A stretch of 64,000 nt of DNA. Source: Bacteroidaceae bacterium. GTDB lineage: Bacteria > Bacteroidota > Bacteroidia > Bacteroidales > Bacteroidaceae. The stretch lies in the NCBI GenBank assembly GCA_017541265.1, contig JAFXZK010000100.1, forward strand, positions 21,119-85,118, read 5' to 3'. Numbering within the stretch: the first letter of the stretch is position 1; each line of letters opens with the position of its first letter. Position numbers and translations under genes: made by a program. Shown here one piece after another: positions 1-64,000 of the stretch. The notes below the pieces were generated by a model. The model saw only the letters and a list, made by a program, of their open reading frames with translations. It did not search any database and was not told where the DNA came from.

Positions 1-1045
1 AGGCTCGCAGGTGATGATAGCCATGCATCACATTATAGGAGGAGTCCGTGTCGATGTTGTAGGTGAAGACCTTGAAGGTGTCGGCATGGGCATACATGGT
101 ATCCTCCTGACTGTAGTCGATGGCCACAGCGCTGTCCGTTGCCATGACATAGCCCGTGATGTCCTCGTAATAGCAGTACTCGCCTGTGAACATGTTCTTG
201 TTGACGATGTCTGTATAGACGATATTGCCAAAGGCTTCGGCAGTAGCGACACTGTCGTTCCACACCACGCTGTCGGCCACAAGACGCTTGCCGTTGTTGG
301 TCAGGATGCTGCGGTTCAGCAGATGCGAATGCTTCGCCTGCGTGTCATAGTAGCCAAGCTCGGAATAGATATGGTTCTCTTCGTGCTCGATGTTGGAAGG
401 GCCGACGATATGGGCGATGGCTGTCTCTGTATTGTAATGGAGGGTGTCGGAGACAAGAATCGTTTCAGGCTTGGCAGGAGGAGCGGGGTTGACCATACGG
501 ACATTGTAGTTGAAGACCGCTTCGTGTGTTGTGGGGTTGTACTCGCCCCAGTCGCTGGTCAGCTCGTTGTCATGGTCAACGACACGTCCGCCCTCGAAGT
601 AATAGCCCAGCTCGTAGAGGCGGTCGTAGTCGAGGCTGTCGGAATAGATGGTCAGGGTGCCGTGCGTGAGCACCACATCATAGCGTGCCCTCGCCAGCTG
701 GTCGAGTCCGTTGTAATAGAGTACTTCGCTGTCGAGCAGGAGCGTGTCGCCTTGGTTCATGTGGACATGGCCGAAAGCGTCGAAAGAGTTGGTGGACTCG
801 TAGTAAAGGGCACTGTCGCAGTACATGAGCACGCCGTCGTGGCTGAACTGCACATTGCCCACCAGAACCTGTGCCGTCTTGGACAAGCGTTCGTCGAAGA
901 AGAGGCGGTCGGCATGCAGCAAATGCACCTTGCTGTCGGAAGGCGGCCGCTTTCCGGCAGTCTTGCGAACCGGTGTCACCGCCATGAGCAGGCAAAGGCA
1001 GAAGAACAGGGACGCACAGAGGATGTATAGCCGCTGACTCTTCAC
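1..1045 (-). CDS. OstA/LptA-like organic solvent tolerance protein, 3'-truncated by window edge
   Basis: The reading frame is open from a GTG at 1045 to the left edge (348 codons, no stop). A hydrophobic N-terminal segment (residues about 6-22) is a signal peptide or anchor. It is followed by repeated short beta-strand motifs such as ADRLFFDE, VLVGNVQF, YCDSALYY and AFGHVHMNQGDT, spaced as in the OstA/LptA beta-jellyroll that carries lipopolysaccharide across the periplasm. The GTG overlaps the TGA of the upstream SurA-like gene by four bases (GTGA), which supports translational coupling and this start. The linkage of PpiC-type isomerases to an OstA-like gene is a common Bacteroidales arrangement as I recall it. 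The role in LPS transport is inferred from family resemblance. The C-terminal part is outside the window. Confidence 0.85.
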   Translation of the reverse strand, partial: MKSQRLYILCASLFFCLCLLMAVTPVRKTAGKRPPSDSKVHLLHADRLFFDERLSKTAQVLVGNVQFSHDGVLMYCDSALYYESTNSFDAFGHVHMNQGDTLLLDSEVLYYNGLDQLARARYDVVLTHGTLTIYSDSLDYDRLYELGYYFEGGRVVDHDNELTSDWGEYNPTTHEAVFNYNVRMVNPAPPAKPETILVSDTLHYNTETAIAHIVGPSNIEHEENHIYSELGYYDTQAKHSHLLNRSILTNNGKRLVADSVVWNDSVATAEAFGNIVYTDIVNKNMFTGEYCYYEDITGYVMATDSAVAIDYSQEDTMYAHADTFKVFTYNIDTDSSYNVMHGYHHLRA

Positions 1046-2394
1046 TTTACCCAACCCTCATATTGGAAGTCGCAGTCCGTCCAGTCCGTATTGATGCGGA
1101 TGTAGGTACTCTGCTGTTTCTCATGTATCCACTTCAGGATGACCTCTTCTCCCTTTTTCTCCTGCACAATGTCTTTCAGCACCTGGAAGTCCTCGGTGAT
1201 GCTGGCACGGTGTGTCATGGAACGGTTCTTGAGGCGTGCAATGGCACAGACGGTCTTGCCCTTCGTGTTAATCATCGTAAAGGGCTTTGATATTTCGCCA
1301 ACCTCAAGTTTCTCCACCATGCGGGCCAAATCGGAAGAATAGTCCGACAGTTCGCTCATCTCGAAGCGTGTCGTGGTCTCGCCTGTTTCCTTGTTGTTGA
1401 ACAAGATGCCCCGGTTGTTGCGCGTGTCCTTGTCGTCGGAACCAAGGCGCACAGCATCCTCGAACGTAACCTTGCCACCCAGGATGTCAGCTTTCACGGA
1501 GTCGAGGACCACAAGGGCGCTGTCGATGTCGGCCTGTGCCACTTCGGGGCGCTTCAAGATGTGTCGGCACTTCATCTTGTCGCCGCGCTTTTCGATAAGC
1601 TGTATGATGTGGAAGCCGAACTCGCTCTGCGCTATCTTGCTCACCTTCTTGGTGTCTGTCAGGCCGAATGCCACACTGGCGAAGCCCGGGTCAAGCTCAC
1701 CTTTGCCCATGAAAGGCATCTCACCGCCCTGACGCGCAGAACCAGGATCCTCGCTGTAGAGGCGGGCCAAGGTTGCAAAAGATGTAGAACCGCTGTTGAC
1801 GCGCTCGGTATAGTCGCGCAGCAGAGCCTTGATGCGGTCTATCTCCGACTGCGGGATGCGCGGCTGCAAGACAAACAGCTGCACCTCCACCTGTGTTGGG
1901 ATAAGGGGCAGGCTGTCCTCCGGCAAGTCCTTGAAATAACGGCGCACCTCGGCAGGCGTCACCTTGACCTCTTCTGTCAGCTGTTCACGCATACGACGCG
2001 CCGTTAGCTCGTTCTTATACATGTCAAAGACTTCCTCGCGAATCTGCACCATCGGCATTTTCATATACTCCTCGAGTTTCTCCTTCGAACCGGCCATCAG
2101 GATTTTCTCGTTGATGTCCTGCTCGACATATTGGTTGACCTCGGCATCGGTGACGCTGATGCTGTCGATGACAGCCTGATGCAGGAATAGCTTCTGTATG
2201 GCGAGCTGTTCGGGGATGACGCAATAGGGGTTGCCCTTTATCTGCGAACCGTACTCCAAGCGGCGCTTCTCTATTTCGGAGCGGAGTATGGCTTCATCGC
2301 CGACAACCCACACCACTTCGTCTATGACATTCTTCTGCGCCATAGAGAGCAGGCTGCAGAGCAAGGCGAGGAGGCAGAGGGAATGGCGTTTCAT
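1042..2394 (-). CDS. SurA/PpiC-type periplasmic peptidylprolyl isomerase
   Basis: A 450-residue exported protein. It has a signal peptide (residues 1-19, ending SMAQ), a SurA-like N-terminal helical domain (about 20-150), a parvulin domain (about 170-270 with SEDPGSARQGGEMPFMGKG and FGFHIIQL) and a second, weaker parvulin-like unit from about 276. The family acts as chaperone and prolyl isomerase for outer-membrane proteins. The start is put at 2394 (MKRHSLCLL) rather than at 2421. The extra in-frame codons upstream (MMPIKPISP) are a translated nonamer repeat and would spoil the signal peptide. The gene lies 31 bp after another PpiC protein and overlaps the OstA-like gene, so the three are probably one envelope-biogenesis operon behind guaB. 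Confidence 0.92.
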   Translation of the reverse strand: MKRHSLCLLALLCSLLSMAQKNVIDEVVWVVGDEAILRSEIEKRRLEYGSQIKGNPYCVIPEQLAIQKLFLHQAVIDSISVTDAEVNQYVEQDINEKILMAGSKEKLEEYMKMPMVQIREEVFDMYKNELTARRMREQLTEEVKVTPAEVRRYFKDLPEDSLPLIPTQVEVQLFVLQPRIPQSEIDRIKALLRDYTERVNSGSTSFATLARLYSEDPGSARQGGEMPFMGKGELDPGFASVAFGLTDTKKVSKIAQSEFGFHIIQLIEKRGDKMKCRHILKRPEVAQADIDSALVVLDSVKADILGGKVTFEDAVRLGSDDKDTRNNRGILFNNKETGETTTRFEMSELSDYSSDLARMVEKLEVGEISKPFTMINTKGKTVCAIARLKNRSMTHRASITEDFQVLKDIVQEKKGEEVILKWIHEKQQSTYIRINTDWTDCDFQYEGWVK

Positions 2395-2397
2395 GGG

Positions 2398-2437
2398 GCT
2401 TATGGGCTTAATGGGCATCATGGGCTTAATGGGCGTT
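2398..2437. repeat. Nonamer tandem array (GCCCATAAG type)
   Basis: About four imperfect 9-bp copies (minus-strand consensus GCCCATAAG / GCCCATTAA) fill the gap between two peptidylprolyl isomerase genes and extend the downstream ORF in frame. The same nonamer family recurs near 11557 and 49122. Confidence 0.75.
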
Positions 2438-3850
2438 GACGGTGCTCAGCACCTCTTTGTCAATCTCGACGGTATAGCGTTTGCGCAGCTCTGCAACAAA
2501 CTCATCCTCTTTGAAGCGCTGGTAGTCGTTGACCACCTGATTGCTGACATCGGTCCATTCCGCAGGGCCTTTCTTGAGCACTTTGCCAAAGACTCCGACA
2601 TTGGGATAGCCCTTGACTGGTTTAAGCTCTGCCCCTTTCACCTTCAGAGCCAGGCGGTCGATGTTGCTGTTGTCGCCTTTCTTGAAGACACGACGCTCCA
2701 CACGAACCATGATGCTGTCCTTGTTGAAGGTCTCGCGGATGGTAGTCATCCACTTGTCCTGTGGCAGCTTCTTGACGAGCTTCTTCACGGCCTTGACATG
2801 GGCAGGCTGCTTGCAATAATAGACCATACCGCTGAAGTGAGGTTCGCTCCAGGCGTACTGATTTTTGTTCAGCTTGAAGTAATTGGCAAGAGCCAGCGTG
2901 TCCTTGGCAGAAGGCTCCCAGATGCGGCGGTTGCACTCCTCAAAGAGAAGCAGGCCGTCGTGGTATTCCTGCACCAGATACTTCAGTTCGCTGTCCTTGG
3001 CACAGAACTCCTCTGTCTTCTCGTCGAGGATTTGCTCAACCGTCTTCTGTCCGTCGCTCTGGGTGGCAAGGGAGTCGAGCACCTGCTGTGCGAGGTGGTT
3101 CTCAAGCCCTTGTCCGTCGAGGTACTTCATAATCATGTCGTGCAGCTCTTCGTAGCTTTCAAGGTCTTTCTTGCCCATAAGCTTGACGACATCGTAGCCA
3201 AAAGGCATGAGGAAAGGTTCGCTTATCTCGTTCACCTCGAGCGAGTAGGCAACATCCTCAAATTCCTTCACCAGCTGATTAGGACCTATCCAAGGCAGCA
3301 TGCCTCCACGGGCGGCAGAACCAAGGTCTTGCGACACCTGTTTTGCCAGTTCGGCGAAGTCGGCACCATCCTTCAATGCCTGATAGACGGAGTCAATCCT
3401 CGCCTTGGCTGCTGTGCGCTGTTCCTCTGTGGCATCCTGCGCCAGATGAATCAGGATGTGCGCAGGCTGCAACAGCTGCTTGCCTTCGAGACGGGCAACC
3501 ATACTGTCATAGTACGCACGACATTCCTTCTCCTTTGCTCCTTCGGGCACGAGGAGCGGACGAATCTGCTGGTCGCGGTACTGGCGGAACTCTTTCTGAT
3601 AGCTGGAAAGCGTATCGAGGTGGTCGTCGAGGGCGGCAAGCACCTTGAGCTTGTAATTCACGAAAAGCTCGGCATACTCCTCGACATTCTTCTTGTCGAT
3701 GACACCCTCGGAGTTGTTCTTGTTGTAGTTGTATTCGAACTCGCTGCGAGTGACGGGTGCGCCGTTGATGCGCATCACGATGGGATCTTCCTGTGCGGCA
3801 GCGGTCAGTGCGATGGCTGCCAGAGCAAAACTGATTATTGTCTTTTTCAT
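2426..3850 (-). CDS. PpiC-type periplasmic peptidylprolyl isomerase
   Basis: A 474-residue exported protein. The signal peptide is residues 1-19 (MKKTIISFALAAIALTAAA). Residues about 128-229 form a parvulin domain (AHILIHL, SQDLGSAARGGMLPWIG, FGYDVVKLMGKK). A long C-terminal part with weaker isomerase resemblance follows. It is expected to assist folding of exported and outer-membrane proteins. The start at 3850 is chosen because it opens a clean signal peptide. A longer ORF from 3907 would add a serine/tyrosine-rich extension (SEYSDYSEYSE) that is only the translation of a nonamer repeat. The gene lies 62 bp downstream of guaB and 31 bp upstream of the SurA-like gene, all on the minus strand. 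Confidence 0.92.
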   Translation of the reverse strand: MKKTIISFALAAIALTAAAQEDPIVMRINGAPVTRSEFEYNYNKNNSEGVIDKKNVEEYAELFVNYKLKVLAALDDHLDTLSSYQKEFRQYRDQQIRPLLVPEGAKEKECRAYYDSMVARLEGKQLLQPAHILIHLAQDATEEQRTAAKARIDSVYQALKDGADFAELAKQVSQDLGSAARGGMLPWIGPNQLVKEFEDVAYSLEVNEISEPFLMPFGYDVVKLMGKKDLESYEELHDMIMKYLDGQGLENHLAQQVLDSLATQSDGQKTVEQILDEKTEEFCAKDSELKYLVQEYHDGLLLFEECNRRIWEPSAKDTLALANYFKLNKNQYAWSEPHFSGMVYYCKQPAHVKAVKKLVKKLPQDKWMTTIRETFNKDSIMVRVERRVFKKGDNSNIDRLALKVKGAELKPVKGYPNVGVFGKVLKKGPAEWTDVSNQVVNDYQRFKEDEFVAELRKRYTVEIDKEVLSTVNAH

Positions 3851-3855
3851 TGTTT

Positions 3856-3907
3856 CTTGTTTTTCTGAGTATTCTGAGTATTCTGAATAATCTGAGTATT
3901 CCGACAA
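3856..3907. repeat. Nonamer tandem array (TTCTGAGTA type)
   Basis: Five imperfect 9-bp copies between guaB and the downstream peptidylprolyl isomerase gene. They would be translated as SEYSDYSEYSE if the longer start were used. The array resembles the one at 52858-52911 in unit length and in its TTCnGAnnA pattern. Confidence 0.75.
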
Positions 3908-3912
3908 TGGGG

Positions 3913-5436
<1,524 letters not shown>

Positions 5437-5519
5437 TTACCTACGACAGAGCGCATCGTATTTTTTCCTTTTATTAATATATTATGGAATAGAGGGGCGT
5501 GTTCTTTTGAGAAATTTAA

Positions 5520-5585
5520 CACGCCTAATCGGGCAACTAGGCACACCTAATTGGGCAAGTAGGCACGCCTAGTTGGGCTGAAACT
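5520..5585. repeat. 22-bp-period tandem array A1, three units
   Basis: Three consecutive 22-bp units (5520, 5542, 5564) built on CACGCCTAATTGGGCAA with dyads GCCTAA/TTGGGC and TAGGC/GCCTA. It sits between the divergent guaB and polyferredoxin promoters. The 324-bp gap (5392-5715) holds this array and two promoters and no other gene that I can support. Confidence 0.85.
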
Positions 5586-5650
5586 GCTGCGTCATTGGAC
5601 AATCATTCTCTGCTGTTCTGCCCTTTTTGCACTTTTTTGCGACAAATTAC

Positions 5651-5680
5651 TTGGAAGTTCACTTTTTTTTAGTACCTTTG
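5651..5680 (+). promoter_or_regulatory. Promoter of the polyferredoxin gene
   Basis: TTG at 5651 and TACCTTTG at 5673-5680, separated by 19 bp. This fits the Bacteroidetes -33/-7 pattern. The start codon is 35 bp downstream. Confidence 0.75.
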
Positions 5681-5715
5681 CCCCGAAAGATACACACTTA
5701 TAATCATTTTCAGTT

Positions 5716-7257
5716 ATGCTAAGAAAAATCCGTTTGACCCTTGCCATCCTCTTCTGGGTGCTTATTACCTGGCTCTTGGTTGACTTCACCGGTACGGCAC
5801 ACGCCTACTTAGGATGGATGGCAAAGATTCAGTTCATTCCGGCACTGCTGGCGCTGAACGTGGGGGCACTGCTCTTCGTCGTCGCACTGACGCTGCTGAT
5901 GGGGCGCATCTACTGCTCCGTCATCTGTCCACTGGGCGTGATGCAAGACGCCATCGCCTGGCTGCGGCGTAAAAAGAACAAGTACAGATACTCGCCCGCG
6001 AAGAACACGCTGCGCTACACAGTGCTCGTGCTGGCATGTGCGGCTTTGGCACTCAACGTGGCCTGGCTGGGCGGACTCATCTTCCCCTACAGCACATACG
6101 GACGCATCGTCTCGACCTGCGTCGCCCCCATTGTCAAGCTTGCAAACAACGGACTGGCAGCCATTGCAGAGCACTACGGCAGCTATGCCTTCTACGAAGT
6201 TGACGTCTGGCTGAAAAGCGTCAGTGCCCTCGTCGTGGCTCTGCTGACGTGGGGCATCATCACGGTGCTGGCTTGGAAGAATGGCCGCACCTGGTGCAAC
6301 ACCATCTGTCCCGTCGGCACGCTGCTCGGCCTCATCAGCAAACAGGCACGCCTCAAGATGGTCATCGATGCCGACAAGTGCAAAAACTGCCACAAGTGCG
6401 AACGCAACTGCAAGGCGGCCTGCATCGACCTCGACACACACACTGTCGATTATTCCCGCTGCGTCGTCTGCGGTAACTGCCTCGAAGATTGCAAGTTCGA
6501 TGCGATGCATTTTTGTAGCGCAAAATCCTCGCCGTTCACCCCTCCTCTGGAGGGGACGGGGGAGGCTGTCGGCCGCCGTGCCGCCCTTACCAGCGTGGCA
6601 TTGTTGGCCGGCACAGCCATCGCCAAGGCGCAGGCCAAGGTTGAGCCAAAGACCACCGACGGCGGATTTGCTGACATCATCAAGAAGGAAAAGCCAAAGC
6701 GCGAGAAGCTCATCACGCCTCCCGGCTCGCTCTCCATCCGCAACCTGCGCACCCATTGCACGGCGTGCCAGCTCTGCATCGATGCCTGCCCCAACAATGT
6801 CCTGCGCCCCAGCAGCAGCCTCGACCGCTTCATGCAGCCAGAGGTGAGCTACGAGCGCGGCTACTGCCGTCCCGAGTGCACCCGCTGTTCCGAGGTCTGC
6901 CCAACGTCCGCCATACAGCCCGTCACCGTAGAACAAAGGACAGCCATACAGGTGGGGCACGCCGTCTGGACGCGCGACCTCTGCGTCCCCGTCAAGGACG
7001 GCAAGCCCTGCGGACTCTGTGCCCGCAAGTGTCCGGCACAGGCCATACAGATGGTGCCGCTGCAGGCTGGCGTGCATCAGGATGGCTGGCGCTGGAAGGA
7101 TGCCGACGGGCAAGAGATACCGCGCGAGAAGGTGCTGCTCATCCCCGTCGTCAACGAAGAGAAGTGCATCGGCTGCGGCGCCTGTGAGAACCTCTGTCCG
7201 TCAAGCCCCATCAGCGCCATCTATGTGGAAGGACACGAAGTGCATAAGGAGATTTGA
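5716..7257 (+). CDS. Membrane polyferredoxin, NapH-like half fused to NapG-like ferredoxin half
   Basis: A 513-residue iron-sulphur protein. Residues 1-205 have about four membrane segments (5-25, 38-62, 100-125, 168-186) and two CxxxCP motifs (Cys67/71, Cys194/198), as in NapH-type quinol-oxidising subunits. Residues 222-260 carry two cysteine clusters (CKNCHKCERNC, CVVCGNCLEDC). Residues 272-284 are a translated palindromic element (SPFTPPLEGTGEA). Residues 286-303 (GRRAALTSVALLAGTAIA) look like a twin-arginine export segment. Four more clusters follow (CTACQLC, CRPECTRCSEVC, CGLCARKC, CIGCGACENLC). I infer that the C-terminal half is periplasmic and passes electrons onward, possibly to the Tat-exported reductase encoded 78 bp downstream. 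The electron acceptor is not shown by the sequence. Confidence 0.85.
   Translation: MLRKIRLTLAILFWVLITWLLVDFTGTAHAYLGWMAKIQFIPALLALNVGALLFVVALTLLMGRIYCSVICPLGVMQDAIAWLRRKKNKYRYSPAKNTLRYTVLVLACAALALNVAWLGGLIFPYSTYGRIVSTCVAPIVKLANNGLAAIAEHYGSYAFYEVDVWLKSVSALVVALLTWGIITVLAWKNGRTWCNTICPVGTLLGLISKQARLKMVIDADKCKNCHKCERNCKAACIDLDTHTVDYSRCVVCGNCLEDCKFDAMHFCSAKSSPFTPPLEGTGEAVGRRAALTSVALLAGTAIAKAQAKVEPKTTDGGFADIIKKEKPKREKLITPPGSLSIRNLRTHCTACQLCIDACPNNVLRPSSSLDRFMQPEVSYERGYCRPECTRCSEVCPTSAIQPVTVEQRTAIQVGHAVWTRDLCVPVKDGKPCGLCARKCPAQAIQMVPLQAGVHQDGWRWKDADGQEIPREKVLLIPVVNEEKCIGCGACENLCPSSPISAIYVEGHEVHKEI
6536..6568 (+). repeat. In-frame palindromic element, copy 1 (polyferredoxin)
   Basis: CCCCTCCTCTGGAGGGG hairpin with a G-rich tail (ACGGGGGAGGCTGTC), read through as PPLEGTGEAV in the linker between the two halves of the polyferredoxin. 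Confidence 0.75.
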
Positions 7258-7279
7258 CCCCCGCCTCTTAATTCAATTG

Positions 7280-7320
7280 TCGTAATAACGTAATTACGTC
7301 ATAACGAAATAACGAATAAT
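7280..7320. repeat. Octamer tandem array (TnATAACG type)
   Basis: About five 8-bp copies of TAATAACG / TAATTACG between the polyferredoxin and the aldo/keto reductase. The same octamer family occurs at 19871, 32866, 47592 and 63060. Confidence 0.75.
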
Positions 7321-7335
7321 TAAAAAAGAACCGTA

Positions 7336-8730
7336 ATGAAGAAATATATCAACAGGCGAGACTTCCTTAAAGTCTCAGGCACAACGGCAGCTACGGCAGC
7401 ACTGGCATCATGCGGTGTGCAAGGCGGCAGCACAGACGGCGAGGTGGACTACATGGGACACCACGAAGGTCCCGTCCCCACCGACAAGATGACCTACCGC
7501 GTCAACCCCAAGCAGGGCGACAAGGTCAGCATCCTTGGCTACGGCTGGATGCGACTGCCCAACACGAAGGATGCCGATGGCAAGGACGTGATAGACCAAG
7601 AACAGGTGAACCGCCTCTGCAAGTACGCCCTCGACCACGGCGTGAACTACTTCGACACATCGCCCGCCTATTGTCGCGGCAAGAGCGAGGAGTCGTTAGG
7701 CATCGCCCTCGAAGCCAGCGGCTATCCGCGCGACAAATACTTCATCGCCACCAAACTCTCGAACTTCTCGCCCTCGCAGTACAGCTTCGAGGAAGGCAAG
7801 GCAATGTTCGAGCGAAGCCTTCAGTTCCTGAAAACGGACTACATTGACTACCTGCTGCTGCACAGCATCGGCGGCGGAGGCATGGGACCAGTGCATCAGC
7901 GATACCTCGACAACGGCCTACTCGACTGGCTTATGGAACAGAGAGAGGCAGGACGCATCCGCAACCTCGGCTTTTCGTTCCACGGCGACGTGGCTGTCTT
8001 TGACTGGGCTTTGGCACACCACGACGAATACCATTGGGATTTCGTGCAGATACAGGCGAACTATGTGGACTGGGAGAATGAGAATGATAAGGGACGCTCC
8101 GGCAAGTACCTCTACGAGGAACTGGTGAAACGCAACATCCCCGTCGTCATCATGGAACCGCTACTCGGCGGACGCCTCTCGAAGGTGCCCGACCATGTGG
8201 TGGCGCACTTCAAGCAGCGCAAGCCGGAAGACAGTGTGGCCTCCTGGGCATTCCGTTACATCGGCTCTAAGCCTGCCGTGCTCACCGTACTGAGCGGCAT
8301 GACCTACATGGAGCATTTAGAGGACAACCTGCGCACATACTCTCCCCTCGAACCGCTCACCGAAGAGGAACAGGAATGGCTTGAGGAAGAGACGGCAACG
8401 CTCATCAAGAGCTATCCCACGATTGACTGCAACGACTGCAAGTACTGTATGCCCTGTCCGTATGGTCTCGACATTCCGGGCATCTTCGTACATTATAATA
8501 AATGTGTCAACACGGGCAACGTGCCGGAGAGCCAGCAGGCAGAGAACTACGCGAAGGCGCGCCGCGCCTTCCTCGTCGGCTACGACCGCAGCGTGCCCAA
8601 GCTCCGCCAAGCCGACCACTGCGTAGGCTGCCGCGAGTGTGTTCCCCACTGCCCACAGCAGCTCGACATCCCTCGCGAACTCCAGCGCGTGGACGCCTTC
8701 GTCGAGAAGCTCAAGCAAGGAACGCTATAA
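7336..8730 (+). CDS. Tat-exported aldo/keto reductase with C-terminal 4Fe-4S domain
   Basis: A 464-residue protein. It begins with a twin-arginine signal (NRRDFLKVSGTTAA) ending in a lipobox-like ALASC, so it is probably exported folded and perhaps lipid-anchored. Residues about 60-340 are an aldo/keto reductase barrel with the catalytic tetrad visible as Asp107 and Tyr112 (YFDTSPAY), Lys140 (IATKLS) and His176 (LLLHS). Residues about 370-450 are a ferredoxin-like tail with two clusters (CNDCKYCMPCP and CVGCRECVPHCP). Family members use iron-sulphur centres for electron transfer. The substrate is unknown. It follows the polyferredoxin, its likely electron donor, in the same direction with 78 bp between. 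A strong bidirectional terminator follows. Confidence 0.9.
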   Translation: MKKYINRRDFLKVSGTTAATAALASCGVQGGSTDGEVDYMGHHEGPVPTDKMTYRVNPKQGDKVSILGYGWMRLPNTKDADGKDVIDQEQVNRLCKYALDHGVNYFDTSPAYCRGKSEESLGIALEASGYPRDKYFIATKLSNFSPSQYSFEEGKAMFERSLQFLKTDYIDYLLLHSIGGGGMGPVHQRYLDNGLLDWLMEQREAGRIRNLGFSFHGDVAVFDWALAHHDEYHWDFVQIQANYVDWENENDKGRSGKYLYEELVKRNIPVVIMEPLLGGRLSKVPDHVVAHFKQRKPEDSVASWAFRYIGSKPAVLTVLSGMTYMEHLEDNLRTYSPLEPLTEEEQEWLEEETATLIKSYPTIDCNDCKYCMPCPYGLDIPGIFVHYNKCVNTGNVPESQQAENYAKARRAFLVGYDRSVPKLRQADHCVGCRECVPHCPQQLDIPRELQRVDAFVEKLKQGTL

Positions 8731-8739
8731 ACAAAAAAA

Positions 8740-8769
8740 GGCCCCCTTCCCGCGATTGGGAAGGGGGCC
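8740..8769. terminator. Bidirectional Rho-independent terminator
   Basis: Perfect GC-rich stem GGCCCCCTTCC / GGAAGGGGGCC with a short loop between convergent genes. Seven T follow on the minus strand (for the GH92 gene); the plus-strand T tract is weak. Confidence 0.9.
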
Positions 8770-8782
8770 TTTGTATGATGCC

Positions 8783-11023
8783 TCATTTCTTTTCACTCAT
8801 TGTAAAGTCTAATGTGCCGCCCTCTATAAGCTGGCGGTGCGTAAGCTTCCAGTCGGTTATCTTCTGACCGTTGAGCTTCACGCCCTTGACGTAGATGGCT
8901 TTGTCCGATTTGCGCGGCGCATTGATGGTCAGGTCTTTGCCTGTTGGCATGTGAAGCACAGCGCGACGGAACAGCGGCGTACCGATGACGTATTCTGCCG
9001 AGCCTGCATTGAAGGGATAGAAGCCAAGTGCGGAAAAGATGTACCAGGCCGACATCTGTCCGCAGTCGTCGTTGCCTGCATAGCCGCAGGGCGTGGCGTT
9101 GTAGAAGGTGCTGCGAACCTGTTCCACAAGCTCTTGCGTGCGCCACGGCTGACCGGCAAAGTTGTAGAGATAGACGGTGTGGTGGCTCGGCTCGTTGCCG
9201 TGCGCGTATTGTCCGATGAAGCCGCTGGCATTGCCGTTCACCTCGCCACTCGTCTCGGTCAGCGTGAAGTTCTCGTTGAGCTTCTGGATGAAGGGCTTCA
9301 CGCCGCCGAAGAGGTTGATGAGTCCCTGCGGGTTCTGCGGCACGAACCACATATACTGCCATGCGTTGCCCTCCACAAAGCAGGGATTCTCGTAGCTCAG
9401 CGGATCGAAAGGCTCTATCCAATTGCCCTTGTCGTCCTTGGGCTGGAAGAAACCTGTGGCAGGGTTGAAAAGGTTGCGGTAGAACTCGCTACGCTTGATG
9501 AAACGCTCGTAGTCCTGCTGCTTGCCAAGCTTCTTGGCGACAGCTGCCACGCACCAGTCGTCGAAGGCTTGCTCCATAGTGATGCTGACGCTGACGTTCT
9601 GTAAGTTCTGTGGCATATAACCATACTTTTCCCACACCTCGAAGGGGCTGTTGGGATGCGTCCGCGTGCTGCTCTCCACCATAGCCTTGTAGGCACGCTC
9701 CACATCAAGCCCGGGCAGTTCGGAGAGGATGGCATCTGCCACAACGGGAATGGCATGGTTACCTATCATGCAATAGTTATCTTGTCCCCAAAGGTCCCAG
9801 ATAGGCAGATAGCCGTACGTCTCGTGGTGCAAGACCATATCGCGAACGAACTGCACGGCAATCTTCGGATAGAGAAGGGTGTAGAGGGGATGGGCGGCAC
9901 GGAAGGTGTCCCAGAGGCTGAAGGTGCTATGATAGCTCTGACCGGCGGGCATCTGCTTAATCTCGAAATTAGTGTCCATGTACCTTCCATCAACGTCGCT
10001 GATGGTGTTGGGCTGCATGAGGACGTGGTAGAGGCCTGTGTAGAAGATGGTCTTCTGGTCGTCGGTGCCGTCGATGTCGATGATGGAGAGTTCCTTCTCC
10101 CAGGCGTCATACGCGGCATCGACGTAGTGGTGGAAGTCCCACGACTGCGCCTCCGCCTGCATGTTCCGCCGTGCGCCGTCGTTATCGACGGCAGAGATGG
10201 CGACCTTGACCATCACCTCCTTGCCCTTGGATGGGTCGAAGGATAGAGCCGCACGCAGCGTCCGGCCGTTGATGACATCGCTCCCACCGGCATTGCGCCC
10301 GCCGTCCATCAGGATGCGGCTTGCGATGGGGCGTGAGAACTCGGCACGGAAATAGACCTTGCGAAGCTTTGCCCAGCCTGTCACGACACGGAAGCCTTCG
10401 ATAGTCTTGTCGTCGATTACCCTTATCTGGCTCTGGATGATTTGATAGGCACGGCGGCCTGTGTAGTAGGCATCGCCACGGAAAGTCATGCGGTCAAGGT
10501 CGAGGATGACGGTCTGCTCCTTGCCTTCGGGGAAATGGTACAGGTGGATGCCAGCGTGGACTGTTGCCGAAAGCTCGACATCGATATTCTCGCCGCCTTT
10601 CAACTCCACCATGTAGTAGCCGGGACAGGCGCATTCCGACGTGTGCTTGAAGGGCAGGGCGAAGATGCCTTTCTTCAGCAGCTCGGGCGTGACATGCTTC
10701 GTGGTAGGCATCAGGGAAATGTCGATGAGGTCGGTACAACCCGTGCCGCTGAGGTGCGTGTGGGTGAAGCCAAAGATACTGTCCTTGTTGAAGTCATAGC
10801 CGCAGCAAGGGTCCCAAGTGACGTACTGCTCGGTCTCGGGACAGAGCTGCACCATGCCCTGCGGCATCGTGGGACCAGGGAAAGTGCTGCCGCTCAAAGC
10901 GCCGGTGTCGTCGGTCTGCGTCCCGATGAACGGATTGACATACTTTGTATAGTCGGTTGCTACGCTGCTCAAGGCAGTGCAGGCTGCCAAATAAATGATT
11001 GCTATTCGTTTCTTGTAGCACAT
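8783..11023 (-). CDS. GH92 alpha-1,2-mannosidase family protein
   Basis: A 746-residue exported glycosidase of the GH92 family, whose members are Ca2+-dependent exo-alpha-mannosidases acting on N-glycan or mannan mannose. It has a signal peptide (ACTALSSVATD), the N-terminal start of the mature enzyme VNPFIGTQ and PGPTMPQGMVQLCP, and FGFTHTHLSGTG. In the C-terminal catalytic barrel lies the family signature GNDDCGQMSAWYIFSALGF (about residue 650). The start at 11023 (MCYKKRIAIIYLAAC) is preferred over 11056 because it leaves a normal signal peptide. It is monocistronic and ends at the strong terminator. No SusCD genes are adjacent, so the substrate is not indicated by context. Confidence 0.93.
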   Translation of the reverse strand: MCYKKRIAIIYLAACTALSSVATDYTKYVNPFIGTQTDDTGALSGSTFPGPTMPQGMVQLCPETEQYVTWDPCCGYDFNKDSIFGFTHTHLSGTGCTDLIDISLMPTTKHVTPELLKKGIFALPFKHTSECACPGYYMVELKGGENIDVELSATVHAGIHLYHFPEGKEQTVILDLDRMTFRGDAYYTGRRAYQIIQSQIRVIDDKTIEGFRVVTGWAKLRKVYFRAEFSRPIASRILMDGGRNAGGSDVINGRTLRAALSFDPSKGKEVMVKVAISAVDNDGARRNMQAEAQSWDFHHYVDAAYDAWEKELSIIDIDGTDDQKTIFYTGLYHVLMQPNTISDVDGRYMDTNFEIKQMPAGQSYHSTFSLWDTFRAAHPLYTLLYPKIAVQFVRDMVLHHETYGYLPIWDLWGQDNYCMIGNHAIPVVADAILSELPGLDVERAYKAMVESSTRTHPNSPFEVWEKYGYMPQNLQNVSVSITMEQAFDDWCVAAVAKKLGKQQDYERFIKRSEFYRNLFNPATGFFQPKDDKGNWIEPFDPLSYENPCFVEGNAWQYMWFVPQNPQGLINLFGGVKPFIQKLNENFTLTETSGEVNGNASGFIGQYAHGNEPSHHTVYLYNFAGQPWRTQELVEQVRSTFYNATPCGYAGNDDCGQMSAWYIFSALGFYPFNAGSAEYVIGTPLFRRAVLHMPTGKDLTINAPRKSDKAIYVKGVKLNGQKITDWKLTHRQLIEGGTLDFTMSEKK

Positions 11024-11052
11024 AATTAATATAAAAAGTATTAAGATTGACT

Positions 11053-11060
11053 GCAAAGTT
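11053..11060 (-). promoter_or_regulatory. Weak -7 promoter element of GH92 gene
   Basis: GAACTTTG on the minus strand matches TAnnTTTG at all but the first base. A TTTG lies about 20 bp further upstream. It is a plausible but imperfect promoter. Confidence 0.45.
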
Positions 11061-11071
11061 CGGGATTTCTT

Positions 11072-11101
11072 TTGTCATAAACAAAAAAAAGCATACTTTT
11101 G
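11072..11101 (+). promoter_or_regulatory. Promoter of the small exported protein / CPBP pair
   Basis: TTG at 11072 and TACTTTTG at 11094-11101 with 19 bp between, divergent from the GH92 gene and 23 bp before the ATG. Confidence 0.65.
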
Positions 11102-11124
11102 TGGCGAAATAGTTCAAGAAACGC

Positions 11125-11559
11125 ATGAAACATCTACTTCTTTTACTGCTTGCCATATTGCCATTCCAGACATTCTCTGTTTGGGCTGCACAACAGAACC
11201 AAACACCGCCTGACGACACACTGGACGTTGACACTTTGCGTCAAGTGGAAGTGCTCGGCGATTCCGTGCTGCGCGTCAACGAAGCCATTCGTCAAACGAT
11301 TGGAAGAGAGAAGGCAGCCCGCATCGGCACACTTTCCGTAAGCGATGTCATTGGTTCCAAGGCAACTGACAAGATTCTGCATCCCTTTGCCGTGAAGGAC
11401 CGCAAGCGTGACAAGAAGCACGCCCGTGACCGCAAGATATTGAAGGAGTATGAGGAGCTGGGACGCATCAAGACCTTTGAGGAACTCCTCGACGAAGCCA
11501 TTCGCCAGCAAGCCATCGAAGACGGCAAAGAGCCGCCCACCCGCTCGGGAAAGAAGTAA
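11125..11559 (+). CDS. Small exported protein of unknown function
   Basis: 144 residues. A clear signal peptide (residues 1-21, cut near VWAAQ) is followed by a short acidic stretch, then a charged, helix-prone and very basic region (KDRKRDKKHARDRK) and an acidic helix. No cysteines, membrane segments or known motifs were recognised. It is probably periplasmic. It shares a promoter with the CPBP protease gene 39 bp downstream, which suggests a functional link, but none is shown. I do not recognise the family. Confidence 0.75.
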   Translation: MKHLLLLLLAILPFQTFSVWAAQQNQTPPDDTLDVDTLRQVEVLGDSVLRVNEAIRQTIGREKAARIGTLSVSDVIGSKATDKILHPFAVKDRKRDKKHARDRKILKEYEELGRIKTFEELLDEAIRQQAIEDGKEPPTRSGKK

Positions 11560-11598
11560 CCCATAAGTCCTTTAAGACCGATAAGACCCATAAGGCCT
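11557..11598. repeat. Nonamer tandem array (ACCCATAAG type)
   Basis: Four to five 9-bp copies (ACCCATAAG, TCCTTTAAG, ACCGATAAG) filling the whole gap between two genes, starting at the stop codon of the first. Confidence 0.8.
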
Positions 11599-12396
11599 AT
11601 GATTACCTGGCATCGTCTTTCTCCTGCAATTCTTACTCTGTTAGTATTTCTGCTGGCACAGGGAGTGGGTACAATTTTGCTCCTCATCACGGGACTGCTG
11701 ACATTGCCAGACTTTAACATATCCCTCGGCAATTCGCTCTTCTCGATCATCCTCATGGCTGTTGACATATTAGCTGTGCTGTGTTGCTATTTTAGCCTGC
11801 GCTACATTCGCTTCGAGACAGCCCTAAATGTCACACTTATCAGGTGGCGTCCAGCCATGCTTGGCATTGCTGGTGGCCTATTCGGAGCATTGAGCATATC
11901 CTTTCTCACTGACAACGTGGAACTTCCCGACGTAATGTTGCAAATGTCGCTGGCAATGTCGCACAGCTTCTGGGGGTTGCTTACATTGGTCATTGTGGGT
12001 CCTGTCACAGAAGAGCTACTCTTTCGGGAAGCCATCATGGGTGAGATGTTGCGCCGGGGAGCCAATCCCTGGGTGGCAATTATCGTTTCTGCATTGGCCT
12101 TCAGCACGATGCACCTCAACCTCGCCCAAGGTCTCTATGCTTTGCCGATCGGCATCTTGTTCGGCATCATATATTATAAGACAGGCAACATTGTCCTGAC
12201 CTCCCTGCTCCACATACTCAACAACGGTATTGTTGCCATTCAGCTTCATACTTTCGGCGAAGACATTGCAGACATCTCCTGTGTGGAATGGTTCGGCGGC
12301 GGCATCAAAGCTTACAGCGTAATGGTGCTTTTGGGAGTGCTCTGCATTGCATTAATGAAGCGCTTCTGGGACTGCTACCTTCCCTGCGAGAGATGA
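11599..12396 (+). CDS. CPBP family intramembrane glutamic metalloprotease
   Basis: A 265-residue polytopic membrane protein. The CPBP/Abi (CAAX-protease-like) motifs are all present: Glu138-Glu139 with Arg143 (TEELLFREA), His172 (FSTMHLN) and His205 with Asn208 (LLHILNNG). About seven hydrophobic segments surround them. Prokaryotic members cleave within or next to membranes or serve in peptide and bacteriocin maturation or immunity. No bacteriocin-like gene is adjacent here, so the substrate is unknown. It follows the 144-residue exported protein closely and appears co-transcribed with it. Confidence 0.9.
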   Translation: MITWHRLSPAILTLLVFLLAQGVGTILLLITGLLTLPDFNISLGNSLFSIILMAVDILAVLCCYFSLRYIRFETALNVTLIRWRPAMLGIAGGLFGALSISFLTDNVELPDVMLQMSLAMSHSFWGLLTLVIVGPVTEELLFREAIMGEMLRRGANPWVAIIVSALAFSTMHLNLAQGLYALPIGILFGIIYYKTGNIVLTSLLHILNNGIVAIQLHTFGEDIADISCVEWFGGGIKAYSVMVLLGVLCIALMKRFWDCYLPCER

Positions 12397-12522
12397 TAAA
12401 AAAGTATTCTATCTAAAGGAAAGCCTCCATATTGTTAGGTTAATTTTATTAAATAGCCCGTACTTTCTGTTAAATTAACTTAAACGAATCTCTCTCTTTG
12501 CTGTTATTTCCGCATGCTGTCG

Positions 12523-12530
12523 TACCTTTG
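12523..12530 (+). promoter_or_regulatory. -7 promoter element of the coiled-coil lipoprotein operon
   Basis: TACCTTTG followed by CAC, 75 bp before the ATG; a TTG lies about 22 bp upstream. The long leader may carry post-transcriptional control, but no recognised riboswitch was seen. Confidence 0.7.
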
Positions 12531-12605
12531 CACAAAGTTATGCCCTAAATAAGGGTGTACTATGCTATTGAACAAACAACTTAACCAATTTTAATACTTA
12601 TAAAA

Positions 12606-15600
12606 ATGAAAAAGAAACTCATTCAATCTTTCATGCTGCTAATTGTAGCAGTCAGTGTAGGATCGTTCGTGTCTTGTAAGGACACCAACGAAGGTTTGTA
12701 CACACAATTGCGTACACAAGCCATTCAGGAGAATGCGACTTTGCAGGCAGCCTTTGAGGCTCAGATTGCCGCGTTGGAAGGACAGATTACTACTTACAAG
12801 CAAGCACTCGATGCTCTCGAAGCCACTTTTGCGACATACCAGTCTTGCAATTGCGACCAGACTCTCCCTGCAACCATCAGCGGTCTGACCGCTCAGATTG
12901 CCACGTTGAACAGTGAGGTTGCGACTTTGCAGGCAGGTCTTGCAAATGCCGCCAGCAAAGATGATGTAAACACCATCAACACCACAATCGCATCCCTCAC
13001 CGCACAACTTTCAGGTCTCCAAAACACACTTGACAATCTGTTGAGTCAGTTTACACCTCTGGCAACCGAGTTTAATTCCTTCAAGGGTGCGCAGGAAATT
13101 ATCAATGGCACCGTAACTGACTTGCAGAATGAACTCAATCAGGTGAAGGCAGACCTTGCCAACATCAACCAGTGCCAGTGCGACTACGCATACGTTACCA
13201 GCAAGCTGGTGGAGCTTGAGACAAAGATGACGGCTGCCGAACAGAGGGTAAAAGACGCATACGACCTTGCAACCACAGCCAACACCAAGGCTGATGCTGC
13301 CAACACAACAGCCAATGCAGCTAACGCCACTGCCAACGAAGCCAAATTGACTGCACAGCAGGCACTCGACGCAGCCACTGCTGCCACTAACGCAGCCACT
13401 TCTGCTACTCAAGCTGCGCAGCAAGCTGTCACCACAGCTTCCCTCGCAGAGCAAGCAGCATTAGCCGCTGGCCTGACAGCAAACGAGGCTAAGCAGTTCG
13501 CACAGGAAGCTCAGACAAATGCAAACCTGGCTCTCCAGACCGCCAACGCTGCCAACGCCCTCGCAACGGTAGCACAGACGACAGCTGACGCTGCCCTGAC
13601 ACTGGCCAACGCCAACAAGACGGAGATTGAACTTCTGAAGCAAAAAGCTGCAACTATCGAACAGAACATGCAGACTCTTCAGACGCTCATCAGCCAGAAT
13701 GCAGCCGCAATTGCCCAGAATGCCCAGGACATCGCCCAGAACACATCAGACATTGCCAACAACAGCACTCTGATACAGAAGAACATTCAGGACATTGCCA
13801 ACAACACCCAGGAGATTGCCAACAATGCCAGCAAGATTCAGGAGAATGCCAACAAGATTCAGCAGAACGCCGATGCCATCGCTGCCATCCAGACACAGCT
13901 TGTCGGTCTGCCCGAAAAGGTTCAGCAGGCTCTTGACGCTGCAGCTGCCGCTGCTGGTAAGGCTGATGCAAACTTTGAACTCATCACAGGTTTGAGCTCC
14001 ACCATTGAAACAATGAGGACAACCATCAGCGGACTTGAAGCTGCCAACGCCACCAACACAGCCAACATCAGCAACCTTGAGACTGCTATCAATGAGCTAA
14101 AGACCAACGTGCAGACTTTCAACGAGACCATCTTGGATAAAGTCACCACAAACGAGAATAGCATCACAGAACTCAGGACCAACCTCCAAAACCTCACAAA
14201 CACAGTTAACCAAACTCAGACTACCATTACCCAGTTGTCCCAAAAGGTCAACACGCTGGAATCTGACCTTAACACGCTGAGAGGAGAACTCGCCCAAGTT
14301 AAGATTGACTGCGACCTCAACCTTATAGCAGCACAGAGATATGCCGACGAGGCTATAGCCGCAGCCCAGACAGCTATCCTTGGTCAAGTGGCAACAATGC
14401 TTCAGAAGTATGCCAAAGCTACCGACCTCCTGAACTATGCAACCCAAACCGAACTGAACGAGAGCAAGGAAGCACTGAACAAGAGAATCACGGAGCTGAT
14501 GACACAGATGCTCCAAGAGTTCCGCACAGAGGATGGTAAGATTGCCGATTTGGCCACACTTCTGAGCGCAAAGATTTCAAGAGACTCTACAGACATTGCA
14601 TGGCTGAAGGAGGCAATTAAGCAGCTCAACGGCAAGTTTGATAACTATGCCACAAAGGAATCCCTGCAAAGCTGGTTCGAAAAGATTACCAACCTTGAGA
14701 CTCAAATGGCTAACCTGGACCGCGACCAACTCATTAGCGAACTCACCGAAATCATCACCAACGACATTCTTGACACCACCGACCCGGATGGACTCGGAAG
14801 CCAAATACAGTTGATTATTAACCAAGCTCTCAGAGACAGTTCATACATCAGTGAAATTGCAGATCTCGTTCAGCCTCTCATCGATACCGCCGAGTACAAC
14901 GACAGCGTTCTTACAGATTCTGTCAAGAATCACTATGCAGACATTGTTGCCCTGACCAAGCGCGTTGAAGCCCTCGAGAGCTCCACCGTAAAAATAGAGG
15001 ACTATAAACTTGACAAAGAATCTATTTGGAAACAGATTAACACCAACGAGACCAACATTAGTAATCTCAAGACAACTGTAAAAGACATCACAGACAATAT
15101 CATCCCAGGCTTGCAGCAGGACATTAAGAAACTGCAAAATCGCATGACAGCGGCAGAAGGGAGACTTGACAATGTTGAAAAAGATATTCAACAGATCAAC
15201 AAGGATGTTGCAGCCGTACAGAACCAGCTGGCTAAGCAAGTGACTGGCATTATCATTCAGGGCACCAAGAATCCGATGTTCGGCACGTTCAACCTGCCTA
15301 TCGATGTTCAGTCCAACCTCCTCATTGCCTACTATGGTGTGCCTTTCAGCTCATTTGAATTCCCCACCGACGACACAGCTCCTTACGGAGTACGTTCAGA
15401 CCAGGCACTCACTTCTGACGAAATTAACATGCTCCTCGGACTTGGTCTGGAACAATATGAGCATCGTGCCAACATGCCTCTTCTGTCCTCCGCGGAAGGC
15501 AATGCCGGCAAGGTTTACATGACCATCAACCCCAACACAGCCGACCTTGAAGGACTTGAGCTGAGCCTCGTGAACACTCAGGATAAGGAATCACCCATCA

Positions 15601-17384
15601 AGCTGAAACCCATCCGCAAGAGCGACGAAAAGCTGCAGTTCGGCTACACCCGTGCCGACAATGGCTTCTATGAGGCCGACGCTTATGTGACAAACGCAAC
15701 CGTCATGACCGAGGACAATGGCATACCTCTTACCAAAGAAGATATCAGAACTGCATTCGGCGGTATTAAGGATAAACTTACTGCCATTTTGAACAGGAAA
15801 GCTAATGAAAAAGGTGAACTTCAGATAGGCCAGATAGCATCCGATGTTTACAATGTGATAAACAAGATGAAGATGGATAGGACAGGCCTGAAGTGTACTT
15901 ACACCACCACAGATGCAAGCGGTGCAGAGCAGAAACATTCTGTTTACTCCGAGTACAACTTGGGCGCAACATTCATCAATCCTCTCAGCTTGGACTATGG
16001 TAAGGATTTCGACTATGTCACGATGCCTGGCTATGAAACAGTGGAAAACTTTATTAACAATCTTGCTCAGAAAGTAAAAGATAAGGTTCATGTGGCATGC
16101 GACAGAATCACTCATGCACAAATTGTTAACATGATTCTCAACTTCCAGATTAATAGGATTGAGGCTCCCGACCTTCCAACGAATCTTGTAAACTACCCAC
16201 AGCCCGGAGATCTTAATCAGGATTGCGGTAAGTTCTATCTGAAGATGGACACCACCTTCACGATGGATGGTATCTCTTACTTCCTGCAGATTCCGGTAGA
16301 TGCACAGCGAGTTCCTGTTAAGTTCGCAAATGATCTGAACATTGGCGGAACACCGATAACAGTTCCTGATGCCGACGCAGTTAACGTCCGTCCTTTCAGA
16401 AGCACCTACAATCAGGATAATGAAGGAAAGCCTACAGACCTCATCACCCTTACAAAGCCCACCGTTGTAGTCTGGAACAATGAGACAACAGGAAATGTTG
16501 AATCAATACTCGTTATTCCTATGAAAGACCATCAAGGTTCAATCAAAGGATATGTCCAAATTGATATGGAAGCCACTATCGAGACTACGGTTGCCGGTGG
16601 CAAAATTACACTCAAAACAGAAGATGCAACAGACGTTGCCACGATTGCCGGAGGTGTCCTCACGCCCACAAGCACACAATATGTTAACATGACAGAGGTT
16701 TACTACGCTGGCACGACCGACGGCAAAGAGTTCCATCTCGCGTTCCACTACGACCTGCGCGACGCAGCCGAACAGCTTTGGGGTCTTGCACAGGGTTCTA
16801 TCGAGGACGTTAACGATTTGCTCCAAAGAGTTCAAAAAATTATTGATGAAGCCAGAAATGTTGTTGAGCAAATCAACAACTACATGGGCCCGGGTGGCAA
16901 GATTGACCAGACCATCGACAATGCTGTAAATACCTATCTTATTAAGTATCTCGACAAGGTCAACGATTTAGTTGTTGGTTTCGTCAACTCCATCAACCGT
17001 CGTCTCCAGCCCTTCATGGTTGCACGCACGAGCAAGGGCTTCAAGCGTGTGAGCGAGATTAAGGCACAACCTACCGTGCTGTCATCCGACGTAGAACTCT
17101 TCCCCACCACGAAGACCATGGAACTCCTCGTTCCTATTGCAAGGAAGCACGTTGCTGTGACCAACGTCTTCAGGGGTAGCGCAAGCGCCCAGGATGGTAA
17201 TAACGATTGCATGGACAAGTTGGAAGCAGCCAACTCCGGTTATCTCAACAAGGTATTTGATGGCAACAAACGTTATGTTAAAGCAACTGGCTTGGTAAGT
17301 GGTTATGTTTACGAGATTGCTTACTCAGTCCTCGACTTCGACGGTAACATGTCAACCCACAGGTACTACATCAGAATTGAGTAA
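12606..17384 (+). CDS. Giant coiled-coil surface lipoprotein
   Basis: 1592 residues. A lipoprotein signal ends SFVSCKD, so it is probably anchored in the outer membrane. Residues about 25-875 are almost continuous coiled coil: leucine/isoleucine heptads, an alanine-rich block (about 220-335, AANATANEAKLTAQQAL type), and an asparagine-rich block (about 370-425) of 7-residue repeats (IANNTQEIANNASKIQEN) reminiscent of trimeric adhesin stalks. From about residue 877 (TGIIIQGTKNPMFGTFNLP) it becomes a roughly 700-residue globular C-terminal domain that I do not recognise. Two CQC/CNC cysteine pairs occur in the stalk (SCNCDQ, CQCDY). It heads a plus-strand cluster with an OmpA porin 56 bp downstream. 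A stalk or adhesin role is inference. Confidence 0.85.
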   Translation: MKKKLIQSFMLLIVAVSVGSFVSCKDTNEGLYTQLRTQAIQENATLQAAFEAQIAALEGQITTYKQALDALEATFATYQSCNCDQTLPATISGLTAQIATLNSEVATLQAGLANAASKDDVNTINTTIASLTAQLSGLQNTLDNLLSQFTPLATEFNSFKGAQEIINGTVTDLQNELNQVKADLANINQCQCDYAYVTSKLVELETKMTAAEQRVKDAYDLATTANTKADAANTTANAANATANEAKLTAQQALDAATAATNAATSATQAAQQAVTTASLAEQAALAAGLTANEAKQFAQEAQTNANLALQTANAANALATVAQTTADAALTLANANKTEIELLKQKAATIEQNMQTLQTLISQNAAAIAQNAQDIAQNTSDIANNSTLIQKNIQDIANNTQEIANNASKIQENANKIQQNADAIAAIQTQLVGLPEKVQQALDAAAAAAGKADANFELITGLSSTIETMRTTISGLEAANATNTANISNLETAINELKTNVQTFNETILDKVTTNENSITELRTNLQNLTNTVNQTQTTITQLSQKVNTLESDLNTLRGELAQVKIDCDLNLIAAQRYADEAIAAAQTAILGQVATMLQKYAKATDLLNYATQTELNESKEALNKRITELMTQMLQEFRTEDGKIADLATLLSAKISRDSTDIAWLKEAIKQLNGKFDNYATKESLQSWFEKITNLETQMANLDRDQLISELTEIITNDILDTTDPDGLGSQIQLIINQALRDSSYISEIADLVQPLIDTAEYNDSVLTDSVKNHYADIVALTKRVEALESSTVKIEDYKLDKESIWKQINTNETNISNLKTTVKDITDNIIPGLQQDIKKLQNRMTAAEGRLDNVEKDIQQINKDVAAVQNQLAKQVTGIIIQGTKNPMFGTFNLPIDVQSNLLIAYYGVPFSSFEFPTDDTAPYGVRSDQALTSDEINMLLGLGLEQYEHRANMPLLSSAEGNAGKVYMTINPNTADLEGLELSLVNTQDKESPIKLKPIRKSDEKLQFGYTRADNGFYEADAYVTNATVMTEDNGIPLTKEDIRTAFGGIKDKLTAILNRKANEKGELQIGQIASDVYNVINKMKMDRTGLKCTYTTTDASGAEQKHSVYSEYNLGATFINPLSLDYGKDFDYVTMPGYETVENFINNLAQKVKDKVHVACDRITHAQIVNMILNFQINRIEAPDLPTNLVNYPQPGDLNQDCGKFYLKMDTTFTMDGISYFLQIPVDAQRVPVKFANDLNIGGTPITVPDADAVNVRPFRSTYNQDNEGKPTDLITLTKPTVVVWNNETTGNVESILVIPMKDHQGSIKGYVQIDMEATIETTVAGGKITLKTEDATDVATIAGGVLTPTSTQYVNMTEVYYAGTTDGKEFHLAFHYDLRDAAEQLWGLAQGSIEDVNDLLQRVQKIIDEARNVVEQINNYMGPGGKIDQTIDNAVNTYLIKYLDKVNDLVVGFVNSINRRLQPFMVARTSKGFKRVSEIKAQPTVLSSDVELFPTTKTMELLVPIARKHVAVTNVFRGSASAQDGNNDCMDKLEAANSGYLNKVFDGNKRYVKATGLVSGYVYEIAYSVLDFDGNMSTHRYYIRIE

Positions 17385-17440
17385 AAGCGCTTTATAACCA
17401 GTAAACCTGTTTTATAAACTGAATAAAGAAACAAACAGTT

Positions 17441-18607
17441 ATGAAACTTAAGAAGATATTTATGTCAGCTGCACTGCTTGCCGGATGCCTTACCGCATCC
17501 GCGCAGCAGCCGCAGGCTGCAGAACAGCCCGCAGAGGCATTCCATCCTCACGGGTTTATTCAGGCTCAAGTGGGCGGCCAGTACACTTTGGGCGAAGTTG
17601 ATTTTAGCGACCTTCTCTCTGGAAACTTCCAGGTGGCAGGCGGCTACTATTTCACTCCCGTATGGGGTTTGCGCCTGGCTATCGACGCATGGCAGAGCAA
17701 GGGCGGCAGCGACCTTAACTATTTAGGGCTTGGAGTCAAGACATGGAAGTACAACTTCATTGCTCCCACTCTCGACGTGACCTGCGACTTGACTAACTGG
17801 ATTTGCGGCTACAAGGCAGACCGTGTCTGCAACTTCGGTCTGCTGGCAGGCATCGGTGCAAACATCGGTTGGGACAATGGTGAGGCAGCAGCCGTCAAAG
17901 GCCTGATTGCCGTCACCCCGATTACAGCCCTGCGCACCGTTCCCATGGAACATCAGATGACTTTGCTTTGGCGCGACACCAAGACACGCTTCGTAGGCAG
18001 ATTCGGTGCTTACCTTGACTTCAACGTAAGCCGCCGCGTTGCCCTCGGTCTCGAGGTGAACGCCAACGCTACTTCCGACCACTACAACTCCAAGGATGCC
18101 GGCAATGCCGACTGGTATTTCAACGCACTGGCAGGCGTCAAGGTGAGGATTGGCAAGCTTGGCAAGAAAGTCACCACAACCGATGCAGCTCCCATCGTAG
18201 TAGAAAAGATTGTGGAGAAGATTGTGGAGAAGCCTGTTGAAGTCGAGAAGATTGTCTATAAGGAGCCAGAGGCACCGAAGCGTGAGCCACTGCGCCGCGA
18301 CATTTTCTTCACACTCCGTGGTTCAGAAGTCAGCAGGACCGAAATGGCAAAGGTGGAGGATGTTGTTGCTTACCTCAACAAGTATCCCGAAGCCAAGGTC
18401 AGCGTCACCGGTTATGCCGACAAGGGTACAGGCAACGCAAGACTTAACGTCGGCTATGCCCAGAAGCGTGCCCAGGTTATCGCCAACCTGTTGACGAACA
18501 GGTTCGGCATCTCCCCCAGCCGTATCACGGTAGACAGCAAGGGTGACACCGTTCAGCCTTACGAGCAGAACGACCTCAACCGTGTCACCATCTGTATTGC
18601 TGAATAA
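17441..18607 (+). CDS. OmpA family outer-membrane protein
   Basis: 388 residues. It has a signal peptide (cut after TASAQ) and an eight-strand type beta-barrel region (about 35-245, alternating strands such as GFIQAQVGGQYTLGEV and LRLAIDAWQSKG). A charged EKIVEK linker (about 255-280) follows, then a C-terminal OmpA peptidoglycan-binding domain (about 290-388) with GYADKGTGNARLN and AQKRAQVIANLL, the diaminopimelate-binding pattern. It ties outer membrane to cell wall. Its position directly behind the giant coiled-coil lipoprotein suggests that both build or brace one envelope structure. Confidence 0.93.
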   Translation: MKLKKIFMSAALLAGCLTASAQQPQAAEQPAEAFHPHGFIQAQVGGQYTLGEVDFSDLLSGNFQVAGGYYFTPVWGLRLAIDAWQSKGGSDLNYLGLGVKTWKYNFIAPTLDVTCDLTNWICGYKADRVCNFGLLAGIGANIGWDNGEAAAVKGLIAVTPITALRTVPMEHQMTLLWRDTKTRFVGRFGAYLDFNVSRRVALGLEVNANATSDHYNSKDAGNADWYFNALAGVKVRIGKLGKKVTTTDAAPIVVEKIVEKIVEKPVEVEKIVYKEPEAPKREPLRRDIFFTLRGSEVSRTEMAKVEDVVAYLNKYPEAKVSVTGYADKGTGNARLNVGYAQKRAQVIANLLTNRFGISPSRITVDSKGDTVQPYEQNDLNRVTICIAE

Positions 18608-18635
18608 CTATTGACAAACTGCAAACCATCAACTT

Positions 18636-18672
18636 CCCCCCGTCATTCTGCCCAAAGCGTAGTGACGGGGGG
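18636..18672 (+). terminator. Stem-loop after the OmpA gene (weak terminator or processing site)
   Basis: A 10-bp stem CCCCCCGTCA / TGACGGGGGG with no T run, ending 14 bp before the next ATG. It may reduce read-through or stabilise the upstream mRNA. Confidence 0.5.
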
Positions 18673-18686
18673 ATGAATTATCATTT

Positions 18687-19871
18687 ATGAAAAGACTTCA
18701 GACATTTTTCCTTTTAGCCACCACATGTGTGGCAACAGCTTTTGCACAGGATAGCGGGACAGGTTTCGTGGGCAACGACTACTATCGTATCCACAACTTT
18801 GCCACAGGTCGCTACATCTATGTGACCGACAACAAGGACAACTATGACATCACCCACGACCAAGAAGACTTTCAGGCTATCCAACTGTGGAAGGATGCCA
18901 ACAAGGCAATCAGCGCCCCTGCCAGCGTCATCTACATTAAACAGGTCGGTAGCCAATATGACCTTATGGCACAAGGCTCTGGTGTCCATGCGCTCACCGG
19001 CTATTATGTCAATGTCAATTCAAAGGGTAACGGCGTCTATGAGGTCTATGCCCAAAAAGACGGTGTTACGAAGTACCTTTCCGACGACAGGACAAGTGAC
19101 AGATATGACCAAGGCAAGATGGGCACAGGTGGCAAGCTCAATTATCGCAGATGGGTTGTTGACAAGATAGAGACAAACCATGCCACCAACTACGTTGGCA
19201 TAAAACCCACCATCGAACTGAATGGCAAGTACTACCAGCCGTACTATGCATCCTACCCCTTCAAGGCAGCCTCCCCCGACATGCACATCTACTACGTCAG
19301 CATGACAGACGGCGACATGGCGCTCCTGCAAGAGATCGAGGGCGAGGTTCCTGCCAGTACGCCAGTCCTAATCGAGTGCACGTCTGCCAACACTTTCGAC
19401 AATCGTATTGAGCTTCTCGCTTCCACATCAGCAACCGTCACAGGCAACAAACTTGCCGGTGTCTATTTTTGCAACGGTGAACGTCCGAAGAGTTCGACAG
19501 ATGCATACAAGATATTTGATGCCGCCAAGATGCGCATCTTCTCCGTTGAAAACGGTAAGCTGGTTCTGACGGACAATGCACCAGACCGCCTCGCAAACAC
19601 AGAGGTGAACAACTATACGACATGGGAAACAGAGTGGGTGAAATGTATTCCAGCCAACACCTGCTACTTCAAGGCCAATGCCTCCACGCCCAGCGTGATT
19701 GAGCTGACATCCGACCCGACAAGCATTGGGACAATCGGCGGCAACACCGAGAAGCAGCAAGCAGAGGGTGTCTATTCTCTCAGCGGCACACGGCTCCGCA
19801 CGACGAACAATGTGGAAGGTCTGCCTGCAGGTCTGTATATCGTAGGCGGCAGGAAGATGACCGTGAAGTGA
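18687..19871 (+). CDS. Exported protein with C-terminal sorting-like tail
   Basis: 394 residues. A signal peptide (ends ATAFAQ) and an N-terminal part starting DYYRIHNFATGRYIYVTD resemble ricin/beta-trefoil-like ligand domains of Bacteroidales secreted proteins. A central region follows with repeated beta strands (GKYYQPYYASYPF, VPASTPVLIECTS). The C-terminus EGVYSLSGTRLR ... GLPAGLYIVGGRK is the tail type shared by many secreted Prevotella proteins and similar in layout to type IX secretion (T9SS) signals. The function is unknown. It lies in the coiled-coil/OmpA cluster, 79 bp behind OmpA and 22 bp before a beta-barrel gene, so it may be a surface or matrix component. Confidence 0.75.
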   Translation: MKRLQTFFLLATTCVATAFAQDSGTGFVGNDYYRIHNFATGRYIYVTDNKDNYDITHDQEDFQAIQLWKDANKAISAPASVIYIKQVGSQYDLMAQGSGVHALTGYYVNVNSKGNGVYEVYAQKDGVTKYLSDDRTSDRYDQGKMGTGGKLNYRRWVVDKIETNHATNYVGIKPTIELNGKYYQPYYASYPFKAASPDMHIYYVSMTDGDMALLQEIEGEVPASTPVLIECTSANTFDNRIELLASTSATVTGNKLAGVYFCNGERPKSSTDAYKIFDAAKMRIFSVENGKLVLTDNAPDRLANTEVNNYTTWETEWVKCIPANTCYFKANASTPSVIELTSDPTSIGTIGGNTEKQQAEGVYSLSGTRLRTTNNVEGLPAGLYIVGGRKMTVK

Positions 19872-19893
19872 TAACGGGATAACGGCATAAGCT

Positions 19894-21045
19894 ATGAAGA
19901 AACTCGGAGCATTCCTTATCATGCTGTCGGTAGCGGCAGGCATGCAGAGTCAGGACAAAGCGTCTCTGCTGTCGCGGATGAACGAGAAGGACATCCTTAA
20001 CCACATTGATGTGGGCGTGAACGCCGGCACCATGGGTATTGGCGTTGATGTGGCAGTGCCTGTTGGCAAGTATGTCCGCGTCCGTGCGGGCTACAACTAC
20101 ATGCCGCGCTTCTGCATCCATTCCGATTTCTCCGTCCAGACAAGCAACGGCGGCGGCATAGGCGGCAGCATACAGAAGTTTATCAACAAGAAAGACAAAA
20201 TCTACGACAAACTGGAGCAATATAATATCGACATCACTGATCCGGGTTTTTCACAGCAGAAGGCATGCTTGGACAAGATTACCAACGGAAGCCTGCAGCT
20301 GAAAGACTATGTCACAATGGGACTCAAGCCGAACCTGCACCAGTTCAAGTTCCTGGTGGATGTCATGCCTTTCAAGAACAACAAGCACTGGAGCTTCACA
20401 GCAGGCTTCTTCGTAGGTCCCTCCGACATGGCAGAGGCATGCAACCTGGACAGTGAGACTGCCCTTCTGGAAGCTGTCGACGCATACAATGACTTTTATA
20501 TCAAGTACATTAGTTCCGGCAAGGATATTGGTTTTGGCAACGATAACAGTCCTGTAAGCGGTGAAATTCCCGAAATCACGAAGGTTCTGACGGACAATGG
20601 CATTGCCGGCTTCAAGTTGGGACAGTTCAAAGACGGAGACCAAGCCATCATGGTGCCTGGCAAAGGCGGCGTGGCGCGTGCCGAGATGAGGGTGAACAAG
20701 GTACGCCCTTACTTCGGCATCGGCTACAACACGGCTCTCTCGAAAAACGAGAAATGGAAGCTGACAGTGGATGCAGGTGTCATGATTCTCGGAAAGCCCG
20801 GCGTGTATGTTAATAATGTATATAAGATTAACACCAGCCTCATCGACACAGCCAACGAGTACTACGACATCATACGCCCCAACGCGGACTGGACAGACTA
20901 TGTGGTCGACATGCCCTTGCAGAACGTCAATATGGTCACTGACCTGCACAACATCAGCGGCAAGGTGGGCGACATGGCCAAAACACTCTCCAAGTTCAAG
21001 GCCTATCCCAACATCTCGGTAAGTGTTTCTTACAGGATATTCTAA
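19894..21045 (+). CDS. Outer-membrane beta-barrel protein of unknown function
   Basis: 383 residues. The signal peptide is near residues 1-19. A run of amphipathic beta strands (IDVGVNAGTMGIGVDVAVP, YVRVRAGYNYMPRF, FKFLVDVMPF, WSFTAGFFVG, KVRPYFGIGYNTALS, WKLTVDAGVMILGKPGV) ends with ISVSVSYRIF, whose terminal aromatic residue is the classic barrel signature. A polar insert (about 85-125) probably forms a long loop or plug. It is the last gene of the cluster that begins with the giant lipoprotein. No motif identifies a ligand. Confidence 0.8.
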   Translation: MKKLGAFLIMLSVAAGMQSQDKASLLSRMNEKDILNHIDVGVNAGTMGIGVDVAVPVGKYVRVRAGYNYMPRFCIHSDFSVQTSNGGGIGGSIQKFINKKDKIYDKLEQYNIDITDPGFSQQKACLDKITNGSLQLKDYVTMGLKPNLHQFKFLVDVMPFKNNKHWSFTAGFFVGPSDMAEACNLDSETALLEAVDAYNDFYIKYISSGKDIGFGNDNSPVSGEIPEITKVLTDNGIAGFKLGQFKDGDQAIMVPGKGGVARAEMRVNKVRPYFGIGYNTALSKNEKWKLTVDAGVMILGKPGVYVNNVYKINTSLIDTANEYYDIIRPNADWTDYVVDMPLQNVNMVTDLHNISGKVGDMAKTLSKFKAYPNISVSVSYRIF

Positions 21046-21054
21046 CAGAAAAAG

Positions 21055-21084
21055 TCAAGCCTCCCCGCGAAAGGGGAGGCTTGA
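21055..21084. terminator. Bidirectional terminator between convergent genes
   Basis: 12-bp stem TCAAGCCTCCCC / GGGGAGGCTTGA with GCGA loop. On the minus strand it is followed by CTTTTTC, serving the smalltalk gene. Confidence 0.85.
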
Positions 21085-21090
21085 TTGCTT

Positions 21091-21201
21091 TCAGAAGGGA
21101 CCGCAGCCCATGCACGAAGTAGTGGTCAGGGCGGTCAGGAAAGCGGTGAGCGCGGCTACTATCATCTTCGCCACAAGCTCTACGATGTTGTTCTTCTTCA
21201 T
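21091..21201 (-). CDS. Smalltalk-type 36-residue peptide
   Basis: The 36-codon ORF encodes MKKNNIVELVAKMIVAALTA ... CMGCGPF: a basic start, one hydrophobic helix (about 10-28) and a C-terminal lipobox-like TSCMGCG. This matches the very short smalltalk proteins of Bacteroidales, which as I recall sit beside a HU-like protein and a wall-hydrolase-like protein. Exactly these neighbours are found upstream here (P5-like at 21235-21654 and HU-like at 21742-22203). Function unknown; membrane insertion or lipidation is inferred. A terminator follows directly. Confidence 0.75.
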   Translation of the reverse strand: MKKNNIVELVAKMIVAALTAFLTALTTTSCMGCGPF

Positions 21202-21234
21202 TGTAATCTGATTTTATACTCTAAACATTGTTTG

Positions 21235-21654
21235 TTATTTCTGTGATTTCTGTGTGAGATAGAGGCAGAAGCCACGGACGATGGTGGCGTCGTCGAGGAT
21301 GACACCGCACTCCTGGCGTGCCATTGCGCGGATGAGCAGGGGCCAGTCCCTCTCCGTGAGACGCTCGTTGCCGCCGAAGCCCGTCCAGAGGCAGACATTG
21401 CGGATGTAGCGCTCTGTGTCGTTTTCTGAGGGCGGTGCCCAGCGGCGGACGATGTCCCTGATGCAAACCGCTTTGTACCTCTTGGCGTATGTGCGCAGAA
21501 TGCAGCAGGCGGCGCGGATGCCCCACTCCATAGAGACAAAGCAACAGAAAGCCGACTCCGCACTTTCACTTTTGGAAAGTTCACCAAGCCACCTGGTAGT
21601 GGGAACATATCTGATGTTCAAGGGATTGTTGTTACGAATACCTAAGGAAACCAT
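21235..21654 (-). CDS. Structural protein P5-like (phage muramidase-like) protein
   Basis: 139 residues. It starts MVSLGIRNNNPLNIRYVP. The RNNNPxNIR motif and the later WGIRAACCILRTYAKR and RWAPPSENDTERYI are features of the P5-like family found in Bacteroidales chromosomes and phages, a lysozyme-like fold associated with peptidoglycan handling. No signal peptide is evident. It lies between a HU-like gene and a smalltalk gene on the same strand. The module may be a domesticated phage remnant; a lytic role is inferred, not shown. Confidence 0.75.
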   Translation of the reverse strand: MVSLGIRNNNPLNIRYVPTTRWLGELSKSESAESAFCCFVSMEWGIRAACCILRTYAKRYKAVCIRDIVRRWAPPSENDTERYIRNVCLWTGFGGNERLTERDWPLLIRAMARQECGVILDDATIVRGFCLYLTQKSQK

Positions 21655-21687
21655 ATTCTTAATTTAGAATAATAATGGTGAGATACT

Positions 21688-21740
21688 GCCTCCTCCCAAG
21701 GCACTCCCCAAAAAGGTGGAGCGGGGAGGAGGCTAACCTG
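21688..21740. terminator. Stem-loop after the HU-like gene
   Basis: Outer arms GCCTCCTCCC / GGGGAGGAGGC enclose a second small hairpin (CTCCCC / GGTGGAG). It lacks a T run. The sequence resembles the dispersed CTCCCC/GGGGAG palindromic family in its arms. Confidence 0.5.
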
Positions 21741-21741
21741 T

Positions 21742-22203
21742 TTACTCAAGTCCGTGGATGGTCTCCTGGTTCTTGATCTCCTTCTGGGCATTAGCCTGCG
21801 CCAGACGGGAGGGCACGAGCTGGAAGGTGGCACTGTTACGGAGATTCATGAAATCCTTGCCCGGGTTCCAGCGCACGTTTACCTTCTCGATGTTGGCGGC
21901 GGAGAAGTCCTCGGTGTCAACCGCGCCCTTGGTCTTGAGTTCGACACGGAAGCTGCCCAGCTTGCCGAGCTGGACGAGCTTACCGTCGAGGAGCTGTTCG
22001 CGCAGGCAGTCAACGATTTCGAGGGCAACCCCCTGAATGGTGCCGCGGGAGAAGCAGCTGCCGTGGCTGGCGATGTGCTCACAGAAGCTGTCGAGAGTCA
22101 TGACACTGGCACACTGCGAGTTGCCGTAAGCCTTGGTCTCGGTGATGTTTTCCTTCTTGGTGCCGGGCTTGGTGCCCATGATTGCGATACTGTAGTTAAT
22201 CAT
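21742..22203 (-). CDS. HU-like DNA-binding protein (HU-HIG type)
   Basis: 153 residues. The motif ISRGTIQ-like FSRGTIQGVALEIVDCLREQL and the strand KLVQLGKLGSFRVELKTKGA correspond to the helix and arm-leading parts of the HU/IHF fold seen in longer Bacteroidales HU-like proteins. The start at 22203 (MINYSIAIMGTK) is preferred. A longer ORF from 22332 would begin in a low-complexity AT-rich region with no promoter in front. The partner genes are the P5-like and smalltalk genes. DNA binding is a family inference. Confidence 0.82.
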   Translation of the reverse strand: MINYSIAIMGTKPGTKKENITETKAYGNSQCASVMTLDSFCEHIASHGSCFSRGTIQGVALEIVDCLREQLLDGKLVQLGKLGSFRVELKTKGAVDTEDFSAANIEKVNVRWNPGKDFMNLRNSATFQLVPSRLAQANAQKEIKNQETIHGLE

Positions 22204-22380
22204 AATAATAAATGTTAAGGGGTTTAATAACTGAAAGATTAAAAGGATTTTTGAAGCGCTTCTGTCTATATATACAGCACACCCCACTTTTTGTAAACCC
22301 CAAAGAACAACTATTTTCAAAGAACAGCACAAAAAACCACAGACACATTATATATATTAACGCGCCCGCACACGCATAAA

Positions 22381-22468
22381 AAAAGTCCGTGGACTTATGG
22401 TAATAAGAACGTGTACTTATGGCGATAAGTACAGGGACTTATGAAGATAAGTACAGGGACTTTTTAGG
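22381..22468. repeat. 22-bp-period tandem array A2, four units
   Basis: Units at 22381, 22403, 22425 and 22447 with inverted arms ATAAGT / ACTTAT around ACAGGG. The gap 22204-22528 (325 bp) contains this array, the hup terminator and an AT-rich stretch and no gene I can support. Confidence 0.9.
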
Positions 22469-22478
22469 GCACAAAAAA

Positions 22479-22506
22479 AGCCCCTTTCCTCGGCAGGAAA
22501 GGGGCT
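22479..22506 (-). terminator. Rho-independent terminator of hup
   Basis: 12-bp stem AGCCCCTTTCCT / AGGAAAGGGGCT with CGGC loop and a TTTTTTGT tail on the minus strand, 22 bp after the hup stop. Confidence 0.93.
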
Positions 22507-22528
22507 TGTGTGCGAGAGAGGCTTCTCT

Positions 22529-22792
22529 TTAGAATGCCAGCTCGGAACCAGCCTTGAACTTAACCACCTTCTTTGCGGGGATGGTGATGGCCTTCTTTGT
22601 GGCGGGGTTGACACCCTTGCGAGCGTCACGCTTTACAACGGAGAATGTGCCGAAGCCAACGAGAGCAACCTTTTCACTCTTCTTCACGGCAGCCTTGATA
22701 GCGTCCAGAGTTGCATCCAGAGCCTTCTTTGCGTCAACCTTGCTCATGCCAGCGCCCTCGGCGATCTTGGCAACTAATTCAGTCTTGTTCAT
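22529..22792 (-). CDS. hup: Histone-like DNA-binding protein HU
   Basis: 87 residues, the typical HU length. It reads MNKTELVAKIAEGAGMSKVD at the start, then KVALVGFGTFSVVKRDARKG, the beta-arm NPATKKAITIPAKKVVKFKAG and the end ELAF. HU bends and compacts DNA and assists replication, recombination and promoter architecture. It is a single-gene unit with its own promoter (TAAATTTG) and a strong terminator. Confidence 0.98.
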   Translation of the reverse strand: MNKTELVAKIAEGAGMSKVDAKKALDATLDAIKAAVKKSEKVALVGFGTFSVVKRDARKGVNPATKKAITIPAKKVVKFKAGSELAF

Positions 22793-22857
22793 AAAAAATG
22801 CGTTAAGTTGTTTGTAATTAGGTTATTTAATACACTGTTTATTGCACATTTGCATGA

Positions 22858-22865
22858 CAAATTTA
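22858..22865 (-). promoter_or_regulatory. -7 promoter element of hup
   Basis: TAAATTTG on the minus strand, 66 bp upstream of the hup start, with TTG elements 16-19 bp further upstream (GCTTTGTTG). Confidence 0.65.
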
Positions 22866-22971
22866 TGTAAACTTGCCCGAACAACAAAGCTTTTCTTGAA
22901 AAAAATGCAATAAATAGTGAAAAAACCTTATATAAAGCCTGTTTTGCCCCATTATTATGCCTATTTTTCGT

Positions 22972-22979
22972 ACCTTTGC
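22972..22979 (+). promoter_or_regulatory. -7 promoter element of the rhomboid gene
   Basis: TACCTTTG followed by CACGC. It lies inside the longer ORF from 22957, which argues for the internal start at 23011. Confidence 0.7.
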
Positions 22980-23010
22980 ACGCAAAATAAAGAAATTTCG
23001 ACATACAAAG

Positions 23011-23940
23011 ATGAACACAATGCCTCCTATAACGAAAAACCTGCTCATCATCAATGTGCTGTGCTTCTTCGCCAGCCTTGCCTTCGCCTCCCATGGCATG
23101 GACTTCGATGAGATTTTCGGCCTGCACTTCTTCCTTGCCAGCGGCTTCCGTCCCTGGCAGCTCTTCACATACATGTTCATGCACGCAAGCTGGCAGCACC
23201 TCTTCTTCAACATGTTCGCCGTCTGGATGTTCGGGCGCATCATGGAGCAGACGATGGGGCAGAACCGCTTCCTCTTCTACTACCTGACCTGCGGTCTTGG
23301 CGCCGGACTGGCACAGGAGCTGGTGCAGACGATACAGTACTGGTACTTTGGCTTCGGCAGCTACGAGCAAGTCAACTTGGGCGGTGCCCTCGTTCCGATG
23401 GCCGACTACCTGAACCGCTGGAACACGGTCGGCGCGTCGGGCGCCGTCTATGGCATCCTGCTTTCCTTCGGCATGACGTATCCTAACGAGCGGATGTTCA
23501 TCTTCCCGCTGCCCGTGCCCATCAAGGCGAAGTTCTTCGTGATAGGCTATGCCGTCATCGAACTGCTGTCCGCCCTCTCGCAAAAGGGTGATGGCGTGGC
23601 GCACATGGCTCACCTGGGCGGCATGCTCGTAGGCTTCCTGCTGCTCCTGTACTGGCGAGGCGGAAGCGGAGGCGGTAAGCGCGGCGGCTACAGAAGCTAT
23701 CACACCAGCAGCGACTCGTGGGACAACTTCCGCCAGTGGTTCGCCTCGCTGTTCAAGAAGAAGGAACCGCACATCGACGTCACCTACGGCGGACGCTACG
23801 GACAGGAAGCCGCCTACCGCCAGCAGAAGAAGCAGGACGAGGAGGAACTCAACCATATCCTCGACAAAGTGAAGAAGAACGGTTACGACGGACTCACACC
23901 CGAAGAGAAACGCCGCCTCTTCGACATCAGCAGGAAATAA
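23011..23940 (+). CDS. Rhomboid family intramembrane serine protease
   Basis: 309 residues from the ATG at 23011, chosen because the promoter at 22972 lies downstream of the first in-frame ATG. Six or so membrane segments carry the rhomboid signatures: HASWQHLFFN (His58, His63, Asn67), GASGAVYG with nucleophile Ser143, and HMAHLGG with His201 completing the Ser-His dyad. The cytosolic tail (about 220-309) is charged. Rhomboids cleave transmembrane substrates near their tops; the substrate here is unknown. It is divergent from hup. Confidence 0.95.
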   Translation: MNTMPPITKNLLIINVLCFFASLAFASHGMDFDEIFGLHFFLASGFRPWQLFTYMFMHASWQHLFFNMFAVWMFGRIMEQTMGQNRFLFYYLTCGLGAGLAQELVQTIQYWYFGFGSYEQVNLGGALVPMADYLNRWNTVGASGAVYGILLSFGMTYPNERMFIFPLPVPIKAKFFVIGYAVIELLSALSQKGDGVAHMAHLGGMLVGFLLLLYWRGGSGGGKRGGYRSYHTSSDSWDNFRQWFASLFKKKEPHIDVTYGGRYGQEAAYRQQKKQDEEELNHILDKVKKNGYDGLTPEEKRRLFDISRK

Positions 23941-24128
23941 AAACGATAGGATAATAAAACTACGGATTACGCTGATTAGCTTTCTTACGAAAGCCACGTT
24001 CGGACGGAGACTAAAGAGTCGTCCACGACTCTAATCCGTGAAATCCGTCAAAAATTGGCGATATAGCAAAGAACATCAGCTGATAAAATCCGTGTAATCC
24101 GTGGTTAAAAAAGACCTGATATAAATCA
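23941..24128. repeat. ATCCGT-rich nonamer-like repeats in intergenic gap
   Basis: The 188-bp gap contains clustered copies of AATCCGTGAAATCCGT and AATCCGTGTAATCCGTGG, about 9 bp apart, plus a diverged ACGGATTACG copy in the opposite orientation. No promoter was recognised. Confidence 0.55.
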
Positions 24129-25184
24129 ATGTTCCGTTGTCTGAAGCGAATATCGGTTGGCCTCGTGCTGGGCGCCAACCTCTGTACCATACTGCTGATG
24201 TGGCTGTGCGTAGCGCTGACCTTCGTCTCGCCGGAGCTTATTCCGCGCTTCTCCCTCCTGACGCTGGCATTTCCCGTCTTCCTCTGCGCCGACGCGCTCT
24301 TCCTCGTGTTCTGGCTGCTCTTCCACGCCCGTCTGGCCTGGGTGCCCATTGCCGGAGCGCTCGTCATCGGCGGCTACATTCTCGACTACTGCCCACTGCA
24401 CCTCGGAAGCAGCGAAGAGCCTGCAGACAGCACACTCTCCATCATATCCTTCAATATCGGCCACATGACGACCGACGAGCAGCGTTCCGAACTCCTCAGC
24501 TTCCTAAACATTGCCGATGCCGACATCGTCTGCCTGCAGGAAGCAGGGAAGTTCTTCAATACCCGCCAAGAATGGCTCGACTCCGCAGGCTACGACATAC
24601 GGCAAAGCAGCGGCGTAGCCTTCCTGTCGCGCCTTCCCTTCCTGGGCGACACCATACACATTGCCTACCCCACCCGAAGCAACCACAGCTTGGCCTGCTG
24701 GATAGGCTGTGGCGGCGACAGCCTGCTCATCATCAACAACCATCTGGAAAGCAACAAGCTGAGTCCGGAAGAGAAAAACGAGTACACCAACGCCATCATA
24801 GAGCCGCACCGCCAAACCATAAAAAACAGTTCGCACGTCCTGCTGGGAAAGTTGAGCGAAGCCGCCGCCTACCGGGGACCGCAGACCGACAGCATCTGCG
24901 CCTTCATCGACCGCAATGCTCGTCATTCCATCATCCTCTGTGGTGACCTCAACGATACACCCATCTCCTACACCTACCAGCGGCTTGCACGCCGCCTCAC
25001 CTCAGCCTACCGGCAGACAGGCAGCGGACCGGGCTTCACCTATACCCAACGCTCCTTTCCCGTGCGCATCGACCACCTCTTTGTCTCTGAGGACTGGACA
25101 TGCACCTCGTGCCGCATCGACCGCACTGTTTCTTCCTCCGACCACTATCCGCTCATTGTCCGATTAAGCAAAAAAGTACGTTAA
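24129..25184 (+). CDS. Membrane-anchored endonuclease/exonuclease/phosphatase family protein
   Basis: 351 residues. Three hydrophobic segments (about 10-32, 40-62, 68-88) anchor it. A C-terminal EEP (DNase I-like) domain follows with intact metal and catalytic motifs: Asn109 (SFNIGH), Glu138 (CLQEAG), NNHLES, GDLND, RIDHLFVS and SSDHYPL. Bacteroidetes proteins of this layout are usually annotated only as EEP family hydrolases. The substrate (nucleic acid, phosphoinositide-like or other phosphodiester) cannot be told. The active site is probably periplasmic. Confidence 0.9.
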   Translation: MFRCLKRISVGLVLGANLCTILLMWLCVALTFVSPELIPRFSLLTLAFPVFLCADALFLVFWLLFHARLAWVPIAGALVIGGYILDYCPLHLGSSEEPADSTLSIISFNIGHMTTDEQRSELLSFLNIADADIVCLQEAGKFFNTRQEWLDSAGYDIRQSSGVAFLSRLPFLGDTIHIAYPTRSNHSLACWIGCGGDSLLIINNHLESNKLSPEEKNEYTNAIIEPHRQTIKNSSHVLLGKLSEAAAYRGPQTDSICAFIDRNARHSIILCGDLNDTPISYTYQRLARRLTSAYRQTGSGPGFTYTQRSFPVRIDHLFVSEDWTCTSCRIDRTVSSSDHYPLIVRLSKKVR

Positions 25185-25241
25185 ACCATCTTTTTTGCAT
25201 AAATTTTCTCCCTTTTTCTCTTTGTTTTGGGAAAAAGTCGT

Positions 25242-25249
25242 ATCTTTGC
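25242..25249 (+). promoter_or_regulatory. -7 promoter element of secDF
   Basis: TATCTTTG followed by CACGC, 62 bp before the ATG, with a TTG about 16 bp upstream. Confidence 0.8.
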
Positions 25250-25311
25250 ACGCTCATTGACATAACTAATGTAGAAAAACATATAAATAACATTAAATAA
25301 TTCAATCAAAA

Positions 25312-28300
25312 ATGCAAAACAAAGGATTTGTAAAGGTTTTCGCGGTTCTGCTGACACTGGTGTGCCTCTTCTATCTGAGCTTCTCCGTCGTGACCAATCA
25401 CTTCGAGAGCAAGGCTGAAGCCCTCGCACAGACCGAAGGTCAGGCTGCCGCCGACCGCTATCTGGACTCACTGCTCAACAACAAGGTTTACTGCAATGTC
25501 TGGACATTGAAGGAATGCCGCGAGATGGGCATCGGACTGGGCCTGGATCTTAAGGGCGGTATGAATGTCATCCTCGAAGTCAGCGTGCCCGACGTCGTCA
25601 AGGCACTTGCCGACCACAAGGAAGAGACCGATGAGAACTTCCGCAAGGCCGTCGAACAGGCGACCAAGGAGGCTGCTGCCAGCCAAAACGACTTTATTAC
25701 CTTATTCATTAAGGATTACAAGGCTCTGGAACCCAACAAGGCTCTGGCCGAACTCTTTGCCACACAGCAGCTGCGCGACAAAGTGACCACCAAGAGCACC
25801 GACAAGGAAGTGGAGAACGTGCTCCGCGCCGAGGTGAAGAGCGCCATCGACAACTCTTACAACGTGCTCCGCACCCGTATTGACCGCTTCGGCGTCGTAC
25901 AGCCTAACATCCAGGCCCTCGAAGGCCAGGAAGGCCGCATCATGGTGGAAATGCCTGGTGTGAAGGAACCCGAACGCGTGCGTAAGCTCTTGCAGGGCAG
26001 CGCCAACCTCGAGTTCTGGGAGACCTATAACACACAGGAGATTGTTCCCTTCCTGGTTAATCTCGACACCAAGCTCGCCTCCGTACTGAGCGGCATCAAG
26101 GACGAGACACCTGCCGACTCTGTAGAGGCTGTGGCTCACACCGACGAGCTTGCCACTGAAGCACCCGCCGACACAGCCAAGGCTGCCGCCGACCTCGCTG
26201 CCGCCGTGGCAGAGACTGGCGACGAGACTCCAACAAGCGTTTCCGCTGCCGACATTGAGAAGGCACACAAGCAGCATCCCCTGCTGAGCCGCTTGCAGCT
26301 CGCACAGGGCGCTTACGGCTGCGTAGTTGGCTTTGCCAGCAAGCGCGACATGGACGACATCGACGAGCTTCTTGCATCGCCCGAGGCTAAGGAAGTTCTT
26401 CCCTCTGACCTCCGCCTCAAGTGGGGCGTGAAGGGCATGGGCGAAGGCGCATACGCCAATGTCTATGAGTTGTACGCCATCAAGGTGACAGAGCGTAACG
26501 GCCGTGCTCCTCTCGAGGGCGACGTCGTGACCGATGCCAGCGACTCATACGACCAGCGCGGCATGCCTTGCGTCAGCATGAAGATGAATGTGGACGGCGC
26601 ACGCCGCTGGGCAGCCCTCACCAAGGCCAACCTGAAGCGCAGCGTCGCCATCGTGCTCGACGACAACGTATATAGCGCACCCACCGTGCAGAGCGAAATC
26701 ACTGGCGGCAACTCTGAGATTACCGGTCACTTCACAGCCGAAGACACCCGCGACCTCGCCAACGTGCTGAAGTCGGGTAAGATGCCCGCTCCTGCAAAGA
26801 TTGTCAGCGAGGAAATCGTAGGCCCGTCGCTCGGTGCAGAGTCCATCCGCCAGGGTATCTGGAGCTGCGTCATCGCCTTCGTCATCCTCATGGTTTACAT
26901 GATTACGATGTACGGCTTCATCCCCGGTATGGTTGCCAACTGTGCCCTCATCCTCAACCTCTTCTTCACCATCGGCGTCCTGACCAGCTTCCAGGCTGCA
27001 CTGACCATGAGCGGTATCGCAGGTATGGTGCTGTCGCTTGGTATGGCAGTGGATGCCAACGTGCTCATCTATGAGCGCACGAAGGAAGAGATGAAGGCAG
27101 GCAAGAAGGTGCGCGAGGCTCTTTCTGCCGGTTACAGCAACGCCTTCAGCGCCATCTTCGACTCTAACCTGACATCCGTCATCACAGCCATCATCCTTTA
27201 CTACTTCGGCACAGGTCCAATCCGCGGCTTCGCTACGACACTGCTCATCGGTATCTGCGTCAGCTTCTTCACCGCTGTGTTCCTGACACGTGTCGTTTAC
27301 ACTCAGGTGATGGAGAAGGACAAGTGGCTCGGACTCACCTTCCGCACCGCCATCGGCGACAAGATTTCCTTCCAGAACCCTGCCTACAAGTTCATGAATG
27401 CCTACAAGCGTAGCTTCACCATCTTCGGCGTGTTGGCAATCCTCAGCGTTGTCTTCATGTTCACACGCGGCTTCAGCAAGAGCATCGACTTCACCGGCGG
27501 TCGCAACTTCGTTGTGCTGTTCGAGAACCAGGTGCAGCCCGAGACCGTTCGTGGTCTGCTGGCCGAGGCATTCCCCGAAAGCAACACCAGTGCCATCGCT
27601 CTGGGCACCGAGGGCAAGACCATCCGTATCTCTACGAACTATCGCATTGAAGAGGACGGCATCGAGGTGGACAGCGAGATAGAAGAGAAGCTCTTCAACA
27701 CCCTGAAGGGCGGCGGTCTGCTGGCAGGCGACCTCACCTTGGAGAACTTCATCAACCGCGACGAGCGTGCCGGCGGCTCCATCATCAGCAGCCAGAAGGT
27801 AGGTCCCTCGGTGGCTGAGGACATCACCTACGGAGCCATCTGGAGCGTCATCCTCGCCTTCATCGCCATCTTCGTCTATATCTTCATCCGCTTCCGCAAC
27901 CTGTCGTTCTCCTTCGGTGCCATCACCGCACTGTTTGTCGACATCATCCTCATCCTTGGCATGTACAGCATGTGCTGGGGCTGGATGCCCTTCTCGCTGG
28001 AGATTGACCAGACGTTCATCGGCGCTGTGCTGACCGCCATCGGTTACTCCATCAACGATAAGGTGGTTGTCTTCGACCGTATCCGCGAGTTCCTCCACCT
28101 GCACCCGAAGCGCGACAAGCAGGAACTGTTCAACACCTCGCTGAACAGCACCTTGAACCGTACCATCAACACCTCTGTCTCTACGTTCATCGTACTGGCA
28201 GTCATCTTCTGCCTGGGCGGTGCCAGCATCCGCAGCTTCGCCTTCGCAATGATACTCGGTGTCGTATTCGGTACGCTGTCGTCCATCTTCGTGGCAGCTC

Positions 28301-28356
28301 CTACGGCTTACCTCACCAGAGGCAAGAGCATCGTGGAAGAGCCGGAGAAGAAGTAA
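25312..28356 (+). CDS. secDF: Fused protein-export membrane protein SecDF
   Basis: 1014 residues combining SecD and SecF, as in Bacteroidetes. The first membrane helix is residues 9-27. The SecD signature GLDLKGGMNVILEV starts at Gly77. Large periplasmic P1 domains follow, then a six-helix SecD core (about 510-690, with GIAGMVLSLGMAVDANVLIYER). SecF starts near residue 690 and has FTGGRNFVVLF and the second core with AIGYSINDKVVVFDRIRE. The protein uses the proton gradient to pull preproteins out of SecYEG. An unusual acidic, alanine-rich insert lies at about 263-308 in the P1 region. It has its own promoter and a downstream stem-loop. Confidence 0.97.
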   Translation: MQNKGFVKVFAVLLTLVCLFYLSFSVVTNHFESKAEALAQTEGQAAADRYLDSLLNNKVYCNVWTLKECREMGIGLGLDLKGGMNVILEVSVPDVVKALADHKEETDENFRKAVEQATKEAAASQNDFITLFIKDYKALEPNKALAELFATQQLRDKVTTKSTDKEVENVLRAEVKSAIDNSYNVLRTRIDRFGVVQPNIQALEGQEGRIMVEMPGVKEPERVRKLLQGSANLEFWETYNTQEIVPFLVNLDTKLASVLSGIKDETPADSVEAVAHTDELATEAPADTAKAAADLAAAVAETGDETPTSVSAADIEKAHKQHPLLSRLQLAQGAYGCVVGFASKRDMDDIDELLASPEAKEVLPSDLRLKWGVKGMGEGAYANVYELYAIKVTERNGRAPLEGDVVTDASDSYDQRGMPCVSMKMNVDGARRWAALTKANLKRSVAIVLDDNVYSAPTVQSEITGGNSEITGHFTAEDTRDLANVLKSGKMPAPAKIVSEEIVGPSLGAESIRQGIWSCVIAFVILMVYMITMYGFIPGMVANCALILNLFFTIGVLTSFQAALTMSGIAGMVLSLGMAVDANVLIYERTKEEMKAGKKVREALSAGYSNAFSAIFDSNLTSVITAIILYYFGTGPIRGFATTLLIGICVSFFTAVFLTRVVYTQVMEKDKWLGLTFRTAIGDKISFQNPAYKFMNAYKRSFTIFGVLAILSVVFMFTRGFSKSIDFTGGRNFVVLFENQVQPETVRGLLAEAFPESNTSAIALGTEGKTIRISTNYRIEEDGIEVDSEIEEKLFNTLKGGGLLAGDLTLENFINRDERAGGSIISSQKVGPSVAEDITYGAIWSVILAFIAIFVYIFIRFRNLSFSFGAITALFVDIILILGMYSMCWGWMPFSLEIDQTFIGAVLTAIGYSINDKVVVFDRIREFLHLHPKRDKQELFNTSLNSTLNRTINTSVSTFIVLAVIFCLGGASIRSFAFAMILGVVFGTLSSIFVAAPTAYLTRGKSIVEEPEKK

Positions 28357-28386
28357 TCACGAAAGCTTCTTACCTTTTTAATAATG

Positions 28387-28421
28387 AGTGCCGCAGCATT
28401 GCCAGTCAGTACTGCGGCACT
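28387..28421 (+). terminator. Stem-loop after secDF
   Basis: 10-bp stem AGTGCCGCAG / CTGCGGCACT followed by a short, interrupted T stretch (TTCTGATTAT). Confidence 0.65.
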
Positions 28422-28459
28422 TTCTGATTATAATACATTATATATAATATAAAGGAAAA

Positions 28460-30154
28460 ATGAGAAAGTATTATTCCCTTGCCGCACTTGCACTGGTGGC
28501 ATCCCTGTGTCTGCCGATGGATGCTCAAAGCCTCAAGCTGAAAGGCATCGGCCACAACAACCGCTACGACGACGGAGAGCAGATGACCTCGACCTACTTA
28601 GGATGGAACGCTGAACTGAAGAAGTCTATCTTCATCGTCGACAACGGCATCTATGCCATGAACTACGACGGCACAACGCTCGGCACCCCCTTCAAGGAGC
28701 CTCCTGTGGTAGCCTCTGAAATCAAAGGCAACAACGAAAAGGAGATTTGGGCCGACAACTTCAACATGATGTACGGCAACAGTGGCGCTGCATACATAAA
28801 CGGAAAACTGGTGACGGTGATGTCGCGCGACGAGCAGTCCACCACCGACGAGGAACTCTTTGCGGTGCGCGTCTGGGATGCAACCACAGGTGATCTCCTC
28901 TCCACGGAAATCAAACCGAAGAGCGCAACGCTGGAGAGCGCAGGCATGAGCTACAACCCCAAGGACGGCAAGGTCTATGGTCTCTTCTACATGACAGGGC
29001 AGAGCTTGCCCGACTATATCACCAGCGACCCAGACTACTTCGAGGACCAAGATGCCGACATGACCGACGGCGACGCTGGCTACTGTCTCTGCACCATCGA
29101 CCTCTCCACCATGAAGGTGACACCCATCACGCCAGGACTTTACTACTATAACTTCGTCACCTTCGCCATCAATAGCGAGGGACGAGCCTTTGCTATGACC
29201 AGTGGCGGTGCAAACGGCTACATTGACGAAGAAGGCAAGATGCGCAACATGGATGGCGAACTTACAGGCGCACAGCTTTGGGAGTTCGACCTCACGACTG
29301 GCCTGCTGAAAACCGTTGCCGTGGAAAAGTTTGACACGGACGGTGAGCCATACACCGACCAGGAGCCTCTTGTGCCTGCCACGGGCTATTGTTCGCAGTA
29401 TCGCCGTCAAGCAGCCTGCTTCGCGGGAAGCAATCCCAACAAAATGTATTGGGTGGGCTACTTCAACAGCGGCAAGGGCGTCAACAGCTGGGGGTCGTGG
29501 AGTTCACTCCCCGACAAAGAATGGCGCACCAACGGCAAGTACGACACAGCCCTCTACGAGATTGACGTCAACACGGGCGAGGCAACACGTCTGTCGAAGA
29601 TAACCAACCGCTGGATATTCTCTGCCCTCTGGATTGATGGTGACGACCCCAGCGATAATGCGGAGGTTGATCCCTTCAGTGGCGACGACACGCAGCCCAC
29701 CGACGGCAACTACATCGCCCTGCAACATGCCGAGAACGGCAGCATCTGGCAACAAGTGGAGATAGGCAAGCAATATACCTACTTCCTGCAACCCGCCGAG
29801 GGATGGAAGCTGCACAGCGTGACCTTCAACGACTACGAACTGACCATAGTGGACAACACTGTGACAACACCTGCAGTCGGTGCCGCCCTCAACAGGCTCA
29901 TCGTCACCTTCGAGGAAATGGACCCCACCATGATTCAGGAAATTGCACCCACCAAGCAGCCTAAAGTGCTCGGAACCAATGGTGGCCTGCACATCAGCAA
30001 CGCCACTGCCGGTGACATCCTTACTGTTTACGACATCAACGGAAACCTCGTTCGCCAGCAGAAGCTTAACGCCACCGAAGCCGACATCACCCTCAACAGC
30101 AACGCCCTCTACATCGTCAAGGTCGGTGCAAAGGTGGTGAAAGTACGCCTCTAA
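28460..30154 (+). CDS. Secreted multi-repeat beta protein with sorting-like C-terminus
   Basis: 564 residues. A signal peptide (ends PMDAQ) leads a beta-rich body with propeller-like strand groups (GIYAMNYDGTTLG, LFAVRVWDATTGDLL, GYCLCTIDLSTMKVT, GAQLWEFDLTTGLLK, ALYEIDVNTGEATRL). Each group ends in a D-x-x-T-G type turn, consistent with a six- or seven-blade WD/PQQ-like propeller. Residues about 410-480 form another beta domain. The last 70 residues (ILTVYDINGNLVRQQKL ... ALYIVKVGAKVVKVRL) resemble type IX secretion signals. It is probably surface-exposed; ligand and role are unknown. Confidence 0.75.
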   Translation: MRKYYSLAALALVASLCLPMDAQSLKLKGIGHNNRYDDGEQMTSTYLGWNAELKKSIFIVDNGIYAMNYDGTTLGTPFKEPPVVASEIKGNNEKEIWADNFNMMYGNSGAAYINGKLVTVMSRDEQSTTDEELFAVRVWDATTGDLLSTEIKPKSATLESAGMSYNPKDGKVYGLFYMTGQSLPDYITSDPDYFEDQDADMTDGDAGYCLCTIDLSTMKVTPITPGLYYYNFVTFAINSEGRAFAMTSGGANGYIDEEGKMRNMDGELTGAQLWEFDLTTGLLKTVAVEKFDTDGEPYTDQEPLVPATGYCSQYRRQAACFAGSNPNKMYWVGYFNSGKGVNSWGSWSSLPDKEWRTNGKYDTALYEIDVNTGEATRLSKITNRWIFSALWIDGDDPSDNAEVDPFSGDDTQPTDGNYIALQHAENGSIWQQVEIGKQYTYFLQPAEGWKLHSVTFNDYELTIVDNTVTTPAVGAALNRLIVTFEEMDPTMIQEIAPTKQPKVLGTNGGLHISNATAGDILTVYDINGNLVRQQKLNATEADITLNSNALYIVKVGAKVVKVRL

Positions 30155-30198
30155 AGGCACTGCATCAGAAACCCCAATACTGACAAAAGCACAAAGCC

Positions 30199-31131
30199 AT
30201 GAGTCCCAACGAACTCAATGAACTGATGGAGCAGACGGTAGAGCGTCTCTCGAAGCCCGATGCCATGTATGGCCTTTTCTGCGAAACAGGCGACGGCGAC
30301 CCGCTTCCGTCCGCTCCGGCATTGGCCGAGATTGTCGACCTCTGCCGAGCCATCCTTTTCCCCGGCTTCTATGGGAAATCGACGTTAAGCAGCAAGACGG
30401 TTGCCTATCACATCGGCGTCAATCTGGACCGTCTCAGCCATCTGCTCACACAGCAAGTGATAGCCGGGCTGTGCTTCCAGAAGGAAACAACGAGTAACAG
30501 TCGATGTGAGCTGACAGAGAATGCACAGGCCATTGTGGCTGAGTTCATCACCCGTCTGCCGGAGCTGCGCCGCATCCTTGCCACGGATGTCGAGGCGACC
30601 TACAACGGCGACCCTGCAGCTGAGTCCTACAGCGAAATCATCAGCTGCTATCCTGTCATCAAGGCCATCACGGGCTATCGCATCGCCCACGAGCTGCTGT
30701 TGCTGGGCGTGCCTCTCATTCCGCGCATCATCACGGAGATGGCGCACAGCGAGACAGGCATCGACATTCACCCAGGCGCACAGATAGGGCATCACTTCAC
30801 CATCGACCACGGCACAGGTGTCGTCATCGGTGCGACATGCATCATCGGCAACTATGTGAAGCTGTACCAGGGCGTCACGCTTGGCGCGAAGAGCTTCCCC
30901 CTCGACGACAACGGCAACCCCATCAAGGGCATTCCACGTCATCCCATCCTCGAGGACAATGTCATTGTCTATAGTAATGCCACAGTGCTCGGTCACATCA
31001 CCATCGCCAAAGGTACTGTCATCGGTGGCAACATCTGGGTAACGGAAAGCACACAGCCCGGCGAACAACTGATACAGGCAAAGAAGCGCAAGAGCCATGT
31101 GGTAAGGCCGGAGGACTGGGGGGGACTGTGA
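30199..31131 (+). CDS. cysE: Serine O-acetyltransferase
   Basis: 310 residues. The N-terminal helical domain (1-165) is followed by a left-handed beta-helix of hexapeptide repeats (from about 188: IDIHPGAQIGHHFTIDHGTG, VVIGATCIIGNYVKLYQGVT). His164, His183, Asp189, His191 and His204 are candidates for the serine/acetyl-CoA active site. It makes O-acetylserine for cysteine synthesis. The long N-terminus fits the Bacteroidales version of the enzyme. It lies 44 bp behind the secreted propeller protein but is functionally unrelated. Confidence 0.92.
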   Translation: MSPNELNELMEQTVERLSKPDAMYGLFCETGDGDPLPSAPALAEIVDLCRAILFPGFYGKSTLSSKTVAYHIGVNLDRLSHLLTQQVIAGLCFQKETTSNSRCELTENAQAIVAEFITRLPELRRILATDVEATYNGDPAAESYSEIISCYPVIKAITGYRIAHELLLLGVPLIPRIITEMAHSETGIDIHPGAQIGHHFTIDHGTGVVIGATCIIGNYVKLYQGVTLGAKSFPLDDNGNPIKGIPRHPILEDNVIVYSNATVLGHITIAKGTVIGGNIWVTESTQPGEQLIQAKKRKSHVVRPEDWGGL

Positions 31132-31179
31132 TAGTTCATAGTTCATAGTTCATAATTCATAGTTAAGAATTAAGAGTTC
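31131..31179. repeat. Heptamer tandem array (ATAGTTC type)
   Basis: Seven 7-bp copies, the first three perfect (ATAGTTC) and the later ones decaying. The reverse complement heptamer GAACTAT forms the array at 48444. Confidence 0.85.
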
Positions 31180-31195
31180 TCCATTCCACCGTTTT

Positions 31196-31304
31196 GGCGG
31201 ATTTGCAATCCGCCAGTATTGAGTATAAGCATTTGTAATGCGAAATAAGATTTGCGGGATTAAAAATCCCTATACTTAATTCGGTCGGATTGCAAATCCG
31301 CCCG
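31196..31304. repeat. Four-hairpin dispersed element, copy 1
   Basis: Four small palindromes in order: GGCGGATTTGCAATCCGCC (31196), GCATTTGTAATGC (31229), GGGATTAAAAATCCC (31256) and CGGATTGCAAATCCG (31286). The same set occurs inverted at 51307-51414. REP/BIME-like in style; no coding potential was recognised. Confidence 0.85.
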
Positions 31305-31329
31305 AACAACAGCAAAGCAAAGATACAAC

Positions 31330-32859
31330 ATGACTAATCCCAATTGGCAGACTCCCGCCACGAAGCAAGGAGAAGAGTTTGAAATGATTGCCAAGACCTT
31401 CCAAGGCTTGGAGACAGTATTGGCAACCGAGCTTATCGACCTTGGTGCCAACAACATACAGTTAGGCCGCCGCATGGTCAGCTTCACGGGCAACAAGGAA
31501 CTGCTCTACCGTGCCAACTTCCAGCTGCGCACGGCCATCCGCATCCTCATGCCCATCAAGCACTTCCGCGCCACCAGTGCAGACGAGGTATATGATGCTG
31601 TGCAGGAGATTGACTGGACCAATTATCTGACCAACGATACGACCTTTGCCGTCGATAGCGTGGTGTTCAGCACAGAGTTCCGCCACTCGAAGTTCGTTGC
31701 CTACAAGGTGAAGGATGCCATCGTCGACCAGATGCGCGAGAAGACTGGCGAACGCCCAAACATCCAGATTACCAATCCCGACCTGCAGTTGCACATTCAC
31801 ATCGCAGAGTACGACTGCACGCTCTCCCTCGACACGAGCGGCGAGAGCCTGCACCGTCGCGGCTACAGGCAAGAGACCATCGAGGCACCACTGAACGAAG
31901 TCCTTGCCGCAGGCATCATCATGTTGACTGGCTGGAAGGGCGATTGCGACCTCATCGACCCGATGTGCGGCAGCGGCACCATCGCCATCGAAGCCGCCCT
32001 CATCGCCCGAGGCATCGCACCCGGCGTTTATCGCAAGGAGTATGCCTTTGAGAAGTGGCCAGACTTCGACCAGGAGCTTTTCGATGCCATCTACGAGGAC
32101 GACTCGCGGGAGCACGACTTCGACCACCACATCTATGGCTACGACATCAACCGTAATGCCGTTGCCATCGCCACAACCAACGTCAAGGCAGCAGGCCTGA
32201 GCAAGGAAATCACCATTGCACAACAGGACTTCGCCGACTTCAAGCAACCAGCAGAGAAGGCCATCATCATCACCAACCCGCCCTATGGCGAGCGCATCTC
32301 CGCACCTGACCTACTTGGCCTCTACAAGATGATTGGCTCGAAGTTCAAGCACGACTTTACAGGAAACGACGCCTGGGTGCTCAGCTACCGCGAGGAGTGC
32401 TTCGACCAAATAGGCCTGAAGCCGTCGCTCCGCACGCCGCTCTACAACGGCAGCCTCGAATGTGAGCTGCGCAAGTACCAGATGTTCAGCGGTAAGTTCA
32501 ACGAGATGCGTGCCGAGGGCGGCGACATCAAGACAGCCCAGGAGCGCCGCATGATGGCCGACCGCAAACGCTTCAAGCAGCACCGCGACTTCAAGGAGAA
32601 GCTCGAGGAAGACCCGCGCGACCGCTTCAAACGGAAGGAAGAGCGCGAGGACATCCGACGCAGCGACCGCAGAGACTTCAAGAGAGAGAATCGCAGAGAA
32701 GAGCACCGCGACTTCAAGCGAGACGATGACCGCAGAGAAGGACGCAAGGACTTCCGACGAGACGGTGACCGCCATGACTTCAAGCGAGGCGGCGACCGCA
32801 AAGAAGGACGCCGCGACTTCAGGCGAGACAACGGGAAACCCTATTCAAAGAAAAGATAA
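31330..32859 (+). CDS. THUMP-domain 23S rRNA methyltransferase (RlmL-type) with basic repeat tail
   Basis: 509 residues. The N-terminal THUMP region (about 19-170, FQGLETVLATELIDLGA) is followed by a Rossmann methyltransferase with DPMCGSGTIAIEA (about 210-220) and the catalytic TNPPYGER (315-322), typical of N2-guanine methylases of 23S rRNA. The start could also be Met19 (31384). From about residue 410 the enzyme ends in a 100-residue arginine/aspartate tail with repeated RRDFKR / HRDFKR units, encoded by a degenerate DNA repeat. Such a tail probably binds RNA. The next gene is dipeptidyl peptidase IV. Confidence 0.92.
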   Translation: MTNPNWQTPATKQGEEFEMIAKTFQGLETVLATELIDLGANNIQLGRRMVSFTGNKELLYRANFQLRTAIRILMPIKHFRATSADEVYDAVQEIDWTNYLTNDTTFAVDSVVFSTEFRHSKFVAYKVKDAIVDQMREKTGERPNIQITNPDLQLHIHIAEYDCTLSLDTSGESLHRRGYRQETIEAPLNEVLAAGIIMLTGWKGDCDLIDPMCGSGTIAIEAALIARGIAPGVYRKEYAFEKWPDFDQELFDAIYEDDSREHDFDHHIYGYDINRNAVAIATTNVKAAGLSKEITIAQQDFADFKQPAEKAIIITNPPYGERISAPDLLGLYKMIGSKFKHDFTGNDAWVLSYREECFDQIGLKPSLRTPLYNGSLECELRKYQMFSGKFNEMRAEGGDIKTAQERRMMADRKRFKQHRDFKEKLEEDPRDRFKRKEEREDIRRSDRRDFKRENRREEHRDFKRDDDRREGRKDFRRDGDRHDFKRGGDRKEGRRDFRRDNGKPYSKKR

Positions 32860-32861
32860 TC

Positions 32862-32906
32862 GTCATCACGTTATACCGTTATTACGTTATTACGACAACG
32901 GCCATT
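32862..32906. repeat. Octamer tandem array (TTATTACG type)
   Basis: Five 8-bp copies (TCATCACG, TTATACCG, TTATTACG twice, ACAACGGC) between the methyltransferase and dipeptidyl peptidase genes. Confidence 0.8.
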
Positions 32907-32925
32907 AAAACAACCCCATCATCCA

Positions 32926-34926
32926 ATGAAGATTCAAATCCTTTCGCTCCTTATGTTCATACAGGCAGGTTCACTCATGGCACAGAAGCTCTTCACGCTC
33001 GAGGAGCTGAACTTCGGCGGCAAGAACGCCTCGCAGTTCTCGCCCGAGCGCTGGAAGCTGCGCTGGGAGGGCGACCGCCTCATCGATGCCGACAAGAAGC
33101 CAGCCATCACCATCGACCGCACCACAGGCAAAGCCATCGAAGGCTCCGAGGCTCCCGAAGCCCCCGAAGCCCGCAAGCCCCGCGAGGGTGAGCTGGAATA
33201 CTGCCCAGCCTCCGGCGCCGTTGCCTACTCGAAGGACAACAACCTCTGGGTTGCTACTGCCGACGGCACCGAGCACCAGCTGTCCGCCGACGGCTCACGC
33301 GAAATCGTCTATGGCAAGAGTGTTCACCGCGACGAGTTCGGCATCTACAAGGGAACCTTCTGGAGCGAGGACGGGCAGCAGCTCGCCTTCTACCGCATGG
33401 ACCAGAGCATGGTGGCGGACTATCCGCAGGTCAACACCTTCGAGCGTGAGGCGACGCTTACGCCGGACAAGTACCCGATGGCAGGCATGACGTCGCACAA
33501 AGTGACTGTCGGCATCTTCTCCTTGCAAACAGGAAAGACCATCTACCTCGACTTCGGCGACCCCACCGACCGCTACTTCACCAACATCGCCTGGGCACCC
33601 GACGGCAGGACACTCTACCTCTATGAGGTCAACCGCGACCAGAACCATACGACGCTCGACGCCTACGACACAGCAACGGGGCGTAAGATAAAGACCCTTC
33701 GCGAGGAAAGCTCGGACAAGTATGTCGAACCCCTCCACCCTATCACATTCTTGCCTTGGGACAGCACGAAGTTCATCTACTGGAGCTGGAAGGACGGCTA
33801 CAAGCACCTCTACCTCATGGACATCGATGGCAATGAACTCGGTCAGCTGACCAGCGGCAAATGGGTCGTTAAGGAGCTTGTCGGCTTCTGCCCCGCCACG
33901 AAAAGCGCCATCATCATCACTAAGGAGGCTGGCGACCTACAGCGCAACATCTACCGTCTCGACCTGAAGACGAAGAAGCGCACCCTGCTCGACAACGGGC
34001 GCGGCTGCCACTCCGCAAAGCTCTCTGCCGACGGGCGTTACCTCATCGACACTTGGCAGGAGCCTAACGTGCCGCGTGCCTGCGCCGTGACCGACACCAA
34101 GACGGGCAAGCAGACCTTGCTCCGCACGGCCAAGGACCCGTGGGAAGGCTGGTACCAGCCCATCTTCGAGCAAGGCACCATCCTCGCCGCCGACGGCCAG
34201 ACGACGCTCTACTGGCGCATGGTGAAGCCCATGGACTTCGACCCGACGAAGAAGTACCCGACCGTCATCTACGTCTATGGCGGCCCGCACGCACATTGCG
34301 TCGAGGCATCGTGGCACTGGGGGTCGCGCTCCTGGGAAACCTATATGGCACAGAAGGGCTACATCCTTTTCATCCTCGACAACCGTGGCAGTGAGGACAG
34401 GGGCCGAGACTTCGAGCAAGCCACCTTCCGCCACCTCGGGCAGGAGGAGATGAAAGACCAGATGCAGGGCGTCGCGTTCCTGAAGACATTGCCTTACGTC
34501 GATAGCAGCAGGCTTGGTGTACACGGCTGGAGCTACGGCGGCTTCATGACCACATCACTGATGACCACCTACCCCGACGCCTTCAAGGTGGGCGTGGCAG
34601 GCGGACCCGTCATCGACTGGAAATGGTACGAGGTGATGTACGGTGAGCGCTACATGGACACGCCAGAGCAGAACCCCGAGGGCTACGAGCAGACGAGCTG
34701 CATCAACAAAGCCAAGAACCTGAAGGGCAAGCTGCAAATCATCATCGGCATGAACGACCCGACGTGCGTGCCTCAGCACAGCCTCCAGTTCCTCAACGCC
34801 TGTGCCGAGGCCGGCACGCAGCCCGACTTCTTCGTCTATCCCGGCGAGGGCCACAACATGGCAGGTCACAAGAGCGTCCATCTGCACGAGCGCATCACGC
34901 AATACTTCGAGGACTACCTGAAGTAA
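32926..34926 (+). CDS. Dipeptidyl peptidase IV family serine peptidase (S9B)
   Basis: 666 residues. A signal peptide ends SLMAQ, so it is periplasmic or surface-located. Residues about 20-400 form the N-terminal eight-blade propeller (DEFGIYKGTFWSEDGQQLAFYRMDQ). Residues about 410-666 are the alpha/beta hydrolase with the triad Ser536 (GWSYGG), Asp611 (MNDPTC) and His643 (GEGHNM). The enzyme removes X-Pro or X-Ala dipeptides and supports peptide catabolism. An EAPEAPEAR insert near residue 75 is the translation of a short 9-bp DNA repeat. An 8-bp A-rich array follows the stop. Confidence 0.95.
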   Translation: MKIQILSLLMFIQAGSLMAQKLFTLEELNFGGKNASQFSPERWKLRWEGDRLIDADKKPAITIDRTTGKAIEGSEAPEAPEARKPREGELEYCPASGAVAYSKDNNLWVATADGTEHQLSADGSREIVYGKSVHRDEFGIYKGTFWSEDGQQLAFYRMDQSMVADYPQVNTFEREATLTPDKYPMAGMTSHKVTVGIFSLQTGKTIYLDFGDPTDRYFTNIAWAPDGRTLYLYEVNRDQNHTTLDAYDTATGRKIKTLREESSDKYVEPLHPITFLPWDSTKFIYWSWKDGYKHLYLMDIDGNELGQLTSGKWVVKELVGFCPATKSAIIITKEAGDLQRNIYRLDLKTKKRTLLDNGRGCHSAKLSADGRYLIDTWQEPNVPRACAVTDTKTGKQTLLRTAKDPWEGWYQPIFEQGTILAADGQTTLYWRMVKPMDFDPTKKYPTVIYVYGGPHAHCVEASWHWGSRSWETYMAQKGYILFILDNRGSEDRGRDFEQATFRHLGQEEMKDQMQGVAFLKTLPYVDSSRLGVHGWSYGGFMTTSLMTTYPDAFKVGVAGGPVIDWKWYEVMYGERYMDTPEQNPEGYEQTSCINKAKNLKGKLQIIIGMNDPTCVPQHSLQFLNACAEAGTQPDFFVYPGEGHNMAGHKSVHLHERITQYFEDYLK

Positions 34927-34966
34927 AAGTAAAAAGGTGAAAAAGTTAAAAAGTAAAACGAAAAGG
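34925..34966. repeat. Octamer tandem array (A-rich, GTAAAAAG type)
   Basis: Four to five 8-bp copies (GTGAAAAA, GTTAAAAA, GTAAAACG) bridging the dipeptidyl peptidase stop and the kelch-AraC start. Confidence 0.7.
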
Positions 34967-34970
34967 GGTA

Positions 34971-36647
34971 ATGGCTCTTCGATTTTCGCTTCTTATTCTT
35001 CACTTCTCTCTCTTCACCTTTCATTCGGCTTTGGCTGGTGCTCAGACGACATGTCCCGTGGTGAAGATAGAGGCGGTGCGCCTGCCCGACCTGAATGTGC
35101 CGCGTGCCGGACACTCCGTGTTCGTGGTGAACGGCGAGCCAACGGTGGTGGGAGGTCATACCACCAGCTTTGTGCCGACAGCCACCGCTGAATACTTCCG
35201 CGACGGCAAGTGGCACCTCATGCAGACAGCCTATCCCCACGACCAAGGTTTCAGCGTGCCACTCTGTTCAGGCCAGGTTCTCATCGGCGGTGGTCATGCA
35301 GAGCCGCTTGGCATCGGGCACATCCATTCCGTCGAGATGTACGACGCTGCCACACATTCCCTTAAGGGATTCGGCTGCCTCGACACCAAACGGTGCTTTG
35401 CCAGCGCCACGGAGATAGACAGCGGGCGCGTGGTCATTGCAGGCAACTGGTTTAACGACACTCATGACATCGAGTTGTACGACGGACAGAAGTTCTTCCA
35501 CAGCGTGAAGCCTGCGGCGCAGAGGCGGGCACGGCCTCTTGTCCTGCGCATTGCAGAGGACGATGCCATCATCTTCGGCAGAGCGGACGACCACGCGAAC
35601 TTCCTTGACACGATTATTGTTGACCGGCTGAAGGGCGAACCTTTCAGCGTGCCGCTCTTCGACGAGTGGAGGCCCCTGACCTACTTGGAGGAAGCCGACA
35701 GCAGGAGCTTCTGCGTCGCTGGCGAAGGGCAGGACGCATACACCTATCTCCTGCCCGTGGAGAACAAGGACGGACAGATAGCCATCTGCCGCATCGCAGG
35801 CATGAAGTTCTCGCTGCTCCCCACCAACGGCAGCATACCAACAAGCTGCGAGGGCAGGCGCATCATCTACCGCTATTACCTAAACATCGACCATGAAGCC
35901 GGACGTGCCTATCTCTATGGTAGTGGCGACAACGACGGGCGGCTCTATGTGCTTGCCATCGATATTGCCACAAGCCCCGCCGACCTGACACTCTACTACA
36001 CAGAGCCAACGGAGCACCCCGTCTATGGCAGTCCCGTACTGACACCCGACGGCGACCTCTTGCTCACTGGTGGCATGGAGATATGCCCCGACTCCACCGT
36101 TGATAACTTCACGCCCCATGCCACCGTCCTCCTGCTACCCGTGGGGCACAACTCCCTCCCTTTAAGGGAGGGTTGGGGTGGGTCTTACACCTGGCTGTGG
36201 ACGGCCTTGACGCTACTGGCACTCACCGCCTTGTCTGTTCTGCTATGGCGGCGCAGGAAAGCAAAGACCGCAGAAGGGGTAAAGTCCAGTGATGCCATTA
36301 CTGGCACCGACACCGACGAGGCGCTGATGCAACGCATCTGCCAACTGATGGACAAAGAGCAACCTTACTTGAACAGCGAATTGAAGATAGCCGACATTGC
36401 CGGCAGCCTCGGCACCAACGTCTCGTACGTCTCTGCCTGCATCAACCGGCAGAAGGGTTGCTCGTTCAACCAGTTTGTAAACGGCTATCGCATCAACCAC
36501 GCCAAGAACCTGTTGCGTCGCAGTCCCGACAAGAAGATGTCCGAGGTGTGGGCGGCATCGGGCTTTGCCAACGAGACATCGTTCTTCCGCACCTTCAAGA
36601 CACTCACAGGCATGACGCCTACGGAGTGGAAAGCCCAAATCGACTGA
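34971..36647 (+). CDS. Membrane-anchored AraC-family regulator with extracytoplasmic kelch-like sensor
   Basis: 558 residues. Signal or first helix 1-23; a beta-propeller of kelch type at about 30-390 (AGHSVFVVNGEPTVVGGHTT, VLIGGGHAEP, RVVIAGNWFNDTHDIELYDG); a translated palindromic element at 394-405 (NSLPLREGWGGS); one membrane helix at 406-426; a basic stop-transfer (RRRK); and a cytosolic AraC-type helix-turn-helix at about 449-556 (IADIAGSLGTNVSYVSACIN, KMSEVWAASGFANETSFFRTF). This is a one-component sensor that joins an outside propeller to DNA binding. The propeller is clearly related to the C-terminal domain of the next gene product (shared GGHTTSFV). The neighbouring exported protein is therefore a probable target or partner. 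There is no kinase domain. Confidence 0.88.
   Translation: MALRFSLLILHFSLFTFHSALAGAQTTCPVVKIEAVRLPDLNVPRAGHSVFVVNGEPTVVGGHTTSFVPTATAEYFRDGKWHLMQTAYPHDQGFSVPLCSGQVLIGGGHAEPLGIGHIHSVEMYDAATHSLKGFGCLDTKRCFASATEIDSGRVVIAGNWFNDTHDIELYDGQKFFHSVKPAAQRRARPLVLRIAEDDAIIFGRADDHANFLDTIIVDRLKGEPFSVPLFDEWRPLTYLEEADSRSFCVAGEGQDAYTYLLPVENKDGQIAICRIAGMKFSLLPTNGSIPTSCEGRRIIYRYYLNIDHEAGRAYLYGSGDNDGRLYVLAIDIATSPADLTLYYTEPTEHPVYGSPVLTPDGDLLLTGGMEICPDSTVDNFTPHATVLLLPVGHNSLPLREGWGGSYTWLWTALTLLALTALSVLLWRRRKAKTAEGVKSSDAITGTDTDEALMQRICQLMDKEQPYLNSELKIADIAGSLGTNVSYVSACINRQKGCSFNQFVNGYRINHAKNLLRRSPDKKMSEVWAASGFANETSFFRTFKTLTGMTPTEWKAQID
36149..36188 (+). repeat. In-frame palindromic element, copy 2 (kelch-AraC regulator)
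   Basis: CTCCCTCCCTTTAAGGGAGG hairpin plus tail TTGGGGTGGGTCT, read as SLPLREGWGGS just outside the membrane helix. It is nearly identical to the second copy in the glycosyltransferase at 47162. Confidence 0.85.
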
Positions 36648-36707
36648 CAAAACATCAATTGTCAGTCGATTTTTTTGTATTGTAAGCCATCATGCCTGCA
36701 ATTTGTC

Positions 36708-36715
36708 TATCTTTG
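36708..36715 (+). promoter_or_regulatory. -7 promoter element of the GLUG/LRR/kelch gene
   Basis: TATCTTTG followed by CAAGC, 27 bp before the ATG at 36742. It lies inside the longer ORF from 36703, which supports the later start. Confidence 0.75.
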
Positions 36716-36741
36716 CAAGCAAATCCTTATACTTTTATATT

Positions 36742-39700
36742 ATGAAAAAGACAAGACAATTACTCATTTCACTTCTCACCCTGCTTTGCTGCAGCACGGG
36801 GGCGTGGGCACAGAATCAGGACGGTGAGGGCAATTATCTCATTGGTTCGGTACAGGACTGGAAGGCTTTTGCCACTTTGGTACAGACAGAGCCGACAGCA
36901 AATGCCAGGATGATTGCAGACATCGACCTGGGCGACGACCAGACGACTGTTGGAACACAAGATGTTCCTTATGCTGGCACGTTTGACGGAAATGGACATA
37001 CATTGACTGTTGCATACAGCCAGAATATTCATGGGCTGGCTCCGTTCCGTTATATTAATGGTGCAACAATCCAGAGAATTCATATTACCGGCACTATCGA
37101 TACACAAACCGGCAAATGCGCTGCGGGTATTGTCTCATATAGCACAGGAGGTACGACAACTATCAGCGAATGCTGGTCATCGGCAAAGCTCAAAGGGGAT
37201 GACACGATGGGAGGAATTTGCGCTGTGATACAAGATGGTACAATGAACATTAATGACTGCCTGGTTGATGGTACTATATCAGGAAGTAATGCATTTAACG
37301 GAGGTTTTATTTCACATCCCGACAATACCGCTACAGTGAACATCAACAATGGTCTTTTCCTGAGATACGCTGATGCTGATGTCTATTGGAGTGGAACATT
37401 CTTCAGGAGTGATCAAGACTGGTTCGGTCCTCGCAATCTCTATAATTGTTATTACTTCTACCCATACGGTTATCCACAAGGCATACAAGCAACCGAAGAG
37501 CAGCTTGCCAACGGTGAGACAGCCAGAGCTCTGCAGGCAGGACGCCCGGAGCAGGTTTGGGTGCAGGACATGGATATGGGGCAGCCGATGCTGAAGGTGT
37601 TTGCGACGGAGCAAGAACCCAGCGGTATGTTCTGTTATATCTACAATCACGACACGCAGACTGCCACAGTCACCTACTTGCGCGATAGTGACAGTAACAA
37701 GAAGGGCGGCACATATGTGGGCGACGTGGTCATTCCCGCCAAGGCTCCCAATGGCTACGACGTGACCGTTATTGGCGAGGATGCCTTCTATAACTGCCCT
37801 GAAATGACCTCGCTCACCATTCCTGCCACCATCGACAGTATCGGCTGTGAGCCGTTTGCGGAAAGCGGAGCACAACTGACGAAAATCACCATCGAGGACG
37901 GCGATACGCCGATACGCTGCCACGTCCGGGATGCATGGCCCATGGGCTGCTACCCTGTTTTCGGGCGCTACGTCAACGTGGAGGAATTGTATATCGGACG
38001 GAATTACAGCAGCTTCGTAAGCCGAGGCTGGGTGGAGGCCGTTTATGAAGGCTCGTGGTCGCTCATCCGTGACAGCGAACACCTGAAAAAGGTCACACTC
38101 GGCAATGTATTTACCGAGGTGCCATACGCCATGTTCTATGGCTGCACGCAGCTACAGGAAGTCAACATCAACCCTAATGCCAAGAGTGTTGGCAAGGAGG
38201 CTTTCTCACACTGTGAGGCATTGACGACTATTGACCTGCCCGAAGGCATTGAAACCATCGACGAGGAGGCTTTCTACTATTGCAAGGCATTGGAGCATAT
38301 CGGTCTTCCAAAGACACTGGGGGTTATCGGAGGTAATGCGTTCACGAACTGCGATGCGTTCAGCAGCTTCACCATCCCCGCCTCAGTTGACAGCATCGGT
38401 GCCAATATACTCGCCGACTGCGATAACCTGAAGCGTATCGACATAGCCTACAGCTCTGAGCCATTGAAGTACTACTGTCCCAGCCAATTCCAGAACTCCC
38501 TGCGCTCGGCTCCCATCGACACACTCTACACAGACCGCTATATCGACGGCGCCCTCAGCGACAACCGCACACTGAAGAAACTCTATATAGGTCCCAACGT
38601 GACGGCTTTGCACGATTATAATTTCAGCGATTGCTACAACATCGACGAAGTATTCAGCCTGAACCCCGAGCCGCCCACATGCGAGGGAAGCAGCGTGTTC
38701 TATTCTGGTACTAAACAGAGCGCAACGCTCCATGTGCCCGTAGGCAGCCTTGATGCCTACAAAGAGGCATACATTTGGAAGGACTTCTTCAATATCGTTG
38801 ACGACATTGGAAGCGACGAACCCTGCGAGCCGACGCTGACACAGGAGAAGCTGTATGCAACACGTCTAGCCGACATGGGCACCGCCCGCATCTGCCACCA
38901 AATTATGCCGACAGACGACGGCTTCGTGGTCTTCGGCGGACACACCACGAGCTTCGTTCGCACACAGAGCGCAGAGCGCTACAATATCGCCACCGACAGT
39001 TGGACGCAGATGACAATGCTCTACTGTCAGGACTACGCCGCAGGCATTGTCACCGCCGACGGCAAGATGCTCTTGGCAGGCGGCATGAGCGGCAATGGCG
39101 GCTCGGGAGCCAGCAGCCTGTGTGAGCTTTACAATCCCGACGACAACTCCTTCACCGCCACAGGCAGCATGGTGCAGGCACGCAGTATGGCGACGGCCAC
39201 GATGACGAAGAGCGGCAAGATATACATCAACGGCTGCTGGTACAACAGCAGCTACGGCCTGGAGTGCTATGACCCCGAAACCGGCACCTTCTCGAAGGTT
39301 GGAGATGGACTGAACGCCAACCATCCCCTTCTGCTGTCATTGCGTAATGAACGCGTCGCCATCATTGATGGCAGCAAGATGGTGGTGGTGGAGAACGGCA
39401 CGACAACCAACGTGACGAGCGAACTGCTGACCGAGTACCCCATTCTGAAAGGCTGGGACGAGGCGCAGATGAAGTACTACCAAGCGAGGGACTACAGCTA
39501 TATCGTGGTAGGCAAGAGTGCCACACAGGCCGTGCTGCTGAGCATCTATGACGATGCCGCAGAGGGCATCAAGATAACGAAGATTGCCGACCTGCCCATG
39601 ACTCTCCCCGACAACGAGAGCGTAGGAATTGGCTATCACGACCAGGGGACGCGCGTGTTCTGCAATAACGCGAAGCATAAGGTATATGTGCAGACCACCA

Positions 39701-40101
39701 TCAAGGACGACGGCTTCAGCCCCGTCATCATCGAATACACCTATCCTATTGTCTCAAGCCCCGAAAGCGGCAACATCGTGGTGTATGCGACAGACAAGCC
39801 TCTCGCAAAGCATGTGGATAATGCCGCATGGACAATGCTCCCCGACGGCACTCTGCTTTCCGCAGGCGGCGGCGACAGCAACTTCGCGCCCCACAAGCAG
39901 TCCTTCATCTACAATCTGGGCGACGGCAGCGACGACCCCGATGGCATCAAGGAATTGGACAATTGGACAATTGGACAATCTAACAATTGTCAAATGGTGA
40001 AATCGTCAAATTGTCAAATTTATAGCCTCAGCGGTCAGCGCCTGAGCAAGCCCCAGCGCGGCCTGAACATCATCGACGGCAAGAAAATTGTAATCAGGTA
40101 A
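36742..40101 (+). CDS. Exported GLUG / BspA-LRR / kelch multidomain surface protein
   Basis: 1119 residues. A signal peptide ends GAWAQ. About 30-290: GLUG-like beta-helix (IADIDLGDD, GTFDGNGHTL) ending with the EEQLANGE module. About 310-680: BspA-type leucine-rich repeats (IGEDAFYNCPEMTSLTIP, VGKEAFSHCEALTTIDLP). About 690-1040: kelch-like propeller (GFVVFGGHTTSFVRTQSAERY, KMLLAGGMSGNGG, KIYINGCWYNSSYGLECY) homologous to the sensor of the upstream regulator. The end (IYSLSGQRLSKPQRGLNIIDG) is the shared sorting-like tail. Residues about 1072-1092 are translated short repeats (NWTIGQSNNCQMVKSSNCQ). The start at 36742 follows the promoter. Probably a surface adhesin or binding protein controlled by, or sensed like, its neighbour. 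Confidence 0.85.
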   Translation: MKKTRQLLISLLTLLCCSTGAWAQNQDGEGNYLIGSVQDWKAFATLVQTEPTANARMIADIDLGDDQTTVGTQDVPYAGTFDGNGHTLTVAYSQNIHGLAPFRYINGATIQRIHITGTIDTQTGKCAAGIVSYSTGGTTTISECWSSAKLKGDDTMGGICAVIQDGTMNINDCLVDGTISGSNAFNGGFISHPDNTATVNINNGLFLRYADADVYWSGTFFRSDQDWFGPRNLYNCYYFYPYGYPQGIQATEEQLANGETARALQAGRPEQVWVQDMDMGQPMLKVFATEQEPSGMFCYIYNHDTQTATVTYLRDSDSNKKGGTYVGDVVIPAKAPNGYDVTVIGEDAFYNCPEMTSLTIPATIDSIGCEPFAESGAQLTKITIEDGDTPIRCHVRDAWPMGCYPVFGRYVNVEELYIGRNYSSFVSRGWVEAVYEGSWSLIRDSEHLKKVTLGNVFTEVPYAMFYGCTQLQEVNINPNAKSVGKEAFSHCEALTTIDLPEGIETIDEEAFYYCKALEHIGLPKTLGVIGGNAFTNCDAFSSFTIPASVDSIGANILADCDNLKRIDIAYSSEPLKYYCPSQFQNSLRSAPIDTLYTDRYIDGALSDNRTLKKLYIGPNVTALHDYNFSDCYNIDEVFSLNPEPPTCEGSSVFYSGTKQSATLHVPVGSLDAYKEAYIWKDFFNIVDDIGSDEPCEPTLTQEKLYATRLADMGTARICHQIMPTDDGFVVFGGHTTSFVRTQSAERYNIATDSWTQMTMLYCQDYAAGIVTADGKMLLAGGMSGNGGSGASSLCELYNPDDNSFTATGSMVQARSMATATMTKSGKIYINGCWYNSSYGLECYDPETGTFSKVGDGLNANHPLLLSLRNERVAIIDGSKMVVVENGTTTNVTSELLTEYPILKGWDEAQMKYYQARDYSYIVVGKSATQAVLLSIYDDAAEGIKITKIADLPMTLPDNESVGIGYHDQGTRVFCNNAKHKVYVQTTIKDDGFSPVIIEYTYPIVSSPESGNIVVYATDKPLAKHVDNAAWTMLPDGTLLSAGGGDSNFAPHKQSFIYNLGDGSDDPDGIKELDNWTIGQSNNCQMVKSSNCQIYSLSGQRLSKPQRGLNIIDGKKIVIR
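39954..40021 (+). repeat. Nonamer then octamer arrays inside a coding gene
   Basis: Three copies of ATTGGACAA (9 bp) followed by four 8-bp copies of the TTGTCAAA family, translated just before the sorting-like tail. The same octamer is expanded at 42388 in another gene. Confidence 0.8.
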
Positions 40102-40126
40102 AAGACAGATAGATAGAGAAGGTTGC

Positions 40127-40236
40127 AAAAACCCCTGTACTTGTTGCCATAAGTACAGGGGTTTATTGCAATAAGTACACGGACTTATGACAATAAGTAC
40201 AGGGACTTATGGCGACAAGTACGGGGACTTATTTCA
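40127..40236. repeat. 22-bp-period tandem array A3, five units
   Basis: Units at 40127, 40149, 40171, 40193 and 40215 with arms ATAAGT / ACTTAT. It lies between the surface-protein stop and the purD promoter. Confidence 0.9.
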
Positions 40237-40276
40237 GATTATCACCAAAAGCTTATTCAATTCCAAATTTATTTCG

Positions 40277-40284
40277 TATCTTTG
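40277..40284 (+). promoter_or_regulatory. -7 promoter element of purD
   Basis: TATCTTTG followed by CAGC, 32 bp before the purD ATG and 40 bp after array A3. Confidence 0.8.
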
Positions 40285-40316
40285 CAGCATAAATTAGTCG
40301 TATAGGAGATTTTATT

Positions 40317-41624
40317 ATGAAGATACTGTTGTTAGGCAGTGGCGGGCGAGAGCACGCGCTGGCATGGAAGATTGCACAAAGCGAGAAATGCGAGAAGCTT
40401 TATATTGCCCCAGGCAATGCAGGCACAGCAGACGTGGGCGAAAATGTCAACATCAAAGTGAACGACTTCGAGGGCATCAAGGCGTTTTGCCTCGACAAAG
40501 GCATCACAATGGTCGTGGTCGGCCCTGAAGACCCGCTGGTGAACGGCATCTACGACTTCTTCAAAGAAGACGAACAGCTCAAGCGCACCCCCGTCATCGG
40601 ACCTTCGAAGGCAGGCGCAAGGCTGGAAGGTAGCAAGGACTTCGCCAAGGGCTTCATGCAGAGGCATGGCATCCCGACGGCAGCCTACCGCACCTTCACC
40701 GCAGCCACTGTGGAGGAAGGCATCTCCTTCCTCAAAACCCTGCAGCCCCCATACGTCCTTAAAGCCGACGGCCTCTGCGCCGGCAAGGGCGTACTCATCG
40801 TGCCAACACTCGAAGAGGCCAAGCACACCCTTATGGATATGCTGGGCTTGGACTCCTCCCCTCGGGGAGGGAGGGAGGGGGCTACCCCCATGTTCGGCGA
40901 TGCCAGCAGCCGCGTGGTCATCGAGGAGTTTCTGGATGGCATCGAGTGCAGCGTCTTTGTCCTCACCGACGGCAACAGTTATAAGATACTGCCCGAGGCG
41001 AAGGATTACAAGCGCATCGGCGAGGGCGACACCGGCCTCAACACGGGCGGCATGGGCAGCGTCAGCCCTGTGCCTTTCGCCACGAAAGAATGGATGCAGA
41101 AGGTGGAAGACCGCATCATCCGCCCCACGGTTGAAGGTCTCAAGGCAGAGGGCATCGACTACAAGGGCTTCATCTTCTTCGGCCTCATCAATGTAAAAGG
41201 TGAGCCGAAGGTCATCGAGTACAACGTCCGCATGGGCGACCCCGAGACGGAAACCGTCATGCTGCGCCTGAAGAGCGACCTCGTGGATCTCTTCGAAGGC
41301 GTTGCCACAGGCACCCTTGCAGAGAAGGAGGTTGTCTTCGACGAAAGGGCTGCCGTCTGCGTTATGCTGGTCAGTGGCGGCTACCCCGGCGCGTACGAGA
41401 AAGGTTTCCCCATAAGTGGCCTCGAAGACATTTGGGGCAGCATCGTCTTCCATGCAGGGACAGCCCTGAAGGATGGTGAGGTAGTAACCAACGGCGGGCG
41501 TGTCATTGCCGTCAGCAGCTATGGCAAGGACAAGGAAGAAGCCTTGCAGAAGAGCTTCGCCAACGCCAAGCTGATAAAGTTCGAAGGCAAGAACTTCCGC
41601 CGAGACATCGGGAAAGACCTATAG
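40317..41624 (+). CDS. purD: Phosphoribosylamine-glycine ligase with in-frame repeat insertion
   Basis: 435 residues. GAR synthetase joins glycine to phosphoribosylamine in purine synthesis. It has an N-terminal domain ([18 protein letters not shown]), an ATP-grasp domain (about 105-320: [37 protein letters not shown]) and the C-terminal part with [17 protein letters not shown]. Residues about 177-191 ([14 protein letters not shown]) are extra relative to what I recall of the family, where the preceding helix runs directly into [14 protein letters not shown]. They are encoded by a GC-rich palindromic element. As the rest of the enzyme is intact, the insertion is probably tolerated in a surface loop. 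Confidence 0.97.
40852..40891 (+). repeat. In-frame palindromic element, copy 3 (purD)
   Basis: CTCCTCCCCTCGGGGAGGG hairpin with tail AGGGAGGGGGCTACC, read as [11 protein letters not shown] within the ATP-grasp domain. Confidence 0.85.
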
Positions 41625-41627
41625 TCA

Positions 41628-41753
41628 ATTCAAATTTTATAAATTCAAAATTCAAAATGATTCTGTAGCTTGTCTTTAAGGCAAATGATAGCAAGATGTG
41701 CTGCTTAGGTAGAGAACTCACTTTGAATTTTGAATTAAACAATTTTGAATTTA
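41628..41753. repeat. AT-rich inverted repeat (TTTGAAT type)
   Basis: Left arm 41628-41658 contains AATTCAAAATTCAAAAT. The right arm 41720-41753 contains TTTGAATTTTGAATTAAAC. About 60 bp separate them. It fills the gap between purD and the DUF6427-like gene and could form a long stem-loop in RNA. Confidence 0.65.
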
Positions 41754-41754
41754 A

Positions 41755-42792
41755 GTGATACGAAGTCGGTTGCAGAACAAAGTGGCGGGAAGCGTCTTTA
41801 CGCTGCCTGTGTGTGTCGTCGCGGCGGTCGCAATGTGGTGGCTGCCGGAGCGAACATTCTCTGTAAGCAACCTCTTGGGGCTGGCGCTTTGCCTGCTGAC
41901 GACCTACATCGTCATGGAAACCAATGCCCAGCAGCACATCATCCGCATCCGCACCCGCATGATGTCGTGCGTGTGGCTTGTGCTGTCTGCCAGCCTTGCG
42001 TTCATGCATCCCTTTGGGAAGCCCCTCATCAGTGCAGCTTTCCTCTGTGCCGGCTACTTCCTGCTTTTCCGCTGCTACCAGAAGCACCGCCCGCAGGCGT
42101 ATGTCTTCCATGCCTTTCTCATGCTCAGTCTGGGCAGCTTCTTTGCACCCGTCATGCTGGCAATGGCGATACCCTTCTTCCTTTACCTCATCGTCTTCCT
42201 GCGCTCCCTGACAAAGAAAGCCTTTTGGGCAGGCATACTCGGACTCATCGTGCCCTACTGGTGCTATGCGGTGTGGCTGTTTTTAGGGGTTAGAGGTGAG
42301 ATGTCAGAGGTTAGAGAATTGTTTGGAAATATGACCTTGGGGCAAGAGTTTTCTCTAACCCATAACCTCTTGTTCCTAACCGCCAAGTTGTCAAATTGCC
42401 AAATTGTGAAATTGTCAAATTGTCAAATTGTGAAATTATCAAGTGTTGCAGTCGTCGCCCTGCTCAGCATTGTCAGCATCATACACTACCTCCGTACCAA
42501 CTATGATGACAAGATACGCGTGCGCATGATACTATATATATATGTCGTGCAGACATTGTTGCTGATGGCATTCCTTATCCTTCAGCCCGGGCAATACGAA
42601 ACCACAATGGCACTCCTTGTTGCCAGTGCCAGCCCGCTCATTGCGCATTACTTCGCGCTCAGCAAAAGCATCTGGTGTACCGTCTTTTTCTTTATCTCGC
42701 TGCTACTCACGGCAGCAATGGCGGCGGTGAACCTTTTTGACCTTCCAATCCCTCAAACTCTTAATCTTTCCGCTCTACCAAATGTCTTCTGA
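41755..42792 (+). CDS. Polytopic membrane protein, DUF6427-like
   Basis: 345 residues from a GTG start. About ten hydrophobic segments span the protein (for example VAGSVFTLPVCVVAAVAMWW, FFLYLIVFL, AFWAGILGLIVPYWCY, IYVVQTLLLMAFLIL, WCTVFFFISLLLTAAMAAV). The layout matches the DUF6427 proteins often found next to purD in Bacteroidales. Function unknown. Residues 211-237 are three perfect copies of KLSNCQIV encoded by an 8-bp DNA repeat and placed in a loop before a membrane helix. The 3' end overlaps the convergent fasciclin gene by 18 bp. The GTG start is uncertain; no promoter was recognised apart from read-through from purD. Confidence 0.8.
   Translation: MIRSRLQNKVAGSVFTLPVCVVAAVAMWWLPERTFSVSNLLGLALCLLTTYIVMETNAQQHIIRIRTRMMSCVWLVLSASLAFMHPFGKPLISAAFLCAGYFLLFRCYQKHRPQAYVFHAFLMLSLGSFFAPVMLAMAIPFFLYLIVFLRSLTKKAFWAGILGLIVPYWCYAVWLFLGVRGEMSEVRELFGNMTLGQEFSLTHNLLFLTAKLSNCQIVKLSNCQIVKLSSVAVVALLSIVSIIHYLRTNYDDKIRVRMILYIYVVQTLLLMAFLILQPGQYETTMALLVASASPLIAHYFALSKSIWCTVFFFISLLLTAAMAAVNLFDLPIPQTLNLSALPNVF
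42388..42442 (+). repeat. Octamer array TTGTCAAA expanded inside a coding gene
   Basis: Seven 8-bp units (TTGTCAAA, TTGCCAAA, TTGTGAAA and so on). Three units equal 24 bp, so the peptide KLSNCQIV repeats exactly in frame. Confidence 0.92.
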
Positions 42793-44955
42793 CTCTTCGG
42801 GATTGTCATAAACCTCTTTAGGCACATACTCGAAGTAGTCCATGTAGAACTCATAGGTTTGTCCTTCGAGGACAGACTTGAAGCGGATGTAGTAGTTCTG
42901 GTAGGGCTGCAGGAAGGTACTTATTATGATGCGTCGCGACATATAATGGAAGGTACGCACGGGACTACCTGTTCCATTGGCATTGCACCATGCATACGGT
43001 GCTTTCATGAAGCCTTTCGTGCGCATCGTCTTCGTCACGCGGTCGTTGTATTCCTCGTCGTCGGTATCTGCCTCCCAACCCACGTTTGACGGTACTGTAC
43101 TATCGGGCATTCTCATTTCCAACCCGCCAAGCCGAAGATCCATCGGGATGCCCGTCACATACATGTTATTACGATCGGCACCAAAATAAACCTGAGCCAT
43201 TGAGCGGACACGCGAACCTGTTGCCACGCCGAAGCGCACCTCATACTGTCCTGCACGCGGCACAGGCGGCAATTTCATGGTGAAGTCGTACTGGCCTATG
43301 ATGTTGAACTCGTCGCCTTGCAGGTTATGATAGCCCGACATGTAGCCTTGCAGGTAGTAGAACATCGTCCCTTCGCGAATTTCCACGTCCTTGATGTACG
43401 GGTAGTTTGTGGGGATAGCTCTGACGTTAGGTGCTCCGTAGGTGTAGTAGGCGCGCGTCTGGCGAATGTCGTTGTTCATCATTTCCGGCATTGTGCAACA
43501 TGCGTCGAAGCGGATGCGCTGACTCGACATCGTGTTGCAAACATTTTCGGTGCAGACCAGAAGGTCTTCGATAGGATAGACAATGCCGTTGGCGATAATG
43601 GTATTGTCAGTGCCACTCTCGGTATAGGTCAGTACGCGAATGCCCTCGTTCTCCTCTGGCCTTGTGCCGGAGCCTTTCAGAACAGGGAACTCACCGCTCT
43701 CGTGGTAGTCGTTTATGTTTTCGCGGGTTGGGCCAAACTGTCCGCGTCCGTTCCTGAGCTTTGGGAAGCGGTTCAGGTAGATGCCGTCGCTCTCGCGGCT
43801 CTCATAGGTCTTCAGTATTCGCGGCAGTCCCATCGTCTGATAGTAGTCCATGATGGGGATAGTGGGACCCTTGTTGGAGCCGACGCTGTATCCTGTCTCG
43901 TTGTAGTGTATCACCAGCTTCTCCCTGCCGATGCGCTGGGGCAGCAGGTGGTATGTGACGAACTGGTTCAGCACATTCATCTGGTTGGTATAGTCCTCGT
44001 CGTAGAGCGTACCGGGAATATAGTCGAAGAGTCCCGTCCCGTGCAAGAACTCACATATCTCGCTCACAGTAATCTCTTTGGCAGGCTTCCCGAACTTCTC
44101 TTCCCAGAACCTGTCGGTCTCGGCAAACAGGGTAAAACCAGAGTAGCGATGCTCCGGGATGGTGCCGGCCTGACCTACCGAGGAGTGTTTGGGAAGGTCC
44201 TTCACGATGCCTCCCTGATAAAGGCGCTCCCATTCCTCGTCGCGGTATTCATTCAGGGCGTCGGCCAGGCCGCAAGCCATCAGAAGGCGCGACATCACAT
44301 TATAGCCGCTGCCCGTATTGCGCGACCATTGGTAGATGAAATCACCCATGCGGTCGTTGCTCGGAGCGATGACGCCCCCCACCTGGTGTACGAAACCATT
44401 GATGAGAGGAATGTCCCTGTTGTCCTTCGAAAGAAGCGCCTGGTCGTTGATGGAGATGCTGTCCGGGTCGTTTTTGCCATAATAGACACGCAGCTTGCGG
44501 TCGTACATGTTTGCCTGCCCGAACTCGTATTCGTGCTTTGGAAAGTCTGCCACCGTGTAAGCTTCCTGATTGTCGCCGCTGTCCATGATGCTGTTATAGA
44601 CAATCACCTTCTTGATGCTGTCCAGGTCTTCCTCATTCTTGAAGCCCTCCCACGACGGCTCCGTAATGATGCCTCTGCGGAAAAGTGAGTCCAGATATAT
44701 CTGAATCGCCTCGTTCGTGGGAGCAAAGACGGTGTAATGGCCACGGGCAGAAAGAAGCTGCTTCAAGGTAGTAGTGGTCATCGGACTGACAGGCATTTCG
44801 CCCAGCAAACGCACATATTCGCTATAGTAGTCCTTGCCCTCAAGGTACTCACTAATTGTCTTTTCCTGAAAGACATACCTTGCAGACATGTCTATCTCCT
44901 CTGTGCAACCCACCAAGGCCACAAGCACAGCAATAGCCCAAAAGAATCTTTTCAT
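42775..44955 (-). CDS. Fasciclin-domain lipoprotein
   Basis: 726 residues. A lipoprotein signal ends LVALVGCTEE. The FAS1 domain lies at about 35-175 (TLKQLLSARGHYTVFAPTNE, ALLSKDNRDIPLINGFVHQVGGVI). A second, more diverged FAS1-like part follows (about 240-370). The C-terminal half is beta-rich (IREGTMFYYLQGYMSG, AGQYEVRFGVATGS, YYIRFKSVLEG) and resembles carbohydrate- or ligand-binding beta-sandwiches. Family members are surface lipoproteins often linked to glycan uptake loci; no SusCD pair is adjacent here. The start at 44955 is supported by the promoter element at 44980 and by the lipobox. A longer ORF to 45042 would run through that promoter. Confidence 0.88.
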   Translation of the reverse strand: MKRFFWAIAVLVALVGCTEEIDMSARYVFQEKTISEYLEGKDYYSEYVRLLGEMPVSPMTTTTLKQLLSARGHYTVFAPTNEAIQIYLDSLFRRGIITEPSWEGFKNEEDLDSIKKVIVYNSIMDSGDNQEAYTVADFPKHEYEFGQANMYDRKLRVYYGKNDPDSISINDQALLSKDNRDIPLINGFVHQVGGVIAPSNDRMGDFIYQWSRNTGSGYNVMSRLLMACGLADALNEYRDEEWERLYQGGIVKDLPKHSSVGQAGTIPEHRYSGFTLFAETDRFWEEKFGKPAKEITVSEICEFLHGTGLFDYIPGTLYDEDYTNQMNVLNQFVTYHLLPQRIGREKLVIHYNETGYSVGSNKGPTIPIMDYYQTMGLPRILKTYESRESDGIYLNRFPKLRNGRGQFGPTRENINDYHESGEFPVLKGSGTRPEENEGIRVLTYTESGTDNTIIANGIVYPIEDLLVCTENVCNTMSSQRIRFDACCTMPEMMNNDIRQTRAYYTYGAPNVRAIPTNYPYIKDVEIREGTMFYYLQGYMSGYHNLQGDEFNIIGQYDFTMKLPPVPRAGQYEVRFGVATGSRVRSMAQVYFGADRNNMYVTGIPMDLRLGGLEMRMPDSTVPSNVGWEADTDDEEYNDRVTKTMRTKGFMKAPYAWCNANGTGSPVRTFHYMSRRIIISTFLQPYQNYYIRFKSVLEGQTYEFYMDYFEYVPKEVYDNPEESEDIW

Positions 44956-44979
44956 TTGAAATAGTTGATAGTTTCCGTG

Positions 44980-44987
44980 CAAATATA
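44980..44987 (-). promoter_or_regulatory. -7 promoter element of the fasciclin gene
   Basis: TATATTTG on the minus strand followed by CACGG, 25 bp before the ATG at 44955. Confidence 0.75.
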
Positions 44988-45075
44988 CAAACATTTTTAA
45001 TAACTTGTATGGATTTCCCAAACTAAATTCGATAATCTGCAAGTGTTGTAAATGAAAGAGTTAATTGTGTACGCA

Positions 45076-45163
45076 AAAAGTCCCTGTTCTTATGGCGACA
45101 AGTACACGGACTTATGGAGACAAGTACAGGGACTTATGGAGATAAGTACGGGGACTTGTTGTC
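45076..45163. repeat. 22-bp-period tandem array A4, four units
   Basis: Units at 45076, 45098, 45120 and 45142 (arms ACAAGT or ATAAGT with ACTTAT). It occupies the divergent gap between the fasciclin gene and the first glycosyltransferase. The rest of the gap 44956-45268 (313 bp) holds only promoter elements. Confidence 0.9.
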
Positions 45164-45255
45164 CCTATCTATTTGAAATCGCGTGCAAAGGTGCGGAAAA
45201 AAACAAACTATCACAGAAAACATGGCATCTTTTTGGCTTTTCACTCACTTATTTG

Positions 45256-45263
45256 TAAATTTG
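45256..45263 (+). promoter_or_regulatory. -7-like element immediately before the glycosyltransferase ATG
   Basis: TAAATTTG followed by CAGGC, with only 5 bp before the ATG at 45269. If it is the real promoter, the transcript would be leaderless or nearly so. Confidence 0.5.
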
Positions 45264-45268
45264 CAGGC

Positions 45269-46312
45269 ATGAAGCCCTATCTCGTCGATATTCCGGTGCT
45301 CATCCTGTTCTTCAACAGGCCGCAGCAGCTCGGCCAGGTCTTTGACCAGGTGCGCAAGGCGCGTCCGTCGCGGCTCTTCCTCTATCAGGACGGTCCGCGA
45401 AGCGAGGCAGACATGCCCGGCATACTCGCTTGCCGCGACATCGTGGCGCAGGTGGACTGGGACTGCCAGGTCGAAACGCTCTATCAGGAGAAGAACTTCG
45501 GCTGTGACCCTTCGGAGTACATCTCGCAGAAGTGGGCGTTCAGCCATGTGGACAAGTGTGTCGTGCTGGAGGACGACGACGTGCCCGCCGTCAGCTTCTT
45601 CGCCTTCTGCAAGGAGATGCTGGAACGCTATGAGCACGACGAACGCATCACGATGGTCAGCGGCTTCAACGTCGAGGAGCAGACCGACGACATCGACGGC
45701 GACTACTTCTTCACAACGAACTTCAGCATCTGGGGCTGGGCATCGTGGCGACGTGTTGTGGACCAGTGGGACGAGCACTACACTTGGCTCGACAACCCTG
45801 TAGCCGTCCGCCAGCTGGAAGAGCTGATACGCGAACGGGGCTACCGCGACGACTTCCTGCCCATGTGCCGCAAGCACCGTGAACAAGGCAAGGCATTCTA
45901 CGAGACCATATTCTGGGCGCACATGCTCCTCTCGAACGGTCTTGCCATCGTGCCCCGCAGGAACATGATAAACAACCTCGGCGCCACAGCCGACAGCACC
46001 CACTTTGGCGGTTCGCTCCAGACGATGCCGCGAGGCTATCGCCGCATCTTCACAATGAAGCGCTTCGAGCACTCCAAGTTCTCCCCCTCTACGGGGGAGT
46101 TAGAGGGGGTCTGTCACCCTCCCTACGTCATCGAGCACGTCGCCTACCGCCACCGTGCCTACCACATCATGGGCTGGATGTGCCCGATGGTCAAGGTGGG
46201 ACGCTCCTTCGAGGAACTCTTCCTGAACCTCCGCTACGGCAACTTCCAGTTCATCCTCAAATCCATACGCAACCGCATCAACAAATGGATGGGAAAGGAG
46301 GCTTATCGATGA
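45269..46312 (+). CDS. Glycosyltransferase family 2-like protein (HlpA/sugar transferase type)
   Basis: 347 residues. The GT-A-like start IPVLILFFNRPQQLGQVFDQ leads to LFLYQDGPR and the metal-binding VVLEDDDVPAVSFF. A conserved TNFSIWGWASWRRVVDQWD and FYETIFWAHMLLS follow. The type is often annotated in Bacteroidales as a sugar transferase or hemolytic-protein HlpA-like. Donor and acceptor are unknown. Residues about 272-285 (FSPSTGELEGVCH) are a translated palindromic element. It overlaps the next glycosyltransferase by four bases (ATGA), so the two are co-translated in a surface-glycan operon. The start at 45269 is chosen over 45173 because the upstream codons run through a repeat array. 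Confidence 0.85.
   Translation: MKPYLVDIPVLILFFNRPQQLGQVFDQVRKARPSRLFLYQDGPRSEADMPGILACRDIVAQVDWDCQVETLYQEKNFGCDPSEYISQKWAFSHVDKCVVLEDDDVPAVSFFAFCKEMLERYEHDERITMVSGFNVEEQTDDIDGDYFFTTNFSIWGWASWRRVVDQWDEHYTWLDNPVAVRQLEELIRERGYRDDFLPMCRKHREQGKAFYETIFWAHMLLSNGLAIVPRRNMINNLGATADSTHFGGSLQTMPRGYRRIFTMKRFEHSKFSPSTGELEGVCHPPYVIEHVAYRHRAYHIMGWMCPMVKVGRSFEELFLNLRYGNFQFILKSIRNRINKWMGKEAYR
46079..46117 (+). repeat. In-frame palindromic element, copy 4 (glycosyltransferase)
   Basis: CTCCCCCTCTACGGGGGAG hairpin with tail TTAGAGGGGGTCTGTC, read as SPSTGELEGVC. Confidence 0.85.
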
Positions 46313-47592
46313 GAGTTCTTCTCGTCAGCACCAGCGAACGGAGCGGCGGCGGTGCAATTGCTGCACGCCGACTCATGAATGCCCTCAACAGGAATGGTGT
46401 AGAGGCAAAGCTCATGGTGCGCGACAAACAGAGCAATGACAATGCTGTGGTCAAGGTAGGCAATAAGCTCCCAAAGTTTCTGGAACGCCTTGCCATCCTG
46501 CCCCGCTGCTGCCCACCTTCTCACCTTTTCACCTTTTCACCTTTTCACCTTTTACGTTCCCGCCTCTGGCAGATAGACATCGCCAACGTCGGCATCGATA
46601 TCACCAAGACCAAGGAGTTCAAGGAGGCAGACGTCATCCATCTGCACTGGATAAACCAGGGAATGCTTTCCCTCGACGGACTGGAGAGAATCATGAGCAG
46701 CGGCAAGCGCGTCGTCTGGACACTGCACGACGAATGGCCCTACCTGGGTGTCTGCCACTACCGTGGCGACTGCACCGAAAAGGAATGCAAGCACTGCCCT
46801 CTTATGAGCGGCTCTCTACCTTATACTATATATGCACGAAAACGTGCGATGTACCAGCGCTGGCATCCCACCTTCGTGGGCTGCAGCCAATGGATTACCG
46901 ATGAGGCACGGCGTGCCTTGCCCTCAGAGCGCGTGGAGCACATCAACAACTGCATCCCCTCTGCCCTCTTCCACCCCACCGACATGCAGCAGGCACGCCA
47001 GTCCCTCGCCCTTCCGCAGGACAAACGCCTGCTACTCTTCTGCAGCCAAAAGGTGACAGACGAAAGAAAGGGCATCAAGTATCTTGTCGAGGCACTGAGG
47101 AAGACCCTCTCAAAAGACCCCTCTAAATCTCCCCTTAAAGGGGAGACTTCCTGTGCTGCTTCCTCCCTCCCTTTAAGGGAGGGTTGGAATAGGTCTTTGG
47201 TCATCGTGGGCAAGGACTCGGAGCAGATACCGTTGCCCGACGACATTCCCGTCTTCCGCTTCGGCTCAGTCAATGAAGAGATGATGGCAAAGCTCTACAA
47301 CGCCGCCGATGTCTTCCTCACACCCAGCCTGCAGGACAACCTGCCCAACACCATCGCCGAGGCAATGAGCTGCGGCACGCCCTGCGTAGGCTTCAACGTG
47401 GGCGGCATACCCGAGATGATTGACCATCTTGAGAACGGCTATGTGGCACGCTACCGCGATGCCGCCGACCTTGCCGAAGGCATCCGCTACGTCCTCAGCC
47501 ACGACCTGCGCGCCGCCGCCCACAGTAAAGCCGCCGCAGCCTACGACGAGACACAAGTCGCAAAGGAATACATCAAGCTGTTCTCGTCATAA
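46309..47592 (+). CDS. Glycosyltransferase family 4-like protein with three translated repeats
   Basis: 427 residues. It has an N-terminal Rossmann half (RVLLVSTSERSGGGAIAARR, ADVIHLHWINQG, VVWTLHDEWPYLGVCHYRGD) and a C-terminal GT-B half with the donor motif NAADVFLTPSLQDNLPNTIAEAM and GTPCVGFNVGGIPEMI. The start ATG overlaps the upstream TGA. Three stretches are not family sequence: HLFTFSPFHLL (about 72-82) from an 8-bp repeat, and SKSPLKGETS and SSLPLREGWNRS (about 272-295) from two palindromic elements in tandem. The two halves look intact, so the insertions fall in loops. It probably adds sugars from nucleotide donors to a surface glycan. Confidence 0.88.
   Translation: MRVLLVSTSERSGGGAIAARRLMNALNRNGVEAKLMVRDKQSNDNAVVKVGNKLPKFLERLAILPRCCPPSHLFTFSPFHLLRSRLWQIDIANVGIDITKTKEFKEADVIHLHWINQGMLSLDGLERIMSSGKRVVWTLHDEWPYLGVCHYRGDCTEKECKHCPLMSGSLPYTIYARKRAMYQRWHPTFVGCSQWITDEARRALPSERVEHINNCIPSALFHPTDMQQARQSLALPQDKRLLLFCSQKVTDERKGIKYLVEALRKTLSKDPSKSPLKGETSCAASSLPLREGWNRSLVIVGKDSEQIPLPDDIPVFRFGSVNEEMMAKLYNAADVFLTPSLQDNLPNTIAEAMSCGTPCVGFNVGGIPEMIDHLENGYVARYRDAADLAEGIRYVLSHDLRAAAHSKAAAAYDETQVAKEYIKLFSS
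46514..46554 (+). repeat. Octamer array TTTTCACC inside a coding gene
   Basis: Five 8-bp copies (one TTCTCACC, then TTTTCACC), translated as SHLFTFSPFHLL in the glycosyltransferase. Confidence 0.85.
47110..47198 (+). repeat. In-frame palindromic elements, copies 5 and 6 (tandem, glycosyltransferase)
   Basis: First copy 47116-47150 (ATCTCCCCTTAAAGGGGAGA) and second 47162-47198 (CTCCCTTTAAGGGAGGGTTGG), 12 bp apart in the same orientation and the same frame. Confidence 0.88.
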
Positions 47593-47622
47593 CGATATCA
47601 CGTTATAACGTAATAACGAAAG
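47590..47622. repeat. Octamer tandem array (TTATAACG type)
   Basis: Three to four 8-bp copies (ATATCACG, TTATAACG, TAATAACG) starting at the glycosyltransferase stop codon. Confidence 0.8.
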
Positions 47623-47638
47623 AATTATCTGAGAGACC

Positions 47639-48418
47639 ATGCACCCCCTCTTCACCATAGCAACCGTCACCTACAACGCCGAGGCAACCCTTGAGCGCAC
47701 GCTCCAGAGTGTCGCCGCGCAGGACTATGCCCGCATCGAGCACCTCATCATCGACGGCTGCTCCACCGACCATACGCTCTCACTTGTGCAACGCTATGTC
47801 GAAGAGAATCAGGCACGCCACAACATACGCCTCGTCTGCGAACCCGACAGCGGACTCTACGATGCCATGAACAAGGCGCTGCTCAATGCCTCGGGCGACT
47901 ACATCGTCTTCCTCAACGCCGGCGACTGTCTGCACAGCGTCGACACCATCTCCGCTCTTGCCAAGCAAACCAATTGGGTGAAAGGCGAACACCGGCATCC
48001 TGCCATCCTCTACGGTGACACACATATCGTCGATGCCGACGGCAACTTCCTTCGCCGCCGCCGTCTCACGCCGCCGGAGGAGCTTACGACCCGCACCTTC
48101 CTCAGCGGGATGCGCGTCTGCCACCAGTCGTTCTACGTCCGCACCGACCTGGCGAAGCAGGAACCCTACAACCTGCGCTACCGCTACTCTGCCGACTTCG
48201 ACTGGTGCATCCGCCTCATCCGCCGCGCCACACGCCGCCGCCTGCGCATCATCAACACGCGCCTCGTGCTGACCGATTACCTCAACGAAGGCATGACGAC
48301 AAGCAACCACCGCGCCTCGCTCCTGGAGCGGCTCCGCATCATGGCGCACTACTACGGTTGGCCAGCAGCCATCTTTCAGCACTGCTGGTTCATCATAAGG
48401 GCAATAATAAGAAAATGA
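47639..48418 (+). CDS. Glycosyltransferase family 2 protein
   Basis: 259 residues. A compact GT-A enzyme: FTIATVTYNAEATLERTLQS, IIDGCSTDHTLSLV, CEPDSGLYDAMNKAL and the acceptor-side DYIVFLNAGDCL. Then come FLSGMRVCHQSFYVRTDL and SADFDWCIRLIRR, all typical of the short Bacteroides GT2 type. A hydrophobic C-terminus (AIFQHCWFIIRAIIRK) suggests membrane association. It is the third glycosyltransferase in the row, 46 bp behind the second, and probably shares one glycan pathway with them. It is not truncated. Confidence 0.93.
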   Translation: MHPLFTIATVTYNAEATLERTLQSVAAQDYARIEHLIIDGCSTDHTLSLVQRYVEENQARHNIRLVCEPDSGLYDAMNKALLNASGDYIVFLNAGDCLHSVDTISALAKQTNWVKGEHRHPAILYGDTHIVDADGNFLRRRRLTPPEELTTRTFLSGMRVCHQSFYVRTDLAKQEPYNLRYRYSADFDWCIRLIRRATRRRLRIINTRLVLTDYLNEGMTTSNHRASLLERLRIMAHYYGWPAAIFQHCWFIIRAIIRK

Positions 48419-48443
48419 AGAGTGAAGAATTTGCTACCGCCCT

Positions 48444-48485
48444 GAACTATGGACTATGGACTATGAACTATGGACTATGAACTAA
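48444..48485. repeat. Heptamer tandem array (GAACTAT type)
   Basis: Six 7-bp copies alternating GAACTAT and GGACTAT, ending at the rnhB start. It is the reverse complement of the array at 31131. Confidence 0.9.
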
Positions 48486-49124
48486 ATGTTACTGCCATAC
48501 TACCATAAAGACGTTATTGAAGCTGGCTGCGACGAAGCCGGTCGCGGCTGCCTTGCCGGGCCAGTCTTTGCCGCCGCAGTCATCCTGCCACCCGACTTCA
48601 AGAGTGACTTGCTGAACGACTCCAAGCAACTCAGCGAGAAGAAGCGCTACGCCTTGCGCGAAGTCATCGAGCGCGAGGCGCTGGCCTGGGCTGTGGGCAT
48701 CGTCACGAACGAAGAGATAGACCGCATCAACATCCTGCGTGCCAGCATCCTCGCCATGCACCGCGCCCTTGACCAGCTCAAGGTGAGACCCGAGGAAATC
48801 ATCGTCGACGGCAACCGCTTCATGCCATACGCTCCTCCTCTCCCAGAAGGAGGTCGAGGGGAGGCTCTGCCCTATACCACCATCGTCAAGGGCGACGGCA
48901 AGTACATGAGCATCGCAGCCGCCAGCATCCTCGCCAAGACCTACCGCGACGACTACATGCAGAAGCTCCACAAGGAATACCCTGCCTACCACTGGGACAA
49001 GAACAAAGGCTACCCTGCCCCGGCGCACCGCCAGGCCATCCGCGAACACGGCACAACCCCCTACCACCGCATGACCTTCAACCTCCTCGGCTCCCCACAG
49101 CTGGAGTTTGACTTCAACCCATAG
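48486..49124 (+). CDS. rnhB: Ribonuclease HII with in-frame repeat insertion
   Basis: 212 residues. RNase HII removes ribonucleotides from DNA and RNA-DNA hybrids. The active site is visible as Asp16-Glu17 ([13 protein letters not shown]), Asp108 (IIVDGNRF) and Asp155 or Asp156 (KTYRDDYM). [10 protein letters not shown] and HHR-region residues are present. Residues about 116-128 ([13 protein letters not shown]) are a translated palindromic element between NRFMPY and [14 protein letters not shown], a place where homologues as I recall them have only a short loop. Catalytic residues on either side are intact. The start is set right after a heptamer array; no separate promoter was seen. Confidence 0.96.
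48832..48871 (+). repeat. In-frame palindromic element, copy 7 (rnhB)
   Basis: CTCCTCCTCTCCCAGAAGGAGG hairpin with tail TCGAGGGGAGGCTCTGCC, read as [13 protein letters not shown]. Confidence 0.8.
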
Positions 49125-49158
49125 GGCCTATAAGGCCCATAAGACCTATAAACCATAA
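49122..49158. repeat. Nonamer tandem array (GCCCATAAG type)
   Basis: Four 9-bp copies (GCCTATAAG, GCCCATAAG, ACCTATAA) filling the gap between rnhB and the next gene; same family as at 2398 and 11557. Confidence 0.8.
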
Positions 49159-49161
49159 ACT

Positions 49162-51228
49162 ATGAAAAAACGACTACTACACCTTATCTTTGTGCTGCTG
49201 GCCATCTTTGCGGCACAGGCACAGGAGCTTACCGTGTGTACCTACAACCTGAGGTACAAGAACTCCGGCGACACTGATGCCGGCAACGGCTGGAACACCC
49301 GCCGCACCTACCTCATCAACTTCGTCAACTTCCAGATGCCCGACTTGCTTGGCATACAGGAAGGGTTGCCGGCACAGATGACCGACATGAGGAACGGACT
49401 GACCGCTTACGGCAGTATCGGCGTAGGACGTAACGATGGGGACAACAGCGGCGAGTATTCCGCCATCTTTTACCGTAAGGAGCGCATGGTGTTACTCGAC
49501 CATGGCGACTTCTGGTTGAGCGACACGCCCTACAAGCCCTCGAAAGGCTTCCCGAGCAAAGGCGGAGGCACCTCGTACTACCGCATTTGCACATGGGGCA
49601 AGTTCTATGACAAGCTCACCGGAGTCATTCTCTTCCACTTCAACACCCACATGGACCTCGACGAGACAAACCGTCAGCAATCCTACTATCTCATCAAGCA
49701 GAAGATTCAGGAGCTTGCCAGCACAACGGCACCCGTCATCATAACCGGCGACTACAATGCTGTGCAGACTGGCGACTCCTACAAGTTGTTCTACAATTCT
49801 GGCTTCCTCTACGACTGCTATGCCCAGGCCAAGCAAAAGTTTATAACGAACGGCACATGCCCGGGCTTCAATGCCAACACCTACAGCACCGTATCGGGGG
49901 AGCTGCGGCGCATCGACCACATCTTTGTCACGCAGAGGGCATTCGACATCATGCATTATGCTGTGCTCAACCCATGCTACTACTCCACATCCGGCACAGC
50001 GACCTACCACGAAAGGGCATACTCCGACCATAGCCCTGTGCTGGCAAAGCTTGCCTACAAGAGAAACGTGCCGACGGTTGAGCTTGCCACGACCAAGCCT
50101 CCCATCGTTAACGGCTATTACCAGCTCTCCACTCCGGAAGAGCTGCAAACCTTCTCGTTCATCGTCAACGGCATAGCCGGCTTCTCACAGAACACAGCCG
50201 CAAAGGCAGTCCTGCTGAACGACATCGACATGACGGGCATGACAAGCTGGCTGCCCATCGGGACGAACAGCAAGCCCTTCACCGGCACGTTCGACGGCCA
50301 GGGGCACACCATCAGCAACATTGCCATCAAGACGGCCAAGGCCTATTCCGGACTGTTCGGCAAGACACAAGGCGCTACCATCAAGAACTTCCGCATCAGC
50401 GGCACGCTCAACGTATCCGAGGGCTATAGCGAACACGGCACCGTGGGATATGCCGACGGCTCGACTATCACGGACGTATATTCGTCGCTGAACATCACCA
50501 CCAGCAAGGCAAACAACGACACGCAACACATCGGCGGCATTGCCGGCTCACTGTTCAACACCTCCACCGTCAACAGATGCTCGTATGCCGGCACTCTCAA
50601 GGACGCAGGCACCAACACCGTGGGCGGCATCGTGGGCTATGCCGACGGCACCGGCAACAAGATATCCAACGCCATCAACTACGGCACAGTCAAATCCAGC
50701 GGTGCCGAAACGAACACGGGCGGCATACTCGGCTATGTGAACTACGCGGGCTTCAAGATTTCCCGCTGTGTCAACACTGGAACTGTAACCGGCAAGGAAG
50801 CATACGCCGGACAAATCATTGGCCGACAGCTGAAGGCAATGACCACGCCTCCCTCCGACCTTTACTATCTGGACGGAGCCGACCTGACAGCTTTCGGCTC
50901 GGGCACAGCGGAAGCGTCTGCCACAGGCGCCACCGCCGTCACAGCCGAGCAGCTGGCAAGCGGCGAGGTCTGCTACAAGCTGAACGGCGACCAGAGCGAA
51001 ATCAACTGGTACCAGATTATTGGCGAGGATGCATACCCGGTCCTCGACGAAAGCCATGGCATCGTCATCTTCGAGGACGGCATCTACACAGGCATAGAAT
51101 CTCCCTTTGAGTCCCAAGAGACCTATAAGCCCGATGAAACCGATGAGATTTACAACCTCGCCGGCCAGCGCATCGGCAAGCTGCAGAAGGGCATCAACAT
51201 CGTGAACGGAAAGAAAATACTGAAGTAA
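49162..51228 (+). CDS. Secreted EEP nuclease/phosphatase fused to GLUG repeats with sorting-like tail
   Basis: 688 residues. A signal peptide ends FAAQAQ. Residues about 22-300 are an endonuclease/exonuclease/phosphatase domain with all expected motifs: Asn29 (TYNLRY), Glu67 (LGIQEG), the FNTHMD histidine, GDYNAVQ, RRIDHIFV and SDHSPV. Residues about 310-640 are GLUG-type beta-helix repeats (LLNDIDMTGM, GTFDGQGHTISN, GGIVGYADG) ending in the AEQLASGEVCYKLNGDQSE module. The tail is IYNLAGQRIGKLQKGINIVNG. Probably a cell-surface phosphodiesterase held by an adhesive scaffold. The next gene is an inactive-looking EEP homologue, and two larger GLUG proteins follow further on. Confidence 0.9.
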   Translation: MKKRLLHLIFVLLAIFAAQAQELTVCTYNLRYKNSGDTDAGNGWNTRRTYLINFVNFQMPDLLGIQEGLPAQMTDMRNGLTAYGSIGVGRNDGDNSGEYSAIFYRKERMVLLDHGDFWLSDTPYKPSKGFPSKGGGTSYYRICTWGKFYDKLTGVILFHFNTHMDLDETNRQQSYYLIKQKIQELASTTAPVIITGDYNAVQTGDSYKLFYNSGFLYDCYAQAKQKFITNGTCPGFNANTYSTVSGELRRIDHIFVTQRAFDIMHYAVLNPCYYSTSGTATYHERAYSDHSPVLAKLAYKRNVPTVELATTKPPIVNGYYQLSTPEELQTFSFIVNGIAGFSQNTAAKAVLLNDIDMTGMTSWLPIGTNSKPFTGTFDGQGHTISNIAIKTAKAYSGLFGKTQGATIKNFRISGTLNVSEGYSEHGTVGYADGSTITDVYSSLNITTSKANNDTQHIGGIAGSLFNTSTVNRCSYAGTLKDAGTNTVGGIVGYADGTGNKISNAINYGTVKSSGAETNTGGILGYVNYAGFKISRCVNTGTVTGKEAYAGQIIGRQLKAMTTPPSDLYYLDGADLTAFGSGTAEASATGATAVTAEQLASGEVCYKLNGDQSEINWYQIIGEDAYPVLDESHGIVIFEDGIYTGIESPFESQETYKPDETDEIYNLAGQRIGKLQKGINIVNGKKILK

Positions 51229-51229
51229 A

Positions 51230-51268
51230 GCCTCTCCCCGGCCCTCCCCTAAAGGGAAGGGGGAACAA
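51230..51268 (-). repeat. Palindromic element in reverse orientation after a stop codon
   Basis: Reads as the reverse complement of the coding copies (AGCCTCTCCCCGGCCCTCCC, then CTAAAGGG), two bases after the stop of the EEP-GLUG gene. Confidence 0.7.
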
Positions 51269-51306
51269 ATAGTATAATAATTACTTCGGGCGGATTCCCG
51301 TTCCCC

Positions 51307-51417
51307 GTTTGGGCGGATTTGCAATCCGCCCGCAGAGAATATAGGGATTTACAATCCCGCAACATATAATACGCATTACAAATGCCTATACCCAAACCTG
51401 TCGGATTGCAAATCCGA
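51307..51417. repeat. Four-hairpin dispersed element, copy 2 (inverted)
   Basis: Palindromes in order: GGGCGGATTTGCAATCCGCCC with one mismatch at most (21 bp from about 51321), GGGATTTACAATCCC, GCATTACAAATGC and GTCGGATTGCAAATCCGAC. This is the reverse-complement order of copy 1. It lies between the active and the inactive EEP genes. Confidence 0.85.
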
Positions 51418-51493
51418 CAGAACAGAGAACAGGGCAATTGTTACTTACTAAACTTGAATTTCTTAAATCCAAACTCATAATTAAATTACTACA

Positions 51494-52288
51494 ATGAAAA
51501 AGACCATATCATCCCTTGTCCTTTCTTTAATGGCGTTTTGTGCCTCTGCACAGGACCTCTACCTCGGCAGCTTCTACGTCACCACTCCCGACGAGGAGGC
51601 GCTCTATGGCGACGGTGGCGACAAGTGGGCCACCCGCCGCACCCCCATCTGCGACATGTTCAACTTCGAGCAGCCCGACGTGCTGGGACTCCAGTCATAT
51701 ACAAGCACCCAGCTTTCGGATCTTATCAAGCGCATGACAAACTACAAAGCCGCCGGCGACATCCTCTACAACAAGAACACCCTCACGCTCGATTCCTGCA
51801 ATGTCGTAGAGGATATGCCGGAGGGCAGCACATGCTCCTGGGCAAGGCTGCAGAAAGACGGCACAGCCTTCTATGTTTTCAACATCTGCTTCCCCACGGA
51901 CAACAACACCGCCATCAGTTCGGTCACCAAAATCCGCTCAGCCATCGCAGATGTCAACACAGAAAGCCTGCCGTGCTTCATTGTCGGCTTCCTCGGTGTC
52001 AACGAGAGCTCGACAGCATACAGCCGCCTCAACACCAGATACCCCGACTGCTACACGAAGGCATCCGTCGTCAGCACGGAGTTTGGCACGGTGAACAACT
52101 TCGACCTCGAAGCCAACCACGGTACCGAGCGCTTCGACTTCATCTTTGTCCCCAGGACCAAAATCACCGTCAAGGCATACGGACAGCTGCAATACGGCTA
52201 CTACACCAAAGATTCCGACGGCAACTACAAGCGCCGCCTCCTCTCGGCACACTTCCCCGTCATGGCAAAAGTAACACTAACACAATAA
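51494..52288 (+). CDS. Secreted EEP-fold protein lacking catalytic residues (pseudoenzyme)
   Basis: 264 residues. A signal peptide ends CASAQ. The whole body follows the EEP layout of the upstream neighbour (DKWATRRTPICDMFNFEQPD, DVLGLQSYTSTQL, ERFDFIFVP, HFPVMAKVTL), but key residues are replaced. The metal-binding glutamate of LGLQE is Ser68, the GDxN loop reads GFLGVN, the SDH triplet is SAH (251-253), and the substrate-loop NTH is NICF. The frame is clean with no stop, so this is a conserved fold with lost activity rather than a decayed gene. It may bind a ligand or regulate the active paralogue. The nucleotide context gives no promoter of its own. Confidence 0.82.
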   Translation: MKKTISSLVLSLMAFCASAQDLYLGSFYVTTPDEEALYGDGGDKWATRRTPICDMFNFEQPDVLGLQSYTSTQLSDLIKRMTNYKAAGDILYNKNTLTLDSCNVVEDMPEGSTCSWARLQKDGTAFYVFNICFPTDNNTAISSVTKIRSAIADVNTESLPCFIVGFLGVNESSTAYSRLNTRYPDCYTKASVVSTEFGTVNNFDLEANHGTERFDFIFVPRTKITVKAYGQLQYGYYTKDSDGNYKRRLLSAHFPVMAKVTLTQ

Positions 52289-52314
52289 AATGTGAAATTG
52301 TAAAATCGTAAATA
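52286..52314. repeat. Octamer array (TTGTAAAA type)
   Basis: Three 8-bp copies related to TTGTGAAA / TTGTCAAA, from the stop of the pseudo-EEP gene to the start of the 49-residue ORF. Confidence 0.65.
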
Positions 52315-52464
52315 ATGAAGATCTGTATTTCGCCAGCACTGAGCATCGAAGAGGCTCAGGCGACACAGATTATTGCCGTGTCCATCATCCAGGGTGGCAC
52401 AGCCGACAGCTCGGAAGTCCTCAGCAAGGAAAACACTGACTGGGACATCTGGGAGGAAGAGTAA
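52315..52464 (+). CDS. 49-residue small protein of unknown function
   Basis: It starts MKICISPALSIEEAQATQII and ends NTDWDIWEEE. The N-terminal half is neutral and helix-prone, the C-terminal half acidic with two tryptophans. I recall similar 45-60-residue Prevotella peptides with an ISP start and an acidic W-rich end, but cannot name a family. It follows the pseudo-EEP gene by 26 bp on the same strand, which suggests co-transcription. There is no signal peptide and no cysteine pair. It could be a peptide precursor, a small regulator or a structural peptide. Confidence 0.6.
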   Translation: MKICISPALSIEEAQATQIIAVSIIQGGTADSSEVLSKENTDWDIWEEE

Positions 52465-52521
52465 CGCGACACCTTTCCGAATAACCCGAAAACCCTTTAC
52501 ATAAAATCTGGCGTTTTCGGC

Positions 52522-52631
52522 AATAACATGTGGGTTGTTGGTCATAAGTCCCTGTACTTATGACCAACAACCCACGTTCTTATCACCATAAGTCCACGTT
52601 CTTGTTGCCCAAAGCCCCTGTTCTTTCTACC
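52522..52631. repeat. 22-bp-period tandem array A5, five units
   Basis: Units at 52522, 52544, 52566, 52588 and 52610 on the opposite strand relative to arrays A2-A4 (arms ATAAGT / ACTTAT, core CCCTGT or CCACGT). Confidence 0.88.
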
Positions 52632-52857
52632 ATCAAATCACCCCCTTTTTGCCCCAAAACCTTGCTTTGTTTGACGCCACACAATGCCTTTCTGACACTT
52701 TCTTAACACCCCGCAGCAAAACACCCCTCTGCAAGTGCCTGGTTTCCAGGCGTCATTCGATTTAAGCGCATTTCCCGCCCTCAGGGCACAAAAGTGCCGC
52801 CGCGCACAAAAAAAGTAGCCAAAGCGGCCGCATGTGCGAAAAGCTTTGACAAAACAG

Positions 52858-52911
52858 TTCAGATTATTCAGATGACTCTGATGACTCTGATTATTCAGAT
52901 GACTCCGAATC
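52858..52911. repeat. Nonamer tandem array (TTCAGATGA type)
   Basis: Six exact-length 9-bp copies: TTCAGATTA, TTCAGATGA, CTCTGATGA, CTCTGATTA, TTCAGATGA, CTCCGAATC. Confidence 0.9.
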
Positions 52912-52974
52912 ACAATCCCCTACAAAGCTAGTCTTTTATACAGAAACAATGGCAAAGCGCAGCTTGTTTTGTTC

Positions 52975-52982
52975 CATCTTTG
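52975..52982 (+). promoter_or_regulatory. Possible -7 element of the first giant GLUG gene
   Basis: CATCTTTG followed by TAGC, one mismatch to TAnnTTTG. It would give a 160-base leader to the ATG at 53148. Confidence 0.4.
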
Positions 52983-53147
52983 TAGCATTTAACATTCTTT
53001 AACAGCCCGAGACAGCATGGTTTACATATTTTTATATATTTTTATGTCCGAAATGTGCGCTACGCGCATATACATGCGCCTACAAGAAGCAATATGGAAT
53101 CAAATTTAGAAACAAACATAGTATCAAACCTTTTAATTAACAACAAC

Positions 53148-56100
53148 ATGAAACAAAAGTTTTACTATCTTCTCCTGACTGCCCTTTTGGGCATGACAGG
53201 AATGAATGCGTGGGCACAGGACTACGAGATTACCTGCGCCCAAGACCTCATCGACTTCGCCGAGGCAGTCAATGGCGGCGAGACAGGCGCCAATGCCGTG
53301 CTGGCAAACGACATTGACATGACTGGTGTTGCCTGGACAACCCCCATCGGCGACTGGAACACAGGTGCTGTCACCTCTGCCTATTGTGGTCACTTCGACG
53401 GTCAAGGTCATACCATTTCTGGCCTGACCTACACCACGGCAAAGAACTACCATGGCTTCTTTGGTGTCATCTCTACTGGTGCGCTCATTGAGAATTTCAC
53501 CATCTATGGAACGGTTGCAAACAATCAAACCACTATGGGTGTCGTTGGTTACGCTCGTGATGCGACTCCCACTATTCGCAACGTCCACAGCTATCTGAAC
53601 ATTAACAATTCAAAGGCAGGTGCTAGATTAGGTGGCATCTTGGGTAGCTCTGTTAATGGCACAATCGTTGTTGAGAACTGTACCTATTCTGGCACATTGG
53701 ATGGCAACGATGCAGGCGGCAGCGGCAACTATGGCGGCATCGTGGGCTATGTCAACAACAACGCCAACGCACACCTTCAAGTCACTAACTGTCTGTTTGA
53801 TGGTCAGCTCATTAACGAAGCCGAAACTCCTGGCACATGTACCTTCGGCGGCATAGTAGGTTATGTCGGAGCCAGTCCTGATGTAACAATCACAAACTGT
53901 TTGTCTATCGGCACCGTACAGTCTCAAATTTATGGTCAGTTCTATGGCGCAGTCAAGCACAACACCTGCTCCATCATCAACAGCTTCTATCAGGGCGATA
54001 AGGTTAATGGTGCTGCAAACGGTGCCGTTACCCCTACAACTCAGGAGGCAACAGAAGTTACAGACGCCCAGCTTGCCAGTGGCGAGATTGCCTTCAAACT
54101 GAACGGCGACCAAAGCGATATCAACTGGTTCCAAGTTCTGTCGAGAATCTTCATCGCCCAAGATTATGTCGTAACGGTCAATAATGGAACGCCACGCGAC
54201 CCAGAGCACACAGAAGTCAGTTTGACAGAAGAAGGCAGTGGCAAATATACCTTCACGCTTCCCAACTTTGTCATTCACACCAACAACAGCTACGTTGGTG
54301 ATCTCGAAATCGGTGACCTGTCCCATGAGAATATTACCATCACCGATGAAGGCTTATTCTCAGCAGGAGGAACATTCGATGTTCCAGACGAGAACATTCC
54401 CAGCCAAATGTCAATGTTTGCGTCTGCATTCAAAAACATTCCTTATGAGCTCAATGGCAAGGTTAACAACGAGGACAAGCTCTATGCAACCCTCGACATC
54501 GTGCTCACTTTGACTGGTCTCGGTAAGTTTACTGTTTTTGTTGAGATGGGTGACGACGACTTTACAGCCGCAGCTCCTCTTGCCGCAGAACCATATCCTA
54601 CGCCTTACGGCACTTCCGTTGTCTATGCAAATGGTAAATTCTATTGCGACGGTGTTACACCAAAGGAGGGTTCAGAGATAACTTATAGCAATACCGATGG
54701 CAGCATCGTTGACAACCACGTCTTTGACAACGGTTTCTGCACAGTTTGCGGTGCTCTCAAAGAGAATTATATGACAGCAGATGCAGACGGATTCTTCGAG
54801 ATTGGCACAGCAGCCCAGCTCAAGTGGTTTGCCGCATACGTTAACCAGAAGGACGTTGCAGCCAATGCAAAACTGACAGCCGACATCGACCTGACTGGCG
54901 TAGAATGGACTTCCATCGGCATCGGCTCTGGCAACGCAGCACCTGGCGCAACAGCTTACACTGGCACTTTCGACGGACAGGGAAAGACCATCACAGGCTT
55001 CTATGCAGAAGGAGCAGGACACCTCGGCCTCTTCGGCGATGTTAGCGGTGCCACCATTAAGGACTTTAGCATCAGCGGCACACTTAATGTGACGGGCGGC
55101 TACGGCGGCGGCGTTGTCGCTTGGCCTATCAACAGCACAATCGAGAATGTATATTCCGCTCTTGTCGTTAGCGTTCCCAACAGTAGCACACACCATGTCG
55201 GCGGCGTGGTAGGTTCCGCCCGTGGCGGCAACACCATCAGCGGATGCACCTTCAGCGGCTCTTTAACAGTGGTAGCAGGTAGCACCGACAACTTCGCTGG
55301 CATTGCAGCTTACATCACAAACGGCGACAATGTTATTAACTGCGCCAACTACGGTGACGTTACATTCTCTGATGCTGGCTGTGCAGCAGGCGGCATCGTG
55401 GGATATGTCAATGCCCAGCAAGCATACGTACAGAGCTGTCTGAGCACAGGCACAATCCTCTTCGACGGCGAAGGCACAGCCAAATATGGTGCAGCTATCC
55501 TCGGTCGCACAAAAGGTTATGACGCAGCCAAGGTTACAAACAACTACTGGCTTGAAGGAAGTGCCAACGGTGCAGCAAAGAAAGACGACGGAACAGATCC
55601 TCTGGCAACAGGAAGCGTAACTGCTGAGCAGCTTGCAAGCGGTGAGGTTGCTTACAAGTTTGGCGAGGCTTGGAGCCAGTTCCTCGGCACAGATAAAGTT
55701 CCTGTACCTGGCGGCGTCACACCTGTTTCCTATATTGGCGAAGCTGGCTATGCAACAATGTATGACACAACATCAGGTTATGAGCTGAATGGCGACGTAA
55801 CGGCTTACGTTGCTACCGCCAGCGGCAATTGGCTTGTGCTCACTGAGATTGAGAATGTTCCTGTCGGCACTCCTGTCATCCTGAAGGGTGGCTATTACAA
55901 CAAGATTGCTGCTGACCTGCCTGCCATCAACATTGCAAACGACCTCCTGGGTACTGATGTTGCCACCGAAGCCGACGGCACACAATACATCCTCGCTCTC
56001 GCTAAACCCGCAGAAGCAGAAGCAGAAGAAATTGGTTTCTACAAGGCTGAAACAGGCACTATCATCCCCGCTGGCAAGGCTTATTATAAGAGCACAAACG

Positions 56101-56264
56101 GCGTTAAGGCCTTCTTCTTCACTGAGGACGATGCAACTGGCATCGCTGTTTCTCCCCTCGCGGAGACGGAAGAGGGGGCTACTATCTTCAACCTCGCCGG
56201 TCAACGCATCAGCAAGGCTCAGAAGGGCATCAACATCATGAACGGCAAGAAGATCTTGAAGTAA
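53148..56264 (+). CDS. Giant exported GLUG-repeat protein with calycin-like domain
   Basis: 1038 residues from the ATG at 53148 (signal peptide ends NAWAQ). GLUG block one (about 25-320: GHFDGQGHTISGLTYTT, NYGGIVGYVNNN) ends in the QLASGEIAFKLNGDQSDIN module. About 335-475 is a calycin/lipocalin-like barrel (GKYTFTLPNFVIHTNNSYVG). GLUG block two follows (about 540-840: TADIDLTGVEWTSIG, GGVVGSARGGNTISG). About 860-1000 is a beta domain (GYATMYDTTSGYELNG) with a translated palindromic element (VSPLAETEEGA). The tail is IFNLAGQRISKAQKGINIMNG. The product is probably surface-exposed or secreted through type IX secretion. Its GLUG blocks closely resemble those of the next gene. Confidence 0.85.
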   Translation: MKQKFYYLLLTALLGMTGMNAWAQDYEITCAQDLIDFAEAVNGGETGANAVLANDIDMTGVAWTTPIGDWNTGAVTSAYCGHFDGQGHTISGLTYTTAKNYHGFFGVISTGALIENFTIYGTVANNQTTMGVVGYARDATPTIRNVHSYLNINNSKAGARLGGILGSSVNGTIVVENCTYSGTLDGNDAGGSGNYGGIVGYVNNNANAHLQVTNCLFDGQLINEAETPGTCTFGGIVGYVGASPDVTITNCLSIGTVQSQIYGQFYGAVKHNTCSIINSFYQGDKVNGAANGAVTPTTQEATEVTDAQLASGEIAFKLNGDQSDINWFQVLSRIFIAQDYVVTVNNGTPRDPEHTEVSLTEEGSGKYTFTLPNFVIHTNNSYVGDLEIGDLSHENITITDEGLFSAGGTFDVPDENIPSQMSMFASAFKNIPYELNGKVNNEDKLYATLDIVLTLTGLGKFTVFVEMGDDDFTAAAPLAAEPYPTPYGTSVVYANGKFYCDGVTPKEGSEITYSNTDGSIVDNHVFDNGFCTVCGALKENYMTADADGFFEIGTAAQLKWFAAYVNQKDVAANAKLTADIDLTGVEWTSIGIGSGNAAPGATAYTGTFDGQGKTITGFYAEGAGHLGLFGDVSGATIKDFSISGTLNVTGGYGGGVVAWPINSTIENVYSALVVSVPNSSTHHVGGVVGSARGGNTISGCTFSGSLTVVAGSTDNFAGIAAYITNGDNVINCANYGDVTFSDAGCAAGGIVGYVNAQQAYVQSCLSTGTILFDGEGTAKYGAAILGRTKGYDAAKVTNNYWLEGSANGAAKKDDGTDPLATGSVTAEQLASGEVAYKFGEAWSQFLGTDKVPVPGGVTPVSYIGEAGYATMYDTTSGYELNGDVTAYVATASGNWLVLTEIENVPVGTPVILKGGYYNKIAADLPAINIANDLLGTDVATEADGTQYILALAKPAEAEAEEIGFYKAETGTIIPAGKAYYKSTNGVKAFFFTEDDATGIAVSPLAETEEGATIFNLAGQRISKAQKGINIMNGKKILK
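56150..56186 (+). repeat. In-frame palindromic element, copy 8 (giant GLUG protein)
   Basis: CTCCCCTCGCGGAGACGG with tail AAGAGGGGGCTACT, read as SPLAETEEGAT directly before the sorting-like tail. Its hairpin is more degenerate than the others. Confidence 0.7.
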
Positions 56265-56276
56265 TCACCTATATTC

Positions 56277-56306
56277 AGAAGCGAGGGGCAACAGTCCCTC
56301 GCTTCT
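56277..56306 (+). terminator. Rho-independent terminator between the giant GLUG genes
   Basis: 11-bp stem AGAAGCGAGGG / CCCTCGCTTCT followed by CTATTTTTAAT. Confidence 0.85.
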
Positions 56307-56343
56307 CTATTTTTAATAAGAAAAACCTTAAACAACAACTAAC

Positions 56344-59300
56344 ATGAAACAAACAATCTACTCTCTCTTCCTGACTGCCATTCTCGGCATGTTGGGAATG
56401 CAGGTATGGGCGCAGGAGCTGACCACAAGGGACATCGACGGCGTCGCATACTACGAAATTGGCAGTGCTGCGGACCTCGTGGCATTCGCAGATTTAGTGA
56501 ACGGCGGCGAGTCCGGTGCCAATGCCATTCTGACGGCAGACATCGACCTTACCAACGCCACAGTTACCGGCACTTGGGAGGCTTCCATCGGCACATCTGG
56601 GGTCATGTATACCGGCACCTTCGACGGACAGGAACACAAGATTACTGGCTTCGAGACAGAATGTTCTGCCGATGGAGGCGGCCTTTTTGGCTACACCAGC
56701 TATGCCACCATCAAGAACTTCAGCATCGACGGCGAACTGACATCAATAGCCGGAACAGGTTCTGGTGTTGTAGGCTATCCCTCCTACAGCACAATCTACA
56801 ATGTGCATTCCACATTGACTATTTCTGTTCCCAATGGCGGTGTGCATCATGTGGGTGGCGTGGTAGGTTCCGCTCGTGGCGGCAACACCATCAGCCACTG
56901 TACTTTTGCCGGCACCATGACGGTAGCAGCAGGCAGCACAGACAACTTTGCCGGCATCGTGGCCTACCTTGGCGGCGACAGCGTGGTGTTCTGCGCCAAC
57001 TACGGCAGCATCAAATTCTCTGATGTGGGCTGTGCAGCAGGCGGTATTGCAGGTTACCTCAACAACACAGGTTCATACGTCAGGGGCTGCCTGAACATGG
57101 GCAAAGTTGTTTGCGATGAACCCGATGGCGTTACCTCTTTTGGCGGTGCCATTGTAGGTCGTCTGAGAACACATGATGCAGCAAAGCTGACGGGCGACTG
57201 TTGGCTTGAAGGCAGTGCATACGGCGGGGGCTGCGACGGCGGCACAGAAAAGCTGCCAGGCGCACTTTGTGTCAATGAGACACAGCTTGCAAGCGGCGAG
57301 GCATGCTACTTCCTGAACAGCGACCAATCTGTTATCGGCTGGTACCAGAACTTAGACGGTACAGACGCACTGCCTTTGCTCGATGCCACACATGCACAGG
57401 TCTATATGGCTGGACGCTTGCATTGTAACGGTGATGTCTATGAGGGTGCAACCTATACTAACCAGGAGACTGGCGTCATTCAGGACGAGCACAATATCGT
57501 AGACGGCTTCTGCACTTACTGCGGACTCTTCGACGAGAACTACCTGACTCCCAATGCTGACGGCTTCTATGAGATAGCAACAGCCGGACAACTCGCATGG
57601 TTCGAGCAGAAGGTGAACCGTGGTCAGCTTGATGCTAATGCCATCCTGACTGCCGACATCGACTTCGCCGACCTGATGCCCGAAGGAGCAGACCCAGAAG
57701 AAACCGAGATTGAATGGACTCCTATCGGTGACTGGGGTGCAACCCGTGGTGTTTCCAGTGCTGGCTACAAGGGCCACTTCGACGGCCAGGGCCACACCAT
57801 CAAGAACCTCAATGCCACTTCTAAGCAGAACTACTTCGGTCTGTTCGGCGTCATCTCGACAGGCTGCCTCATTGAGAACTTCACCATCTACGGCAAATTT
57901 AATACCACATTCCAATATGCAGGCAGCGCTGCTGCATACGCTCGTGACAACTTCCCCACCATCCGCAACGTCCACAGCTATGTGAACATTCACAACTCAT
58001 ATGCCGGTGGCAGACAAGGTGGTATCCTTGGCGGTGTTCTGACTACTGCCGACAAGACCATCATCGAGAACTGTGCTTACTCTGGCACACTTGACGGCAA
58101 CGACGCTGGCGGCAACGGCAACTATGGCGGTATCGTTGGTTATGTGAACAACAACGGAGCAACCGTTGCTGATATCACCAACTGTCTGTTCGACGGCAAG
58201 GTTGTCAACAACAACGCTGAGCCTGGCGGCTGTACCTTCGGCGGCTTCGTCGGTTACAGTAACGGCGGTGTCGTAACCATCAAAAACTGTTTGTCTATTG
58301 GTACTGTACAGTCCAAAGTTTATGGTATGTTCTTCGGTGCAGTCAAGAGTACCAAGTCTTCACTGCCTAACAGCTACTACATAGGTTCGCCTCTTAACGG
58401 CTCTGCAAGTACCGTTACCTTGACAGCCACCGAGACCAACACCGAGGAGCTTGCCAGCGGTGAGATTTGCTGGAAGCTGAACGAAGAGACATTCATCAAT
58501 CCTGCATGGCGCCAGACATTGGGCGAGAACAACTATCCCGTGCTCAACGCCAGCGCTGCCATCGTCTATCAGACGACCACAGGCTATGCCTGTATCTCCG
58601 AGGATGACCCCGAATCACTCTCCGACTTTATCAGCGACGTGATTGCTAACGAGCTGGAGTTTGTCGAGGACGAAGACCTCATGGCATACCAGGCATTGGT
58701 GAATGAATACAAAGAAACCGTCGAGTCTTGGGAGAGCATCGAAAGCTACGATGAGTTCCTTGCTGCCTATGCTGCAGTTGCAGAGCTGAAGGAAGCCATC
58801 AAACAGTCGGCTGCCGCCTACGCCGCTTATGTAAAGGCTTGCGATGATGTTGCTGCCTATATCGAGGAAATCGGCCTCGAAGGCGAATGGGCAGACTTGC
58901 TCAAGGCTTATCTTGAGGATGACATTGAGCCGAACAACGACTATCCCAACGGCAGCAAAGCCTACATCCTGGACAACCTCAACCTCGACGACGAAGCCCT
59001 CGCCGCTGAGATTACCTTCGTGAACAAAATGCTGGAGAATGCCCTCGCTGGCGGCATCACTGCCGGAACCGAAGTTACCCGTCTGATGGTCAATCCCGAC
59101 TTCGCCGAAGACTACGAAGGCTGGACGGTTGAAGCTGACGGCGGCACTGCCACCGTTGGAGGCGTACGCAGCATCATGTCCATTCCTGAAGGATACAACA
59201 ACAATAGCTTCAGCGCTTCCCAGACTCTGACCGAACTGCCGAACGGCATCTACACGATGTCCCTCAACGGCTTGTTCCGTACAGGTACCGACATGTACTC

Positions 59301-62097
59301 TCGGTTCTATGCAGGCCAGCTCTACCTGAACGGCACTTACAACTACTTCATGTCCATCGGCGAGGATGCCATCGATGTTGATGTCGCAGAGGACAAAGTG
59401 AACTGCGACATCGCAAGCGATGCTACTTATTCAGTTGACGGCATAGACTTTTATGTGCCCAATGGAAGGAATGGTTGCTCATACGCCTTCAACGCGGGCC
59501 GCTACCAGAACTTCGTTGCAACGGAAGTGACCGACGGCACTCTGACGGTCGGCGTACGCAACTTGGGAACAGGTCTCGCAAAGGACTGGCTGCCCTTCGG
59601 TGGCATGCACGTCTGGTATCTCGGCACAGCCGATGAGGCCAACGAGAAGCTTGCCAACGTGCTGAAAGGCTATGTTGCCCGTGCACAAATCATTGCGGAC
59701 TTCGAGTATAGCGATGAAAATCCCGACTTCAAGCAGTACCCCAACATATCGGAAAATCTGAAAAACCAGCTTGACAATGCCATAGGGAAAGCAGAATCAG
59801 CAGCAAGCGGCGAGGACAAGATGAAACTCATCAACACGTTCTCCGCTCTCTTCAACGAGGTACATGCCTGCCGCAAGGCTTATATCGCAATGTACGAAGC
59901 TGCCAACAAGCTGTACGACATGCTCGACGCTTTAGTTGCTGTGGGGATTATCACCGAAGAAGAATGGGATGAATGGGATGCTGCCGTTATTGATGCACAG
60001 GATCATTATAGATATGGTGATGTCACGGCCGAAGAGGCACTTGCCATTGCCGCAAGCCTGAACATCATGGACGAGCTGATGCCTCAGGTGGATGGCGTTT
60101 ACCAGCTGTCAACTCCTGCTCAGGTACAGCTCTTCGCCATCACCGTGAAAAGTGGCGAAGCCAACGCAAAGGCTGTCTTGACAGCTGACATCGACATGAG
60201 CGAAGCCACAGAAGAAGGATCGTTCGAGGCGATTGGCACTACAGAACAACCCTTCACGGGCGAGTTCGATGGTCAGAACTTCAAGATTACCAACTTCGGT
60301 CAGTATATTGTTGAAGAAGGTGAAGAAGAAGGCTACTACACGCTGTCACTTGCAGGTGACCGCCAGGGCTTCTTCGGCTATGCTAAGAATGCCACCATCC
60401 AGAACTTCAGCATCGATGGTGCTTTCGAGTACACCAGCGGCACAGGCGTTGGCGTCATCGGTTGGGCAGAAGGCACAACGGTCCGCAACGTCCACTCTTC
60501 CCTCGATATTGCTGTTCCCTCGACATCGCACCACATCGGTGGTATCTGCGGTGACTTCCGCGACAGCAGTAAGGCCTACAACTGCTCATTCAGCGGCAAG
60601 ATAACTGTCAGCGACAGCAACACGCACGACTGCGTAGGCGGCATCGGCGGTTACTCCAATGGCGGTTGCCTCTACGAGAACTGCGCTAACTATGGCGACA
60701 TCTCTTACACCAAGGCATCGTGCTATGCAGGCGGAATACTTGGCTACATCAACAGCACCTCACTTGCCGGCGTGAAGAACTGTCTCAACGTTGGTAAGAT
60801 TCAGATGATAGGTGGTACGCCTACCAATGGCGGCGCCATCATCGGCACTGCACGAAGCGTCAACAATGCCACCGTCGTGAACAACTACTGGCTGGAAGGC
60901 AGTGCTCTTCAAGTCAGCGGCGAGAACCTTGTTCCTGCTACTGCTGTCACGGCAGAGCAGCTGGCAAGCGGTGAAGTCTGCTTCAAGCTGAATGGCGACC
61001 AGAGCGAAATCAACTGGTTCCAGACGCTTGGCGCAGATGAGTTCCCCGTTCTCTTCGACACGCACAAGGTTGTCTATCAAAACGCTGATGGCACCTACAG
61101 CAATGAGAAGTCAAGTACTGGTACAGGCACGGAGGAGGATCCGTTTGTAGTAAGGTCAGCTGCTGACCTCTCCAACCTGATTAACCTGCTCGTATCTGGA
61201 CGCATGAACTATGTGGTTATGGAAGAAGATGTCGATATGGCAGACGTAACAGACTGGACGCCTCTCTTCAACATTCCCGACCAGTCTAATGGCTATCCCT
61301 TCATCGACTTCGACGGTAAGGACCACGTCATCAGAAACCTCACCTCCAACACGGAAGGTGCATACGACTACTGCGGCCTCTTCGGTATTCTCTGCGGCAA
61401 TGTGCGCAACTTGGGCGTTGAGAATGCCAACGTGACATGTGCAGGCGGCACAGGTATTCTGGCCGGCTATCTTGGTCACTCAACCTTCGGCCAGCCCTGC
61501 TACATCGAGAATGTTTGGGTAACAGGTAAGGTGACTGCAAACGGCTACTGCGGCGGCATGTTCGGTAATGTTGCCTGCGAGAGCCACATCAAGAACTGCT
61601 ATGCCAACGTGGAAGTGACCGGTTCGGGCGACCTCACAGGTGGCATCATCGGTCGTGTACGTGCAAAGATTGACATGACTCAGGTCTATGCAGCCGGCAC
61701 CATCAACCGTGGCGGCGGCATTATCGGCGGCGGCTTCCAGGATGCAACTCCTGCCGGCACCTACACTCACATTGGTGTATGGAACAACACGGAGAAGAAC
61801 TTCGGCCCCGCTCGTGAAAGCGAAGAGCTGAGCGACATCATCTACTACGACGGCACCAACTTTGCCGACATGCAGAGCCGGGTTGTTGCATGGGATCCCG
61901 CAGTATGGTACTGCGACATGGAACCCGGCAGCTATCCTGTACTGGGAGCCTTCGACCCCGATGCCATCAAGGGAGTTCTGGCCACAGAGTCCAACATTCA
62001 GCATGAGGGTGCAATCTACAACCTCTCAGGCCAGCGCGTCGAGAAGTTCCAGAAGGGCATCTACATCGTGAACGGCAAGAAGGTCTTGGTTAAGTAA
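56344..62097 (+). CDS. Very large exported GLUG-repeat protein with helical and carbohydrate-binding-like insert
   Basis: 1917 residues. A signal peptide ends QVWAQ. GLUG blocks: about 25-330, 395-740, 1255-1560 and 1600-1850, each opening with a TADID-type strand and GTFDGQ or HFDGQGHTI and most closing with an xxLASGExCxxLN module. Residues about 752-905 are helical (AYAAVAELKEAIKQSAAAYA). About 905-1110 is a beta-sandwich resembling carbohydrate-binding modules (LMVNPDFAEDYEGWTVEADG, LPNGIYTMSLNGLF). A further helical part lies at about 1110-1240. The tail is IYNLSGQRVEKFQKGIYIVNG. Terminator-separated from the upstream GLUG gene but clearly a paralogue. Probably a matrix-binding or adhesion protein. 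Confidence 0.85.
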   Translation: MKQTIYSLFLTAILGMLGMQVWAQELTTRDIDGVAYYEIGSAADLVAFADLVNGGESGANAILTADIDLTNATVTGTWEASIGTSGVMYTGTFDGQEHKITGFETECSADGGGLFGYTSYATIKNFSIDGELTSIAGTGSGVVGYPSYSTIYNVHSTLTISVPNGGVHHVGGVVGSARGGNTISHCTFAGTMTVAAGSTDNFAGIVAYLGGDSVVFCANYGSIKFSDVGCAAGGIAGYLNNTGSYVRGCLNMGKVVCDEPDGVTSFGGAIVGRLRTHDAAKLTGDCWLEGSAYGGGCDGGTEKLPGALCVNETQLASGEACYFLNSDQSVIGWYQNLDGTDALPLLDATHAQVYMAGRLHCNGDVYEGATYTNQETGVIQDEHNIVDGFCTYCGLFDENYLTPNADGFYEIATAGQLAWFEQKVNRGQLDANAILTADIDFADLMPEGADPEETEIEWTPIGDWGATRGVSSAGYKGHFDGQGHTIKNLNATSKQNYFGLFGVISTGCLIENFTIYGKFNTTFQYAGSAAAYARDNFPTIRNVHSYVNIHNSYAGGRQGGILGGVLTTADKTIIENCAYSGTLDGNDAGGNGNYGGIVGYVNNNGATVADITNCLFDGKVVNNNAEPGGCTFGGFVGYSNGGVVTIKNCLSIGTVQSKVYGMFFGAVKSTKSSLPNSYYIGSPLNGSASTVTLTATETNTEELASGEICWKLNEETFINPAWRQTLGENNYPVLNASAAIVYQTTTGYACISEDDPESLSDFISDVIANELEFVEDEDLMAYQALVNEYKETVESWESIESYDEFLAAYAAVAELKEAIKQSAAAYAAYVKACDDVAAYIEEIGLEGEWADLLKAYLEDDIEPNNDYPNGSKAYILDNLNLDDEALAAEITFVNKMLENALAGGITAGTEVTRLMVNPDFAEDYEGWTVEADGGTATVGGVRSIMSIPEGYNNNSFSASQTLTELPNGIYTMSLNGLFRTGTDMYSRFYAGQLYLNGTYNYFMSIGEDAIDVDVAEDKVNCDIASDATYSVDGIDFYVPNGRNGCSYAFNAGRYQNFVATEVTDGTLTVGVRNLGTGLAKDWLPFGGMHVWYLGTADEANEKLANVLKGYVARAQIIADFEYSDENPDFKQYPNISENLKNQLDNAIGKAESAASGEDKMKLINTFSALFNEVHACRKAYIAMYEAANKLYDMLDALVAVGIITEEEWDEWDAAVIDAQDHYRYGDVTAEEALAIAASLNIMDELMPQVDGVYQLSTPAQVQLFAITVKSGEANAKAVLTADIDMSEATEEGSFEAIGTTEQPFTGEFDGQNFKITNFGQYIVEEGEEEGYYTLSLAGDRQGFFGYAKNATIQNFSIDGAFEYTSGTGVGVIGWAEGTTVRNVHSSLDIAVPSTSHHIGGICGDFRDSSKAYNCSFSGKITVSDSNTHDCVGGIGGYSNGGCLYENCANYGDISYTKASCYAGGILGYINSTSLAGVKNCLNVGKIQMIGGTPTNGGAIIGTARSVNNATVVNNYWLEGSALQVSGENLVPATAVTAEQLASGEVCFKLNGDQSEINWFQTLGADEFPVLFDTHKVVYQNADGTYSNEKSSTGTGTEEDPFVVRSAADLSNLINLLVSGRMNYVVMEEDVDMADVTDWTPLFNIPDQSNGYPFIDFDGKDHVIRNLTSNTEGAYDYCGLFGILCGNVRNLGVENANVTCAGGTGILAGYLGHSTFGQPCYIENVWVTGKVTANGYCGGMFGNVACESHIKNCYANVEVTGSGDLTGGIIGRVRAKIDMTQVYAAGTINRGGGIIGGGFQDATPAGTYTHIGVWNNTEKNFGPARESEELSDIIYYDGTNFADMQSRVVAWDPAVWYCDMEPGSYPVLGAFDPDAIKGVLATESNIQHEGAIYNLSGQRVEKFQKGIYIVNGKKVLVK

Positions 62098-62133
62098 AGA
62101 GCCTCTCCCAACCTCTCCACCGAGGAGGGGTTA
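62098..62133 (-). repeat. Palindromic element in reverse orientation after a stop codon
   Basis: AGAGCCTCTCCCAACCTCTC followed by CACCGAGGAGGGG, the reverse complement layout of the coding copies, immediately after the stop of the 1917-residue gene. Confidence 0.65.
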
Positions 62134-62146
62134 GAAGATAACAACG

Positions 62147-62181
62147 GAACCCGCCCACGCTAAAAAGCATGTGGCGGGTTC
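62147..62181 (+). terminator. Rho-independent terminator of the 1917-residue GLUG gene
   Basis: Stem GAACCCGCC / GGCGGGTTC with extra pairing (ACGC / GCATGT) and a downstream TTCTTTTTG. Confidence 0.88.
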
Positions 62182-62221
62182 TTCTTTTTGTCGCGTCGCT
62201 CAACACAGCACGCTGCGTCCA

Positions 62222-62287
62222 TTGCTTCATCATGACAAAGCAATTGCTTCATCATGACCAAGCAATTGCTTTATCATGATGAAGCAA
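62222..62287. repeat. 22-bp-period tandem array A6, three units
   Basis: Units at 62222, 62244 and 62266, each starting TTGCTT and ending AAGCAA, around CATCATGA. The sequence is unrelated to arrays A2-A5 but the period and dyad layout are the same. It lies between convergent genes. Confidence 0.92.
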
Positions 62288-62319
62288 CGACAACTCCACG
62301 TTGTGTTTTGCAACGCGGC

Positions 62320-63027
62320 TCAATTATGCACCAAAGTGCCGATGTCTTCGCCGCTGAGGACACGTTTCAGGTTGCCCACGATGTCCATGTTGAAGACGTA
62401 GATGGGCAGGTCGTTCTGCATGCACATGGCAGTGGCGGTGATGTCCATGACTTTCAAGCCGCGCGCGATGACCTCGCTGTAGGTGATGTCGTGGAACTTT
62501 GTGGCTGTCTTGTCCTTCTCCGGGTCGGCGGTGTAGATGCCGTCCACGCGGGTGCCTTTGAGCATTACGTCGGCCTCAATCTCGATGCCGCGCAGCGACG
62601 AGCCTGTGTCGGTGGTGAAGTAGGGGCTGCCTGTGCCGGCACTGAAGATGACCACTTCGCCCTGCTGCATCGCCTCGATGGCTTTCCATTTGTTGTAGAA
62701 CTCGCCGATAGGCTCCATGCGGATGGCGGTCATCACGCGGTTCTTCTGTCCGATGGCACCCAGGGCACTGCTCAGTGCAAGGGAGTTGATGACTGTGGCG
62801 CACATGCCCATCTGGTCGCCCTTCACGCGGTCGAAGCCCTTGCCGGCTCCCGTCAGGCCACGGAAGATGTTGCCGCCGCCGATGACGATGCCTATCTGCA
62901 CGCCCATCGAGGCGGCTTCCTTGATTTGCTCGGCATACTCGTTCAGACGTTTCACGTCGATGCCGTAGCCCTGTTCGCCCATCAGACTTTCGCCCGAGAG
63001 CTTGAGTAGAATGCGGTTGAATCTCAT
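62320..63027 (-). CDS. pyrH: Uridylate kinase
   Basis: 235 residues. UMP kinase makes UDP from UMP for pyrimidine nucleotide supply. Motifs: RILLKLSGESLMG (ATP phosphate loop), IVIGGGNIFRG, GDQMGMCATVINSLAL, FSAGTGSPYFTTDTGSSLRG (acceptor site) and GTRVDGIYTADPEKD. The length is typical of the hexameric bacterial enzyme. It lies 54 bp downstream of birA on the same strand, with an octamer array in the gap; the birA-pyrH order is common in Bacteroidales as I recall. No own promoter was recognised. Confidence 0.97.
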   Translation of the reverse strand: MRFNRILLKLSGESLMGEQGYGIDVKRLNEYAEQIKEAASMGVQIGIVIGGGNIFRGLTGAGKGFDRVKGDQMGMCATVINSLALSSALGAIGQKNRVMTAIRMEPIGEFYNKWKAIEAMQQGEVVIFSAGTGSPYFTTDTGSSLRGIEIEADVMLKGTRVDGIYTADPEKDKTATKFHDITYSEVIARGLKVMDITATAMCMQNDLPIYVFNMDIVGNLKRVLSGEDIGTLVHN

Positions 63028-63057
63028 GATGTCATTTACTATTTTACTGTTTCTTTT

Positions 63058-63094
63058 TTTCGTTATGACGTTATAACGGGATTACGTTACAACG
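63058..63094. repeat. Octamer tandem array (TTATAACG type)
   Basis: Four 8-bp copies (TTATGACG, TTATAACG, GGATTACG, TTACAACG); it overlaps the last codons of birA. Confidence 0.8.
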
Positions 63095-63936
63095 CCTTCA
63101 ATGCCAAATTTCACTTCCTTGAAGGCGTAGCTGCGCCTTTTGCCTTCTGTGTCGCGGAGGATGAGATGTCCCGAAGGCTCCACGTCGATAAGGGTGGCGC
63201 GGAAAGTGCCATCCTTGTCGCTGTAGCTGTGTTCCTCGCCGAAGCGGTAGAGATGGCGCTTGTACTCGGCGTGAAGCAAGTCCAGCCAGTCGGAGTTGTC
63301 TGACCCGTCCGACTTGTCTGACTGGTCTGACTGGTCTGACTTGTCCGACCCGTCTATCATATTAATATAATGTGTAAAGCTCTCCATGAACCGCTCCAGC
63401 ACGAGGTGTCGCTCCACGTCGTGCCCCACGATGTCGGCCAGTGAGCGCGGGTTGGGCGCGTCGCTTAGGAAACGTCGTTGGTTGACATTGATGCCGATGC
63501 CGATGATGGAGCTTCGCACCAACGCGCCCTGCAGGTTGTTCTCGATGAGAATGCCAGCCACCTTGCTGTCGCCATAATAGACGTCATTGGGCCACTTCAC
63601 GGTGAACATTGAACATTGAACATTGAACATTGAACATTGCTTCGCCAGGGCGACGCGAACCGCCAGCGCTGCGGCTTCCGAGAGTGCAAACATCCGCGAG
63701 ACAGGCAGAGCGGAAGGCATCACGCGCAGGCTGAAAAGCAAGTTCTCTCCCTTTGCCGACTCCCAGCGGTTCGTGTCAGCCCCTCTGCCGGCACTCTGGA
63801 ACTCAGCCGTCACGAGCGTCATGCGGCGGTCGTCCGCCATGTCGAGGTGGCGCAAGTAGTTGTTCGTGGAGTCCACATCGTCAAGCTCAATCATTCGAAA
63901 TGTCGGCGAATCGTCTAAGCAGAAATGCTTTTCCAT
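63082..63936 (-). CDS. birA: Biotin-acetyl-CoA-carboxylase ligase with two repeat expansions
   Basis: 284 residues. It attaches biotin to carboxylase carrier proteins via biotinyl-AMP. It has the biotin loop SAGRGADTNRWES (about 48-60), the catalytic KWPNDVYY (114-121), GILIENNLQG and GIGINVNQ, and a C-terminal SH3-like domain (GTFRATLIDVEPSGHLILRD). There is no N-terminal DNA-binding domain, so it is a pure ligase. Two stretches are repeat-derived: residues about 100-112 (CSMFNVQCSMFTV) from a 7-bp array just before KWPND, and 195-216 (DGSDKSDQSDQSDKSDGSDN) from a 9-bp array between the two domains. The promoter TACCTTTG lies 27 bp upstream. Confidence 0.95.
   Translation of the reverse strand: MEKHFCLDDSPTFRMIELDDVDSTNNYLRHLDMADDRRMTLVTAEFQSAGRGADTNRWESAKGENLLFSLRVMPSALPVSRMFALSEAAALAVRVALAKQCSMFNVQCSMFTVKWPNDVYYGDSKVAGILIENNLQGALVRSSIIGIGINVNQRRFLSDAPNPRSLADIVGHDVERHLVLERFMESFTHYINMIDGSDKSDQSDQSDKSDGSDNSDWLDLLHAEYKRHLYRFGEEHSYSDKDGTFRATLIDVEPSGHLILRDTEGKRRSYAFKEVKFGIEGVVT
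63292..63354 (-). repeat. Nonamer array inside birA
   Basis: Seven 9-bp copies (TGACTGGTC, CGACTTGTC, CGACCCGTC types on the plus strand), translated as repeating Ser-Asp-X. Confidence 0.92.
63604..63638 (-). repeat. Heptamer array inside birA
   Basis: Five perfect GAACATT copies on the plus strand. Three copies are 21 bp, giving the 7-residue peptide repeat CSMFNVQ. Confidence 0.95.
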
Positions 63937-63962
63937 TGCTTACTTTCATCAAATGTTCTGTG

Positions 63963-63970
63963 CAAAGGTA
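63963..63970 (-). promoter_or_regulatory. -7 promoter element of birA
   Basis: TACCTTTG on the minus strand followed by CACAG, 27 bp before the birA ATG. Confidence 0.8.
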
Positions 63971-64000
63971 CAACATTTAAGTGAAAAGTGAAAAGTGAAA

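Follow-up and report, generated by a model that had tools for sequence, protein, structure and literature searches.

Rickettsia palindromic elements (RPEs) are short palindromes that lie in unrelated genes and are read through in frame; to our knowledge the mobilizer of such coding palindromes is not settled. Vsr-like homing endonucleases have reportedly been treated in a family study of 'fractured genes'. One paper identifies intragenic repeats of R. conorii as RPE-4 and RPE-6, records intragenic REPs in several species and assigns two large REP superfamilies to a GTAG or a CGTC tag (PMC3733652). The DNA analysed here is a stretch of 64,000 nt (the window) from a Bacteroidaceae MAG that is 87% complete and comprises 143 contigs, in which a palindromic sequence recurs both within and between genes. 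The data make it probable that the repeat belongs to a mobile element that is palindromic and encodes a nuclease, that many derivatives of this element lack the gene and are tolerated in genes where both ends stay open, and, jointly with this, that the window copies represent either single ends or short two-ended forms derived from a fuller DUF559 unit lying outside the window.

Copies were called, in the window and in 418 kb made up of the window and stretches of other contigs of the same genome, by a finder for a hairpin followed by a G-rich tail. In the window the finder made 14 calls, compared with 1 when the window was reversed; for the 418 kb the corresponding figures were 87 and 4. The 87 calls form 64 clusters, and some of the calls represent a single hairpin recognized on both strands. 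Symmetric hairpins near 21,060 and 22,480, which account for 4 of the 14 window calls, were left out of the copy count. The ten copies listed by the first-pass annotation are present at their positions, and their number is well above the chance level seen in reversed sequence. Across the whole genome a 16-base hairpin pattern, allowing up to 3 mismatches, matched 174 times in the forward form and 15 times when reversed. Among the 80 listed of 89 named contigs with the exact end pattern, the titles refer to uncultured Prevotellaceae, Bacteroidaceae or Bacteroidales and, where they give a source, to rumen, omasum or reindeer.

Each end consists of a pyrimidine-rich/purine-rich hairpin and, after it, a G-rich tail with GGCT or GGTCT as its last bases. 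Many copies are facing pairs with the plan AG(A)CC-hairpin ... hairpin-GG(T)CT, which fall into several subfamilies; 90 non-redundant inverted hairpin pairs were collected, and these short units, from which the gene is missing, measure 64-142 bp within the limits of the scan. The full-length unit in the source genome (n=4) is 436-501 bp long and holds a single gene, DUF559 (PF04480), between its ends. At the 90 short units, flanking repeats of 2-9 nt, the mark of target duplication, are not in excess; the first two bases outside these units favour T, read outward. A rule that in-gene short units have lengths in multiples of three was rejected, there being no such bias (14/58). As short-unit length is unbiased modulo three, insertions are not clean events of fixed length, a point that counts against the mobile-element reading.

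The DUF559 gene came to light on contig C16 in a search for genes between facing ends. Facing ends enclose all four DUF559 matches of the source genome (109-114 bits; Pfam cut-off 20.6), and within each locus the two ends are alike. In a set of 34 loci, comprising these four and the 30 best-scoring loci fetched from 121 genus genomes, with ends sought within 220 nt, both ends were present at 20 loci and at least one at 27, compared with 12 and 261, respectively, of 3,000 random windows. The strict finder saw no end at 7 of the 34, three of which are cut by contig ends; three others of the seven (L215, L231 and L237) have matching flanks in a motif-free test, in which the left flank is aligned with the reverse complement of the right flank from the same locus or from swapped loci. 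By this test 31 genus loci gave a median score of 29 against 9.5 for swapped pairs, with 21 of the 31 above the 95th percentile of the latter (p 5e-16); 26 loci from the wider phylum gave 14 against 8.5, with 8 above that percentile (p 5e-7). Loci in which the nuclease is fused to another gene (19 of the 20 fetched) gave 28 against 10 (p 1e-8), although, with several loci representing a single insertion into one gene, no individual locus rises above the 95th percentile for swapped loci. In 1.54 Mb, 29 intervals of 250-900 bp are bounded by facing ends, five of them with DUF559; intervals with mutually similar ends (score at least 18) numbered seven, again five with DUF559, the threshold having been set after the scores were seen and the sample, partly fetched by the end pattern, not being independent. 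As the two ends of a DUF559 locus are far more alike than the ends of different loci, the gene and its ends look to be a single unit.

This likeness within loci argues against an alternative that we regard as unlikely, namely that host recombination or replication errors spread the repeats and that DUF559 is cargo inserted between existing ends. Such a history would accommodate the hundreds of pattern hits beside few DUF559 copies, and the mobility of the unit is itself deduced from sequence comparison; repeat number, however, tracks the presence of DUF559. Across the 121 genus genomes the repeat-to-control ratio correlates with DUF559 (Spearman 0.61), is higher in the 84 genomes with the gene than in the 37 without it (p 2e-8) and exceeds twofold in 52 of the former and 5 of the latter (Fisher p 5e-7), all three comparisons ignoring phylogeny. 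The five genomes that carry repeats without a DUF559 match, and that favour the cargo model, are G012, G018, G027, G082 and G127, all 80-87% complete MAGs; G027 has 142 pattern hits.

A REP/REPIN-type system moved by a Y1 HUH transposase (RAYT), with DUF559 as a passenger between two REPs, appears decidedly improbable. The architecture of tag plus hairpin, arranged in inverted pairs without target duplication, is REPIN-like, Y1_Tnp has four matches in the source genome and occurs in 23 of 61 genus genomes (the source and 60 others), and repeats are slightly more numerous in Y1-positive genomes (p 0.03). However, none of 32 Y1 loci is bracketed by window-type ends in flanks of up to 1.5 kb; at L001, L002 and L079 the hairpin calls lie 0.2-1.3 kb from the Y1 gene, and ten of the 32 loci read by eye, a reading rather than a test, have hairpins of other sequence. 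Furthermore, a Y1 match is absent from 38 of the 61 genomes, including G005, G020 and G064, each with more than 100 pattern hits. On the flanks at the 32 loci, where bracketing was absent, and the search of the 61 genomes, Y1/RAYT was rejected as the mobilizer. The preferred reading, a unit that carries its own nuclease gene, is pursued below.

Other repeats share the window with this element. A second palindromic family (GGCGGATT..AATCCGCC) occupies 31195-31312 and 51314-51426 and also flanks a Y1 transposase gene at L003 of the source genome; the family and the L003 gene are probably a separate REP/RAYT pair. A RAYT-like reading frame at L004 (G000:C122) contains repeated in-frame GGCGAGAACGCCGCTAAAGTGCACGG copies. 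Arrays of a 22-nt unit (ATAAGTACAGGGACTTATG...) are present at 22358-22487, 40104-40255, 45053-45182 and 52521-52606, and on several contigs of the genome, while short arrays of several different sequences, each with a period of 8 nt, lie at 7281-7314, 32861-32894, 39945-40025, 42377-42458, 47585-47626 and 63053-63094.

Table 1. Palindromic ends and units in the window.
Feature	Position	Strand	Context	Detail
Single end	6539..6567	+	inside 4Fe-4S protein gene 5716-7257	peptide PPLEGTGEA
Single end	36154..36185	+	inside AraC-type regulator gene 34971-36647	peptide LPLREGWGGS
Single end	40855..40883	+	inside purD 40317-41624	net 39-nt insertion
Single end	46080..46112	+	inside gene without Pfam match 45173-46312	other reading phase
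Complete short unit	47115..47196	.	inside glycosyltransferase gene 46180-47592	net 72 nt
Single end	48832..48866	+	inside rnhB 48486-49124	net 30 nt
Single end	51229..51263	-	directly after stop codon of 49162-51228	
Single end	56151..56180	+	near 3' end of Calycin-like protein gene 53055-56264	
Single end	62100..62130	-	directly after stop codon of 56344-62097	

The copies of Table 1 include one complete unit, in the glycosyltransferase gene, which is an inverted pair of an antisense left end (about 47115-47146) and a right end at 47165-47196. Three single ends resemble the ends of DUF559 units: the copy at 6539 scores 27 over 29 nt against an end of L250 (G115), that at 36154 scores 28 of 32 against an end of L211 of the source genome, and that at 51229 scores 29 of 35 against the right end of L213, also of the source genome. 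The copies at 48832, 56151 and 62100 match DUF559 ends weakly (scores 15-17). The first-pass annotation had looked to homologues for clean presence and absence, and in alignments this held for purD, where the 39-nt insert is missing from all nine relatives, and for the glycosyltransferase, where the 72-nt insert is missing from all seven; the 30-nt insert in rnhB is absent from only five of seven, being present in G005 and, in diverged form, in G013. These relatives without the insert support the view, also put forward at first pass, that palindromes entered genes in frame in a manner Rickettsia-like by concept. The copy at 46079 is missing from eight of eight relatives, at a site of variable length that carries an unrelated insert in one of them. 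At 6536 the insertion is common to G027, the sole relative aligned, where a left half also remains; the fetched stretches of G027 hold homologues of most window genes, in order. Sole relatives were likewise aligned at 56151 (G005) and 62100 (G035), and both have other sequence at the site, while no homologue of the AraC-type regulator gene was found in the relatives' fetched stretches.

The wider behaviour of the copies was assessed in 1.6 Mb comprising contigs of the source genome, stretches of relatives, the Y1 loci and those named contigs that a search with one end pattern had retrieved. Removal of calls shorter than 26 nt and of repeats with identical 30-nt flanks left 361 copies, from which orthologous copies were removed only in part. 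With genes called by our own codon-usage script rather than a standard gene finder, 201 copies lie well inside genes, 111 are intergenic and 49 are at gene edges; as 73% of the sampled bases were called coding, this is not an enrichment in genes. Ordinary hairpins selected in place, as terminators or structured RNA, are hardly credible as the source of the repeats, for although the copies at 51229 and 62100 follow stop codons, in opposite orientation as first described, the number inside genes, the absence of several in-gene copies from homologues, the lack of any Rfam match to the window at gathering score and the variation of pattern hits within the genus, from background level to 495 per genome, all speak against it.

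The claim that in-gene copies always share one orientation did not survive, since the left end at 47115 is antisense and the 201 in-gene copies of the 1.6-Mb sample divide into 100 sense and 101 antisense. Reading phase, by contrast with orientation, is biased relative to random expectation. In six of the seven sense copies of the window the last base of the tail is also the last base of a codon, so that the proposed common frame stands except at 46079; the same phase is taken by 74 of the 100 sense copies in the 1.6-Mb sample, whereas stop-free chance predicts ∼39%. The two commonest peptides, which are part of the searched pattern, account for 35 sense copies; once these are omitted, 39 of 65 are in the favoured phase. 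Antisense in-gene copies divide among the phases as 46, 32 and 23. The favoured phase may reflect tolerance of the peptide.

Whole nuclease units are also read through in frame. L213 of the source genome is a 436-nt unit inside an epimerase gene, the whole forming one frame of 487 residues. The site measures 516 nt in the source genome and G024 against 111 nt in nine relatives, one further locus being unmeasurable; the net gain of 405 nt from a 436-nt unit implies that ∼31 nt of target were replaced. The exact site is common to the source genome and G024, and is empty in G012, which is close to G024 (identity is 92-95% for G012-G024 and 83-85% for G024 and the source genome). The two inserts are as diverged as their flanks, and this comparison, in which an excess similarity of insert over flanks was looked for as a mark of homing and not seen, gave no sign of recent transfer of the unit. 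Either independent arrival at the one site or loss through recombination would be consistent with this distribution, and the equal divergence of insert and flanks is compatible with both. In miaB of G121 the corresponding segment is 561 nt long; 14 relatives have 93-153 nt, every length being a multiple of three, and in one further relative the segment was not found. Among nine fused proteins, chosen for long frames among the genus hits, Pfam placed a host domain beside DUF559 in eight (epimerase, polysaccharide-synthesis, radical SAM, guanylate kinase, GcpE, phosphoglycerate mutase, AA_kinase and aconitase); the ninth is DUF559 only. Hits from the wider phylum include more long frames, three of which we take to be two leucyl-tRNA synthetases and one MetH.

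DUF559 (PF04480) is, by family assignment from its sequence, a Vsr-like nuclease. The residues D57, E68, D70 and H74 are invariant in 11 aligned sequences, and the domain matches the PDB sequences 3hrl (E 3e-26) and 3r3p, a 'Mobile intron protein' (E 1e-8), as well as the PADLOC HEase model (E 6e-6). We take 3r3p to be I-Bth0305I, a homing endonuclease. Fused domains are conserved at the protein level: pN was 0.07-0.40 against pS of 0.66-0.98 in 38 of the 40 pairs compared, a set that does not include the epimerase pair, and the two remaining pairs consist of almost identical sequences (dN/dS 0.44 and 0.27). At L232, L235, L249, L250, L257 and L258, from six genus genomes, DUF559 is fused to the front of guanylate kinase (Pfam on L235), and here too the nuclease domain is constrained. 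A Caulobacter DUF559 protein, VsrA, is required for the SOS response in cells without a methyltransferase; the account terms it a predicted mismatch-repair endonuclease, and its main text is free of words beginning palindrom- or transpos- (PMC12907096). Among the papers listed, no title or abstract opening links DUF559 to palindromic ends, in a search whose coverage excluded most subscription journals.

The association may extend to other phyla. Eight plasmid loci from outside Bacteroidota were taken among 25 listed of 48 matching records, and in the motif-free test five exceeded all swapped pairs and three did not. Flanks matching as C/G-rich hairpins occur at four of the eight (two Pseudanabaena, Sphingomonas and Deinococcus), and to judge from these flanks the element class may reach beyond Bacteroidota; the fifth locus, L332, is marginal (14.0 against 12.5) and its match is of another kind. 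At L329, on a Pseudanabaena galeata plasmid, DUF559 stands between translated palindrome-like peptides in a long protein annotated DUF559 domain-containing.

We infer that DUF559 drives the movement, a proposal drawn from sequence comparison. In such a scheme the nuclease would promote copying by cutting or nicking DNA, repair would accomplish insertion without target duplication, and the short gene-less forms would be mobilized in trans; insertions would be retained if they fall in loops or termini and leave the frame open. The stricter proposition, that one Vsr-like (DUF559) nuclease rather than a DDE or HUH transposase mobilizes itself and hundreds of gene-less hairpin derivatives, which survive in frame in housekeeping genes without splicing, we hold to be evenly poised. 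If right, it would supply an autonomous partner for coding palindromes, give a role to a widespread domain and illustrate how a mobile element could persist within important genes in the form of an insert that is translated.

The element thus described resembles several known systems in part. Like RPEs it places palindromes in genes, with the frame kept and homologues free of the insert (purD, glycosyltransferase and rnhB), but it occurs in another taxon and has a longer form with a nuclease gene, and the likeness is to the description of RPEs rather than to their sequence. With REPs and REPINs it shares ends of tag plus hairpin, inverted pairs (90), many copies and insertion without target duplication; its tail, however, ends in AGCC or AGACC, not GTAG or CGTC, and its ends bracket DUF559 rather than the scanned Y1 loci. 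Short inverted-end derivatives that lack the gene of a longer element recall MITEs, although those of DDE transposons differ in the target-site duplication that is missing from the 90 units here. Caulobacter VsrA has the Pfam domain DUF559 in common with the unit. Finally, the match of DUF559 to 3r3p and the presence of nuclease genes within host genes are features in common with Vsr-like homing endonucleases, whereas here the frame runs straight through the unit, which has hairpin ends and gene-less derivatives.
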